64,000 nucleotides of DNA from Mayamaea pseudoterrestris. Taxonomy: Eukaryota > Bacillariophyta > Bacillariophyceae > Sellaphorales > Sellaphoraceae. Below are positions 1 through 64,000 of this stretch, piece by piece. The translations under genes and the position numbers were made by a program. The DNA is taken from the NCBI GenBank assembly GCA_027923505.1, contig BROI01000011.1, positions 806,001 through 870,000 on the forward strand, written 5' to 3'. How positions within the stretch are numbered: position 1 is the first letter of the stretch; every line of letters starts with the position of its first letter. Below the pieces are notes generated by a model. It was not told where the DNA came from, made no database searches, and worked only from the letters and a program-made list of their open reading frames with translations.

Positions 1-805
1 CCTCTCGAAAATCAACTGGAATAATTGACTCATCCATGCCATCGTCTTCGTCCCTAAAGAAACGAATGGTCGACATTGTGAGAACCACTTTCATGAGCCA
101 GGACGTCAGACGTTGGGTAGCATAGTCAAGCACATGTCCACCGGATACTCACCCGTCATCGTCTTTAACATTACCGCCATGACCACTGAAACTGATGAAT
201 ACGACATCATTTGGCTGTGAATACTTTACCATTGCCTCGAAGCCTTTCTCAATATTGCTGCGTGTCGGCATGGCGTGTTTGCCGTCATCCATCAGCACAA
301 GCATCTGGCTTTCTTGGAAACCCATGGCGTCGATCAAATACTGCCGAATATTAAGGCAGTCATGCTGGGGAGCCTTCAATTCGCCGGCTCCCTGCCCAAC
401 ATAGTTTATGCCAATTAAAAGAGCTCGCCGACGCCCGGAATTGGGAGGGACAATGTTCAGAGGCTTTTCCGGATGCAAAGGCCGACTGCTCGATACTTGC
501 GGCTCCTGTTTGTAGCCTTGCTTCTTCAGTTCCATTCTCATTTGCTTGAGGACCGCAATCCAGCTCAATTTGTTGACGCGATGTGCATTGTCATACAGCA
601 CCTGTAGCAAGGCACTCGTGCAGCAACCACCACTCTTTCCGTTCGCGTTGGGAAGCTCAAACTGGGACGTATTGTAAGCTTCCTGAGCTTCCTGCGAATC
701 GTCAGCCGCCGAAAGCATGTTGAACTCCGAAGGTATAGCTTTCTCAACGACGGCATGGTAGTCGGGACTGTCGTTCGCTGGGACCTTTGATGTGGACTTG
801 GCCAT
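1..805 (-). CDS. Metacaspase (caspase-like cysteine protease), 5' part only
   Basis: The gene runs off the left edge of the window. Exon 1 is 805-153 and exon 2 starts at 53; the intron 152-54 (99 nt) has a GTGAGT donor and a TTTCTTTAG acceptor, and splicing restores the frame. Residues 1-120 are a low-complexity pro-region with a CC pair at 61-62. The p20 caspase fold starts near residue 125 (RRRALLIGINYVGQ) and reaches the catalytic histidine in SGHGG (His209). Across the splice the protein reads DDDG-DEDDGMDE then IIPVDFRE, the usual metacaspase p20 continuation. The catalytic Cys and the p10 part lie outside the window. Metacaspases cleave after Arg/Lys and act in stress and cell-death pathways. 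The p20 follows the pro-region directly, so a type I-like order is likely, but the missing end prevents a firm subtype call. It is divergent from the CAP-H gene, 393 bp away. Confidence 0.9.
54..152 (-). other. Intron of the metacaspase gene
   Basis: A 99-nt GT...AG intron. Reading through it gives an immediate TGA; removing it joins GG to G of a Gly codon and continues the conserved metacaspase sequence after the SGHG motif. Confidence 0.85.
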
Positions 806-1198
806 CTTTCTTATTCAGTCATCGATGACGCATTCAATTCTTGCTACGATAAACCTGATGATGGAGTAAGCAGCAGCAAGTCTGTGTCTAAAATACAACT
901 TGAACAAACATCAATGCTCCGCTACGTATGCATAGTTCACTCGACGGAAGCTTCCTGCTTATGACTCGTTTGTGACCGATCGGTCGTGGATGACCTTCAC
1001 TACCGGTCAGACTCACTATCTAATTTTCTCGCAAAAAGATACCTTTGCACATAAACGGCCGCCTCGGATATCAGCAATTGCTTCACCATGGAGTGATCTG
1101 AAAGAACGGCTGATATAATACATCTTTGCCGAAAAGTAACTAAAGCAATATTAGCAGGAAGCACGAACCACGAAGCACGGCAAGCATTACGCATCATC
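806..1198. promoter_or_regulatory. Divergent intergenic region between the metacaspase and CAP-H genes
   Basis: 393 bp lie between the two start codons, so both promoters must be here. I see no convincing TATA box or other defined element. ORFs that cross it are shadows without recognisable domains. Confidence 0.45.
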
Positions 1199-3636
1199 AT
1201 GACGGAAGAAGAGACGCAACAGCGTCTCATTCTCAGTCCAGAAGATGCCATGGACGACTTTGACACAAGCAGCGAGGATGAAAACAAACCGCCTCGTCCA
1301 CCGGGACGCGCCAAAGCTCCTCGTCCAAGCATGGTCGCACGACAAAGTCTTGCGACAAAGCGACGCCGTCGAAGCAGCATGATTCGCAATCGATTGAGTC
1401 TTACGTCGGCGAATGGAACGACACCTTCCGAACAGCACCTTGGTGAGCTCTATCGCAAGGCTATACGTATGAACGCCGAGAACCGCATCAATGCTCAAAA
1501 CTCTTGGAACTTGCCACTCATTGAGCACATTGACAAATTTTTGGAGGAAGATGAGGAGGAGGGAGAGGAAGAAAACCATATCAGCGATATGGAGTCAAGC
1601 CAGACGCCGAAAGCAAGCAAGCGAGTCAACTTCACCAAAGCCTCCTGCACACTTGATGCGTCAGTTAAAATTTACTCATTTCGAGTCGATGATGTCCATC
1701 TCACGAGCTACAAGGTCCTTGCGAACTTGAACCGCAATCAGAAACCGAATGAAAAGGACGGTGACGATGGAATCTTCCCGACGAATCATGACGATGAAGG
1801 CGACGAGACAGCCACCAAAACACCGGCCCGGAAGACGGCACGCTCCGCTCAAACCTTGGAAACTAATCGAGGTAAATTTTCTGATGGCATTCTTTATGGG
1901 AGTGTGCGCGCGCTTACTCAATCTTCCTTCTTTCTACTGACGCAGCAAACATTAATCTTAATCGCTTGGATGCGGCTTTTGACATTGACCCTCTCTTCCA
2001 CAAGATGAGCAAGAACTTTGACGAAGGCGGCGCGAAAGGTCTCTTGCTAGCGAACTTGCACACAAAAAATTGTAGCATTGTTTTCGACTCCAGCGAAGAA
2101 GAGGGCGTCACGGCTTTCAGTCAGCCAGAACCGGAATCGGTTGATATCTCGAGTTTGCAGAACAAATTAGAAAGCACGCTTGAAGATCAGCCTCTGGTTT
2201 CAATGCCGCTGGTACCTCAGCTCGCTAGCCTGAGAGCCGAGTTTGAAATTCTACTAAGCCAAGGCTTTGTGGTGGCTGACAGTAGTCTTAAGAGCAAACG
2301 TTTCCAGCCATCTGCTGATGAAGAGGAGCTCGCCGACAAATCGATCCATCAAGAGGCCCTTGAACGCAGCACTCGCACACCAGCCAAATCGGTCATGCGA
2401 GATGTTGACGACAGTGGCGACTTCAGCGAAATTCGTGGCAGTGGCATACGAGCCTTTCAAATTACTCCACAGGGCGAGTTCGCAGCCGATGAGTATGGCG
2501 CTGATGACTTTGGAGGCGGAGGTGACGATTATGATGACGATCACTTTGTCAACTTTATTGCTCAAGAGCAGCGTTATTCTGGCATCTCATTTTCGGCCGG
2601 CAGCCGTATCGATGATGGTTCAGATGGCAATCCCTTTGGTGACGATGACAAGGAGCCTTCTCCGACTACCGTTCTCCTGGACGCGCTTTCTAATAACAAC
2701 AACAATTTGCTTTCTCAAAGCAATTATTCCTATTTGAACGAGAAAGCACTCTCTCGCGTTGAAAATCTTTGGGCTGGAGCGACGCATTGGAAGCCAGCTC
2801 GCAAGAATGGACGCCAAACTGCCACAGCACAAGTCGCTGCGAAGAAGAAGAAAGGGCCTCGCAAAAAGGCGTCCAAAGAACGCACGTTTGTTTGCTTTGC
2901 TATGGCTCCAGATTTATCGGGGATTCTCCAAAAGCCTCCTCAGAAGAAGCGTGGAGCAAATCCGCTTTTGATGTCGGCGGCCATGATCAAGAAGCATGCC
3001 GCCAACTTAAACCTGCTGCCGCTGGATGCTGGCATCGGCATCGCGGAACTTACCAAGCTATTTCTTCGCCCGGATGCTGTCGTCTCATCATCATCGAATG
3101 CCCATTCTGCTGATGGGATTTTGACTGGTGGCCCATCCAAGTCTGTCGCCTTTGACATGACTGCCCACGACCCGTGGGGCGACGGTGGCGATGACGATGA
3201 TGGAACTGGCTTTGCCATGAATAATGACGACTCTATCGACGAGAACCAAGATTTTTGCATCCGCGAGCTGGATGATGTCCGACGCGTTGAAAAGGTGCGA
3301 GTCGGCTACGCGACAGTGGCCAAGAAGGTGGACGTCAAAAAGTTGAAGCGAGATTTGTGGAAGGAGCTGGAGGATCGTTTCTCCAGCAACGAGATAACGG
3401 ATGACGAAGATATGGTTGATGACGAGCGGGTCGAGGAAACGCTTGGTGTTGGTGTTTCCTTCCAGCACGCTGTCCAGGAATTGGAGCAGCGCAAGACTCA
3501 GCCTGACGCCACCCTATCCTTTTACTTTATCTCAATTTTGCACCTTGCGAACGAAAAGGGTCTCCGATTGGAGTCCAAGGGTCTTTGTGACTTTGAGATT
3601 TATCAAGACAAGAATTTCGTCGGCGGAAGCATTTAG
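1199..3636 (+). CDS. NCAPH: Condensin complex subunit 2 (CAP-H / barren, gamma-kleisin)
   Basis: Two exons, 1199-1871 and 1946-3636, encode 787 aa. The intron 1872-1945 (74 nt) has a GTAAAT donor and CGCAG acceptor, and splicing gives TLETNRANINLNRLDAAFD then IDPLFHKMSKNFDEGGAKGL, a hallmark CAP-H block. The N-terminal kleisin segment (about 75-180: YRKAIRMNAENRINAQNSW, then KASCTLDASVKIYSFRVDDV) contacts the SMC2 neck. The C-terminal winged-helix segment (VDVKKLKRDLW, later GVSFQHAVQEL and LHLANEKGLRL) contacts the SMC4 head. Acidic disordered linkers and a Lys-rich stretch (AAKKKKGPRKKASKERT) separate them, as in the family. CAP-H closes the condensin I ring and is needed for mitotic chromosome compaction. 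Length is in the family range. The downstream Sec5 gene is on the same strand about 300 bp away but is functionally unrelated. Confidence 0.95.
1872..1945 (+). other. Intron of the CAP-H gene
   Basis: A 74-nt GT...AG intron. The split codon G|CA gives Ala and keeps the conserved TLETN...DIDPLFHKM block in frame. Without splicing the first ORF ends at 2008 in non-family sequence. Confidence 0.85.
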
Positions 3637-3933
3637 CTGCTAAAAGAAGTCGTTCGTTCAAGGGTAGAAGTAATCAATAAATATATGGTCTTAGCAAGCA
3701 GTCTATATGTAAAGGTTCGCCACACAAACTTTATATTTTCTCTCGCAATAGTGCAATAGCTTGCTTGCAACGCATCATTAGCTAGAAAGCAGACAGAAAG
3801 GACTTTCTTAGCTCCTTGGCGTCTGCCTCAAAACGCACCAGCCGTCACATTCGATGATACTGGACCCTCTGGTCTCTAAATTTTGCACTCAAAGAATCCA
3901 CCCACTTGCATTAGCAATAGTAGAAGCATCATC
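3637..3933. other. Intergenic region between the CAP-H and Sec5 genes
   Basis: About 300 bp between two same-strand genes. AATAAATATATGG at about 3676 could serve as a poly(A) signal for CAP-H. The promoter of the Sec5 gene must lie here too; no clear core element is visible. Confidence 0.35.
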
Positions 3934-6900
3934 ATGCAAGCCGGCGACGACAAGGGAGCGGATCGTTCGTCGATTGAAATCAAGACGCTTCTCCGCAAGC
4001 TTCATCCGGCGCACGGCAACCACAAGGATCGAATCCGTCGGCTCAAAAAGTTTCGCAACTATGTGACTGGCGACAGCAAGCGGACGCCCGACTTTTATGA
4101 TGACGATATTCCACTCTTGTTCATGGGAGCCTTGGCGCCAGCCATGTATCTGGAGGAAGTGCAGGCGGATATATTGTCTGGTTTGTACGGATTGGTTCCA
4201 GCTTGTGGAACTCGGAGTGGTGAAAAGCAGGATGGAAGTGGATTAAAGCGAAGTGCGAAGAACGCGCTGCAACTACTCAAGTGGCTAGTGCTGGATTGGC
4301 GCGAAGCAGGCTCAACGTCGAGGGAGGAAGACAACTTATTTTGCACAGCCTTTTTGTGTCTCGAAGCAAACTCGTATCATCACTTGCACTTGGATGCCCA
4401 CTTGGTTGGAGGCAAGGGCGATGATCGCAGTGGTGCCAAGGAAGAGGCTTGCGAAATTATTGTTTTGATTTTAACTAGACACATGTCGCCGGATAATGAA
4501 AGCCTTCAACCATTGCTGATTGAGGAACTCTTGTCGACGCCAAAGGCGCAGCAGGAGTTTGAGTTGTGGCTTGCGAAGAATACGTCTCCGACCGTTCAAG
4601 ACGTTATTAACAAGAATGCTGCTGCTCGTCAGCAGGAGCTTGCGTTGCAGCAACGTCAGGATGCATTGGCAAACAAGGCTCTGGGAATGGCCGGAACGGA
4701 CGATTATCTGGATGAGAGTGACAATGACGATGACTCGGAGCATGGCAAGGATGAAGCGGACGATTCAGACTCGGAAGACATTGACGATGCCGACGATGTC
4801 ATGGCAACCATGCGCAAGAGAAAGAAGGCGATGCGAAAAGAACTCAAGGAGGCGGAAGGGCGAGGCGAATTGACCAAAAGTCATGGAGTTGTCACTCGTT
4901 GGGTAGATTCTCAATTGGCGCGCGAGCGACGGGCCCGTGAAGCGTCAGCGGCTCGTGCGGGGCAACACGAAACCATTCGTGATTCACAAGAAGCAGTGCA
5001 GGAATTTTTGGAGCGCGAAGAGGAAAAGTCAAAGGTTTTGTCCAAGGATCCACTGGGCATTGTTAACGAAGAAGGGTTTGACCTGCGCAACGTGGAGAAG
5101 AGTCAAGCCGAGCAGATGGAGCAGGCCCTTCATGAGCTACAAGAGGAAGTCCAGCGAGCAGAAGCGACGAACAATGAGAAAACAATAAGACGTGCTATGG
5201 CCAAGAAGGAGTCACTCGAGGCATTTGTGGACCGTCTTGGTGGCATCGACGCTTTAGAAAATGAGATTAGTCTCGCCCATTCGATTCTTCCGACGAATCC
5301 AAAATTTGATCCAGTCCTCTTGCTGACTTTGGTACATCGATCGACTCTTTACAATTCTCTTACTGGATGCATGGATCGGCTAACTAGTAAGTATAATGCT
5401 CAGACTTATTGCATTTACACAATGCTATTCTTGGACTGACGATTTGATTTGATCATTTCACAAACAGGCAAGACTGAAAATCAAGTAGAGCAGCTCCAGA
5501 ATTTAGTTCGGGACAACTTTCCACTGTTCGTACGTTGCGCTGAGGGCTTTGAAGAGTTTCGAGCGAGCACGGAGGATGAGGTTGGTCTTGGTTACAACGA
5601 ACGCATTGACAAGCTTGAGGCGATAGCGGAATCTTGTGCTTTTCAGGCAAAAAAGTCTTTCAAGCCTCTCTTGGATAACGCCAGCGAGGTTCGCAAGGTG
5701 CAGAGTGCAGTAAATGTCTTGCAGCGGGTGGCTCCGATCTTGCAAGTGCCTGCACTGATGAGACAGCACATCGAGAACCGTCGATACTCGCAGGCGCTCA
5801 AGACGTACCGTCGAGTCCTTGTTGTTGATAAATCGGTTGAAATCGAGCTTTTGAAGCACGTAAAATCTCAGGCCGAAGAATGCGTCCACGAAGCTCGGTA
5901 TGCGCTGGAAAGCCGACTCGCACAAGACAAAGCGTCGGTTGAAGAGCTTTTGGAGGGCATTCGAGACACTGACGAATTGATATCGCTCACAGAGACGCCC
6001 ATTGGACTTAGCAAAGGCCGCGAAACTAGGATTCAACAGTCGTCGAATGATTTGAGTCAGCAAACACCGGAAGCTCGAGGCTTTTACGAAATTGATGGAG
6101 GTATGTTCTTATCGTTTGACTGCAGGTATCTTTGAAAATGATTTCACCTTGTCGTTTAATTTCAAAATTCAGTCACAATTAATGTTCGTGAGCATCCGCC
6201 GGCTCTGGCGTGTCTTCTTTTGCAAGCTGCGCATTTCTCGTCCGGTGTGAGGAGAATAATTGACGACGCTGATCTTATTATGCAGCGGATTTTTGCCGGG
6301 GAGTCGCTTTCGAATGTGCAGACGGATATTTCCTCGAGTCAGCATGACGGTGATACCGACCAGAAGGCAGCTCGCGGCTCCGGTAATCAATGGAAATATG
6401 ATGTGCTTGACGCTCGAGTTATTTCTACCGTCAAGTCTGTAGCGTATATCCGCTTATGGTTACAGCGACTTATTCGCGTTGGGCGAGCTGCTAGAGAAGA
6501 CGAGAAGCGACGTGCAGCTCGGATTGGCCGCACAAGGCAGGATACTCGTAATTCTGTTTATGATGACAATCAACTGACGGCATTTGAGGTGTTTATCAGC
6601 AACATTGCTCCGTCTCTTACGCGTTTGGTTGAGCATACTGCCTTTTGTGCATTGGGATCGAACAGCAGGTCAGGAAAAGATGTCACGATGACTTTCGGTC
6701 AAAATGTGCCTGACAAGCTGCGTACGCTTCTTCGGTCGCCTCTACCACCGTCGCAGAGCACAAAGGTTGGAAAGGAGCTTGCTGCGATGGTTGAAATTCT
6801 GTCGGACTCGTCTGCTGACGCAAGTGCTCTTCGCGGTGACAGAGATGTGAACGCTTTTCAGTTGTCGCCGCTTGACGAATGCAAGTCGCTTGGCGATTCC

Positions 6901-7824
6901 GCCGTTGTTACAATTGAAAAACGTCGTTGTATTTACGCGTTTGATGTCTGCTCCCGTGCTTGTTCCAACAGAGCCTCCGGTAGCGGACGCTTTGATGCAG
7001 ATGCGCTTGTAAATTGTCTACAAAATTTGGCCGAGCAACTCTCTCGCCCAGAGCAATGTTCTAACGAAGTCGAGAAAGGTTGTGAACTCGTCATTCGTCG
7101 CTGTTGCGAGGGTCTTGCGACGTATGTCAGAGACCGTGGCGATGCAGCGAGGCTTAATGCTGTCGCGGAATGTGCTGATGTCATGGCAGATCGCGTAGCA
7201 GATATCGTTCGTGAAGCGTCAGTACTTACGGACAATGGCTTAATTATTCAGGAAGCCATTTCTGAGGATATCATGGCGCTAGAGAGTGCCATGTTTGACG
7301 AATTTCTCGAAAATATAAGGTCGGGAGTTGCCAGTAGCGTACGCGTCGGCTGGTTGGACACGGACACAGATGCGTCAGCTGCCGACGGAGACTATATGGC
7401 GCAAACCTCCTTTCCAGGGTACTTGTCTGCATCGCTCATGGCCATTGTACGCTGCAGGGCTCAAGTGGAGCAGGCGCTAGGCGATAAGATTCGAGTGTCT
7501 GAGAGCGTTCCTTACCAGCATTTAGCCATGGCTACGGTGTCCGATGGCGTCGTCGAAGGGATTTGTAATGAGATCATTAGCCGCAAAGCTTCTCTGAAAG
7601 TACGCCAAGCGGATCGACTCGCTAACGAGCTCGAATTTCTCAAGAGTGTTCTCAAAAGGTTTCTGGGCGAAAATGCGCGCTCACTGCTAGACTCAACGCG
7701 GCAGTTGGTCGCTGCAAAGGCCGGCAGAGGACGGGACTACCAAGGCGACGGACCTGATGGGCTTGCTGCTTTGGAGGAGCTTGAACGACTTGGAAGAGTC
7801 TACGTACTGTGTCTTGGCGAATGA
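3934..7824 (+). CDS. SEC5: Exocyst complex component 2 (Sec5) with a long N-terminal extension
   Basis: Three exons, 3934-5386, 5468-6100 and 6173-7824, encode 1,245 aa. Both introns (81 and 72 nt) are GTA...CAG, and both joins complete a codon. The Sec5 core begins near residue 370 with KDPLGIVNEEGFD, followed by NPKFDPVLLLTLVHRSTLYN and, across intron 1, NLVRDNFPLFVRCAEGFEEF, the pattern of the Sec5 N-terminal helical segment. The helical-rod region follows to the C-terminus. Sec5 is a subunit of the octameric exocyst that tethers secretory vesicles to the plasma membrane and binds Rho/Ral-type GTPases in other lineages. Odd point: residues 1-370 are extra; they comprise a helical, possibly ARM/HEAT-like segment (40-240) and an acidic stretch (DESDNDDDSEHGKDEADDSD). 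No IPT/TIG domain of the animal type is evident. An in-frame ATG at 3883 would add 17 residues that look like UTR. Convergent with the next gene, 62 bp apart. Confidence 0.85.
5387..5467 (+). other. Sec5 intron 1
   Basis: 81-nt GTAAGT...ACAG intron. A|GC forms Ser and joins MDRLT to SKTENQVEQL within the conserved Sec5 segment. Confidence 0.85.
6101..6172 (+). other. Sec5 intron 2
   Basis: 72-nt GTATGT...TTCAG intron. G|TC forms Val and joins ARGFYEIDG to TINVREHPPALACL. An internal GCAG at about 6122 is an alternative acceptor, but using it does not give the long downstream frame. Confidence 0.8.
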
Positions 7825-7886
7825 TCATGTGTAATAAGGCAGTCATAAATCTTAACATTAGTGGGTATAAATTGAAACGGTTCAAG

Positions 7887-9779
7887 TTACCATAACCAGT
7901 CATTCGTTGTTATCCCGCGCGATGGTACAGAAGCAACATCCGACTCAGAAAAGGCGGAACTGATACCACTAAGCAGCAACGCCGAGAGAGTCTCATTTTC
8001 CATCGCATGATAGTCCACATCTATAAAGCTTTTTGGTTTGTTATAAATTCCAGCGCCTGAGCTGCCGCTAGCCGTGTCATCCGTTCCAGCTGTCGAAGAT
8101 GCGAGGATGTCGCTACTTGAGTCCGACATAGTAATAGCGTCCGAGCCGGACGCTTGACCCAAACTGTATTCTCGTCCGTCATCGTCATGTGCTTCGAACT
8201 CATCGTCAGTTGGAACTGCGTTTAAGCGATTCCCGCAGGCACACCGATCACCTGAGCAAAAGTCGATACTTTGTTGAAAGTCTTGAATGTCATGATGGAA
8301 CATGCTAGCTTCCTGCCTATGCGACTGCCTTTTGCGGCTGTTTGTCTCAAGTGGTCGTACGGCGCTTCCAACGGGAGCAGCCGTAATCGGTCCAGCCGAA
8401 GTCATGCGCGTGAAATTTTGACTTTGTACGAAGGATGACTTTGTGCCCATATGTTTGTAAGGAGACGGAGGAGGATCCCTTTCTTGTTCCGTCATATCGC
8501 ATGAGTTCATGGATGGCGGGCCACATATCTGCGCCTCAGCGGCCATCCTCCTCCCATCTATTTCAGGATCAAGTTCCTCCGAAAAGTCGTTGTAGTCATC
8601 TGCCAAGCCTTCGCGCGGCATGATGACATTACTTTTGTCGGTGGATCCTGGATGCCCGCCAGTGTAATAGTAGGTGCCTTCCTTGACCTTATCCATTTGT
8701 GCATGCTCCTGGTGTACCGGCGAAACTACAGTTTTTCGTCCCCGAAATCCATTTCGTACTGTCCGAAACAAACCTTTGCGTCGCTTTGACTGTTGTTGGC
8801 CAACAGTAGGCATGACACATCCGGATTGTTTTTGAGATGTCACCATCAATGCCGGCTTTTTAGCAGGTGTAGCTAGCATCATGTTCCTTTCGTCCTCGGC
8901 AAGTGAAAATGAATCCGCCAGTGACATGGCTCGCATGGTCCGCAAGACACTGAGAACGTCCGACACGGAATGTTTCCTCTCAATTTGGAGTGCCGATGGC
9001 ATGGACAAAATTTCCACTCGAGGTGCAGAAGAAAGAGTTTGCTCTTCAATGTCCCAGCTCATTTCGTTCTCGTAGAAACTACTATCAGCCAACTCCTCCC
9101 TCCAGGAGACTGACTTTCCCAAGCCACTCTTGCTTTTTTGGACGTCAAGCTCCTGCAGCGTGTCTTCGTTCCAGGACACACTCTTGGCCAGTGCATCCAA
9201 ATTGCGGTACTTTTTCAATGCGCTATTGACATGAGGAACGGCAGTGGGCCGTTGCCTTGATGATTCCATTGCGTGCGTGCGAGCGCAAAACGCATCATCC
9301 CTCTTCTCCCTTGGAGTTGTCGCGGCGTCGTTTGCCGTTCGCTTGTTAGTTTTTGATGAACCTTTTGCAATCCGACCCTCGCCTTGTTCCTTAATAAGGA
9401 CAACTTCCATTTCTTCAGGACTTCCTTCATTGTTGATGTCATGAATGACATTCTTGGCAAATGCAGAATCCTTGCTTTCTGTCATTAGCAAGCGACAAAC
9501 GTTTCCCTTTCGTCCGTCGCGAGCATCCTCATCGTCGTTTGTACGAGTCGTCTTGACGTACTCCGTCACGGTTTCCAATTTCAAGTCATTGATAAGTCGC
9601 TTGGGCTGAGTATTTTCGTAGTAGGACGCCAATGCATTGGACAAGGATTTCTTCATCCGCATCTTCGATGACCTTGGGCCTTGGGCTGCGGTTGGAAAGA
9701 ATCGGCTGTTGCGGGTGCAAATGGAGTATCCAATCCTTGAACTGCAAGACGGAAATTCACTTCCGTTTTTCTTCATCAT
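7887..9779 (-). CDS. Hypothetical disordered protein with two KSVSW (RVxF-like) motifs
   Basis: A single uninterrupted frame of 630 aa with no family I recognise. It is hydrophilic and Ser/Asp/Glu-rich almost throughout, with no membrane segment or signal peptide. Two near-identical pentapeptides KSVSW sit at residues 199-203 and 222-226, each followed by acidic residues (KSVSWNED, KSVSWREE). That spacing fits the K/R-x-V-x-F/W docking motif for protein phosphatase 1, so a PP1-regulatory or scaffold role is a reasonable guess and no more. A basic stretch (SKRRKGLFRTVRNGFRGRKT) lies around residues 340-360, and a late cluster DRCACGNR contains paired Cys. The start may be the first Met (9779) or the Met at residue 40 (9662). 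Divergent from the gene at 10,066 and tail-to-tail with Sec5. Confidence 0.65.
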   Translation of the reverse strand: MMKKNGSEFPSCSSRIGYSICTRNSRFFPTAAQGPRSSKMRMKKSLSNALASYYENTQPKRLINDLKLETVTEYVKTTRTNDDEDARDGRKGNVCRLLMTESKDSAFAKNVIHDINNEGSPEEMEVVLIKEQGEGRIAKGSSKTNKRTANDAATTPREKRDDAFCARTHAMESSRQRPTAVPHVNSALKKYRNLDALAKSVSWNEDTLQELDVQKSKSGLGKSVSWREELADSSFYENEMSWDIEEQTLSSAPRVEILSMPSALQIERKHSVSDVLSVLRTMRAMSLADSFSLAEDERNMMLATPAKKPALMVTSQKQSGCVMPTVGQQQSKRRKGLFRTVRNGFRGRKTVVSPVHQEHAQMDKVKEGTYYYTGGHPGSTDKSNVIMPREGLADDYNDFSEELDPEIDGRRMAAEAQICGPPSMNSCDMTEQERDPPPSPYKHMGTKSSFVQSQNFTRMTSAGPITAAPVGSAVRPLETNSRKRQSHRQEASMFHHDIQDFQQSIDFCSGDRCACGNRLNAVPTDDEFEAHDDDGREYSLGQASGSDAITMSDSSSDILASSTAGTDDTASGSSGAGIYNKPKSFIDVDYHAMENETLSALLLSGISSAFSESDVASVPSRGITTNDWLW

Positions 9780-10065
9780 CCTACATCATTTTCCAACTGG
9801 CGCTGTCTGCTATAGTAGTCGTCAGTTCAATCACTGGCGAGTGGGTAGTTACAGAAGTAACGCCTTGGTCGAACGCTTGGATGCCTATGAAACCTTGTGG
9901 CGCGCTGGCGCGGTTGATTCAAATTGAAAGCATTTCGGCGGTTGTGCTTCGATCAAGCCATGTCGCATCGACGTCAGTGACGACGTCGCGACTGGAATCC
10001 AACGATGACGGCAAGCCTCTCTCTGCTTCAGCGGAGCTTGATCATCGTGCACATCGTCTAGCATC
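9780..10065. promoter_or_regulatory. Divergent intergenic region
   Basis: 286 bp between two divergently oriented start codons must hold both promoters. No motif is clear enough to name. Confidence 0.35.
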
Positions 10066-11877
10066 ATGAACGACTTGAAAGACATGGAGGCACCGCCCAA
10101 CACCGAAACGGACGACAACATGACTGAAGAGGCAAAGAAGCGAAAGCGGGACCAAGACGTTGTTATACCGGTAGGCGATCACCTTCGCGCAAGTGATGCA
10201 GCCAAGACCTTGGCATCGCCGTCGGCCGAAGCTTCACAGGGCGACAATGACGGTGTCGCAAGTGCCAAAAGTCCAAAGAAGCGCAAAACGCAGCCGAACG
10301 ACGCTCGACCGCGAACGAGGCGCAGCTGCTTGCCCACCGTGTTGGAGGTTCCATCGCCGTTCGAAACATCGTCACCTCCATCCATCCGGATGGAAACTGT
10401 CGAGGTGCGCCGAGGTGAAGATCACGTGGTCAAGCAGGTGACTACTACCAGCCAAGTTGTTGCTGTGCAGGCTAATACCACTCGAAGAAGCAACGCTAAT
10501 CGAGTGAATCCTCCTCCGCCGCCGCCTCCGCCAATTCTTCAAGTGAAGCCCTCTGTGTCCAGCACCGCCGTCAGCGCTGCCGCAGTCAGGTGCATTCCAC
10601 CACCTCCTCCTCCGCCACCGCTGGCCAATGCTTTTCAGGCGAATCCGGTAAGAAACTTATCGATGCGCAACATTCCGCCACCGCCGCCGCCTCGACAAGC
10701 AGTCGCCTATTCAGCGCCTCGGCCAGCCCATCAAGCTTCGTTTCAACCGGCTGAGAGTAACGCTGCATTGACTGCCGACAAAATGCATGTCGCGAGCGGT
10801 ACCGAGTACGAGGGAGACGATGCGCAACCATCTCTGGCCGAAGCCGAATCCAATTCCTTTGACAGCCCGTCGCATCATGGAGTCAATCATGAGGAAGAAC
10901 TGGAGCTGGAGGCCACTCATCAGCATGCACCACGATCCATCCTGCGACGCTTGTTGCATGCCATGGCTTTATTGACTGCGGGATTCTGTTTGCTGCTAGT
11001 CGCCGTTAGTCTTGGCTCTGACACTGAACCAGGATTACACCTTCACATTATGCTTCCCGAGCAAAATGGATCCATGCTAATGGATGAAGATGCCTTGAAA
11101 GAATACTGGAAGAAGCATGCGCCATCTCAAGCGGTGGAGTTGTTCGAGCATGTGGAATACATGAATGAAGTGGAGGAGCAGCAGCAGCAAAGAGGCGACA
11201 GCAACAACAGTCTACAGCTTGGAGTCGCGCCAATGTCGTCCACCGGCGCGGCACCAATGTGCGTCTCCTTCCTGGTGCAATCCGTCTCGGATTTGCTGGC
11301 GGCCACCAACATTAAAGTTTCATTTCCAGAAATTATGATAAAGCACTCTATGGATGGATCGGAGCAGCGACTGTTGGGCGGGGTGGACTATGATACTTCG
11401 TCTGAAGGTCAAAGCAGTCATGACGGCAGCAAGGCGCTCGTCCCGTTTAGCAACAGTCAGCTTGAAGGCAATTTGCTGTCGCGCATGACGGCTTTCAAGT
11501 TTCCCCTCTTTGCGTGGTCTCACGCTGGTGATCAGCATGTGGTCGTCGTACCGGATCAGCATCAGCAGAAGGAACTTCCGACTGATGCCAAACTCTTGTC
11601 CATGGAGATTCGACCATGCGACGAAGACGACTACGAAGAGGAGGAAGTTGTGGAGAATGAAACTGTATCTGGCAAGAAGACGAAAAAGAAGCGCCGCCGC
11701 AAACGAAAGATTCTAAAGCGAGCGGCTCGCAAGATTCAAGAGGAAACCGACAAGCTCATGCAAGGCGTGCAAGACACGGGAAAGAAGATCCAGCAAGGCA
11801 TTGGGGGTATCAAGAACAAAACGGGCAACTTGCTAATGAATGTAGCGTCGTGGCACAAGCACAAAAAGTGGTTGTAG
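10066..11877 (+). CDS. Proline-rich single-pass membrane protein with nuclear-localisation-like motifs
   Basis: A single exon of 603 aa; no family recognised. The N-terminal 290 residues are disordered, with KKRKR (24-28) and SPKKRKTQ (69-76, close to the SV40-type NLS), then three polyproline runs (about 149-156, 178-185, 204-209) of the kind bound by SH3, WW or profilin-type partners. One hydrophobic segment (about 296-316, LLHAMALLTAGFCLLLVAVSL) follows RSILRR, so the basic N-terminal side is probably cytosolic or nuclear. The C-terminal part (317-603) is mixed, carries an acidic patch (CDEDDYEEEEVVENE) and a strongly basic run (KKTKKKRRRKRKILKR), and ends in a short amphipathic tail. The NLS-like signals plus one TM suggest an inner nuclear membrane or ER location, by inference only. 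Convergent with the V-ATPase-like gene. Confidence 0.7.
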   Translation: MNDLKDMEAPPNTETDDNMTEEAKKRKRDQDVVIPVGDHLRASDAAKTLASPSAEASQGDNDGVASAKSPKKRKTQPNDARPRTRRSCLPTVLEVPSPFETSSPPSIRMETVEVRRGEDHVVKQVTTTSQVVAVQANTTRRSNANRVNPPPPPPPPILQVKPSVSSTAVSAAAVRCIPPPPPPPPLANAFQANPVRNLSMRNIPPPPPPRQAVAYSAPRPAHQASFQPAESNAALTADKMHVASGTEYEGDDAQPSLAEAESNSFDSPSHHGVNHEEELELEATHQHAPRSILRRLLHAMALLTAGFCLLLVAVSLGSDTEPGLHLHIMLPEQNGSMLMDEDALKEYWKKHAPSQAVELFEHVEYMNEVEEQQQQRGDSNNSLQLGVAPMSSTGAAPMCVSFLVQSVSDLLAATNIKVSFPEIMIKHSMDGSEQRLLGGVDYDTSSEGQSSHDGSKALVPFSNSQLEGNLLSRMTAFKFPLFAWSHAGDQHVVVVPDQHQQKELPTDAKLLSMEIRPCDEDDYEEEEVVENETVSGKKTKKKRRRKRKILKRAARKIQEETDKLMQGVQDTGKKIQQGIGGIKNKTGNLLMNVASWHKHKKWL

Positions 11878-12044
11878 AGGAAAATGTAGGCTGCAAGCGA
11901 GTTAAATAAAATAAACATTATCATTGCCGTGTCAGCTGCCCGTGTGCTTTATAAAAGAATTACATAGTGCTAGTCTATAAGGTTACATAGCGATGCACAA
12001 AGGCTGACCAGCAAATCAAGTCATTATACCAAACCTCAACCATA

Positions 12045-12587
12045 TTAAATTGCCTTGACGTAATGAACCAACAATAAAGCAGCAATCAGTCCGTACAACC
12101 CAACAGCTTCAATGAAGACGAGAACCAAAAGGAATTGCGAAGACGTCTCAAACCAGAGCGGCTCCACCGGATTGGATGGAAGCAAAGGAGTTGTTTGCTC
12201 GTTCTCAGCGTCCGCCCGACGAGCCGGCGCTTCCAATTTGATCGACGTCGACATGTGACGATCCACAAAACCGGCAATCGCTCCTCCAGACGCCAAACAC
12301 GCCAATCCCACACACAAACCGGCCGACAAGTGCATATATCCTTCCACCGACGTCAACTCCGCTCCAGTATTGAGTCGATTCACAATGACGGCGGCAACAA
12401 TGATTCCGTAAATCGCCAAGACGCCGCTAATGATAATGGCAGCAAACCCTTTGATGCCATCGTTGGAATGCGTCGCGTAAACACCCGACGGAATGGACGC
12501 CCAGCATGCGCCGACGCTGGCCAAAAAGACGCTGAGCGCGCAGCCAATGCCCGAAAAGAGTTCTGGTGGAGTATTGTAGGGAGTCAT
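12045..12587 (-). CDS. V-type H+-ATPase proteolipid (subunit c-like), divergent, with a loop insertion
   Basis: Single exon, 180 aa, four hydrophobic helices as in V-ATPase c (two fused hairpins). Helix 2 carries VLAIYGIIVAAVIV and helix 4 carries FIEAVGLYGLIAALLL, both close to the canonical IIAIYGLVVAVLIA and FAEVLGLYGLIVALIL. Glu160 matches the essential proton-carrying glutamate of helix 4. The family is normally about 155-165 aa. This one has about 30 extra hydrophilic residues (115-147, including EQTTPLLPSNPVEP) between helices 3 and 4, and helix 1 keeps little of the usual Gly pattern. It probably forms part of the rotor ring in acidic-compartment membranes, either as a specialised paralogue or an atypical c/c'' subunit. 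The lack of Glu in helix 2 argues against c''. A housekeeping c subunit would be expected elsewhere in the genome. Confidence 0.85.
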   Translation of the reverse strand: MTPYNTPPELFSGIGCALSVFLASVGACWASIPSGVYATHSNDGIKGFAAIIISGVLAIYGIIVAAVIVNRLNTGAELTSVEGYMHLSAGLCVGLACLASGGAIAGFVDRHMSTSIKLEAPARRADAENEQTTPLLPSNPVEPLWFETSSQFLLVLVFIEAVGLYGLIAALLLVHYVKAI

Positions 12588-13176
12588 TGCTGATGATGAT
12601 ATTGATATTGATCGCTACTGCTACTGCCTCGATAGCGAATAAAAGGATGCGAGATGACAAAGCCAAGGCGAGAAGCGAAGGGAACGGTCGATCGATGTCT
12701 TTTAGCAATCACGCCACTACGGATTCAGGTTTTGACGGAAGACGGAAGCCACATTGATGAGAAGCGGCGTGACAATGACATGGTGAAAAAATCAAATCAA
12801 TCACGCATCGCACCATGACTCACTGCGACATGGCTACCAGATCAAAGGTGATCCACTGCGACATGGCTACCAGATCAAAGGTGATCCATTGTAGTAGTGC
12901 ACTATAGTAAAACCACAGCCTCTGCGTACATATTCTCACCAACTGTTTTAACACCCGCAGCTAGGATTGGAGACAAATTCTCTAGCTGGCGAGCAGACCA
13001 TTATTGGGCTGTCAGTGGCTGTAGCATGCCGTAGACCACGGTACCATGAATTTGGCTAGGATGATTTTCCCAGTAGTTTTATGAACGAAAAATAAGTAGT
13101 AGTTTTTCCGCTACAAACAAAGTGCTGGAGAGAAAGCTTCATTAATTAAAGGTTCAACCAAAGAACAATAAAAATC
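12588..13176. other. Intergenic region with a 33-bp tandem duplication
   Basis: 589 bp between two minus-strand genes. The part next to 12,587 should hold the promoter and 5' UTR of the proteolipid gene. The only structure seen is the duplicated 33-mer at 12,821-12,886. No RNA gene recognised. Confidence 0.4.
12821..12886. repeat. Two-copy 33-bp perfect tandem repeat
   Basis: The 33-mer starting CACTGCGACATGGCTACCAG occurs at 12,821-12,853 and again, identical, at 12,854-12,886. It looks like a slippage duplication in an intergenic region. Confidence 0.9.
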
Positions 13177-15909
13177 TTAACTCTTCTTCTCGGTTCGTTT
13201 CATGATTCGCACAAAAAGCTCGGACTTGTCCCGAGCAACGCGGCATTGCTCGCCTACATCGCATTCACTATCACTAACTAATGGATTCCAACTTTCGTCT
13301 TCATTCTCGATGGTGGGCCCCAAGACGCCTTTAATGCGACGAACGCCCAAAAGAAAGGCGAGGCTGAGCTCCTCAGCATCCCGATTTCCACCCCAAAATA
13401 AGTACTCATCAAACCAGCTGCAACGCAACTCGCGACTCTCGGGCAGTCGAAGGTCGTGAATGACAACAATCATGGATATCCATTGAAATGGATAAGTCAT
13501 GTAGCGGGTGGCGCGGATTTCTCTCTCTGGACGCAGGTCGTTGTTCTGAACCAAGTGCGACACATGCTCGTAGTATGACAGTTGCCGGGGCGGAAAATAA
13601 AAATTATTGCCGGCCCGCTTTATGTAATCCGTCATGGACGCGGGTAGTGATTTTGATGGGGGCTCGCCAGCAAAGAGAACTGATTTTCTAGCAGGCTCTG
13701 CCGGGTAATGATGGAATCGAGAAATGCCGGGGATTCCACTGCGACGCTCTTTTACCTTCCTCGGCCCCAATGTGGGCCGATCGATGCGTTTCCCAATCGA
13801 CAATATAGTTGCATCAGGCGTTGATGCAAAATCTTGTGATTCAACGTAAATGGCACGCCTAATTTTGCTCGAGAACATGCCACCTGGGTCGATTCGGAGC
13901 AAGCCATTATCAGCATCTGACAAGGCTTTGTCATCTACGTTGGGCAGCCATATGAGGGTCCAACGGCGCCACATGACCTTGCCATTCCAATCGTTCATCT
14001 GATCATCCGTAAACGGTCCATCCAACTTCAAATGACTCGCCAGAGCATGACGCGCAAGTACACTTTTTCCAGATATAAATGCGATTCGGCAAAGTTTAGT
14101 AAGCGCAGGCCCCTTTGGCTCAACCAAGTCATTTTGCTCTTTTGAAAACATGGCCAAATAAATGACGGTTTGACAGTCGCGAGTGGCGGCGTGGCTAATT
14201 GATTGAATGGAATCGAATGCAGACGGTGCACACGAGGACGAACGACATTTAGATGCGCATGGGAAGCGAGACTCGGACACTCCATACGTTGTAACGAACT
14301 CAAGAGCTCTCGTCGAAAAGTTTGCGTCGCTTATTGTTGCATCAAGTTCGTACGGATCAGCTATACGACGCTGCCACATTAGGCTTGCTTGTCGTCGTCG
14401 AGAAATGTGGTCGTCACTCAAATTCTCCGGCCGGGTGAACGAGAGTTGTTGCTTTCGCGCCGACGACTGGAGAGCCATGAAAAGGCTTGCCATGACGTCG
14501 TCCGTGTATAATGACTCTTGATCGTCGACAGTAACATACGATGTATACGATTGCACCAATGGACCCACCATGACCCCTAGCGGAAGGAGCAAGTGACCGG
14601 TCGAAAGCCCGAAATACTCATCGTAAAATGCCGAAGCAATGGTCGTCGGATTGAGTCGCCCGTCTTCTGAACTGACATGCGCCAACCTCGGTAGCGGTTG
14701 TGTCTGTCGTTCCGCCATGACCACAACAGTCGCCAAAGCATCATCCAGCACCGCGCGACTTGTTGATCTCAAATAAATGTTTCGATTGCGCTCCTCCATG
14801 ACATCGCTCAACACCGGATCATAATGGTTCATGACATGCCATTCCCATGCCGTGTCGAAGTGTATAATATGCGTCGGCATGACTCCTCCGCTCCATTCCA
14901 TACTCTTGGTTCGTTTCCGAAGACCAGACCATGGCACGTGAAGTGAGAACTCGTCAATGCTTCTCTTAAGTATACGGACCTTGTCATGCAAGAGACGCAT
15001 GCGCAGCTTGCGAGTATTTGGAAACATGGCATCAATTCCAATAATGTGCTTGACATGGCACTGCTTTGCAATGAGCAAGGCAAAGGCTGCTCCTGGAGGC
15101 GACGACAGTATATTGGTGATCCAAACCTTACTCGACGAAGAGAGGCGAGCATTCTTGCAGTACTTGGGCCAGTCATAATGAGATACAGTTAGCTTGGTCT
15201 TTGGCAAATTGGTGTAGTAGTTTGTCATTGAAGGTTCCTTCATATAGGAGATTTCCTGGGCGACTTGCTTGGCAGATAGTGTTCGAGGACGTGTTCGACG
15301 CTGCCGCCGCTGTATTCTATCTGGATCAGAGTACTGCGGCCGTCGCGTAAGCAATATGCTTGCTTGCCCTTGCCCGTGGAGACTCGTATTGACGTTGCTA
15401 GGCATGATAAGAACCTTTCGCTTGCTAATCGGTGTTGGCATTGTCATGCCGTCAGTTGATGAGTAGTAATCCAACGCTCGCCTTTCCGTGACAATAGCAT
15501 CAGGACCAGCTAACCGTGCATGCATCAGTAGAACATGTGACAAGAAACGAAGAATAGCCAAGCCAACCAAGAGCCGTGGCATAATGAATAGGAACCGTCG
15601 GTTCTTTTGCGAGGCAATGCGTCCCCAAAGAGTGTTGTGTCGATGCAGCTTCCTGGCAGGCGAATGTGAATGAGACGACGGCAGACCATCCATAATGTTG
15701 GAATCCTTAGTTAAAAATAAGGGCCGACGTGTACTTTGCGCCGATGCAGCAGAAACAGCGCCAAATAGGTCCTTCTTGATTGGGTCCTTGGTGTTGTTAT
15801 TGTCGTCCGTATTGTTCTCGCTCCCTCGTCGTCGGTGAAAAAGATGATTGTTGCGCAATGAAAACGATTCAGGCGAAGATACAGGGCTGCCTAGGTCATG
15901 CTCCATCAT
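13177..15909 (-). CDS. Type II membrane protein with degenerate SDR/epimerase-like domain, paralogue of its divergent neighbour
   Basis: Single exon, 910 aa. A 104-residue Ser/Asn-rich N-terminus precedes one hydrophobic anchor (about 105-128) flanked by QKNRR, which fits a type II Golgi or ER topology. The region from about 255 aligns by pattern with the epimerase domain of the neighbour on the other strand (16,339-18,984): KVWITNILSSPPGAAFALLI against VVLITGAGGFIGSELALAL, PTHIIHF against ITHVVHL, and FYDEYFGLSTG against LMDEILAQTYY. Here the GxxGxxG nucleotide motif and the YxxxK pair are both gone. The C-terminal half shares with the neighbour an FPCASxC....C motif, a CRIAFIS/CNIAFVS motif and RAIYVE/RAIYCD. 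An enzymatically dead SDR fold plus a lumenal domain is the best description. Function unknown; cell-wall or glycan work is a guess from the epimerase kinship. Confidence 0.75.
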   Translation of the reverse strand: MMEHDLGSPVSSPESFSLRNNHLFHRRRGSENNTDDNNNTKDPIKKDLFGAVSAASAQSTRRPLFLTKDSNIMDGLPSSHSHSPARKLHRHNTLWGRIASQKNRRFLFIMPRLLVGLAILRFLSHVLLMHARLAGPDAIVTERRALDYYSSTDGMTMPTPISKRKVLIMPSNVNTSLHGQGQASILLTRRPQYSDPDRIQRRQRRTRPRTLSAKQVAQEISYMKEPSMTNYYTNLPKTKLTVSHYDWPKYCKNARLSSSSKVWITNILSSPPGAAFALLIAKQCHVKHIIGIDAMFPNTRKLRMRLLHDKVRILKRSIDEFSLHVPWSGLRKRTKSMEWSGGVMPTHIIHFDTAWEWHVMNHYDPVLSDVMEERNRNIYLRSTSRAVLDDALATVVVMAERQTQPLPRLAHVSSEDGRLNPTTIASAFYDEYFGLSTGHLLLPLGVMVGPLVQSYTSYVTVDDQESLYTDDVMASLFMALQSSARKQQLSFTRPENLSDDHISRRRQASLMWQRRIADPYELDATISDANFSTRALEFVTTYGVSESRFPCASKCRSSSCAPSAFDSIQSISHAATRDCQTVIYLAMFSKEQNDLVEPKGPALTKLCRIAFISGKSVLARHALASHLKLDGPFTDDQMNDWNGKVMWRRWTLIWLPNVDDKALSDADNGLLRIDPGGMFSSKIRRAIYVESQDFASTPDATILSIGKRIDRPTLGPRKVKERRSGIPGISRFHHYPAEPARKSVLFAGEPPSKSLPASMTDYIKRAGNNFYFPPRQLSYYEHVSHLVQNNDLRPEREIRATRYMTYPFQWISMIVVIHDLRLPESRELRCSWFDEYLFWGGNRDAEELSLAFLLGVRRIKGVLGPTIENEDESWNPLVSDSECDVGEQCRVARDKSELFVRIMKRTEKKS

Positions 15910-16338
15910 TATTTTTGGAAATCATCCTGGTTTCTACCGGTAGGCGCTGAATAGCGTAGCTTTGCGATTGTTGGCGATGGTTTTGGACTGCGCCATGGTG
16001 AACCGCTCAGTGGCATTGAAAAGTGAAAACTTCGAGAGCATCCGTCGTACATTTAAACCGACAGTCAAGAAACGCATTGTGAGTAAGTGATGACGCATTT
16101 CATCGGATACCTCCGAAAGCGCGAGTGAAATGTGCCCACCCTTGGCGTCGCTTGCTTGGCTTTTGGGCTTGGCCATGACGATCTTGCTTTGCGTTGCAAG
16201 TTTGCTTATTTTCTTAACAGAATCGTATCTCCTGGTTGAAAATCTCACTAAAACTGCATTGTGGTCTTGTATTGCTACATGCGAAGCTTCAAAATGCAGG
16301 GGTTGCGGACACTTCCGACCTTCAAGGCACCATCAAGC
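15910..16338. promoter_or_regulatory. Divergent region between the paired SDR-like genes
   Basis: About 430 bp separate the two likely start codons, so both paralogues may be driven from here. A minus-strand ORF (15,934-16,176, 80 aa from its internal Met, MAKPKSQASDAKGG...) overlaps the region. I recognise no family in it and cannot join it in frame to the 910-aa gene, so it is mentioned here and not called. Confidence 0.35.
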
Positions 16339-18984
16339 ATGATCCGATGGCTAAATCGATGCGGAAGCACGGCGCTAATGGCTGTCTTCTTGTTACTTTG
16401 CCATGCTGTTCAAAGTGAAGATCTAAATAATCCAGACTATCTGACAACAGATTCGGTTGTATTGATTACTGGAGCTGGCGGCTTTATCGGAAGCGAATTG
16501 GCATTGGCGTTGCATCGAACGTATGGACCCAAGAAACTCATCCTCATTGACTCCATGGATCGTGGCTTTGGAGGCATGACTCCGGAAAGCGTTTTAAACG
16601 GCAAGGCGCCCGAAAAAACCGAAGCTGATTTGGCCTTGCTGGAATTTAAGCGACAACGAGTCTTTCGCGTCATGCAGGAGCTGGGTCCAACGGCTCACTT
16701 TTATCGCGTCGACTTTCGACCCAATGTTCCAGAGTTTCATGAAGCTGGAGAAGTCCCAGTTTTGCATCATATTTTTACAATTCACTCGGATATTACGCAT
16801 GTTGTTCACTTGGCCGATCATTATCACCGCGGGTCGACCTTTGAAAAACGAAAACAGGATCAGTTGCTCACGCAAACGATTCCAAGAATTCATGGGCAAC
16901 CAAAGGCTGGTATGATGGAGTCACTTTTGGAGGAGTTGCGGGTTGTCAAGAAGATTCAAACGCTGCCACATTTTGTGTATGCTTCGACGCATGAAGTTTA
17001 CAATTTTCGGGGCGACAAGAGCAATCCACCTCCATTTCAGGAAGACAAGCCATTGTCGACTCCTTCGTCATTTGCAGGAGCGTCGAAACTTATGGACGAA
17101 ATTCTTGCGCAAACATACTACAAAACGGATGACATTTATAGCGTCGGCTTGCGCTTCTTCTCAGTTTATGGTCCTTGGGGGTTGCCAGGAAGTCCACTTT
17201 ACGAAATGGCCGAACGAGCCATTCATGGCAACAATCCACTGGAGCTCGACACGGATATCTTACATGACATTCGCGACTTTGTGTACATTGACGACGCCAT
17301 TGATGCTATCATGAGTGCCATGCAATTTCGTCACGAGAAGCCCGTCGTGTTCAATGTTGGCTCCGGAACAGGATCGACCCTACTGCAAGTCGGCAAGTTG
17401 ATGGAGGTGGCAGTGGATGGCAAGAGTTTGGCTCAGGTGGCGACTGAAGATCCCGAAACAACTTCTATTGCACATAATGGTCGTGCGGAGCGCGTTCTTG
17501 GATTCAAGCCACACGTCTCGCTAGAGCAGGGATTGGAGCGCTTGCTGGCGTGGCATTATGATCGAGCGTACCCTTACGGACCTCCTGATGACGCCGACGA
17601 TCGCAAACAGATTTCAGGAAAGGGAATTGTTGCATGCAACAAGTACGATAAGGAGTGCTTGCTTGGGGCGGCTGTATTTCCTTGTGCGTCAGAGTGTGCG
17701 CACGAGACGCAATGCATAACGTCGTTTTATGACGATGTGCAAGCGTACACGCGGGTTCTGACGGATGAATGTGATGCAGTCATGTACACGGTAGCTCTCG
17801 ACGACAGTTTAAGTGTTATTCCTTCGGCTCAGGTGCAAGTGTCGGCAAATTCGAAATCACACATTGAAGGCAACGGTGGACGATGTAATATTGCATTCGT
17901 ATCGGAGTCAAGTCCTCTATTCCGCCGGCTATCGTCCAGCCAAGCTGGTCAAGGTAAAGATGTTCCTATCATGCACGGGCATTGGGTTCTCGTCCCTGTG
18001 ATGGTTTCAAGTCACGTTGCCGAGATGATGCACATCTTGAAACTTCTGCCAAAGTTATCACCTAGCCAATTCTTTGGAAGCCGTACGACGCGAGCAATAT
18101 ACTGTGATCCTACCGTTGTCCTGGACAATGTGTCGTTACTCTTGACAGAATTCGACAAAAAGCCGACAGGTGCAGACGGCCCTGTCGCGACAGGGCTCCT
18201 TATTGGCAAACAGCGCTCTGGCGGGCAAGGAAGGTTGCTGGAGTCAAGCTCTTCAGTGCGTGAACGAATTCAAAATACCGCTTATCGAATGATTAGAATT
18301 GCCGCAATTGACGAAATGGCGGGAGACGGCTTCTCAATGCACTTTGATTCTTCCTTCATGATTCACGCGCTGACTGGCGACGATACCCGGTTATTTCGCT
18401 GTGACATTTTTGGTGAAGTTATCCAGTGGGATGTTACGGCAGACGCTTCATCAATCGAGTTTATCTCAGGGCTCCACGACATGTGGAGTCGAGTCATTGA
18501 CAAGAAGCGCGACTCTCAGCCCTGGTGGACTGGAAACAACATGTCTGAGAGAAAAGACAGGCACTCAGATTTGAAATCAAATGCCGAAATCAGCGTGAAA
18601 CAAGTGCCGCAAGTCGGCAAGAGCAGGCGAAGACTGCAGGAGGTTGGCGAAGAAGATTTTCTTGGTCAAGGTAACGACGTTGTTGGCGTCGGTGGCATGT
18701 CTGAAGCAATCCAAGACGCAGTACGAGCTGTTTTTGGAGAATCGATCAACAAACAGCTCGACCAAGACGATGATGACGACAGTAGTCCCGACGGGGATGG
18801 AGGAAATCACGCGATCGAACATGAGTCTGCGGATGTTGTCTTACCATTATCTGGTAAAGGCGGAAGCGATAGCGACACGTGGATCGGAATATTATCTTCG
18901 GCAGATTTACGGTACTACGCGCACATTGTAGATGCCAAAAATTTTGGTGTCGTTCATCTTGACGAGTACGCTGGTGACTCATAA
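16339..18984 (+). CDS. Secreted/ER-lumen NAD-dependent epimerase-like (extended SDR) protein with a large C-terminal domain
   Basis: Single exon; 881 aa from Met at 16,339, chosen because it starts a good signal peptide (MIRWLNRCGSTALMAVFLLL, then CHAVQSED); the frame is open to an ATG at 16,261. Residues 40-330 are an extended SDR of the UDP-glucuronate 4-epimerase type: VVLITGAGGFIGSELALAL holds the NAD-binding GxxGxxG (45-51), followed by HVVHLAD, VYASTHEVYN, and RFFSVYGPWG with DFVYIDDAIDAI. The catalytic YxxxK appears as AGASK (246-250), so Lys is kept but Tyr is replaced by Ala, preceded by Phe. The protein may therefore bind nucleotide sugar without normal catalysis. The C-terminal 500 residues begin with CNKYDKECLL and FPCASEC....C and match the divergent neighbour's C-terminal half; I know no named family for them. 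Convergent with the pseudokinase gene, 93 bp apart. Confidence 0.8.
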   Translation: MIRWLNRCGSTALMAVFLLLCHAVQSEDLNNPDYLTTDSVVLITGAGGFIGSELALALHRTYGPKKLILIDSMDRGFGGMTPESVLNGKAPEKTEADLALLEFKRQRVFRVMQELGPTAHFYRVDFRPNVPEFHEAGEVPVLHHIFTIHSDITHVVHLADHYHRGSTFEKRKQDQLLTQTIPRIHGQPKAGMMESLLEELRVVKKIQTLPHFVYASTHEVYNFRGDKSNPPPFQEDKPLSTPSSFAGASKLMDEILAQTYYKTDDIYSVGLRFFSVYGPWGLPGSPLYEMAERAIHGNNPLELDTDILHDIRDFVYIDDAIDAIMSAMQFRHEKPVVFNVGSGTGSTLLQVGKLMEVAVDGKSLAQVATEDPETTSIAHNGRAERVLGFKPHVSLEQGLERLLAWHYDRAYPYGPPDDADDRKQISGKGIVACNKYDKECLLGAAVFPCASECAHETQCITSFYDDVQAYTRVLTDECDAVMYTVALDDSLSVIPSAQVQVSANSKSHIEGNGGRCNIAFVSESSPLFRRLSSSQAGQGKDVPIMHGHWVLVPVMVSSHVAEMMHILKLLPKLSPSQFFGSRTTRAIYCDPTVVLDNVSLLLTEFDKKPTGADGPVATGLLIGKQRSGGQGRLLESSSSVRERIQNTAYRMIRIAAIDEMAGDGFSMHFDSSFMIHALTGDDTRLFRCDIFGEVIQWDVTADASSIEFISGLHDMWSRVIDKKRDSQPWWTGNNMSERKDRHSDLKSNAEISVKQVPQVGKSRRRLQEVGEEDFLGQGNDVVGVGGMSEAIQDAVRAVFGESINKQLDQDDDDDSSPDGDGGNHAIEHESADVVLPLSGKGGSDSDTWIGILSSADLRYYAHIVDAKNFGVVHLDEYAGDS

Positions 18985-19077
18985 GTATTTAGAGCCATAG
19001 TTAAATTCTAAGATGTAGTCAAGGCTGTCAAAAGTCATTACGATTCGTCGCATATCGTGGCGTTTGTACAAGTAGTA

Positions 19078-22000
19078 TCACCGATTCTGGCGACGTAGTG
19101 CTTTCCAACAGGGATGCTGAAGCACTGCTTCCATCGGCGGCCTTCGTTCTGGATCTGCAGCTAGACAATGCGTTATAAGGTCAATACCTTCGCCGGAAAC
19201 ACCAACTCGCGCCAACTGTTGGCAAACCTTATCTATACTATCGTCATCCCAGTGATGAAGGGCATGCAATGCGCTTTGCATATTCGCCGTGTCTTCCTCG
19301 CCAAAGAATATCAAAGGATCCCCGACAAGCACATCATAAGCCATCTTTCCGAAGCCCCAAACGTCCTGAGATGGATCAGCCAGAAGATCCGTGCGCAATT
19401 CAAAAGCATTGCTCGCATGAAAAGCGACAGCTTCCGGAGGAGCCGACTGGAAGAGACGCCATGGATTGACAATCGAATGTATCTTTTGAGCACCAAGCAT
19501 GCTCGTTAGCTTCCAGCACTCTCTAAACTTGCCGCAATTTTCCAATTTTACGCTTCCATGGACTATTTTCATCTCGTGTAGGTGAGCGAGGGCTTTGGCA
19601 ACGATTCGCAAAACAGAGAAGATCTTGTCAGCGTAGCGCCTTCGTACTTGAAAATCTGTCTGGCATTCATTGCTTTGCAGCATGCCTTCTAAAACTCCCG
19701 CCAGCGTTAAGTCCGGTTGTTCTATCGAAATGCAATGCTGATATGTCACAATTTCCTCTGCAGGCATTCCACCATTATGCACTGCAAAGATAAGAATCTC
19801 TTCCACACGGATTGGGTCTAAATTCGCGTGCTGCAGTAAGGATGTCTGAAGCAATGGAAGAAGCTTTTCAGTTAATTGCTAGAGTCACACTTAAAAAAGT
19901 TCCGTAGTGACATACCTCGGCCTGGAAAATGTTCTCGTTCGTGTAGTTCTTTAAAATGACTCGACGTTCCGTATCGCTTCCATAGTCAATGGCTGCAAAA
20001 ACCTGGCACCCATCCTCTTGGGATATGCCAGGGCATTCACTACCAAGAAATTCAAATCTTCCCAAAAATCTAAGTGCGCGCTGCATTGCTTCCCTACATT
20101 TTGGTGTTGCTCTTGCAAGTATGTCCTTAGCATAAAAACAAAGGGTACGAACTTGCAAGTATGAACAAAGTATCAAGACTTCTTCGACAATTGAGACGTA
20201 ATGATCATCACACTCGCAGACAAGGAGATACCAACTTGCGCCGTAACCGTCTCGAATATTTCCTCGTAGATCATTGACTTCAAAAGGTAAATCGACAAGC
20301 ACCAAGGCAAGAACGACTTCCGAGGGCATACAATTGATGCAGGCCATCGCAATTGGGCTCATGCCGTTATCGTTAATACAAAGCACTGCATCAGGGGCAG
20401 CTTTGACAAGTGTCAAGGCCGCTGCCGGATCAATATATGGTTCACTGACCACTAAGTGCAAAGCATTGTTTCCGCTCTGGTCTCTGTAGCACACTGAAGA
20501 ATATTCACCTGAATCACTCGCGAGGGCTTCGATTACCCTCCAGCCGGCTCGCGCATGAATAGCTGTCATGAGCGGTGTCGCGTGAAGTCCATTGAGGACC
20601 AAGCTGCAACTGTATAGACCCTCATTGCGATCAAAAGACGTAGATGACCGAGAAACTTCGGATGCATCGTCAGGCTCGTCTGTGCTGAGTTTATTCGTAA
20701 AGCGGAGCCCATCGTCAACCTGCTTTCGCGCCTCGTCGAGTAGAAGGTACACGACATCGACTCCAAGGTCTCCGCGAAGTGTTGCGGCTACCAAATGGAG
20801 CGGTAGATTGCCTTCGTTATTGGCGACTGCGACAGCTCCCGGAAAATAGTTTAACATTGTACGGATAATTCCGGCCGCAGCATCGACTGGATGTTTCGTG
20901 GGTTCGACAGATGCAGCAGCTAGGATACTCAAATGCAAAGGCTGTATGGAGAGTCAAATAATGTCAGTTGAAATATGCAGACGACGACAAACACCAACTC
21001 AAGGTATTTACCAGCATGCCATCTTCGTTGCGTACGGACGCACCACTTGGGAAATGATCCCCCAACAATCTAATCATAGCCAAATTCGCTGAAGCCGCTG
21101 CAAGATGTATAGGCAGATTCCCAGCAATGTCAACCTGCATCAGTTCGTAAGTTTTATGTCAACACAACCAAGAACGACTAAATTATTTCCCACCGTGCGT
21201 ACCTTGTGTGCTGCGCTAGGAAACATGTGAATCAAAACTGTATTCAGCTCTGAAGGTGACGATGCGCTTTGACGCTCACTGAGTGTTCTACCAGCGAATG
21301 CCTCGCCTCCGTATAGGGCAAGCTTATGTAAAAGATTTTGGCCACTATGGAAGTCTGTCATTTCTGCTAACCAACTGCAATGAGAGAGGGATGATAATTT
21401 GAGAGAATAGGGAAGGGAATGTAGAGAATTGGCGAGAGCTAGCATACTTCAAAATACGTACGGATTTGCTTTGACGAGATATTGGGCTTGTTGCCATTCT
21501 CTCTTCTCCATGGCTTTAATGGCCTGCTGATGCCTCTTGGTCAAAATTGTTGGCGAAAGCATTAAGTTCGACATCGTAACCCGGTCATGGGTGTCAACAT
21601 CAATTTCACTCCCATCGGTATCAATAATGGGGTTATCGACATCCTTCCCCAGCAAACCTGACGTGAACTCTCTAACACGTTGCGGCGTAAAATCAGTAGC
21701 TGAGTCGCGCGATCCGTTGAGCGGCAATATTTCTTGCGAGCTAGACGCACTTGTTTCATCATCTTGCAAAGCATCATCGACCGCGATGATGTTTTCAGCA
21801 GTAGGAAGAAAGCTACCACGAAACCTTTTAATAACATTCTTAAAGCCGACAGGCAAGGCGCGGAAGGAGGACACTGACGATGCATCCTCGTGACTAAGTC
21901 TCTCATCTTGTCTCCGGTGAAAAGCGGCAACAGCATCGTGGTCGCTCTGTGAGTCGCCCCCAGCGTAGATATTTTTAGCAAGATTACCAAAACGACCCGA

Positions 22001-24898
22001 GAGTTGCCCAGCAATTTGACGAGCCGACTCGGATAGAAAATTTTGGCGAGAATCATCATTTACCTCATGAGTGTCCTGAATTAATGATCCAGTGGACAGA
22101 CGCATTACCTTTGTCAGAGCTAGTCTCGCACATGATGTAATCTCTGAGTGAAGCCGGCTGCTGTCCACCAACCCATCAGCAGATCGAAAGGCGCCAGCTA
22201 GGATAGCGGAACACAGCTGATCGGAAAAGCACGACACAAACTCAACCGGCACGAACAATGTATCCATGGCTTCTACCTCAGTCGACGTGGTGGGATCGCG
22301 AAACGGAACGTCAGCCACGTAGGTGAAACATGAGTCGACAGCATGGCGTAAAACATTCTTGTTCACATAGCCCGCTGAGCCAAGAAACCGCTCAGCCTTG
22401 GCCAGTTCGACAAACAGCAAGACGAAGCTATCAAGGAATGGGCTTGGTTGGTCAGAAACTAAGACTCTGTCGGACTCTGCAAAAGTCTCGCCAGGAATAG
22501 ATTTCGAGCAAAGCGTATCGTTAATACACCGAAGTACCAGTTCTTCGAACGCCGAAGTTTCCAACTTCCCGCGCGAATCGACAAGGTCCTCATCTACCGA
22601 CGCGTCTTCCAATCTACGAGCAAGTTCACGCACAACATCTTTTGACAGGAGGCTTAGCAGATCACCATGTTGATCATTTTCTGAAGCGTGTCTTAACTGC
22701 GCATGGGCATTCTGCTTGGCGCTAGCAGGATCCAGCGGGCTGTTCAAGCATAGCATAACGTCCACGGCATCTGTCACCTGCGATCCTTCGATAAAACTGA
22801 TCAATACGCGTTCCATCGCTTGCTGATTGATCCGTCCGCTTTGCAGCAAACCTGATTCTACTTCCGCTGCGCGCTCCATGTGGGACACCAGCTGCTTGAC
22901 CGCTTCGTTACCAATCGTCAATCTTGGAGCATTGTCGGACCCCTTTACATTGCCGCGATCAAGTGTACTCGATGTGACCGTGATACCAGAATAATGCTTG
23001 TTCGTCGTCATGCCGGGAAATACTTCAACAGAATTTGTGCGAAGAAACCAATGGTCATTAACAAAATTCGTGACGATGGACTCAAGTTCCGTTTCGTTGA
23101 CTTGACCTGACGCGTCGATGAAAGGTTTCACGGCAAATGAATCTTCCATTACTTGGATTAATTTTTCGACGCGACCAGACTTTTGAGATAAGAGATCTAA
23201 CATGACTTCATTTAAATGATCATCGACTTCAACCAAATTACGTTCTAATCCAGGTAACAATTTCGTGCGCGACATGTTGGCAGCCGTTGGGTTGACTATG
23301 CTACCATTTTGCGATGAGAGTCTTCGTGCCTCTTCTAAATATTGTTTCACTAGCTGGGCAAAAGCTGGTTTTTGGAGCTTGCCATCTACTGACACGAGCT
23401 GCATCTGGTAAGCCTGTTGCTCAATTTTCTCGATTAACTGTCGGACTAAGACAAAAGGTTTAGGTGCAGTCTCCGAAACTCTGCTCTTGTTATCAAATGT
23501 TTCCATGTCTGATACTTTTAAGCGTGATATCTCTCTTCTTGGCGATTCACTGGCTACCAAGGGAGATAAGGAAGCAATCGGAGATTGAAAGTTGGGCCCC
23601 CTTTTCGCCACACATCGCTTGGCGTACTCATGGAGCTGCTGCTGAGGCTTCTTGCGAATCAGGTCCGCCGCTGGCTCTAAGCGTTTCGCACTACCATGCT
23701 CTTCATCTATGCGCTTCATCATCGAAAAAGTAGATTGGTTTGAATGCACGGGCGTAAATTGTGAAAGAGCCACGGCATCTTCCGGACCAAGTGAAGATCG
23801 TTGCGATAGCTTCGTTTCTTCCTTCTTTTCGTCCGAATCATTCTGCAATATTGCCGGTCGGAAGTATTTGGAAAGCTTCATGACAGGTACCTTTTTAAAC
23901 GGAGTCTCAAAGTCGTCCGAGTCTACGAGACCAATTTGCAATTGATGCTGCAAGCGATCTACAATGTCACTGAATGAGTTCGCTCCAGGAACTGGTGAAC
24001 GCATGTCTGAAAGAATGCTCACACGATCATCATCGCTAGAATCAATTTCCTGCAGTGACGGCTGGTTTGCCGAAGCATAGAGAGATTGACGGATTGGCTT
24101 CTTCTTGGTGGATCGCTTGGGCATGTGCAGCAGCCACGACGCATTCCGATCCATGGGCGACATGGCGACAAAGTGATTGTGGTAGCGCTTCAACATGGCA
24201 TCTTTTCCTCCGTAGTTTCCCAACATTTTCATTCCTTCATAATCAATAGAGTTGATCATCCCATCCGTGCCTTCAGGTCGCGACCAAATTTTGGTAGGCG
24301 CTTCCATTTCGTATTGCTGCGGTTGGGCAGCCGCCAACGTCATCATCATGGCGTGAAAGGCGTCATCGAACCTTCTAGCGCGTTCCAAGTCCTGCGTTCC
24401 CAAGCCTTTGCGATGTTGCCGGCGTCTGCGCTTTTTGATGTATTGTTCATCCGCAAAGATGAAGGCAAGGTGATCATCATTTTCGTCGTCGTCCGACAAA
24501 CTAACTTCGCTTCCGCATTGAAAGCCTCGCTTCTCGATTTCCTTACGTCGTTGCTCAAATCGGCGCTTTGAAACTCGTAATAATGCGCGACGTCCCCGCG
24601 AAATTTTTGGCTTGTTACGCCGTTTGTCGCTTGTTGGATCAAGTTTTGTCATCGTCGTTGATTGCTCAACGCTCTCCTCCGTCGTGTTCCCATCATCTGA
24701 AACTGCACCGTCGACTTCCTGCACCGATACTGGAGTCTGCCAGAATACTTGGAGCGACTGCTGAATGGAGGCTGCTCGACGCTTGAATCGAAACTGTGCC
24801 CAACGTAATTGCGCCTCGGTTGGTCGAGCCAAGGCAGCAGCAACTGTGTCGTTTGCATGATAATTCATGGCAGCTCTGCTGCGAAGCTTGTACAACAA
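19078..24898 (-). CDS. Large ankyrin-repeat protein with C-terminal pseudokinase domain
   Basis: Five exons assembled from splice signals and domain continuity: 24,898-21,462; 21,374-21,203; 21,134-21,012; 20,941-19,916; 19,863-19,078 (1,847 aa; introns 87, 68, 70 and 52 nt; every join keeps frame). Residues 1-1,120 are mostly disordered and Ser/Asp-rich, with a basic stretch (YIKKRRRRQHRK). Ankyrin repeats run from about 1,125 to 1,520: REWQQAQYLVKANPWLAEMT, GQNLLHKLALYGG, AGNLPIHLAAASANLAMIRL, EGNLPLHLVAATLRG, and SGNNALHLVVSEP. A kinase fold follows: VFAAIDYGSDTERRVILKNY keeps a candidate ATP-site Lys, but the HRD motif reads HGS in IVHGSVKLEN (about 1,688) and the DFG position reads LTSM, while DVWGFGKMAYDVLVG is retained. 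Loss of both catalytic Asp residues marks a pseudokinase. A signalling scaffold is likely; partners unknown. Confidence 0.8.
19864..19915 (-). other. Intron 4 of the ankyrin/pseudokinase gene
   Basis: 52-nt GTATGT...AAAAG phase-0 intron, the shortest in the window. It joins YTNENIFQAE to LLPLLQTSLLQ inside the kinase N-lobe. Confidence 0.75.
20942..21011 (-). other. Intron 3 of the ankyrin/pseudokinase gene
   Basis: 70-nt GTAAAT...ATACAG phase-0 intron, joining NEDGML to PLHLSILAAAS. Confidence 0.8.
21135..21202 (-). other. Intron 2 of the ankyrin/pseudokinase gene
   Basis: 68-nt GTACGC...ATGCAG phase-0 intron. It joins SAAHK to VDIAGNLPIHLAAAS, a canonical ankyrin hinge. Confidence 0.8.
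21375..21461 (-). other. Intron 1 of the ankyrin/pseudokinase gene
   Basis: 87-nt GTACGT...TTGCAG intron. CC|T forms Pro, giving VKANPWLAEMTDFHSGQNLL across an ankyrin unit. Confidence 0.8.
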
Positions 24899-25426
24899 GA
24901 GAATGTTTCCAACTGATAATCAAACTAATATTAATTTCTTGTAGATTGCTGAATGCTCCGATTTGTGTTGAGTGGAGTTGGCAATGAAGCAGCCCTCTTC
25001 GTTTTCCCATGGTGGCGTCCAATGCCGATCCAAATGCGTCGCACCGGTAATAAAAGATCTCATTTTTTGCTTTTTGCCAGTTGCGCGACATGTGATGGAA
25101 AGAAGTGACTAACGACAATGGCAAAGTGCCTCTTGTATACAGTAGACAAAAGGAATGCGATCGATACGTCCACGACCTGCTCCACGAGGGGCTGCTCATT
25201 TGCATGCCTGACCCACATCGCAGTATTCAAGGAGGGATCGACCCATTGCTTCCGCTATGGACGTCACATCCACAGGTCATCACAGTACGACACTCCTAAC
25301 TTGATAGGGTCAGATCAATTTTATATAAAGGGAGAACGGGCGTAGCCGCTTCGTATCGTACTTTACTTTCGCGCAATTCTACATCTTAGCCATGTCATTC
25401 ACAGCATAAACATTCTATTATATAGC
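24899..25426. other. Intergenic region upstream of the ankyrin/pseudokinase gene
   Basis: 528 bp between the start of one minus-strand gene and the end of the next. It must contain the promoter of the ankyrin gene and the 3' UTR of the plastid-protein gene. A TATA-like TTTATATAAAGGG lies at about 25,320; read on the plus strand no gene follows it, so its meaning is unclear. No RNA gene or repeat seen. Confidence 0.35.
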
Positions 25427-26652
25427 TTAAACAAGAAAGAAATAGGCCGCACACAGAATAGCAATAGCACCTTGCACCAGTGCTGGTAGTAGATGCGTCT
25501 CATCTCCAAACGAGGCAACAGAATCAACAATCGATCGGACAGAAAACAATACTAAACCCACCAAGGCACCCTGCTTGGCCGCGCCTCCATTCTTGACTCG
25601 AAACAAGAAATCCCGATCAAGATCCTCTTGTACCCGCTTCAAGTCTTCCACTGCAGCAACTACTTCAGCAGTCTCGGCGTTGACGCGTTTCAACATTGTG
25701 GATATTGACGCCTCCGCTTGCTCGAGGCGGCGAGTATCATTGTCGAGCGAATCGAGCTCATTCTGGGTCTTTTTCATGGCACTGCCTCGCGCCAAGTCGC
25801 TCTGTGTCAAGGAAGATATGAGGACGGGGCGAAACAAGTATGAGGCAACGAAAACAGCAGGAACACTTTATTTGTCTACCTACATACCTGCTCTTTTCGA
25901 ATATCTTCCAAGGACCCAATGAGCTTTTCATTTCCGCGATCAAAGATCGCTTCAATCTCCTGCATGAGTTCCTTGTCGTTTAAAATCGAATTTTTCAGAG
26001 CTGGATAGTCCTTCTCTATTTCAGTCATAGCTGCTTCCAGTGCTTGATTCATTAACTCATCATTAATACTAAGTTCTGCCTTGAGTAGACCATCTCTTGA
26101 TGATATTGGTGATGAAGTTGCATCGGCAGTAGAACTGGCAGCAGGCGTCGAATAACTCTCCTCGTCGGCGCCGCCCATGTCTCCCAATATAGACTGATAC
26201 AAGTCTTGCTCGTCCATAGTCTCCAATTCAGTTACCATCTTCTTGTACATTTGCGCTTCCTTCTCCAGTGGAACTGACGGCTTACTTTGGGAAGCAATCG
26301 CATTCTGCACCGACTTGGCTGCCTGCTTCATGCTTTCGGGCGATGCTTTTGGCGGACGCTTGCTCTTGTTTGATGCCGAGTCATCGAGCGATTCCAAGCT
26401 TTCCAAGCGACGAAAGGCATCTGCCATGCCCGGAGGTAATCCATCGTCGGCATCGTCATCATCCTTGCCCTTTTTAGCAGCTAAACGCGATTGTTCTTTC
26501 GTCGTCCGGCGAGCGAGTTGATTTGTTATTGACGGGCAAAATCGATACGGCGAAACTATTCTCTGTCTTTGCGATTGGCATAGTGTAAATGCATTAATTC
26601 TCGAAGGCAATGCCAAGCCAACTGCGAGTGTTATGCCGACGCCTAATCTCAT
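25427..26652 (-). CDS. Plastid-targeted coiled-coil protein with two C-terminal membrane segments
   Basis: Two exons, 26,652-25,888 and 25,801-25,427, encode 379 aa; intron 25,887-25,802 (86 nt, GTATGT...CACAG, phase 0). The start at 26,652 is preferred over the in-frame ATG at 26,697 because it opens directly with a signal peptide, MRLGVGITLAVGLALPSRINAFTL, whose predicted cleavage at A21|F22 is the ASAF-type plastid signal. A basic, Ser/Thr-rich transit region follows. Residues 60-330 are soluble and helical, including a heptad-rich segment across exon 2 (NELDSLDNDTRRLEQAEASI, then LKRVNAETAEVV). Two hydrophobic segments end the protein (about 333-352 and 360-379), with a very short C-terminal tail. 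An envelope or thylakoid membrane protein is likely; family not recognised. Divergent from Arp4. Confidence 0.8.
25802..25887 (-). other. Intron of the plastid coiled-coil protein gene
   Basis: 86-nt GTATGT...ACACAG intron joining EDIRKEQ to SDLARGSAMK in phase 0. Read-through stops after three codons. Confidence 0.8.
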
Positions 26653-26869
26653 GGTGATGAAGCGCTGAAAATGAGATGATCGCGTGACACCCGCCAATTT
26701 CAGTGCCGCACCGACGTTGCATGCGACTTGTGGAACGAAGCGCCGTCCGATTATCTGTCGACCACCATGAGCTCATTAATCTATCTTCTCTGGATCAAAA
26801 GCAAAGCAATCTTCACTCCAAACGGATTTTTAGACTTTTGAAAGGCTAGTAGGCCATCAATCGATAATC
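26653..26869. promoter_or_regulatory. Divergent region between the plastid protein and Arp4 genes
   Basis: 217 bp between two divergently oriented starts; both promoters are expected here. No defined element identified. Confidence 0.35.
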
Positions 26870-28360
26870 ATGTACTGCGGCGACGAGACAGGCTCATTCA
26901 TCGGAGACGTTGGGTCACACACGTCACGCTTTGGCTATGGAGGAAACGATAGTCCAGTCTATCATGTACCCTCCTACACTTCAACGTTTGGAAATGACAA
27001 GCCAGTCGTCGTGCCTAGTTGCTTGTCAAATCAGTGGGCTCAGAGAACTGTACAGACTCCGCTTCGACAACCGAGAATGTCGTCGGACGACGACGCCTAC
27101 AGCCAGCCCATTGTGGATCCAACAAGCTATTTGCAGCAAAGTGATTCGGCGGAAAATTACAACTCACTAGAGCATATTTGGCGGAAGGCTATGGTGGATA
27201 TGAGAGTATTTGACAACCTGAAACATACCAAAGGATCTGATACATCCAGGAAGGAAACTGTGGCTGCATCCGGCGTCAAGAGTTCATCCATTCAAGCGCA
27301 AGCCTTGGCCGACGGCAAATGCGTTCATCCCATCCTCGCCGTATCACCTGGTTGTACCTTTAAGGTCGGATCAAGCAATATTGCTGCTGACAGTCGCAAG
27401 GAACTCATTAAATTAGCCGAACTTATGATGGAAACCTTTGACGCCAAGGCATTCTTTTGTGCACCGACACCCATGCTGGCAGCCTTTTCGCACGGTCGAC
27501 CGACGGCGCTCGTCGTGGACATTGGCGCTGGAGGAACTCGAGTGACACCTGTCATTGATGGACTGGTCATGAAGCAAGCTCAGCGCCGAAGTGGGCGAGG
27601 TGGTGACTGGTTAAGCAATGTACAATGGAAGGCCATCATGTCGCAAGTTGACGAGGAAATACGACCTCACTATCAAGTGTCTTTCAAAAGTACGTTAAAA
27701 TCTAAAGGAATATACCATCGATGGGCCATGCAGGAAATCATGTACGAGTTTCAAACGTCAGGATACGTTCACTTGGCGAATTGGTGGCACGATTCGACGG
27801 TTCCTTTCGTTTATGCCGATGATGCAATGGATGTCGACCCAGCATCTCCAGCTTCCGCATCGACTGAATCGAGCTATGTACTACCCGATGGTCAAGTGAT
27901 TGATTTAACGAACCGAGTCGGCAAGGACCTTTGTCGCATTCCAGAGCTTTATTTTTCGGATGAGCTTCCCTATTTACCAGACAACAAGATCGTCGACCAG
28001 TCGATATTGGGTCAACACTTTACACTCTCCAATCTATCACTCCCTCGACTAATACACTCTTCTCTGTCGGCTGTGGGCGACGTTGACGCTCGCAAGGATC
28101 TGGCTGGATCAATCTTGTTGACGGGCGGGTCTTCGCAATTCGAAAACTTGGAGCAACGACTCTCGCTGGAAGTGCCACGGTATGTATCAAGCGCATTCAA
28201 GTGCAAAGTAGTAGCAAGCAAGCATTCGATTGAGCGGTCATGCGCCTCCTGGATTGGCGGAAGTATATTGACAAGCTTGGGAAGCTTCCAGCAGCTTTGG
28301 ATGAGTCGGGCCGAGTATGAGGAGTACGGAGCTGCTTTGGCTGTTCAACGATTTCCATAA
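26870..28360 (+). CDS. ARP4: Actin-related protein 4 (nuclear Arp4/BAF53 type)
   Basis: Single exon, 496 aa. The start MYCGDETGSFIGDVGSHTSR and FGYGGNDSPVYHVPS correspond to the Arp4 N-terminus (MYGGDEV...DxGSxxxxxGYxGxDxP). The phosphate-2 loop is VVDIGAGGTRVTPVIDGLVM, and the adenosine region is SILLTGGSSQFENLEQRL. The C-terminus (KHSIERSCASWIGGSILTSL, later MSRAEYEEYGAALAVQRFP) is typical of actin folds. Arp4 is a shared nuclear subunit of the SWR1/INO80 remodellers, NuA4-type acetyltransferase and BAF-type complexes, and it binds ATP but does not polymerise. The length is slightly above the usual 430-490 because of a Ser/Gln-rich insertion around residues 60-140 and a DPASPASASTESS insertion near 325. 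An Arp4 call fits better than conventional actin because of the N-terminal GDE motif and these insertions. Confidence 0.92.
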   Translation: MYCGDETGSFIGDVGSHTSRFGYGGNDSPVYHVPSYTSTFGNDKPVVVPSCLSNQWAQRTVQTPLRQPRMSSDDDAYSQPIVDPTSYLQQSDSAENYNSLEHIWRKAMVDMRVFDNLKHTKGSDTSRKETVAASGVKSSSIQAQALADGKCVHPILAVSPGCTFKVGSSNIAADSRKELIKLAELMMETFDAKAFFCAPTPMLAAFSHGRPTALVVDIGAGGTRVTPVIDGLVMKQAQRRSGRGGDWLSNVQWKAIMSQVDEEIRPHYQVSFKSTLKSKGIYHRWAMQEIMYEFQTSGYVHLANWWHDSTVPFVYADDAMDVDPASPASASTESSYVLPDGQVIDLTNRVGKDLCRIPELYFSDELPYLPDNKIVDQSILGQHFTLSNLSLPRLIHSSLSAVGDVDARKDLAGSILLTGGSSQFENLEQRLSLEVPRYVSSAFKCKVVASKHSIERSCASWIGGSILTSLGSFQQLWMSRAEYEEYGAALAVQRFP

Positions 28361-28583
28361 ACTAGTACAACAGTGTTTTATTGTAATATCTTGTAAGTTT
28401 GGAGACGACTACGTAAAGGCTAACTAACTTACGCGTGCAATTAGCACCCCGCGTTGCATAGCGACGCAAGATGCACGGATTCACAGTCAGTACCGGTGCG
28501 AAGTTGAAGTGCTTTGATCGACGATTCTCGGGCGAAGACCATGACCATGCAGTAGCGTTGATGCTGCGTACATTGATACTACC

Positions 28584-29124
28584 ATGGCAAAACGAATCAC
28601 TGCGCTCCATCTCATAGTACTAGTGTTGCTAGCCATCCTGCCACTATGTCGTGCCTTTACAGTACCGTCAACTCCATCATGTAAAGTCAAGCATCAAGGC
28701 TTTGCGTTCCGACAGCCGCATCAGTTGATGCTGCAAATGTCCGAGCCATCGTCTCCGGAGTCGGATATTGGTAATACGGCAACGACTACAGCTCCGAAAC
28801 CTGCTGCTGCTGTGGCATGTCCAGATTGTGACAGATGTGATGGATCTGGAAGGTATGTATCTTTTAGCTGCCGCGTATCGCGTGTTGATTTTTGATGGAT
28901 GCGGCGTTTTCTGCTTGAACAACTTTGTCCATTTACTTATTCATACTTTCTCGTGTTATGAAAGAATACTTGGTGGAATTGGAATGATTGCCCCTTGGTG
29001 GCCCATCAAGGCTTACCGCCCATGCCCCAACTTTATCGATCGCGGTGGAGTCTACCAACGAAGCGGACAAGGCCTCGATGAAATTGCCTTTGGACGCGAC
29101 AGTACCTTTAACGCAGGAGAATAA
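28584..29124 (+). CDS. Small plastid-targeted protein with a single CxxCxxCxGxG motif
   Basis: Two exons, 28,584-28,852 and 28,965-29,124, encode 142 aa; intron 28,853-28,964 (112 nt, GTATGT...GAAAG), with AG|A forming Arg. Residues 5-24 are a signal peptide ending LPLCRA|FTVPS, again an Ala-Phe cleavage site, followed by a Ser/Pro-rich transit part. The mature part has one zinc-finger-like motif, CPDCDRCDGSGR (79-90), resembling half of a DnaJ-type CxxCxGxG pair, and then ILGGIGMIAPWWPIKAYRPC, followed by PNFIDRGGVYQRSGQGLDEI and AFGR. It is too short to be a DnaJ and has no J domain. A plastid assembly or redox factor is plausible. The C-terminal PCPNF...GQGLDEIAFGR block looks conserved, but I cannot name the family. 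Confidence 0.8.
28853..28964 (+). other. Intron of the small plastid CxxCxxCxGxG gene
   Basis: 112-nt GTATGT...GAAAG intron. Splicing replaces a divergent read-through tail with the conserved-looking GSGRILGGIGMIAPWW sequence. Confidence 0.75.
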
Positions 29125-29596
29125 TGAAACGAATGGATCAATGAATCAAATTACGTTTGGGGCTGCTCGTAGTTCTTGTGATGGTGGATGTGGTTTAAAT
29201 TGGTTCGTGCTACCGCTACCCAACGTATGCGAAAGGGCTATGATCCAGCGCAGACGCTGGCTTAATTTCATACTGTAGTACTTTCTGCTGCTGTAAAAAG
29301 GTAGAAGCACGTTTACTCTGTTGTTGGCTTGTCATGGCCGAGATAGGGACAAGTACGGTAGGTCTGACTCGAGGTCCGAACTGATTGCAGTGTGCGTCAA
29401 CGGTCATTTTCGTTACGGTTGGGGTTTCTCGCAACGGTCTCCTTCTGCGACCACTTCTTGCTGCCGTCGAGCCTTTCTGGAAGCATCAAGTGTTGTGTCT
29501 AGTCTGTCCAAATTCGTTCCTCCTGTAGTCGTGCATCAACATTACAGGCTTAGCTTGACATTGTCATTGATCACTCTACTACTGCAACAATTAAAA
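29125..29596. other. Intergenic region upstream of the BAR-domain gene
   Basis: 472 bp holding the 3' UTR of the plastid gene and the promoter/5' UTR of the BAR gene. The frame of the BAR gene is open upstream to an ATG at 29,321, but that stretch is Ser/Cys-rich and unlike the family. No RNA gene or repeat seen. Confidence 0.4.
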
Positions 29597-31257
29597 ATGG
29601 CGAAACCCCGCGTCGGCGTTTTGCTTCGCGAAACAGTCGCTGGTTCCAAGTCATCCAACCAGTCGGCCGACCTTGATAGCCTCAAGCAAAAGTATCTTGT
29701 CTTTTGCAAAAAGGTTCGACACTTGATTGGCGCACTGGACAAGCACCAAAAGGCCATGACGGAAATGGAGTCGTCGAGGAGTGGGGTGAGTGTTGTTTGT
29801 CAAGGGTCTTTTGAAATGGATGAAAGAGAAGCAATTGAATGGATCATTTAGCTTCTCTTTAACATTCTAAACCTTGCATTCAATTCATCATTCAGGTCGC
29901 TGCCAGTTTCGCGCTACTGGCCAAGGAAACTCCCATGTTTGACTGCATTGGCCTCATGCCATCATCGGATCGTCCATCCAACACTGTCTGCAGCTACATG
30001 AGCACGCACGACGTACTCAGCGCCAAGTACAAGAGCTACATGCAAAAGTACCAGCAATTCGTCTTGGAGTATGCCATCGAGTGGGAAAAGGTGGTGACGA
30101 CTCGCATCAACAATGGATTGAAAAAGGCGGAGGAACTTCGACGAGAGTTGGATCACTATCAGAAAAAGACGGAAGCCTTGCGCATATCCGTCAATCAAGC
30201 CATGGCCAAGGGAAAAAAGGTTTCCAGTGAGCAGCAGGAGAAGTTACGACGCAATGAGGAAAAGCTCATGAACAGCAAGCAAGTCTACAATCGAGTTGCG
30301 ACGGACTTGTGCATTTTGATGGAGGAGGTGACGCAACGCTCGTGGCGAGACTTGCATCCATTGCTCATCAAGGTGGCGCAGTTCGACATGACACTAAGTA
30401 GCGACGAATCCAAAGTTTTGTCGAGTCTCAATCAGGTAGTCAACGAGCTCAAGACGATTGCGACGGCCAATGGCATTAGTCCACAGCCGCGACTGAAGGA
30501 TTTGGCGAATCTAAAGCCCGAGCTCCTCAGCACGAGGCCTGGTGGAGTGGCTGGCTTGGCTATTGAAGACGACCCTAATCGACCAATGAATGGGGCAGTC
30601 TTTGGTATTAGTCCTACTGGTTCGTCGTCGAGTTTCGGAGCAAACGGCATGGGTTCGTTTCCCTTGCCCATGTCGACGCCAACGAGCAATGATCCATACG
30701 CGTCAGCCTTGGTCGATCATTCCTTCATGTCGCCAAACTCGAATGCCAGCTCCTTTGACCCCATGGCCTCATCATCCATGGCAACGGCCATGCCGCCGAC
30801 GCTGGAGGATGTTTACAAGGCTACAAACCACTCGGCAAACTCGATTCACTCGGCACCAAGCAGTGGCAATCTGCCACCCATGCCGTCGCCGATGTATGGA
30901 GGAGGTTTGCCGCCGCGTGCCAACAGTTTCAATGTCAACCGCAGCTTTGACGATAACACATCCGTGGTCAGTGGCTACAGCGCCTACTCGGCACCTGCCC
31001 CCATGATGGCGCCGCCACTCCCACCCATGCCACCGCCTCCACCTCCATCCTCGGGCAACTATGGACAATCTGTCTCGTACGGAGCCGCACCATCGCCGTC
31101 ATACGCGGTAGCTCCATCGCCAGCCTCGTATGGGGCGCCACCGTTGCCGCAGTCGCAATCTGGTGGATTTGCGTCAGCGCCGTCTTCTAGCTGGGATTCC
31201 TATGGTCAGCAGCAGCCACAGCAGAATCGAGCTGGAAACTCAAATCCGTTTGGGTAG
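29597..31257 (+). CDS. BAR-domain-like membrane-remodelling protein with proline-rich tail and C-terminal NPF
   Basis: Two exons, 29,597-29,785 and 29,896-31,257, encode 516 aa; intron 29,786-29,895 (110 nt, GTGAGT...TTCAG, phase 0). Residues 20-265 are a long, charged, helical region with BAR-like features: LKQKYLVFCKKVRHLIGALD near the start, a central helix KKAEELRRELDHYQKKTEAL, then EEKLMNSKQVYNRVATDLCI. The remainder is disordered, Ser/Pro/Gly-rich, with polyproline (MAPPLPPMPPPPPPSS) and the very C-terminus SNPFG, an NPF motif of the type bound by EH domains. BAR dimers bend membranes during endocytosis and recycling, and an NPF tail would couple this one to EH adaptors. The start at 29,597 is preferred because it begins the conserved-looking domain. 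The BAR call rests on pattern rather than a diagnostic residue. Confidence 0.75.
29786..29895 (+). other. Intron of the BAR-domain gene
   Basis: 110-nt GTGAGT...TTCAG intron, phase 0, joining MESSRSG to VAASFALLAKETP. Read-through stops at 29,851. Confidence 0.8.
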
Positions 31258-31384
31258 TTGATAAAAAGTTAGATTGAATTATTTTGTTATAAATTTGATA
31301 ATTTAGCATGCAACGACGAGACGCTATCGTTATCGACTAAAATCCATCCACCACTCTAACTGTCACGAGAAGAGCTAACTCTCA

Positions 31385-32671
31385 TCATCGTTTCACGGCC
31401 AAGACGACCGCCGGTCCAAACCGTCTCATCAACGCCTGCAAGTCCGGTCGATCCATGGACGAGTCGAGCCATACGTGCTCTACTTGGTTTCGATAACGCT
31501 CAAGCCAAAGGTACAGTTGCCACGACGTTGGATCCATGAGCAGAAAGAGTGTTTCGGAAGGCGATTGTTTCATTAAATCGTCAAAGAATGTTTGCCATTT
31601 TTCTCGCGTTTCCGACAACAAGTAGCTGACAATGTACAAGGTAGGAGTCGTAGCTGATGAATCGCATGTGCCGACGCAACCATTGGCGAACAGCAAGTCG
31701 CGCGCCTCCACGTTAACGTGCTCCGTCAATCCGCTTCGCACATCGCATCGTCCAGTACAAAAAGTTTGAATATGCTTGGGAACGACAAGAGTTTCCAAAG
31801 TAGAAAGTATTTGCTCTCGCCACTGATCAATCGTCCAGTCTAGAAGAATGGCGACAATGTCACACTTTTTGCTGGTTGCGGCAGTAGGAAGCGTCGCCAA
31901 AAGCACGGCGGCGCTAAAGGCATCGCAACCTGGACCACATCCAATGCTGCAAATGCAGGAAACCTGCGTCAAGCACTCTACATAATGCAAATAAGTTTTG
32001 CTGCTGCTGCGACCAAACAATTTTCCTAACGAGTCAATGACAAGCATGCTTCGTTCGTAGAACTTGTGCGACGTGTAGGCGTAGAGTGCATGTGGATTGT
32101 CAAAGTGTTGCTCCGTTTGCGTTCCCTTCATCATGCTCTTCATAAGTGGACGAACCTGCTGCGTGTAGTATTCTTTTCGTTCCTTTGATGATAATGATGA
32201 TGATAATGCATGGTAGTCAATGGGAATTGATTCATTCTGTCGAAGCGCACGACCGAGTTGAAGGTGAATCGAGTGGACCAGTGACTGCGCATCAGCATGA
32301 CCAAGATAGAGTTGCGTACTGCTTTCTTTTCGCTTTGTTGATTGGCTCCAAGCCACTGGAGTGCTTTGCAGCTGAGGTTGCTTGAGAAAGAGTTGTTCGA
32401 GTGCATCCTGCGTTTCAAACAGCAAAATGTCGTCGCCTCGTTCCATGGCTTGATGCTTTCGCACTGTGAGCTTGCGAAGTCGAGTTTCTAGTTTGAGTTG
32501 CTTCTTCAGTTGCTTCTTGTCGAGCCGTTCCTCGATGGAGAGAAGGCTGTTGGGACGACAAGGTGCAGGTGCGTCGCAAGAATGGTGGCCGTGGCCATCA
32601 TTCGTCGGTGGTTGCTCGTGTAGCAAATGACTGTTCTTTGGCGCGACATTCACGTCAACAAGGATTGACAT
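31385..32671 (-). CDS. SAM-dependent methyltransferase-like protein
   Basis: Single exon, 428 aa. Residues 46-100 are a basic/acidic coiled-coil-like segment. From about 190 a class I methyltransferase fold is suggested: motif I reads VSCICSIGCGPGCDAFSAAVLL (hhxhGxGxG, residues 237-258), an acidic post-I strand follows at CDIVAILLDWTIDQW, and a later strand reads TPTLYIVSYLLSETREKWQTFF. The closing strands are TLFLLMDPTSWQLYLWLERY. The substrate and subfamily cannot be told from these motifs. The N-terminal HHSCDAPAPC stretch is His/Cys-rich but does not make a recognisable zinc finger. Convergent with the BAR gene, 127 bp apart. This is the last convincing protein gene before the gene-free DNA to the right. 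Confidence 0.7.
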   Translation of the reverse strand: MSILVDVNVAPKNSHLLHEQPPTNDGHGHHSCDAPAPCRPNSLLSIEERLDKKQLKKQLKLETRLRKLTVRKHQAMERGDDILLFETQDALEQLFLKQPQLQSTPVAWSQSTKRKESSTQLYLGHADAQSLVHSIHLQLGRALRQNESIPIDYHALSSSLSSKERKEYYTQQVRPLMKSMMKGTQTEQHFDNPHALYAYTSHKFYERSMLVIDSLGKLFGRSSSKTYLHYVECLTQVSCICSIGCGPGCDAFSAAVLLATLPTAATSKKCDIVAILLDWTIDQWREQILSTLETLVVPKHIQTFCTGRCDVRSGLTEHVNVEARDLLFANGCVGTCDSSATTPTLYIVSYLLSETREKWQTFFDDLMKQSPSETLFLLMDPTSWQLYLWLERYRNQVEHVWLDSSMDRPDLQALMRRFGPAVVLAVKR

Positions 32672-32887
32672 TAGACTCGCATGCAGTGTAAAATGATTAT
32701 ATTGTCTTATGTAGTACTACCGGTAGATGAGGGACTTTACCCAGATTTGCTTGCAGTTAACGAATGACCTTGCGCGTTTCGCAATGAACGAGCCTCACAC
32801 AAACGAGCATGTCGCTCTGCGACAAGTTGATACCTTCACTGTCAATCAACAAAGCACACCAGTATTAGACCCATCCATCAAATAATA
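32672..32887. other. Promoter-side region of the methyltransferase-like gene
   Basis: 216 bp between the last protein gene and the first 463-bp repeat. Becomes AT-rich at its right end (AATAATAAATAAG). No further feature seen. Confidence 0.35.
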
Positions 32888-33350
32888 AATAAGTATCACT
32901 TTCCCTCAAGTTACTCATGCAGCAACATGTCCCTTGCTTAGCATTGTACATTAACATCTAACTTTGACACATAAAGTAACACAACATTGAAGACAATACC
33001 TCTCTGCCCCAAGTCACTCATGCAGCAACATGTCCCATGCATAGCATTGTACGTTAACATCTAGCTTTGACAAATAATATAAACACAAGGCTTTCTGAAC
33101 CAACATCAAGCTGTGACTCCATAGTACTTGTAGTTTCCAACAAGCCAAGCCATGTGTTTCAGTTGCATCTGTTTGATGTGATGACAAGACACCACACAAC
33201 CACGGTACGACACATTGCAAGTGATAATTATTTCACCGATTCACAGCTAGTAAGGGCCCCTTTAGCTCAGTCGGTAGAGCGTACGTCTCATAAACCAATC
33301 AAAAACGCAGAGCCAGCGTAAGGTCAGCAGTTCGATCCTGTTAGGGGGAC
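32888..33350 (+). repeat. 463-bp direct repeat, left copy (contains a tRNA-Met copy at its end)
   Basis: Starts AATAAGTA and ends at the tRNA discriminator position. The right copy lies exactly 4,025 bp downstream (36,913-37,375) with no length change and only a handful of base differences. Within it, about 50 bp beginning ACTCATGCAGCAACATGTCC recurs 103 bp further on (32,913 and 33,016), so the unit itself contains an older internal duplication. Confidence 0.9.
33256..33350 (+). pseudogene. tRNA-Met(CAU) copy with 22-nt intron, probably degenerate
   Basis: A full cloverleaf folds: acceptor GCCCCTT with AGGGGGA, D-arm GCTC/GAGC, anticodon arm TACGT/GCGTA, T-arm AGCAG/CTGTT with loop TTCGATC. 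The anticodon CAT is at 33,289-33,291, with a 22-nt intron at 33,293-33,314 after position 37. Two marks against function relative to the right copy: the first acceptor pair is G1-A72 instead of G-C, and no T-run follows (ACAAACAACAAG). The internal A and B boxes are intact, so it might still recruit TFIIIC. Confidence 0.7.
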
Positions 33351-36300
33351 AAACAACAAGCTGTCTAGACAACAGTATTGGCAAGCAAGCAAGAGGAATG
33401 AGAGGCATTGGATGGGTGATTGGCAACTTGATCTGTGGCTGTCCATCCTCCATTGATGTCTCATCTGATGTGTCCCAGACCGTCAATGATGTGTGTATCA
33501 CTCAGAGTGTTCATATAAGCTATCTTATGAGTGTCCCAAGGCAGTGTCATCTAAACATTCACATTGAGCTGGACATTCAGCAAATGTGCAGATTGCCCTC
33601 CATCACTTGGCTGTTTCTACCTGCGATGCAAGGCTCTGTCCAATCTAGCTGCCCATCTGGAGACAGTGATGTCCATGTAGGTTGTGCATGCTATGTGACC
33701 CGGAAATCCGGGTCCGGGACATTCAGCGAAAGTGCAGATTGCCCTCCATCACTTGGCTGTTACTACCTGCGGTGCAAGGCTCTGTCCAATCTAGCTGCCC
33801 ATCTGGAGACAGCGATGTCCATGTAGGTTGTGCATGCTATTGACCTGGAAATCCGGGTCCAGGACATTCAGCAAATGTGCAGATTGCCCTCCATCACTTG
33901 GCTGTTACTGCAGACCTGCGAGACTGTCGGATGCATGTGACGGCTCTGTTCCAGATTGCCCTCATACTGGCTGCAGGCTCGCCAACCCCATCTGGAGACA
34001 GTGATGTCCATGTAGGTTGTGCATGCTATGTGACCTGGAAATCCGGGTCCAGGACATTCAGCAAAAGTGCAGATTGCCCTCCATCACTTGGCTGTTTCTA
34101 CCTGTGGTGCAAGGCTCTGTCCAATCTAGCTGCCCATCTGGAGACAGTGATGTCCATGTAGGTTGTGCATGCTATGTGACCCAGAAATCTGGGTCTGTGA
34201 ACAAGAAACCATGTCATCAATGATGACTGACAGCAAATCCCGTCCATGACAAGAGTTGCCTCAACCCACAGGACACCAGCCAGCTGGAGGGTGTCCCACC
34301 ACACAACAACAGTGGCTGAGTGTTGAGAACTGCAAAAAGAGACAGGGAAGAAAGAACAAGTCACCAAAGACAATTTGCAGTGGACAGCCTCCTGTAAAGT
34401 AATGGTTGCCACACCTTGGTTGTCAACAAACAAGAAGAATCAAATTTGCGATCTGGGCCAAGGAGTCAAAAGCATCCTTGATTGTATTGGTTGGTGGTGG
34501 CTTGGAATAGTATCACAACGTAGCAGTACTCGCATTCAGAAGGCAAAACCTAACACACCCCAGAATCGAAACAGAGCACCAGCAAACTATTCACGTTGCT
34601 CAAACAGTGCCGCTGCATGTATATAACTACTGTTTCAGTCACTAGTATGGCTCAAAGTACAAACACCATGCTGTGCCATTACATTGTGACAGATAGTTTC
34701 ATGACTTCCTTGGGTGTGAGCAGAGGTGACACGGTTCTGTGGATGCTGTCCCTATGTCAAGGGTGGCAGCAATCAGACTGCATATTTCTCTTAGCATCAT
34801 ATACCAACCAGGGCACGGGATGTCACAAAATATTTTGCCCCACTGGGATAACCAGCCAGTCTGCCAGGATGGTATCAAAGGTGATTGCGATGTTGGGGTG
34901 ATAATGGAGCCATCGGAATGCTGCTGATTATTATTTGCTGCCATGTAAATTCCCTCCATTGGAATATCCACTTGTAACTTCCATATGAGCTTGATCATGC
35001 ATGGAATGACTAAGCCATTTATCAGGCAATTGACGTTGCCTCTATCAAGTGGGTGTAAAGGCATGGAAGGATCACTAAACAAGTGTCCTTCGTCACCAAG
35101 GCGCCCATGTTTTGGAGGGATGTACCAGATCAAGGCCAGGAAGTGACTAGGTACATGCGCCCAAAGGCAGCAAGGGAACATGAAGTGGTATGACAATTTT
35201 TCTTCCATTCTGTATTTTTCAATAATGTTGTCCAATCTTTGTCAAGCCCTCTGTTGTTTTCTTGTTTGCGTCAAGCAACATCCTCAAACGGGTAGACAAA
35301 GTCACTGCAGAAAGGGATGCCAGCATCCTTCTCTTTTCCCTGGAAGTTGTCCATCAGGTAATGAGGTGGCAAGGTGACATGCTGGAGGCTGGCAAGTGAA
35401 TCTTGGAGCAGTGTTTGAACTTTGGTGGCGTGAGTGCACACCCCTCCCAGCCAGCAAAGTAAGTCATGTATAGGAAGTTACATTGTAGAGGAGCAGCTCC
35501 CATGTTGTCAACTCTTTGCGGACAGATGTCACTGGTGTCCTTATTAGGATAAAGGTGTGTCTGTGTGAGATACCAGACGGGACTGGTGATGCTCATGTGC
35601 AAATGTGTGTGTAGCTTTGGTGGTGATTACCAATGGCGTCGCAATGTCATGTCATCCCGTGCAGATAAGTTGCCCCATGCGAGATGCAGAATGAAGTAGA
35701 GAGAGGTGTGTGCATGCTCACAGCTGAGATTGATGGTCACCTTTTCAAGCCGGCGGAGGTAGACCCTTGTTTGGGATAATTATGGAACAGGTAGACTTTC
35801 TGCAGGCCTTCTACTGACAGTGCTGCTGCAATGTCCACTCTGACAAATTAGTTCAGCCAAGTTAATAAATCTGCTTTTTGGAATGTTATTTCATAGTTCT
35901 TTATCCAAGTTTGTGTTTTTATGTTCTACATACCAGGCAAGTACCACATGTTGTCCATGTGAGTGGAAATGGAAAGTGGAGACGTCCAGTGATTAATCAA
36001 AATTTGTTAACACCATTGACAATCACACAATCATAGTCTTACCTCCAAAAAGCTCTGATACAGGATTCTTGGCCACAGTCTGTACAGCTCTTGATGGAGA
36101 TGCTTTGCAGAATAGTCTCGCGCTCACCACTACATGAATACAACTTCACTCTCATTGCATAACAGTAATACCATATTGTGTGTTACTTTTTACATCACTA
36201 CCATTGACTCCACTCAGAAGATCATCCAGTCAATCAGTTTCTTTCAATCACTTTCCTTCAGTTGCTATTTGTTACAACAAATCCACATATTGGTTGCACA

Positions 36301-36912
36301 ATTTCTCTAGTCACATGTCACATACGACGCGCTGCGGACTTGACACCAGCTATTTAGGGTTCAGTTCTTGACTTTGTTGCTCTACAACTTGTCATTTGTC
36401 ATATCATGAGAGCCTAATAATTGCTTTTGGTTGTTGGGCCAATGTCCATCAATGTGTGCAGCAAGTGGTCCCACAATAGCTGACGGCGTAGGGCTAGCTT
36501 GGGATGGTGAAAAGTGCTGAAAGCTGTTTGCAACTGGAGGCCTTTCCAATTGTTCCATGTGTTGGTGGCCTGTGACATGAATAGCGTATCAACTTTTACT
36601 AGATTGGGGCTTTGTTGCTGAGGTGGTGGAGCCTATTGCGTGTCCCAAGCCAAAGCTGTAATTCAGGTGCAGCAGGGTTATTGGCATCATCATTCTCTTG
36701 TTTGAAGCAAAAACTTTCCCTTGGTGAGGACTTCCTGGCCCTCCATCCAACCATCAATCTGGAATGCCATTGCGGTGGCTTTCTCCTCTTCTTTGGGGCC
36801 ATGTCACCCAACCAGGTTGTAGAAGCCTTGTTTGGATCAGCAGATGTAAACATCTTGCAGAGCTCCTGGAAAACAGACAACCTTCATGATAGAAGGAATG
36901 AGGGAGTCTACC
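33351..36912. other. Gene-free segment between the two tRNA-bearing repeats
   Basis: 3,562 bp without a convincing gene. It contains the 146-bp repeat cluster (33,571-34,200) and otherwise unique DNA. The longest ORF, minus strand 34,699-35,235 (178 aa), has no domain I recognise. A minus-strand ORF at 36,599-36,880 includes a basic KKRRKPPQWHSR stretch that could be a transposon remnant, but that is a guess. Direct repeats at both ends invite comparison with a non-autonomous element, but typical TG...CA ends and an obvious target-site duplication are not seen. Confidence 0.5.
33571..34200 (+). repeat. Degenerate 146-bp tandem repeat, four copies, with a palindromic core
   Basis: Copies begin with GGACATTCAGC at 33,571, 33,717, 33,862 and 34,052. 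Spacings are 146 and 145, then 190 because the third copy carries an extra segment. Each holds GATTGCCCTCCATCACTTGG and CATCTGGAGACAGYGATGTC. Between copies lies the inverted repeat GACCCGGAAATCCGGGTC (7-bp arms, 4-nt spacer) at about 33,697, or decayed forms of it (33,842, 34,032, 34,178). No similarity to the 169-bp satellite noticed. Confidence 0.85.
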
Positions 36913-37375
36913 AATAAGTACATCTTTCCCTCAAGCTACTCATGCAGCAACATGTCCCTTGCTTAGCATTGTACATTTATATCTAACTTTGACACATAAA
37001 GTAACACAACATTGAAGACAATACCTCTCTGCCCCAAGTCACTCATGCAGCAACATGTCCCATGCATAGCATTGTACGTTAACATCTAGCTTTAACACAT
37101 AATATAAACACAAGGCTTTCTGAACCAACATCAAGCTGTGACTCCATAGTACTTGTAGTTTCCAACAAGCCAAGCCATGTGTTTCAGTTGCATCTGTTTG
37201 ATGTGATGACAAGACACCACACAACCACGGTACGACACATTGCAAGTGATAATTATTTCACCGATTCACAGCTAGTAAGGGCCCCTTTAGCTCAGTCGGT
37301 AGAGCGTACGTCTCATAAACCAATCAAAAACGCAGAGCCAGCGTAAGGTCAGCAGTTCGATCCTGTTAGGGGGCA
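36913..37375 (+). repeat. 463-bp direct repeat, right copy (contains the intact tRNA-Met)
   Basis: Same length and order as 32,888-33,350. Similarity stops at the tRNA 3' end: after it the left copy continues ACAAACAACAAG and this one CATTTTTTTG. The few differences (e.g. ATTTATATC against ATTAACATC) suggest a fairly recent duplication. Confidence 0.9.
37281..37375 (+). tRNA. tRNA-Met(CAU), elongator type, with 22-nt intron
   Basis: Acceptor GCCCCTT pairs fully with AGGGGGC (37,368-37,374), discriminator A at 37,375. D-arm GCTC/GAGC with GG in the loop; anticodon arm TACGT/GCGTA; anticodon CAT at 37,314-37,316; intron 37,318-37,339 between positions 37 and 38, the canonical place. T-loop TTCGATC has T54, so this is the elongator and not the initiator. 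The A box TAGCTCAGTCGG is perfect, and the B box AGTTCGATCCT is near consensus. A run of seven T at 37,378-37,384 is a good Pol III terminator. The gene lies 110 bp from the first satellite monomer. Confidence 0.92.
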
Positions 37376-37377
37376 CA

Positions 37378-37384
37378 TTTTTTG
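37378..37384 (+). terminator. Pol III T-run terminator of tRNA-Met
   Basis: Seven consecutive T starting three bases after the discriminator base. Absent after the left tRNA copy. Confidence 0.8.
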
Positions 37385-37493
37385 CTTTTTAATTTCATTT
37401 GTTTTTAAATCACAATTAGCATTAAAATTTAGTACTGTATATGATAGCTTCAAGATCACTGTGATTTGCATGACTAATGGTAAAATTTTTTGT
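37385..37493. other. AT-rich spacer between tRNA-Met and the satellite array
   Basis: 109 bp, visibly AT-rich (runs such as TTTTTAATTTCATTTG and TAAAATTTTTTG), unlike the roughly 51% GC of the satellite. It ends abruptly at the first monomer (CTTGCTGTAG, 37,494). Nothing else recognised. Confidence 0.7.
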
Positions 37494-40440
37494 CTTGCTG
37501 TAGGGGCGTTTGAATGTCATGGCATCTGCGGGCTGAGACTGGTGACAAGTAGTCACCAAATACATTGCCATCCCCTGAGAGACCCGCCAAGCCTACCATG
37601 TTGTAGCGCAGCCGGAATAATGATGTTGGCACCGTTCTGGTGTAATTTGGGCACCTACAGGGCTTGCTGTAGGGGCGTTTGAATGTCATGGCATCTGCGG
37701 GCTGAGACTGGTGACAAGTTGTCACCAAATACATTGCCATCCCCTGAGACACCAGCCAAGCCTACCATCTTGTAGTGCAGCTGGAATAACAATGTTGGCA
37801 TCATTCTGGTGTAATTTGAGCACCTACAGGGCTTGCTGTAGGGGCGTTTGAATGTCATGGCATCTGCGGGCTGAGACTGGTGACAAGTTGTCACCAAATA
37901 CATTGCCACCCCCTGAGACACCAGCCAAGCCTACCATCTTGTAGCGCAGCCTGAATTATGATGTTGGCACCATTCTGGTGTAATTTGGGCACCTACAGGG
38001 CTTGCTGTAGGGGCGTTTGAATGTCATGGCATCTGCGGGCTGAGACTGGTGACAAGTTGTCACCAAATACATTGCCATCCCCTGAGACACCAGCCAAGCC
38101 TACCATCTTGTAGCGCAGCCGGAATAATGATGTTGGCACCATTCTGGTGTAATTTGGGCACCTACAGGGCTTGCTGTCGGGGCGTTTGAATGTCATGGCA
38201 TCTGCGGGCTGAGACTGGTGACAAGTTGTCACCAAATACATTGCCATCCCCTGAGACACCAGCCAAGCCTACCATCTTGTAGCGCAGCCTGAAAAATGAT
38301 GTTGGCACCATAGATATTGAATTTGGGCTCCTACAGGGCTTGCTGTAGGGGCGTTTATATATCATGGCATCTGCGGGCTGAGACTGGTGACAAGTTGTCA
38401 CCAAATACATTGCCATCCCCTGAGACACCAGCCAAGCCTACCATCTTGTAGCGCAGCCTGAATAATGATGTTGGCACCATTCTGGTGTAATTTGGGCACC
38501 TACAGGGCTTGCTGTAGGGGCGTTTGAATGTCATGGCATCTGCAGGGTGAGACTGGTGACTAGTTGTCACCAAATACATTGCCATCCCCTGAGACACCAG
38601 CCAAGCCTACCATCTTGTAGCGCAGCCTGAATAATGATGTTGGCACCATTCTGGTGTAATTTGGGCACCTACAGGGCTTGCTGTAGGGGCGTTTGAATGT
38701 CATGGCATCTGCGGGCTGAGACTGGTGACAAGTTGTCACCAAATACATTGCCATCCCCTGAGACACCAGCCAAGCCTACCATCTTGTAGCGCAGCTGGAA
38801 ATAATGATGTTGGCACCATTCTGGTGTAATTTGGGCACCTACAGGGCTTGCTGTAGGGGCGTTTGAATGTCATGGCATCTGTGGGCTGAGACTGGTGACA
38901 AGTTGTCACCAAATACATTGCCATCCCCTGAGACACCAGCCAAGCCTACCATCTTGTAGCGCAGCCTGAAAAATGATGTTGGCACCATTCTGGTGTAATT
39001 TGGGCACCTACAGGGCTTGCTGTAGGGGCGTTTGAATGTCATGGCATCTGCAGGCTGAGACTGGTGACAAGTTGTCACCAAATACATTGCCATCCCCTGA
39101 GACACCATCCAAGCCTACCATCTTGTAGCGCAGCCTGAATAATGATGTTGGCACCATTCTGGTGCATTTTGGGCACCTACAGGGCTTGCTATAGGGGCAT
39201 TTGAATGTCATTCATCAGCGGGCTGAGACTGGTGACAAGTTGTCAGCAACTACATCACCACCCCTGAGACACCAGCCAAGCCTACCATCTTGTAGCGCAG
39301 CCTGAATAATGATGTTGGCACCATTCTGGTGTATTTTGGGCACCTACAGGGCTTGCTGTAGGGGCGTTTGAATGTCATGGCATCTGCGGGCTGAGACTGG
39401 TGACAAGTTGTCACCAAATACATTGCCATCCCCTGAGACACCAGCCAAGCCTACCATCTTGTAGCGCAGCCTGAATAATGATGTTGGCACCATTCTGGTG
39501 TAATTTGGGCACCTACAGGGCTTGCTGTAGGGGCGTTTGAATGTCATGGCATCTGCGGGCTGAGACTGGTGACAAGTTGTCACCAAATACATTGCCATCC
39601 CCTGAGACACCAGCCAAGCCTACCATCTTGTAGCGCAGCTGGAATAACGATGTTGGCACCATTCTGGTGTAATTTGAGCACCTACAGGGCTTGCTGTAGG
39701 GGCGTTTGAATGTCATGGCATCTGCGGGCTGAGACTGGTGACAAGTTGTCACCAAATACATTGCCATCCCCTGAGACACCAGCCAAGCCTACCATCTTGT
39801 AGCGCAGCCTGAAAAATGATGTTGGCACCATTCTGGTGTAATTTGGGCACCTACAGGGCTTGCTGTAGGGGCGTTTGAATGTCATGGCATCTGCGGGCTG
39901 AGACTGGTGACAAGTTGTCACCAAATACATTGCCATCCCCTGAGACACCAGCCAAGCCTACCATCTTGTAGCGCAGCCTGAATAATGATGTTGGCACCAT
40001 TCTGGTGTAATTTGGGCACCTACAGGGCTTGCTGTAGGGGCGTTTGAATGTCATGGCATCTGCGGGCTGAGACTGGTGACAAGTTGTCACCAAATACATT
40101 GCCATCCCCTGAGACACCAGCCAAGCCTACCATCTTGTAGCGCAGCTGGAAATAATGATGTTGGCACCATTCTGGTGTAATTTGGGCACCTACAGGGCTT
40201 GCTGTATGGGCGTTTGAATGTCATGGCATCTGCGGGCTGAGACTGGTGACAAGTTGTCACCAAATACATTGCCATCCCCTGAGACACCAGCCAAGCCTAC
40301 CATCTTGTAGCGCAGCCTGAAAAATGATGTTGGCACCATTCTGGTGTAATTTGGGCACCTACAGGGCTTGCTGTAGGGGCGTTTGAATGTCATGGCATCT
40401 GCGGGCTGAGACTGGTGACAAGTTGTCACCAAATACATTG

Positions 40441-40466
40441 CCACCCCCCCAGTCGCAACTATCCAC
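40441..40466 (+). repeat. Satellite monomer with about 20-bp insertion
   Basis: ATTGCCACC is followed by CCCCCAGTCGCAACTATCCA before CCCTGAGACACC resumes. The inserted bases do not match the monomer. Confidence 0.75.
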
Positions 40467-43400
40467 CCTGAGACACCAGCCAAGCCTACCATCTTGTAGT
40501 GCAGCCTGAATAATGATGTTGGCACCATTCTGGTGTAATTTGGGCACCTACAGGGCTTGCTGTAGGGGCGTTTGAATGTCATGGCATCTGCGGGCTGAGA
40601 CTGGTGACAAGTTGTCACCAAATACATTGCCATCCCCTGAGACACCAGCCAAGCCTACCATCTTGTAGCGCAGCCTGAATAATGATGTTGGCACCATTCT
40701 GGTGTAATTTGGGCACCTACAGGGCTTGCTGAAGGGGCGTTTGAATGTCATGGCATCTGCGGGCTGAGACTGGTGACAAGTTGTCACCAAATACATTGCC
40801 ATCCCCTGAGACACCAGCCAAGCCTACCATCTTGTAGCGCAGCCTGAATAATGATGTTGGCACCATTCTGGTGTAATTTGGGCACCTACAGGGCTTGCTG
40901 TAGGGGCGTTTGAATGTCATGGCATCTGCGGGCTGAGACTGGTGACAAGTTGTCACCAAATACATTGCCATCCCCTGAGACACCAGCCAAGCCTACCATG
41001 TTGTAGCGCAGCCTGAATAATGATGTTGGCACCATTCTGGTGTAATTTGGGCACCTACAGGGCTTGCTGTAGGGGCGTTTGAATGTCATGGCATCTGCGG
41101 GCTGAGACTGGTGACAAGTTGTCACCAAATACATTGCCATCCCCTGAGACACCAGCCAAGCCTACCATCTTGTAGCGCAGCCTGAATAATGATGTTGGCA
41201 CCATTCTGGTGTAATTTGGGCACCTACAGGGCTTGCTGTAGGGGCGTTTGAATGTCATGGCATCTGCGGGCTGAGACTGGTGACAAGTTGTCACCAAATA
41301 CATTGCCATCCCCTGAGACACCAGCCAAGCCTACCATCTTGTAGCGCAGCCTGAATAATGATGTTGGCACCATTCTGGTGTAATTTGGGCACCTACAGGG
41401 CTTGCTGTAGGGGCGTTTGAATGTCATGGCATCTGCGGGCTGAGACTGGTGACAAGTTGTCACCAAATACATTGCCATCCCCTGAGACACCAGCCAAGCC
41501 TACCATCTTGTAGCGCAGCCTGAAAAATGATGTTGGCACCATTCTGGTGTAATTTGGGCACCTACAGGGCTTGCTGTAGGGGCGTTTGAATGTCATGGCA
41601 TCTGCGGGCTGAGACTGGTGACAAGTTGTCACCAAATACATTGCCATCCCCTGAGACACCAGCCAAGCCTACCATGTTGTAGCGCAGCCTGAATAATGAT
41701 GTTGGCACCATTCTGGTGTAATTTGGGCACCTACAGGGCTTGCTGTAGGGGCGTTTGAATGTCATGGCATCTGCGGGCTGAGACTGGTGACAAGTTGTCA
41801 CCAAATACATTGCCATCCCCTGAGACACCAGCCAAGCCTACCATCTTGTAGCGCAGCCTGAATAATGATGTTGGCACCATTCTGGTGTAATTTGGGCACC
41901 TACAGGGCTTGCTGTAGGGGCGTTTGAATGTCATGGCATCTGCGGGCTGAGACTGGTGACAAGTTGTCACCAAATACATTGCCATCCCCTGAGACACCAG
42001 CCAAGCCTACCATCTTGTAGCGCAGCCTGAATAATGATGTTGGCACCATTCTGGTGTAATTTGGGCACCTACAGGGCTTGCTGTAGGGGCGTTTGAATGT
42101 CATGGCATCTGCGGGCTGAGACTGGTGACAAGTTGTCACCAAATACATTGCCATCCCCTGAGACACCAGCCAAGCCTACCATCTTGTAGCGCAGCCTGAA
42201 TAATGATGTTGGCACCATTCTGGTGTAATTTGGGCACCTACAGGGCTTGCTGTAGGGGCGTTTGAATGTCATGGCATCTGCGGGCTGAGACTGGTGACAA
42301 GTTGTCACCAAATACATTGCCATCCCCTGAGACACCAGCCAAGCCTACCATCTTGTAGCGCAGCCTGAATAATGATGTTGGCACCATTCTGGTGTAATTT
42401 GGGCACCTACAGGGCCTGCTGTAGGGGCGTTTGAATGTCATGGCATCTGCGGGCTGAGACTGGTGACAAGTTGTCACCAAATACATTGCCATCCCCTGAG
42501 ACACCAGCCAAGCCTACCATCTTGTAGCGCAGCCTGAATAATGATGTTGGCACCATTCTGGTGTAATTTGGGCACCTACAGGGCTTGCTGTAGGGGCGTT
42601 TGAATGTCATGGCATCTGCGGGCTGAGACTGGTGACAAGTTGTCACCAAATACATTGCCATCCCCTGAGACACCAGCCAAGCCTACCATCTTGTAGCGCA
42701 GCCTGAATAATGATGTTGGCACCATTCTGGTGTAATTTGGGCACCTACAGGGCTTGCTGTAGGGGCGTTTGAATGTCATGGCATCTGCGGGCTGAGACTG
42801 GTGACAAGTTGTCACCAAATACATTGCCATCCCCTGAGACACCAGCCAAGCCTACCATCTTGTAGCGCAGCCTGAATAATGATGTTGGCACCATTCTGGT
42901 GTAATTTGGGCACCTACAGGGCTTGCTGTAGGGGCGTTTGAATGTCATGGCATCTGCGGGCTGAGACTGGTGACAAGTTGTCACCAAATACATTGCCATC
43001 CCCTGAGACACCAGCCAAGCCTACCATCTTGTAGCGCAGCCTGAATAATGATGTTGGCACCATTCTGGTGTAATTTGGGCACCTACAGGGCTTGCTGTAG
43101 GGGCGTTTGAATGTCATGGCATCTGCGGGCTGAGACTGGTGACAAGTTGTCACCAAATACATTGCCATCCCCTGAGACACCAGCCAAGCCTACCATCTTG
43201 TAGCGCAGCCTGAATAATGATGTTGGCACCATTCTGGTGTAATTTGGGCACCTACAGGGCTTGCTGTAAGGGCGTTTGAATGTCATGGCATCTGCGGGCT
43301 GAGACTGGTGACAAGTTGTCACCAAATACATTGCCATCCCCTGAGACACCAGCCAAGCCTACCATCTTGTAGCGCAGCCTGAATAATGATGTTGGCACCA

Positions 43401-46400
43401 TTCTGGTGTAATTTGGGCACCTACAGGGCTTGCTGTAGGGGCGTTTGAATGTCATGGCATCTGCGGGCTGAGACTGGTGACAAGTTGTCACCAAATACAT
43501 TGCCATCCCCTGAGACACCAGCCAAGCCTACCATCTTGTAGCGCAGTCTGAATAATGATGTTGGCACCATTCTGGTGTAATTTGGGCACCTACAGGGCTT
43601 GCTGTAGGGGCGTTTGAATGTCATGGCATCTGCGGGCTGAGACTGGTGACAAGTTGTCACCAAATACATTGCCATCCCCTGAGACACCAGCCAAGCCTAC
43701 CATCTTGTAGCGCAGCCTGAATAATGATGTTGGCACCATTCTGGTGTAATTTGGGCACCTACAGGGCTTGCTGTAGGGGCGTTTGAATGTCATGGCATCT
43801 GCGGGCTGAGACTGGTGACAAGTTGTCACCAAATACATTGCCATCCCCTGAGACACCAGCCAAGCCTACCATCTTGTAGCGCAGCCTGAATAATGATGTT
43901 GGCACCATTCTGGTGTAATTTGGGCACCTACAGGGCTTGCTGTAGGGGCGTTTGAATGTCATGGCATCTGCGGGCTGAGACTGGTGACAAGTTGTCACCA
44001 AATACATTGCCATCCCCTGAGACACCAGCCAAGCCTACCATCTTGTAGCGCAGCCTGGAATAACGATGTTGGCACCATTCTGGTGTAATTTGGGCACCTA
44101 CAGGGCTTGCTGTAGGGGCGTTTGAATGTCATGGCATCTGCGGGCTGAGACTGGTGACAAGTTGTCACCAAATACATTGCCATCCCCTGAGACACCAGCC
44201 AAGCCTACCATCTTGTAGCGCAGCAGGAATAATGATGTTGGCACCATTCTGGTGTAATTTGGTCACCTACGGGGCTTGCTGTAGGGGCGTTTGAATGTCA
44301 CGGCATCTGCGGGCTGAGACTGGTGACAAGTTGTCACCAAATACATTGCCATCCCCTGAGACACCAGCCAAGCCTACCATCTTGTAGCGCAGCCTGAATA
44401 ATGATGTTGGCACCATTCTGGTGTAATTTGGGCACCTACAGGGCTTGCTGTAGGGGCGTTTGAATGTCATGGCATCTGCGGGCTGAGACTGGTGACAAGT
44501 TGTCACCAAATACATTGCCATCCCCTGAGACACCAGCCAAGCCTACCATCTTGTAGCGCAGCCTGAATAATGATGTTGGCACCATTCTGGTGTAATTTGG
44601 GCACCTACAGGGCTTGCTGTAGGGGCGTTTGAATGTCATGGCATCTGCGGGCTGAGACTGGTGACAAGTTGTCACCAAATACATTGCCATCCCCTGAGAC
44701 ACCAGCCAAGCCTACCATCTTGTAGCGCAGCCTGAATAATGATGTTGGCACCATTCTGGTGTAATTTGGGCACCTACAGGGCTTGCTGTAGGGGCGTTTG
44801 AATGTCATGGCATCTGCGGGCTGAGACTGGTGACAAGTTGTCACCAAATACATTGCCATCCCCTGAGACACCAGCCAAGCCTACCATCTTGTAGCGCAGC
44901 CTGAATAATGATGTTGGCACCATTCTGGTGTAATTTGGGCACCTACAGGGCTTGCTGTAGGGGCGTTTGAATGTCATGGCATCTGCGGGCTGAGACTGGT
45001 GACAAGTTGTCACCAAATACATTGCCATCCCCTGAGACACCAGCCAAGCCTACCATCTTGTAGCGCAGCCTGAATAATGATGTTGGCACCATTCTGGTGT
45101 AATTTGGGCACCTACAGGGCTTGCTGTAGGGGCGTTTGAATGTCATGGCATCTGCGGGCTGAGACTGGTGACAAGTTGTCACCAAATACATTGCCATCCC
45201 CTGAGACACCAGCCAAGCCTACCATCTTGTAGCGCAGCCTGAATAATGATGTTGGCACCATTCTGGTGTAATTTGGGCACCTACAGGGCTTGCTGTAGGG
45301 GCGTTTGAATGTCATGGCATCTGCGGGCTGAGACTGGTGACAAGTTGTCACCAAATACATTGCCATCCCCTGAGACACCAGCCAAGCCTACCATCTTGTA
45401 GCGCAGCCTGAATAATGATGTTGGCGCCATTCTGGTGTAATTTGGGGCCCTACAGGGCTTGCTGTAGGGGCGTTTAAATGTCATGGCATCTGCGGGCTGA
45501 GACTGGTGACAAGTTGTCACCAAATACATTGCCATCCCCTGAGACACCAGCCAAGCCTACCATCTTGTAGTGCAGCCTGAATAATGATGTTGGCACCATT
45601 CTGGTGTAATTTGGGCACCTACAGGGCTTGCTGTAGGGGCGTTTGAATGTCATGGCATCTGCGGGCTGAGACTGGTGACAAGTTGTCACCAAATACATTG
45701 CCATCCCCTGAGACACCAGCCAAGCCTACCATCTTGTAGCGCAGCCTGAATAATGATGTTGGCACCATTCTGGTGTAATTTGGGCACCTACAGGGCTTGC
45801 TATAGGGGCGTTTGAATGTCATGGCATCTGCGGCCTGAGACTGGTGACAAGTTGTCACCAAATACATTGCCATCCCCTGAGACACCAGCCAAGCCTACCA
45901 TCTTGTAGCGCAGCCGGAATAATGATGTTGGCACCATTCTGGTGTAATTTGGGCACCTACAGGGCTTGCTGTAGGGGCGTTTGAATGTCATGGCATCTGC
46001 GGGCTGAGACTGGTGACAAGTTGTCACCAAATACATTGCCATCCCCTGAGACACCAGCCAAGCTTACCATCTTGTAGTGCAGCCTGAATAATGATGTTGG
46101 CACCATTCTGGTGTATTTTGGGCTCCTACAGGGCTAGCTGTAGGGGCGTTTGAATGTCATGGCATCTGCGGGCTGAGACTGGTGACAAGTTGTCACCAAA
46201 TACATTGCATCCTGAGACACCACCAAGCCTACCATCTTGTAGCGCAGCCTGAATGATGTATGTTGGCACCATTCTGGTGTAATTTGGGCACCTACAGGGC
46301 TTGCTGTAGGGGCGTTTGAATGTCATGGCATCTGCCGGGCTGAGACGTGACAAGTTGTCACCAAATACATTGCCATCCCCTGAGACACCAGCCAAGCCTA

Positions 46401-47974
46401 CCATCTTGTAGCGCAGCCTGAATAATGATGTTGGCACCATTCTGGTGTAATTTGGGCACCTACAGGGCTTGCTGTAGGGGCGTTTGAATGTCATGGCATC
46501 TGCGGGCTGAGACTGGTGACAAGTTGTCACCAAATACATTGCCATCCCCTGAGACACCAGCCAAGCCTACCATCTTGTAGCGCAGCCTGAATAATGATGT
46601 TGGCACCATTCTGGTGTAATTTGGGCACCTACAGGGCTTGCTGTAGGGGCGTTTGAATGTCATGGCATCTGCGGGCTGAGACTGGTGACAAGTTGTCACC
46701 AAATACATTGCCATCCCCTGAGACACCAGCCAAGCCTACCATCTTGTAGCGCAGCCGGAATAATGATGTTGGCACCATTCTGGTGTAATTTGGGCACCTA
46801 CAGGGCTTGCTGTAGGGGCGTTTGAATGTCATGGCATCTGCGGCCTGGGCTGGTGACAAGTTGTCACCAAATACATTGCCATCCCCTGAGACACCAGCCA
46901 AGCCTACCATCTTGTAGCGCAGCCTGAATAATGATGTTGGCACCATTCTGGTGTAATTTGGGCACCTACAGGGCTTGCTGTAGGGGCGTTTGAATGTCAT
47001 GGCATCTGCGGGCTGAGACTGGTGACAAGTTGTCACCAAATACATTGCCATCCCCTGAGACACCAGCCAAGCCTACCATCTTGTAGCGCAGCCTGAATAA
47101 TGATGTTGGCACCATTCTGGTGTAATTTGGGCACCTACAGGGCTTGCTGTAGGGGCGTTTGAATGTCATGGCATCTGCGGGCTGAGACTGGTGACAAGTT
47201 GTCACCAAATACATTGCCATCCCCTGAGACACCAGCCAAGCCTACCATCTTGTAGCGCAGCCTGAATAATGATGTTGGCACCATTCTGGTGTAATTTGGG
47301 CACCTACAGGGCTTGCTGTAGGGGCGTTTGAATGTCATGGCATCTGCGGGCTGAGACTGGTGACAAGTTGTCACCAAATACATTGCCATCCCCTGAGACA
47401 CCAGCCAAGCCTACCATCTTGTAGCGCAGCCTGAATAATGATGTTGGCACCATTCTGGTGTAATTTGGGCACCTACAGGGCTTGCTGTAGGGCGTTTGAA
47501 TGTCATGGCATCTGCGGGCTGAGACTGGTGACAAGTTGTCACCAAATACATTGCCATCCCCTGAGACACCAGCCAAGCCTACCATCTTGTAGCGCAGCCG
47601 GAATAATGATGTTGGCACCATTCTGGTGTAATTTGGGCACCTACAGGGCTTGCTGTAGGGGCGTTTGAATGTCATGGCATCTGCGGGCTGAGACTGGTGA
47701 CAAGTTGTCACCAAATACATTGCCATCCCCTGAGACACCAGCCAAGCCTACCATCTTGTAGTGCAGCCTGAATAATGATGTTGGCACCATTCTGGTGTAA
47801 TTTGGGCACCTACAGGGCTTGCTGTCAGGGCGTTTGAATGTCATGGCATCTGCGGGCTGAGACTGGTGACAAGTTGTCACCAAATACATTGCCATCCCCT
47901 GAGACACCAGCCAAGCCTACCATCTTGTAGCGCAGCCTGAATAATGATGTTGGCACCATTCTGGTGTAATTTGG

Positions 47975-48060
47975 GCACCTACAGGGTTTAGCGGAAGGCG
48001 TTGAATGGCACTCTGGCGTCTGCGTCTGAGACGACAAGCTGTCACCAAATACATTGCCAT
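47975..48060 (+). repeat. Degenerate satellite monomer segment
   Basis: Within an otherwise regular stretch, one unit reads CAGGGTTTAGCGGAAGGCG then TTGAATGGCACTCTGGCGTC, and the dyad is decayed to ACGACAAGCTGTCACC. The neighbouring unit at about 48,228-48,270 also carries several small indels. Confidence 0.75.
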
Positions 48061-51000
48061 CCCCTGAGACACCAGCCAAGCCTACCATCTTGTAGTGCAG
48101 CCTGAATAATGATGTTGGCACCATTCTGGTGTAATTTGGGCACCTACAGGGCTTGCTGTAGGGCGTTTGAATGTCATGGCATCTGCGGGCTGAGACTGGT
48201 GACAAGTTGTCACCAAATACATTGCCATCCCTGAGACACCAGCAAGCCCATACCTCTTGTAGAGCCTCAATAATGATGTTGGCACCATTCTGGTGTAATT
48301 TGGGCACCTACAGGGCTTGCTGTAGGGGCGTTTGAATGTCATGGCATCTGCGGGCTGAGACTGGTGACAAGTTGTCACCAAATACATTGCCATCCCCTGA
48401 GACACCAGCCAAGCCTACCATCTTGTAGCGCAGCCTGAATAATGATGTTGGCACCATTCTGGTGTAATTTGGGCACCTACAGGGCTTGCTGTAGGGGCGT
48501 TTGAATGTCATGGCATCTGCGGGCTGAGACTGGTGACAAGTTGTCACCAAAAACATTGCCATCCCCTGAGACACCAACCAAGCCTACCATCTTGTAGCGC
48601 AGCCTGAGTAATGATGTTGGTACCATTCTGGTGTAATTAGGGCACTTACAGGCCTTGCTGTAGGTGCGTTTTGAATGTCATGGCATCTGCGGGCTGAGAC
48701 TGGTGACAAGTTGTCACCAAATACATTGCCATCCCCTGAGACACCCGCCAAGCCAACCATGTTGTAGCGCAGCCAGAATAATGATGTTGGCACCATTCTG
48801 GTGTAATTTGGGCACCTACAGGGCTTGCTGTAGGGGCGTTTGAATGTCATGGCATCTGCGGGCTGAGACTGGTGACAAGTTGTCACCAAATACATTGCCA
48901 TCCCCTGAGACACCAGCCAAGCCTACCATCTTGTAGCGCAGCCTGAATAATGATGTTGGCACCATTCTGGTGTAATTTGGGCACCTACAGGGCTTGCTGT
49001 AGGGGCGTTTGAATGTCATGGCATCTGCGGGCTGAGACTGGTGACAAGTTGTCACCAAATACATTGCCATCCCCTGAGACACCAGCCAAGCCTACCATCT
49101 TGTAGCGCAGCCTGAATAATGATGTTGGCACCATTCTGGTGTAATTTGGGCACCTACAGGGCTTGCTGTAGGGGCGTTTGAATGTCATGGCATCTGCGGG
49201 CTGAGACTGGTGACAAGTTGTCACCAAATACATTGCCATCCCCTGAGACACCAGCCAAGCCTACCATCTTGTAGCGCAGCCTGAATAATGATGTTGGCGC
49301 CATTCTGGTGTAATTTGGGCACCTACAGGGCTTGCTGTAGGGGCGTTTGAATGTCATGGCATCTGCGGGCTGAGACTGGTGACAAGTTGTCACCAAATAC
49401 ATTGCCATCCCCTGAGACACCAGCCAAGCCTACCATCTTGTAGCGCAGCTGAAATAATGATGTTGGCACCATTCTGGTGTAATTTGGGCACCTACAGGGC
49501 TTGCTGTAGGGGCGTTTGAATGTCATGGCATCTGCGGGCTGAGACTGGTGACATGTTGTCACCAAATACATTGCCATCCCCTGAGACACCAGCCAAGCCA
49601 TCCCTGTTGTAGCGCAGCCTGAATAAGGATGTCGGCACTCTTCTGGTGTAATTTGGGCTTCTACAGGGCTTGCTGTAGGGGCGTTTGAATGTCATGGCAT
49701 CTGCGGGCTGAGATTGGTGACAAGTTGTCACCAAATACATTGCCATCCCCTGAGACACCAGCCAAGCCTACCATCTTGTAGCGCAGCCTGAATAATGATG
49801 TTGGCACCATTCTGGTGTAATTTGGGCACCTACAGGGCTTGCTGTAGGGCCGTTTGAATGTCATGGCATCTGCGGGCTGAGACTGGTGACAAGTTGTCAC
49901 CAAATACATTGCCATCCCCTGAGACACCAGCCAAGCCTACCATCTTGTAGCGCAGCCTGAATAATGATGTTGGCACCATTCTGGTGTAATTTGGGCACCT
50001 ACAGGGCTTGCTGTAGGGGCGTTTGAATGTCATGGCATCTGCGGGCTGAGACTGGTGACAAGTTGTCACCAAATACATTGCCATCCCCTGAGACACCAGC
50101 CAATCCTACCATCTTGTAGCGCAGCCTGAAAAATGATGTTGGCACCATTCTGGTGTAATTTGGGCACCTACAGGGCCTGATGTAGGGGTTTTTTGAATGT
50201 CGTGGCATCTGCGGGCTGAGACTTGTGACAAGTTGTCACCAAATACATTGCCATCCCCTGAGACACCAGCCAAGCCTACCATCTTGTAGCGCAGCCTGAA
50301 AAATGATGTTGGCACCATTCTGGTGTAATTTGGGCACCTACAGGGCTTGCTGTAGGGGCGTTTGAATGTCATGGCATCTGCGGGCTGAGACTGGTGACAA
50401 GTTGTCACCAAATACATTGCCATCCCCTGAGACACCAGCCAAGCCTACCATCTTGTAGCGCAGCCTGAATAATGATGTTGGCACCATTCTGGTGTAATTT
50501 GGGCACCTACAGGGCTTGCTGTAGGGGGTTTGAATGTCATGGCATCTGCGGGCTGAGACTGGTGACAAGTTGTCACCAAATACATTGCCATCCCCTGAGA
50601 CACCAGCCAAGCCTACCATCTTGTAGCGCAGCCTGAATAATGATGTTGGCACCATTCTGGTGTAATTTGGGCACCTACAGGGCTTGCTGTAGGGGCGTTT
50701 GAATGTCATGGCATCTGCGGGCTGAGACTGGTGACAAGTTGTCACCAAATACATTGCCATCCCCTGAGACACCAGCCAAGCCTACCATCTTGTAGCGCAG
50801 CCTGAATAATGATGTTGGCACCATTCTGGTGTAATTTGGGCACCTACAGGGCTTGCTGTAGGGGCGTTTGAATGTCATGGCATCTGCGGGCTGAGACTGG
50901 TGACAAGTTGTCACCAAATACATTGCCATCCCCCTGAAACACCAGCCAAGCCTACCATCTTGTAGCGCAGCCTGAATAATGATGTTGGCACCATTCTGGT

Positions 51001-52814
51001 GTAATTTGGGCACCTACAGGGCTTGCTGTAGGGGCGTTTGAATGTCATGGCATCTGCGGGCTGAGACTGGTGACAAGTTGTCACCAAATACATTGCCATC
51101 CCCTGAGACACCAGCCAAGCCTACCATCTTGTAGCGCAGCCTGAAAAATGATGTTGGCACCATTCTGGTGTAATTTGGGCACCTACAGGGCTTGCTGTAG
51201 GGGCGTTTGAATGTCACGGCATCTGCGGGCTGAGACTGGTGACAAGTTGTCACCAAATACATTGCCATCCCCTGAGACACCAGCCAAGCCTACCATCTTG
51301 TAGCGCAGCCTGAATAATGATGTTGGCACCATTCTGGTGTAATTTGGGCACCTACAGGGCTTGCTGTAGGGGCGTTTGAATGTCACGGCATCTGCGGGCT
51401 GAGACTGGTGACAAGTTGTCACCAAATACATTGCCATCCCCTGAGACACCAGCCAAGCCTACCATCTTGTAGCGCAGCCTGAATAATGATGTTGGCACCA
51501 TTCTGGTGTAATTTGGGCACCTACAGGGCTTGCTGTAGGGGCGTTTGAATGTCATGGCATCTGCGGGCTGAGACTGGTGACAAGTTGTCACCAAATACAT
51601 TGCCATCCCCTGAGACACCAGCCAAGCCTACCATCTTGTAGCGCAGCCGGAATAATGATGTTGGCACCATTCTGGTGTAATTTGGGCACCTACAGGGCTT
51701 GCTGTAGGGCGTTTGAATGTCATGGCATCTGCGGGCTGAGACTGGTGACAAGTTGTCACCAAATACATTGCCATCCCCTGAGACACCAGCCAAGCCTACC
51801 ATCTTGTAGCGCAGCCTGAAAAATGATGTTGGCACCATTCTGGTGTAATTTGGGCACCTACAGGGCTTGCTGTAGGGCGTTTGAATGTCATGGCATCTGC
51901 GGGCTGAGACTGGTGACAAGTTGTCACCAAATACATTGCCATCCCCTGAGACACCAGCCAAGCCTACCATCTTGTAGCGCAGCCTGAATAATGATGTTGG
52001 CACCATTCTGGTGTAATTTGGGCACCTACAGGGCTTGCTGTAGGGGCGTTTGAATGTCATGGCATCTGCGGGCTTGCTGAGACTGGTGACAAGTTGTCAC
52101 CAAATACATTGCCATCCCCTGAGACACCAGCCAAGCCTACCATCTTGTAGCGCAGCCTGAATAATGATGTTGGCACCATTCTGGTGTAATTTGGGCACCT
52201 ACAGGGCTTGCTGTAGGGGCGTTTGAATGTCATGGCATCTGCGGCTGAGACTGGTGACAAGTTGTCACCAAATACATTGCCATCCCCTGAGACACCAGCC
52301 AAGCCTACCATCTTGTAGCGCAGCCTGAATAATGATGTTGGCACCATTCTGGTGTAATTTGGGCACCTACAGGGCTTGCTGTAGGGGCGTTTGAATGTCA
52401 TGGCATCTGCGGGCTGAGACTGGTGACAAGTTGTCACCAAATACATTGCCATCCCCTGAGACACCAGCCAAGCCTACCATCTTGTAGCGCAGCTGAAATA
52501 ATGATGTTGGCACCATTCTGGTGTAATTTGGGCACCTACAGGGCTTGCTGTAGGGGCGTTTGAATGTCACGGCATCTGCGGGCTGAGACTGGTGACAAGT
52601 TGTCACCAAATACATTGCCATCCCCTGAGACACCAGCCAAGCCTACCATCTTGTAGCGCAGCCTGAATAATGATGTTGGCACCATTCTGGTGTAATTTGG
52701 GCACCTACAGGGCTTGCTGTAGGGGCGTTTGAATGTCATGGCATCTGCGGGCTGAGACTGGTGACAAGTTGTCACCAAATACATTGCCATCCCCTGAGAC
52801 ACCAGCCAAGCCTA

Positions 52815-52980
52815 CCATCTTGTAGCGCCAGCCGAATAATATCACATTCTGATGTTGGCACCACAGGGCTTCTGGTGTCATGGTCTGGTGGTGACAAGGT
52901 CACCTACACCCCGGACACCAGCCTACCATGTAGCGCAGCGTGATGTCACCATTCTGGTGCATCTGCGGGCGACTGAGACT
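52815..52980 (+). repeat. Scrambled satellite monomer
   Basis: About 165 bp made of shuffled satellite words: TGATGTTGGCACCACAGGGC, CTTCTGGTGTCATGG, GGTGACAAGGTCACC, ACACCAGCCTACCATGTAGC, and then CATCTGCGGGCGACTGAGAC before the normal phase resumes. The dyad is also rearranged here. Confidence 0.8.
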
Positions 52981-54198
52981 GGTGACAAGTTGTCACCAAA
53001 TACATTGCCATCCCCTGAGACACCAGCCAAGCCTACCATCTTGTAGCGCAGCCTGAATAATGATGTTGGCACCATTCTGGTGTAATTTGGGCACCTACAG
53101 GGCTTGCTGTAGGGGCGTTTGAATGTCATGGCATCTGCGGGCTGAGACTGGTGACAAGTTGTCACCAAATACATTGCCATCCCCTGAGACACCAGCCAAG
53201 CCTACCATCTTGTAGCGCAGCCTGAATAATGATGTTGGCACCATTCTGGTGTAATTTGGGCACCTACAGGGCTTGCTGTAGGGGCGTTTGAATGTCATGG
53301 CATCTGCGGGCTGAGACTGGTGACAAGTTGTCACCAAATACATTGCCATCCCCTGAGACACCAGCCAAGCCTACCATCTTGTAGCGCAGCCTGAATAATG
53401 ATGTTGGCACCATTCTGGTGTAATTTGGGCACCTACAGGGCTTGCTGTAGGGGCGTTTGAATGTCATGGCATCTGCGGGCTGAGACTGGTGACAAGTTGT
53501 CACCAAATACATTGCCATCCCCTGAGACACCAGCCAAGCCTACCATCTTGTAGCGCAGCCTGAATAATGATGTTGGCACCATTCTGGTGTAATTTGGGCA
53601 CCTACAGGGCTTGCTGTAGGGCGTTTGAATGGCATGGCATCTGCGGGCTGAGACTGGTGACAAGTTGTCACCAAATACATTGCCATCCCCTGAGACACCA
53701 GCCAAGCCTACCATCTTGTAGCGCAGCCTGAGTAATGATGTTGGCACCATTCTGGTGTAATTTGGGCAACTACAGGGCTTGCTAACTGGTGACAAGTTGT
53801 CACCAAATACATTGCCATCCCCTGAGACACCAGCCAAGCCTACCATCTTGTAGCGCAGCCGGAATAATGATGTTGGCACCATTCTGGTGTAATTTGGGCA
53901 CCTACAGGGCTTGCTGTAGGGGCGTTTGAATGTCATGGCATCTGCGGGCTGAGACTGGTGACAAGTTGTCACCAAATACATTGCCATCCCCTGAGACACC
54001 AGCCAAGCCTACCATCTTGTAGCGCAGCCTGAATAATGATGTTGGCACCATTCTGGTGTAATTTGGGCACCTACAGGGCTTGCTGTAGGGGCGTTTGAAT
54101 GTCATGGCATCTGCGGGCTGAGACTGGTGACAAGTTGTCACCAAATACATTGCCATCCCCTGAGACACCAGCCAAGCCTACCATCTTGTAGCGCAGCC

Positions 54199-54238
54199 TC
54201 CAGCGAAAGTACCAAATACATGAACACCACTTGAGATG
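54199..54238 (+). repeat. Satellite monomer with a replaced 40-bp segment
   Basis: After CGCAGCCT the expected GAATAAT is replaced by about 38 bp including CAGCGAAAGTACCAAATACA and TGAACACCACTTGA before GATGTTGGCACC resumes. Part of it (ACCAAATACAT) is a satellite word from elsewhere in the unit. Confidence 0.75.
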
Positions 54239-57200
54239 TTGGCACCATTCTGGTGTAATTTGGGCACCTACAGGGCTTGCTGTAGGGGCGTTTGAATGTC
54301 ATGGCATCTGCGGGCTGAGACTGGTGACAAGTTGTCACCAAATACATTGCCATCCCCTGAGACACCAGCCAAGCCTACCATCTTGTAGCGCAGCCTGAAT
54401 AATGATGTTGGCACCATTCTGGTGTAATTTGGGCACCTACAGGGCTTGCTGTAGGGGCGTTTGAATGTCATGGCATCTGCGGGCTGAGACTGGTGACAAG
54501 TTGTCACCAAATACATTGCCATCCCCTGAGACACCAGCCAAGCCTACCATCTTGTAGCGCAGCCTGAAAAATGATGTTGGCACCATTCTGGTGTAATTTG
54601 GGCACCTACAGGGCTTGCTGTAGGGGCGTTTGAATGTCATGGCATCTGCGGGCTGAGACTGGTGACAAGTTGTCACCAAATACATTGCCATCCCCTGAGA
54701 CACCAGCCAAGCCTACCATCTTGTAGCGCAGCCTGAATAATGATGTTGGCACCATTCTGGTGTAATTTGGGCACCTACAGGGCTTGCTGTAGGGGCGTTT
54801 GAATGTCATGGCATCTGCGGGCTGAGACTGGTGACAAGTTGTCACCAAATACATTGCCATCCCCTGAGACACCAGCCAAGCCTACCATCTTGTAGCGCAG
54901 CCTGAATAATGATGTTGGCACCATTCTGGTGTAATTTGGGCACCTACAGGGCTTGCTGTAGGGGCGTTTGAATGTCATGGCATCTGCGGGCTGAGACTGG
55001 TGACAAGTTGTCACCAAATACATTGCCATCCCCTGAGACACCAGCCAAGCCTACCATCTTGTAGCGCAGCCTGAATAATGATGTTGGCACCATTCTGGTG
55101 TAATTTGGGCACCTACAGGGCTTGCTGTAGGGGCGTTTGAATGTCATGGCATCTGCGGGCTGAGACTGGTGACAAGTTGTCACCAAATACATTGCCATCC
55201 CCTGAGACAGCAGCCACGCCTACCATCTTGTAGCGCAGCGTGTAAAACTCTGTGGGCACCATTCTGGTGTAATTTGGGCACCTACAGGGCTTGCTGTAGG
55301 GGCGTTTGAATGTCATGGCATCTGCGGGCTGAGACTGGTGACAAGTTGTCACCAAATACATTGCCATCCCCTGAGACACCAGCCAAGCCTACCATCTTGT
55401 AGTGCAGCCTGAATAATGATGTTGGCACCATTCTGGTGTAATTTGGGCACCTACAGGGCTTGCTGTAGGGGCGTTTGAATGTCATGGCATCTGCAGGCTG
55501 AGACTGGTGACAAGTTGTCACCAAATACATTGCCATCCCCTGAGACACCAGCCAAGCCTACCATCTTGTAGCGCAGCCGGAATAATGATGTTGGCACCAT
55601 TCTGGTGTAATTTGGGCACCTACAGGGCTTGCTGTAGGGGCGTTTGAATGTCATGGCATCTGCGGGCTGAGACTGGTGACAAGTTGTCACCAAATACATT
55701 GCCATCCCCTGAGACACCAGCCAAGCCTACCATCTTGTAGCGCAGCCGGAATAACGATGTTGGCACCATTCTGGTGTAATTTGGGCACCTACAGGGCTTG
55801 CTGTAGGGGCGTTTGAATGTCATGGCATCTGCGGGCTGAGACTGGTGACAAGTTGTCACCAAATACATTGCCATCCCCTGAGACACCAGCCAAGCCTACC
55901 ATCTTGTAGCGCAGCCTGAAAAATGATGTTGGCACCATTCTGGTGTAATTTGGGCACCTACAGGGCTTGCTGTAGGGGCGTTTGAATGTCATGGCATCTG
56001 CGGGCTGAGACTGGTGACAAGTTGTCACCAAATACATTGCCATCCCCTGAGACACCAGCCAAGCCTACCATCTTGTAGCGCAGCCGGAATAATGATGTTG
56101 GCACCATTCTGGTGTAATTTGGGCACCTACAGGGCTTGCTGTAGGGGCGTTTGAATGTCATGGCATCTGCGGGCTGAGACTGGTGACAAGTTGTCACCAA
56201 ATACATTGCCATCCCCTGAGACACCAGCCAAGCCTACCATGTTGTAGTGCAGCCTGAATAATGATGTTGGCACCATTCTGGTGTAATTTGGGCACCTACA
56301 GGGCTTGCTGTAGGGGCGTTTGAATGTCATGGCATCTGCGGGCTGAGACTGGTGACAAGTTGTCACCAAATACATTGCCATCCCCTGAGACACCAGCCAA
56401 GCCTACCATCTTGTAGCGCAGCCTGAATAATGATGTTGGCACCATTCTGGTGTAATTTGGGCACCTACAGGGCTTGCTGTAGGGGCGTTTGAATGTCATG
56501 GCATCTGTGGGCTGAGACTGGTGACAAGTTGTCACCAAATACATTGCCATCCCCTGAGACACCAGCCAAGCCTACCATGCTGTAGTGCAGCCGGCAAAAT
56601 GATGTTGGCGCAATTCTGGTGTAATTTGGGCACCTACAGGGCTTGCTGTCGGGGCGTTTGAATGTCATGGCATCTGCGGGCTGAGACTGGTGACAAGTTG
56701 TCACCAAATACATTGCCATCCCCTGAGACACCAGCCAAGCCTACCATCTTGTAGCGCAGCCTGAATAATGATGTTGGCACCATTCTGGTGTAATTTGGGC
56801 ACCTACAGGGCTTGCTGTAGGGGCGTTTGAATGTCATGGCATCTGCGGGCTGAGACTGGTGACAAGTTGTCACCAAATACATTGCCATCCCCTGAGACAC
56901 CAGCCAAGCCTACCATCTTGTAGTGCAGCCTGAATAATGATGTTGGCACCATTCTGGTGTAATTTGGGCACCTACAGGGCTTGCTGTAGGGGCGTTTGAA
57001 TGTCATGGCATCTGCGGGCTGAGACTGGTGACAAGTTGTCACCAAATACATTGCCATCCCCTGAGACACCAGCCAAGCCTACCATCTTGTAGCGCAGCCT
57101 GAATAATGATGTTGGCACCATTCTGGTGTAATTTGGGCACCTACAGGGCTTGCTGTAGGGGCGTTTGAATGTCATGGCATCTGCGGGCTGAGACTGGTGA

Positions 57201-57569
57201 CAAGTTGTCACCAAATACATTGCCATCCCCTGAGACACCAGCCAAGCCTACCATCTTGTAGCGCAGCCTGAATAATGATGTTGGCACCATTCTGGTGTAA
57301 TTTGGGCACCTACAGGGCTTGCTGTAGGGGCGTTTGAATGTCATGGCATCTGCGGGCTGAGACTGGTGACAAGTTGTCACCAAATACATTGCCATCCCCT
57401 GAGACACCAGCCAAGCCTACCATCTTGTAGCGCAGGCTGAATAATGATGTTGGCACCATTCTGGTGTAATTTGGGCACCTACAGGGCTTGCTGTAGGGGC
57501 GTTTGAATGTCATGGCATCTGCGGGCTGAGACTGGTGACAAGTTGTCACCAAATACATTGCCATCCCCG

Positions 57570-60500
57570 GAGACACCAGCCAAGCCTACCATCTTGTAGC
57601 GCAGCCTGAATAATGATGTTGGCACCATTCTGGTGTAATTTGGGCACCTACAGGGCTTGCTGTAGGGGCGTTTGAATGTCATGGCATCTGCGGGCTGAGA
57701 CTGGTGACAAGTTGTCACCAAATACATTGCCATCCCCTGAGACACCAGCCAAGCCTACCATGTTGTAGCGCAGCCTGAATAATGATGTTGGCACCATTCT
57801 GGTGTAATTTGGGCACCTACAGGGCTTGCTGTAGGGGCGTTTGAATGTCATGGCATCTGCGGGCTGAGACTGGTGACAAGTTGTCACCAAATACATTGCC
57901 ATCCCCTGAGACACCAGCCAAGCCTACCATCTTGTAGCGCAGCCGGAATAATGATGTTGGCACCATTCTGGTGTAATTTGGGCACCTACAGGGCTTGCTG
58001 TAGGGGCGTTTGAATGTCATGGCATCTGCGGGCTGAGACTGGTGACAAGTTGTCACCAAATACATTGCCATCCCCTGAGACACCAGCCAAGCCTACCATG
58101 TTGTAGTGCAGCCTGGAAAATGATGTTGGCACCATTCTGGTGTAATTTGGGCACCTACAGGGCTTGCTGTAGGGGCGTTTGAATGTCATGGCATCTGCGG
58201 GCTGAGACTGGTGACAAGTTGTCACCAAATACATTGCCATCCCCTGAGACACCAGCCAAGCCTACCATGTTGTAGTGCAGCCTGAATAATGATGTTGGCA
58301 CCATTCTGGTGTAATTTGGGCACCTACAGGGCTTGCTGTAGGGGCGTTTGAATGTCATGGCATCTGCGGGCTGAGACTGGTGACAAGTTGTCACCAAATA
58401 CATTGCCACCCCCAGCCTGAATAATGATGTTGGCACCATTCTGGTGTAATTTGGGCACCTACAGGGCTTGCTGTAGGGGCGTTTGAATGTCATGGCATCT
58501 GCGGGCTGAGACTGGTGACAAGTTGTCACCAAATACATTGCCATCCCCTGAGACACCAGCCAAGCCTACCATCTTGTAGTGCAGCCTGAATAATGATGTT
58601 GGCACCATTCTGGTGTAATTTGGGCACCTACAGGGCTTGCTGTAGGGGCGTTTGAATGTCATGGCATCTGCGGGCTGAGACTGGTGACAAGTTGTCACCA
58701 AATACATTGCCATCCCCTGAGACACCAGCCAAGCCTACCATCTTGTAGTGCAGCCTGAATAATGATGTTGGCACCATTCTGGTGTAATTTGGGCACCTAC
58801 AGGGCTTGCTGTAGGGGCGTTTGAATGTCATGGCATCTGCGGGCTGAGACTGGTGACAAGTTGTCACCAAATACATTGCCATCCCCTGAGACACCAGCCA
58901 AGCCTACCATCTTGTAGCGCAGCCTGAATAATGATGTTGGCACCATTCTGGTGTAATTTGGGCACCTACAGGGCTTGCTGTAGGGGCGTTTGAATGTCAT
59001 GGCATCTGCGGGCTGAGACTGGTGACAAGTTGTCACCAAATACATTGCCATCCCCTGAGACACCAGCCAAGCCTACCATCTTGTAGTGCAGCCTGAAAAA
59101 TGATGTTGGCACCATTCTGGTGTAATTTGGGCACCTACAGGGCTTGCTGTAGGGGCGTTTGAATGTCATGGCATCTGCGGGCTGAGACTGGTGACAAGTT
59201 GTCACCAAATACATTGCCATCCCCTGAGACACCAGCCAAGCCTACCATCTTGTAGCGCAGCCGGAAAAATGATGTTGGCACCATTCTGGTGTAATTTGGG
59301 CACCTACAGGGCTTGCTGTAGGGGCGTTTGAATGTCATGGCATCTGCGGGCTGAGACTGGTGACAAGTTGTCACCAAATACATTGCCATCCCCTGAGACA
59401 CCAGCCAAGCCTACCATGTTGTAGCGCAGCCTGAAAAATGATGTTGGCACCATTCTGGTGTAATTTGGGCACCTACAGGGCTTGCTGTAGGGGCGTTTGA
59501 ATGTCATGGCATCTGCGGGCTGAGACTGGTGACAAGTTGTCACCAAATACATTGCCATCCCCTGAGACACCAGCCAAGCCTACCATCTTGTAGCGCAGCC
59601 TGAATAATGATGTTGGCACCATTCTGGTGTAATTTGGGCACCTACAGGGCTTGCTGTAGGGGCGTTTGAATGTCATGGCATCTGCGGGCTGAGACTGGTG
59701 ACAAGTTGTCACCAAATACATTGCCATCCCCTGAGACACCAGCCAAGCCTACCATCTTGTAGCGCAGCTGGAATAACGATGTTGGCACCATTCTGGTGTA
59801 ATTTGGGCACCTACAGGGCTTGCTGTAGGGGCGTTTGAATGTCATGGCATCTGCGGGCTGAGACTGGTGACAAGTTGTCACCAAATACATTGCCATCCCC
59901 TGAGACACCAGCCAAGCCTACCATGTTGTAGTGCAGCCTGAAAAATGATGTTGGCACCATTCTGGTGTAATTTGGGCACCTACAGGGCTTGCTGTAGGGG
60001 CGTTTGAATGTCATGGCATCTCGGGCTGAGACTGGTGACAAGTTGTCACCAAATACATTGCCATCCCCTGAGACACCAGCCAAGCCTACCATCTTGTAGC
60101 GCAGCCTGAATAATGATGTTGGCACCATTCTGGTGTAATTTGGGCACCTACAGGGCTTGCTGTAGGGGCGTTTGAATGTCATGGCATCTAGGGCGCCAAA
60201 GGCTCGGCTGAGACTGGTGACAAGTTGTCACCAAATACATTGCCATCCCCTGAGACACCAGCCAAGCCTACCATCTTGTAGTGCAGCCGGAATAATGATG
60301 TTGGCACCATTCTGGTGTAATTTGGGCACCTACAGGGCTTGCTGTAGGGGCGTTTGAATGTCATGGCATCTGCGGGCTGAGACTGGTGACAAGTTGTCAC
60401 CAAATACATTGCCATCCCCTGAGACACCAGCCAAGCCTACCATCTTGTAGCGCAGCCTGAATAATGATGTTGGCACCATTCTGGTGTAATTTGGGCACCT

Positions 60501-60630
60501 ACAGGGCTTGCTGTAGGGGCGTTTGAATGTCATGGCATCTGCGGGCTGAGACTGGTGACAAGTTGTCACCAAATACATTGCCATCCCCTGAGACACCAGC
60601 CAAGCCTACCATGTTGTAGTGCAGCCTGAA
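57570..60630 (+). repeat. About 18-monomer block, first copy of a 3.06-kb tandem duplication within the satellite
   Basis: The ordered set of variant monomers here recurs in the same order in the next block: GTTGTAGTG units, a TGGAATAACG unit, a TCTCGGGCTG unit, and a unit with the insertion TAGGGCGCCAAAGGCTC at 60,189. The offset is 3,061 bp at the left and 3,090 bp after about 58,410, where this copy lacks 29 bp. It ends at a hybrid junction, CCTGAA|GAGACACC, at 60,630/60,631. Confidence 0.85.
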
Positions 60631-63600
60631 GAGACACCAGCCAAGCCTACCATCTTGTAGCGCAGCCTGAATAATGATGTTGGCACCATTCTGGTGTAAT
60701 TTGGGCACCTACAGGGCTTGCTGTAGGGGCGTTTGAATGTCATGGCATCTGCGGGCTGAGACTGGTGACAAGTTGTCACCAAATACATTGCCATCCCCTG
60801 AGACACCAGCCAAGCCTACCATGTTGTAGCGCAGCCTGAATAATGATGTTGGCACCATTCTGGTGTAATTTGGGCACCTACAGGGCTTGCTGTAGGGGCG
60901 TTTGAATGTCATGGCATCTGCGGGCTGAGACTGGTGACAAGTTGTCACCAAATACATTGCCATCCCCTGAGACACCAGCCAAGCCTACCATCTTGTAGCG
61001 CAGCCGGAATAATGATGTTGGCACCATTCTGGTGTAATTTGGGCACCTACAGGGCTTGCTGTAGGGGCGTTTGAATGTCATGGCATCTGCGGGCTGAGAC
61101 TGGTGACAAGTTGTCACCAAATACATTGCCATCCCCTGAGACACCAGCCAAGCCTACCATGTTGTAGTGCAGCCTGGAAAATGATGTTGGCACCATTCTG
61201 GTGTAATTTGGGCACCTACAGGGCTTGCTGTAGGGGCGTTTGAATGTCATGGCATCTGCGGGCTGAGACTGGTGACAAGTTGTCACCAAATACATTGCCA
61301 TCCCCTGAGACACCAGCCAAGCCTACCATGTTGTAGTGCAGCCTGAATAATGATGTTGGCACCATTCTGGTGTAATTTGGGCACCTACAGGGCTTGCTGT
61401 AGGGGCGTTTGAATGTCATGGCATCTGCGGGCTGAGACTGGTGACAAGTTGTCACCAAATACATTGCCACCCCTGAGACACCAGCCAAGCCTACCAGTAG
61501 TGCAGCCTGAATAATGATGTTGGCACCATTCTGGTGTAATTTGGGCACCTACAGGGCTTGCTGTAGGGGCGTTTGAATGTCATGGCATCTGCGGGCTGAG
61601 ACTGGTGACAAGTTGTCACCAAATACATTGCCATCCCCTGAGACACCAGCCAAGCCTACCATCTTGTAGTGCAGCCTGAATAATGATGTTGGCACCATTC
61701 TGGTGTAATTTGGGCACCTACAGGGCTTGCTGTAGGGGCGTTTGAATGTCATGGCATCTGCGGGCTGAGACTGGTGACAAGTTGTCACCAAATACATTGC
61801 CATCCCCTGAGACACCAGCCAAGCCTACCATCTTGTAGTGCAGCCTGAATAATGATGTTGGCACCATTCTGGTGTAATTTGGGCACCTACAGGGCTTGCT
61901 GTAGGGGCGTTTGAATGTCATGGCATCTGCGGGCTGAGACTGGTGACAAGTTGTCACCAAATACATTGCCATCCCCTGAGACACCAGCCAAGCCTACCAT
62001 CTTGTAGCGCAGCCTGAATAATGATGTTGGCACCATTCTGGTGTAATTTGGGCACCTACAGGGCTTGCTGTAGGGGCGTTTGAATGTCATGGCATCTGCG
62101 GGCTGAGACTGGTGACAAGTTGTCACCAAATACATTGCCATCCCCTGAGACACCAGCCAAGCCTACCATCTTGTAGTGCAGCCTGAAAAATGATGTTGGC
62201 ACCATTCTGGTGTAATTTGGGCACCTACAGGGCTTGCTGTAGGGGCGTTTGAATGTCATGGCATCTGCGGGCTGAGACTGGTGACAAGTTGTCACCAAAT
62301 ACATTGCCATCCCCTGAGACACCAGCCAAGCCTACCATCTTGTAGCGCAGCCGGAAAAATGATGTTGGCACCATTCTGGTGTAATTTGGGCACCTACAGG
62401 GCTTGCTGTAGGGGCGTTTGAATGTCATGGCATCTGCGGGCTGAGACTGGTGACAAGTTGTCACCAAATACATTGCCATCCCCTGAGACACCAGCCAAGC
62501 CTACCATGTTGTAGCGCAGCCTGAAAAATGATGTTGGCACCATTCTGGTGTAATTTGGGCACCTACAGGGCTTGCTGTAGGGGCGTTTGAATGTCATGGC
62601 ATCTGCGGGCTGAGACTGGTGACAAGTTGTCACCAAATACATTGCCATCCCCTGAGACACCAGCCAAGCCTACCATCTTGTAGCGCAGCCTGAATAATGA
62701 TGTTGGCACCATTCTGGTGTAATTTGGGCACCTACAGGGCTTGCTGTAGGGGCGTTTGAATGTCATGGCATCTGCGGGCTGAGACTGGTGACAAGTTGTC
62801 ACCAAATACATTGCCATCCCCTGAGACACCAGCCAAGCCTACCATCTTGTAGCGCAGCTGGAATAACGATGTTGGCACCATTCTGGTGTAATTTGGGCAC
62901 CTACAGGGCTTGCTGTAGGGGCGTTTGAATGTCATGGCATCTGCGGGCTGAGACTGGTGACAAGTTGTCACCAAATACATTGCCATCCCCTGAGACACCA
63001 GCCAAGCCTACCATGTTGTAGTGCAGCCTGAAAAATGATGTTGGCACCATTCTGGTGTAATTTGGGCACCTACAGGGCTTGCTGTAGGGGCGTTTGAATG
63101 TCATGGCATCTCGGGCTGAGACTGGTGACAAGTTGTCACCAAATACATTGCCATCCCCTGAGACACCAGCCAAGCCTACCATCTTGTAGCGCAGCCTGAA
63201 TAATGATGTTGGCACCATTCTGGTGTAATTTGGGCACCTACAGGGCTTGCTGTAGGGGCGTTTGAATGTCATGGCATCTAGGGCGCCAAAGGCTCGGCTG
63301 AGACTGGTGACAAGTTGTCACCAAATACATTGCCATCCCCTGAGACACCAGCCAAGCCTACCATCTTGTAGTGCAGCCGGAATAATGATGTTGGCACCAT
63401 TCTGGTGTAATTTGGGCACCTACAGGGCTTGCTGTAGGGGCGTTTGAATGTCATGGCATCTGCGGGCTGAGACTGGTGACAAGTTGTCACCAAATACATT
63501 GCCATCCCCTGAGACACCAGCCAAGCCTACCATCTTGTAGCGCAGCCTGAATAATGATGTTGGCACCATTCTGGTGTAATTTGGGCACCTACAGGGCTTG

Positions 63601-63720
63601 CTGTAGGGGCGTTTGAATGTCATGGCATCTGCGGGCTGAGACTGGTGACAAGTTGTCACCAAATACATTGCCATCCCCTGAGACACCAGCCAAGCCTACC
63701 ATGTTGTAGTGCAGCCTGAA
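60631..63720 (+). repeat. Second copy of the 3.06-3.09-kb satellite block
   Basis: By eye, matches 57,570-60,630 unit for unit, including the diagnostic insertion (63,279) and variant monomers. The only length difference I see is the extra 29 bp at about 61,470-61,500. After 63,720 the array continues normally, where the first copy instead shows the junction. Confidence 0.85.
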
Positions 63721-64000
63721 TAATGATGTTGGCACCATTCTGGTGTAATTTGGGCACCTACAGGGCTTGCTGTAGGGGCGTTTGAATGTCATGGCATCTG
63801 TGTGCTGAGACTGGTGACAAGTTGTCACCAAATACATTGCCATCCCCTGAGACACCAGTCAAGCTACCATGTTGTAGTGCAGCCTGAAAAATGATGTTGG
63901 CACCATTCTGGTGTAATTTGGGCACCTACAGGGCTTGCTGTAGGGGCGTTTGAATGTCATGGCATCTGCGGGCTGAGACTGGTGACAAGTTGTCACCAAA

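Follow-up and report, generated by a model that had tools for sequence, protein, structure and literature searches.

The question that this locus raises is whether the long tandem array in the right-hand part of the window (the whole stretch of 64,000 nucleotides analysed here, C11:806001-870000) is a centromere, a subtelomeric satellite or interstitial heterochromatin, the three options that the initial annotation had left side by side. The array, which we term Sat169, occupies positions 37494..64000 on the plus strand and runs on beyond the window. Tandem Repeats Finder (TRF) reports it as one array of period 169 with 156.4 copies and a score of 37491, and a profile search recovers 158 unit matches in the window, all 158 on the plus strand. 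Units start at 37494, 37663 and 37832, and the second of them (37663..37831) is used below as the example unit. Among the 151 full-length units in the window, 121 are exactly 169 bp long and 47 are identical to the consensus, with a mean identity to the consensus of 98.8% and a mean pairwise identity of 97.8% over 400 sampled pairs. The core word of the unit, allowing up to two mismatches, has 156 sites in the window and none outside the array. The initial description of a homogeneous, nucleosome-length satellite of about 157 same-orientation and often identical units, left open at the window end, is thus borne out in each of these respects. The right edge of the array was located in a neighboring stretch at L009:6978, or about C11:876985, and the array is therefore about 33.5 kb long. 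It is internal to its contig, C11, which measures 1,042,727 bp in a genome assembly of 30,627,229 bp in 41 contigs. With homogeneous, head-to-tail long arrays and a high genome-wide copy number, Sat169 has two of the features that define a satellite.

Across most of the window array there is no higher-order repeat, apart from one exact duplication in which a 2,094-bp block of units at 58413..60506 recurs, by alignment, at 61503..63596, both on the plus strand; two other blocks of the same array are 97.9% alike. Odd-length units are present in the arrays, as seen from unit starts and TRF periods, and dimeric registers of 338 bp occur in C6, C12 and C23. Because identical units, odd-length units and the exact 2,094-bp duplication occur together, unequal exchange is indicated as the process by which each array would grow, shrink and become homogenized. 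The approximately 10-bp periodicity associated with nucleosomes is not significant in the unit, being reached by 27% of shuffles. Rfam gives no match inside the window array at E values up to 1, and a derivation of the unit from an RNA gene was rejected, the only Rfam matches being two tRNA-Met genes that both lie outside the array. Four minus-strand frames of 151-188 codons span several units in the window.

The unit carries a 19-bp palindrome, TGGTGACAAGTTGTCACCA, at unit positions 47-65 (37709..37727 in the example unit), which has 150 exact copies in the window. It consists of 9-bp arms about one base, an arm length reached in one of 300 shuffles of the unit. Its conservation was measured on 593 units, which are the distinct ones among the aligned full-length units of each stretch, drawn from the 792 full-length ones among 887 matches with the 95 partial matches excluded. 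In this set the palindrome is 99.1% conserved and the remainder of the unit 95.7%; it is intact in 532 units and is one of the two best-conserved 19-bp windows. With CpG sites excluded it ranks first, and the remainder of the unit is then at 96.0%. None of 20,000 permutations of sites matched its conservation, a result that overstates the certainty because the units are related by descent and the sites were treated as independent. The palindrome is better conserved than the remainder of the unit in all 17 stretches (14 loci), with a rank that varies in single stretches from 1 to 80 of the 169 windows, and it ranks 95 in the nine most decayed units. This conservation pattern supports the palindrome being under constraint. 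Most likely it would act as a site for a dimeric satellite-binding protein, or as a cruciform aiding the packaging or pairing of arrays.

The host had been described as probably a diatom, and we find this very probable: the genome has 10 matches to the silicon transporter domain PF03842, nine of them above the cut-off, and the named relatives noted for an actin-related protein of the window, among the best 120 of 482 matches, are diatoms. Among the matches listed, these include Phaeodactylum tricornutum (51%), Seminavis (49%) and Epithemia (51%), with metagenomic relatives reaching 76%. At C1:2970661-2974680 three silicon transporter domains lie within one unbroken frame of 1,445 codons.

Genome-wide, the 19-bp core has 8,799 forward sites when up to two mismatches are allowed, and a reversed control word has none. 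The 8,775 reverse-strand sites were taken as the same units because the core word is nearly palindromic. About 8,800 units correspond to about 4.9% of the genome. To locate them we sampled sites with the unit, a diverged unit, the first exact matches, the 82 contig-end stretches and rare variants of the palindrome (four sets of 35, 19, 16 and 37 sites); the unit and diverged-unit searches entered as representative places of the matches listed, and the locus totals are lower bounds. With merging at 20 kb there are at least 86 loci on 33 of the 41 contigs, and 24 contigs carry two or more; merging at 10 kb gives 94 loci and at 40 kb 82. Capture-recapture estimates range from 82 to 254, varying with the samples and the merging, and as the samples are not independent we claim only at least 86 loci. 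Eight contigs, summing to 3.0 Mb, are without Sat169 among the sampled sites, again at lower-bound sampling. Longer contigs carry more of the at least 86 loci (Spearman 0.50), and the loci appear clumped, with a dispersion of about 2.4 under this lower-bound sampling. Sat169 occurs in both orientations, and opposite units lie side by side at C1 2716-2722 kb. A 31-base word of Sat169 has no exact match in viral contigs.

Tandem arrays are difficult to assemble, and Sat169 forms the end of some contigs, as might be expected if repeats had been misjoined into many contigs; such an assembly artefact is nonetheless highly unlikely, given that flanking DNA, unit variants, orientation and register vary from array to array, and that the C11 array is crossed in the assembly with unique DNA on either side. 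Confinement to a single chromosome, which would have spoken against a centromere, does not apply to a family found on 33 contigs, and the proposed count of arrays per chromosome turned out contrary to one array each. One centromere per chromosome is therefore rejected as a description of the family, its loci being many. A monocentric arrangement could still hold if a single Sat169 array on each chromosome, perhaps a long one, were the centromere and the others its inert relatives. Array sizes do differ, and the long C11 array or the contig-end arrays would be the candidates. Sat169 is present in 12 of the 82 contig-end stretches against about four expected, and therefore the longest arrays may be unassembled; these 12 include C24, which has Sat169 within its last 500 bases and itself terminates in an LTR-like element. 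Moreover, Copia elements flank some arrays, and Copia-like elements mark oomycete centromeres according to the available part of one report (PMC7082073). Against this, no one array per contig stands out among the sampled loci, the 303-kb contig C30 having at least seven loci and C1 and C10 at least six each, and housekeeping-type genes lie a few kilobases from the window array. Measured in 500-bp steps, the array also has a G+C content of 50-54% and differs in this from the AT-rich centromeres of Phaeodactylum: its minimum of 49.8% is far from the threshold of about 32% or less over at least 500 bp that we took from the accessible text of PMC4976089. Thus we regard a monocentric satellite centromere as unlikely. 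A centromere of the Phaeodactylum type was not seen in the 331 kb analysed, about 1% of the genome, where no 500-bp stretch fell below 37.6% G+C, and one may lie elsewhere in the genome.

The surroundings of the array are genic on both sides. To its left lie 26 of the 30 listed window frames (at least 150 codons, many overlapping); five of these were tested, of which one is without a domain and the others carry caspase-like, epimerase, actin and exocyst Sec5 domains. The three frames tested on the right have NYN, Nup84/Nup107-type and CAND1-like domains. A tRNA-Met gene with an intron (37281..37376, plus strand) is placed 117 bp upstream of the array, and the intervening AT-rich stretch (37377..37476), which directly precedes the array, has 24% G+C, the least of any 100-bp window in the 331 kb analysed. 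A 461-bp segment including the tRNA-Met gene is duplicated at 98.3% identity in the window (36913-37373 and 32888-33348), one copy stopping about 0.1 kb short of the array, and a short tandem array at 33571-33909 has a period of 146 (2.3 copies, 94% matches). Arrays sited at tRNA genes were considered and rejected, as there is no tRNA in the 14 stretches at other edges or on the right side here.

We examined 17 array edges, comprising the left side in the window and the edges in stretches L009-L025 and L087. Seven of them, in L012, L017, L019, L020, L022 and on both sides in L024, have another tandem family as immediate neighbor or at most about 0.25 kb away, and these neighbors are themselves nucleosome-length satellites. 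Five others adjoin Copia-type DNA (L013, L023, L087, L025 and L018). An LTR-like element of about 380 bp directly abuts Sat169 in L013 (L013:4483-4864), L023 (L023:7755-8118) and L087 (L087:133-500), and a diverged relative of it (77%) lies in the window at 36008..36394 on the plus strand. In L025 a Copia reverse transcriptase domain is encoded in a frame 4.5 kb from the array, and the Copia fragment beside Sat169 in L018 was recognized by eye. L013 was taken as Copia on its relatives, 8 of 19 of which carry PF07727; Pfam scans of the Copia-like frames in L013, L023 and L018 returned no domain. The remaining five edges (the window, L009, L016, the left side of L018, and L021) adjoin unique or genic DNA. 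Five further loci, picked from the sampled sites, all contain arrays, one of them complete at 4.3 kb (L120) and the others at least 4.2-6.6 kb long. All but one of the five have a frame of 383-757 codons about 0.1-0.8 kb from the array, and one of these frames encodes an M3 peptidase. From the edge survey and these five loci it follows that some arrays belong to satellite islands and others lie directly between genes. Fixed ends, as expected of an inserted element, were rejected, since the edges fall at many unit phases. No match between the Sat169 unit and the Copia-type flanks of the examined loci was detected at E 1e-3, and no carrier element or dispersal mechanism was found around the examined arrays. 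At its end the LTR-like element reads ACTTGTCA (TGACAAGT on the opposite strand), eight bases that equal half of the Sat169 palindrome; this correspondence was noticed by eye and may be due to chance.

Clustering of the tandem repeats in the DNA analysed yielded nine families. In eight of them the unit measures about 145-182 bp, and in the ninth it is 347-380 bp long and consists of two half-units. A 29-bp stretch is common to two of the families, and three are represented by arrays that are short or poorly matched, with two to three copies. The dyad of family E has 13-bp arms (reached in none of 300 shuffles) and the same center, ACAAGTTGT, as the Sat169 palindrome, and that of family I is 8 bp (three of 300 shuffles). 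The other six of the nine families show no significant dyad, a point that counts against the overall interpretation proposed below. In family E (L022:8614-9971 and L020:2990-3676) each half-unit carries a long palindrome centered on or near ACAAGTTGT. This motif is present in families A, B and E, and in A and E it forms the center of the long palindrome; as a common motif it is only a lead because 54 of 300 shuffled sets (18%) share a 9-mer in three or more families.

A second satellite, SatB, has a unit of 172-181 bp and 3,226 core sites amounting to about 1.9% of the genome. It is found in 9 of the 82 contig-end stretches (the starts of C4, C9, C11, C17, C20 and C30 and the ends of C10, C18 and C31), is present in L017 and L024, and in places lies some kilobases from Sat169 (C1:605-608 kb versus 617-626 kb, and C1:1245 kb). 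A dense minisatellite with short units like GGTACCCTCAT occupies the start of C18 (C18:1-500, L043). Telomere repeats were seen at only one of the 82 contig ends, the start of C11 (L036, C11:1-500), where they are followed by SatB and not by Sat169. The Sat169 array begins 843 kb into this contig; its other end, 166 kb from the array, is without a telomere, and that distance is to the contig end and not necessarily to the chromosome end. The placement next to a telomere that had been raised as an option, and as a ground for doubting a centromere, accordingly finds no counterpart here, and a subtelomeric satellite was rejected, as the lone telomere-bearing contig end leads into SatB. A variant in which subtelomeric Sat169 was moved inward by chromosome fusion or misassembly might draw on an interstitial match of four telomere repeats in the Sat169-rich contig C30 (C30:219806-219829, 83 kb from the contig end). 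However, SatB rather than Sat169 follows the C11 telomere and lies at one side of eight more contigs (C4, C9, C10, C17, C18, C20, C30 and C31), SatB being also internal to contigs, and we find this variant barely credible.

Taken together, these observations lead us to propose that Sat169 is probably a dispersed interstitial satellite, homogenized by unequal exchange and with one constrained site, and is not the single centromere of each chromosome. Interstitial heterochromatin is thus the best fit among the three original options, interstitial by position and putatively heterochromatic. Arrays would have been seeded at many sites, often between genes, through ectopic exchange or the reinsertion of repeat circles. 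Sat169, SatB, the other tandem families and Copia-type elements are located together in islands, which from this company are probably heterochromatic, although many arrays sit among genes, and some could still be centromeric.

A rival reading is a repeat-based holocentromere or polycentromere, in which CENH3 would be loaded on many dispersed Sat169 arrays per chromosome and the palindrome would help to specify them. The presence of many arrays of a nucleosome-length unit, spread over 33 of the 41 contigs, and the greater number of loci on longer contigs are consistent with this. So is the resemblance to Tyba of the beak-sedges (Rhynchospora), whose arrays of 20-25 kb are dispersed along the chromosomes among genes in the available portion of that report (PMC10048060), compared with about 33.5 kb for the window array. 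The conserved palindrome also has a parallel in Luzula sylvatica, where CENH3-bearing Lusy1 arrays are richer in dyad symmetries, as given in part of the source (PMC11538461). On the other hand, the sampled loci appear clumped, and the only array outside C11 for which both ends and nearby genes were seen is 4.3 kb long (L120). According to the same excerpt, 457 of 704 Lusy1 and 845 of 952 Lusy2 arrays are without CENH3, small arrays mostly among them, and those bearing it are far longer, functional Lusy1 arrays measuring 189 kb and the others 20 kb on average (PMC11538461). Phaeodactylum, in the portions of the literature at hand, has a single short AT-rich centromere per chromosome, and no paper on holocentric diatom chromosomes stood out among the matches listed from the open-licence literature. 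Because most Luzula arrays are without CENH3, and because a monocentric oyster, in what is available of its description, has dispersed satellites as well, we treat the holocentromere as a testable possibility and not a conclusion, and consider it decidedly unlikely. Two genes resembling histone H3, both diverged and apparently containing introns, in L112 (C5:929 kb) and L113 (C13:19 kb), are candidate H3 variants; they were picked by eye from 10 of 20 histone-fold places, and neither is assignable to CENH3.

To our knowledge, the known diatom centromeres are the short AT-rich ones of Phaeodactylum, and Sat169, if centromeric, would be the first known satellite-based centromere in diatoms. A holocentric or polycentric Sat169 centromere would be remarkable, and it is a long shot that such a many-site, CENH3-bearing centromere has its near-invariant palindrome bound by a dedicated protein, as an analogue of the CENP-B box that evolved independently. 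A tandem-repeat share for a diatom is already in print, 7.72% of the genome in Skeletonema tropicum as stated in the accessible part of that source, and among the matches listed from open-licence papers, preprints excluded, none described a diatom satellite family in detail. The present diatom genome of 30.6 Mb, with about 5% in one nucleosome-length satellite and about 2% in a second, offers a compact system for studying what leads satellites to adopt nucleosome length, by what route they spread between genes, and whether proteins are recruited by a palindromic box.

Several known systems share some of these features. The CENP-B box is a short conserved binding site in the nucleosome-length alpha satellite of primates and contains TTCG. 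The Sat169 palindrome is likewise a short site better conserved than the rest of a nucleosome-length unit, but it has another sequence, the unit is without TTCG or CGAA, and its role as a binding site is putative. The Tyba unit is 172 bp long, and Tyba and Sat169 are alike in having nucleosome-length units in many arrays of up to tens of kilobases along the chromosomes; as far as the available text goes, Tyba is CENH3-bearing and evenly spaced, whereas the Sat169 loci look clumped and their loading with CENH3 is hypothetical. In Luzula sylvatica, Lusy1 (124 bp) and Lusy2 (174/175 bp) constitute 25% and 7% of the genome according to the excerpted report (PMC11538461). They share with Sat169 the dispersed arrays, the dyad symmetries and the presence of several satellite families, but are far more abundant, and their CENH3-bearing arrays are much longer than the measured Sat169 arrays. 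Among stramenopiles, the oomycete Phytophthora parasitica has the satellites PpSat1 (337 bp) and PpSat2 (143 bp), the latter in gene-rich regions as is Sat169 in places; their 513 and 440 copies contrast with about 8,800 Sat169 units, and a conserved palindrome is not mentioned in the available part of that report (PMC7290008). Phaeodactylum tricornutum is also a diatom, and the accessible portions of three reports (PMC9266582, PMC7082073, PMC4976089) describe one short low-G+C region per chromosome as its centromere; Sat169 differs from these in forming repetitive arrays of 50-54% G+C.
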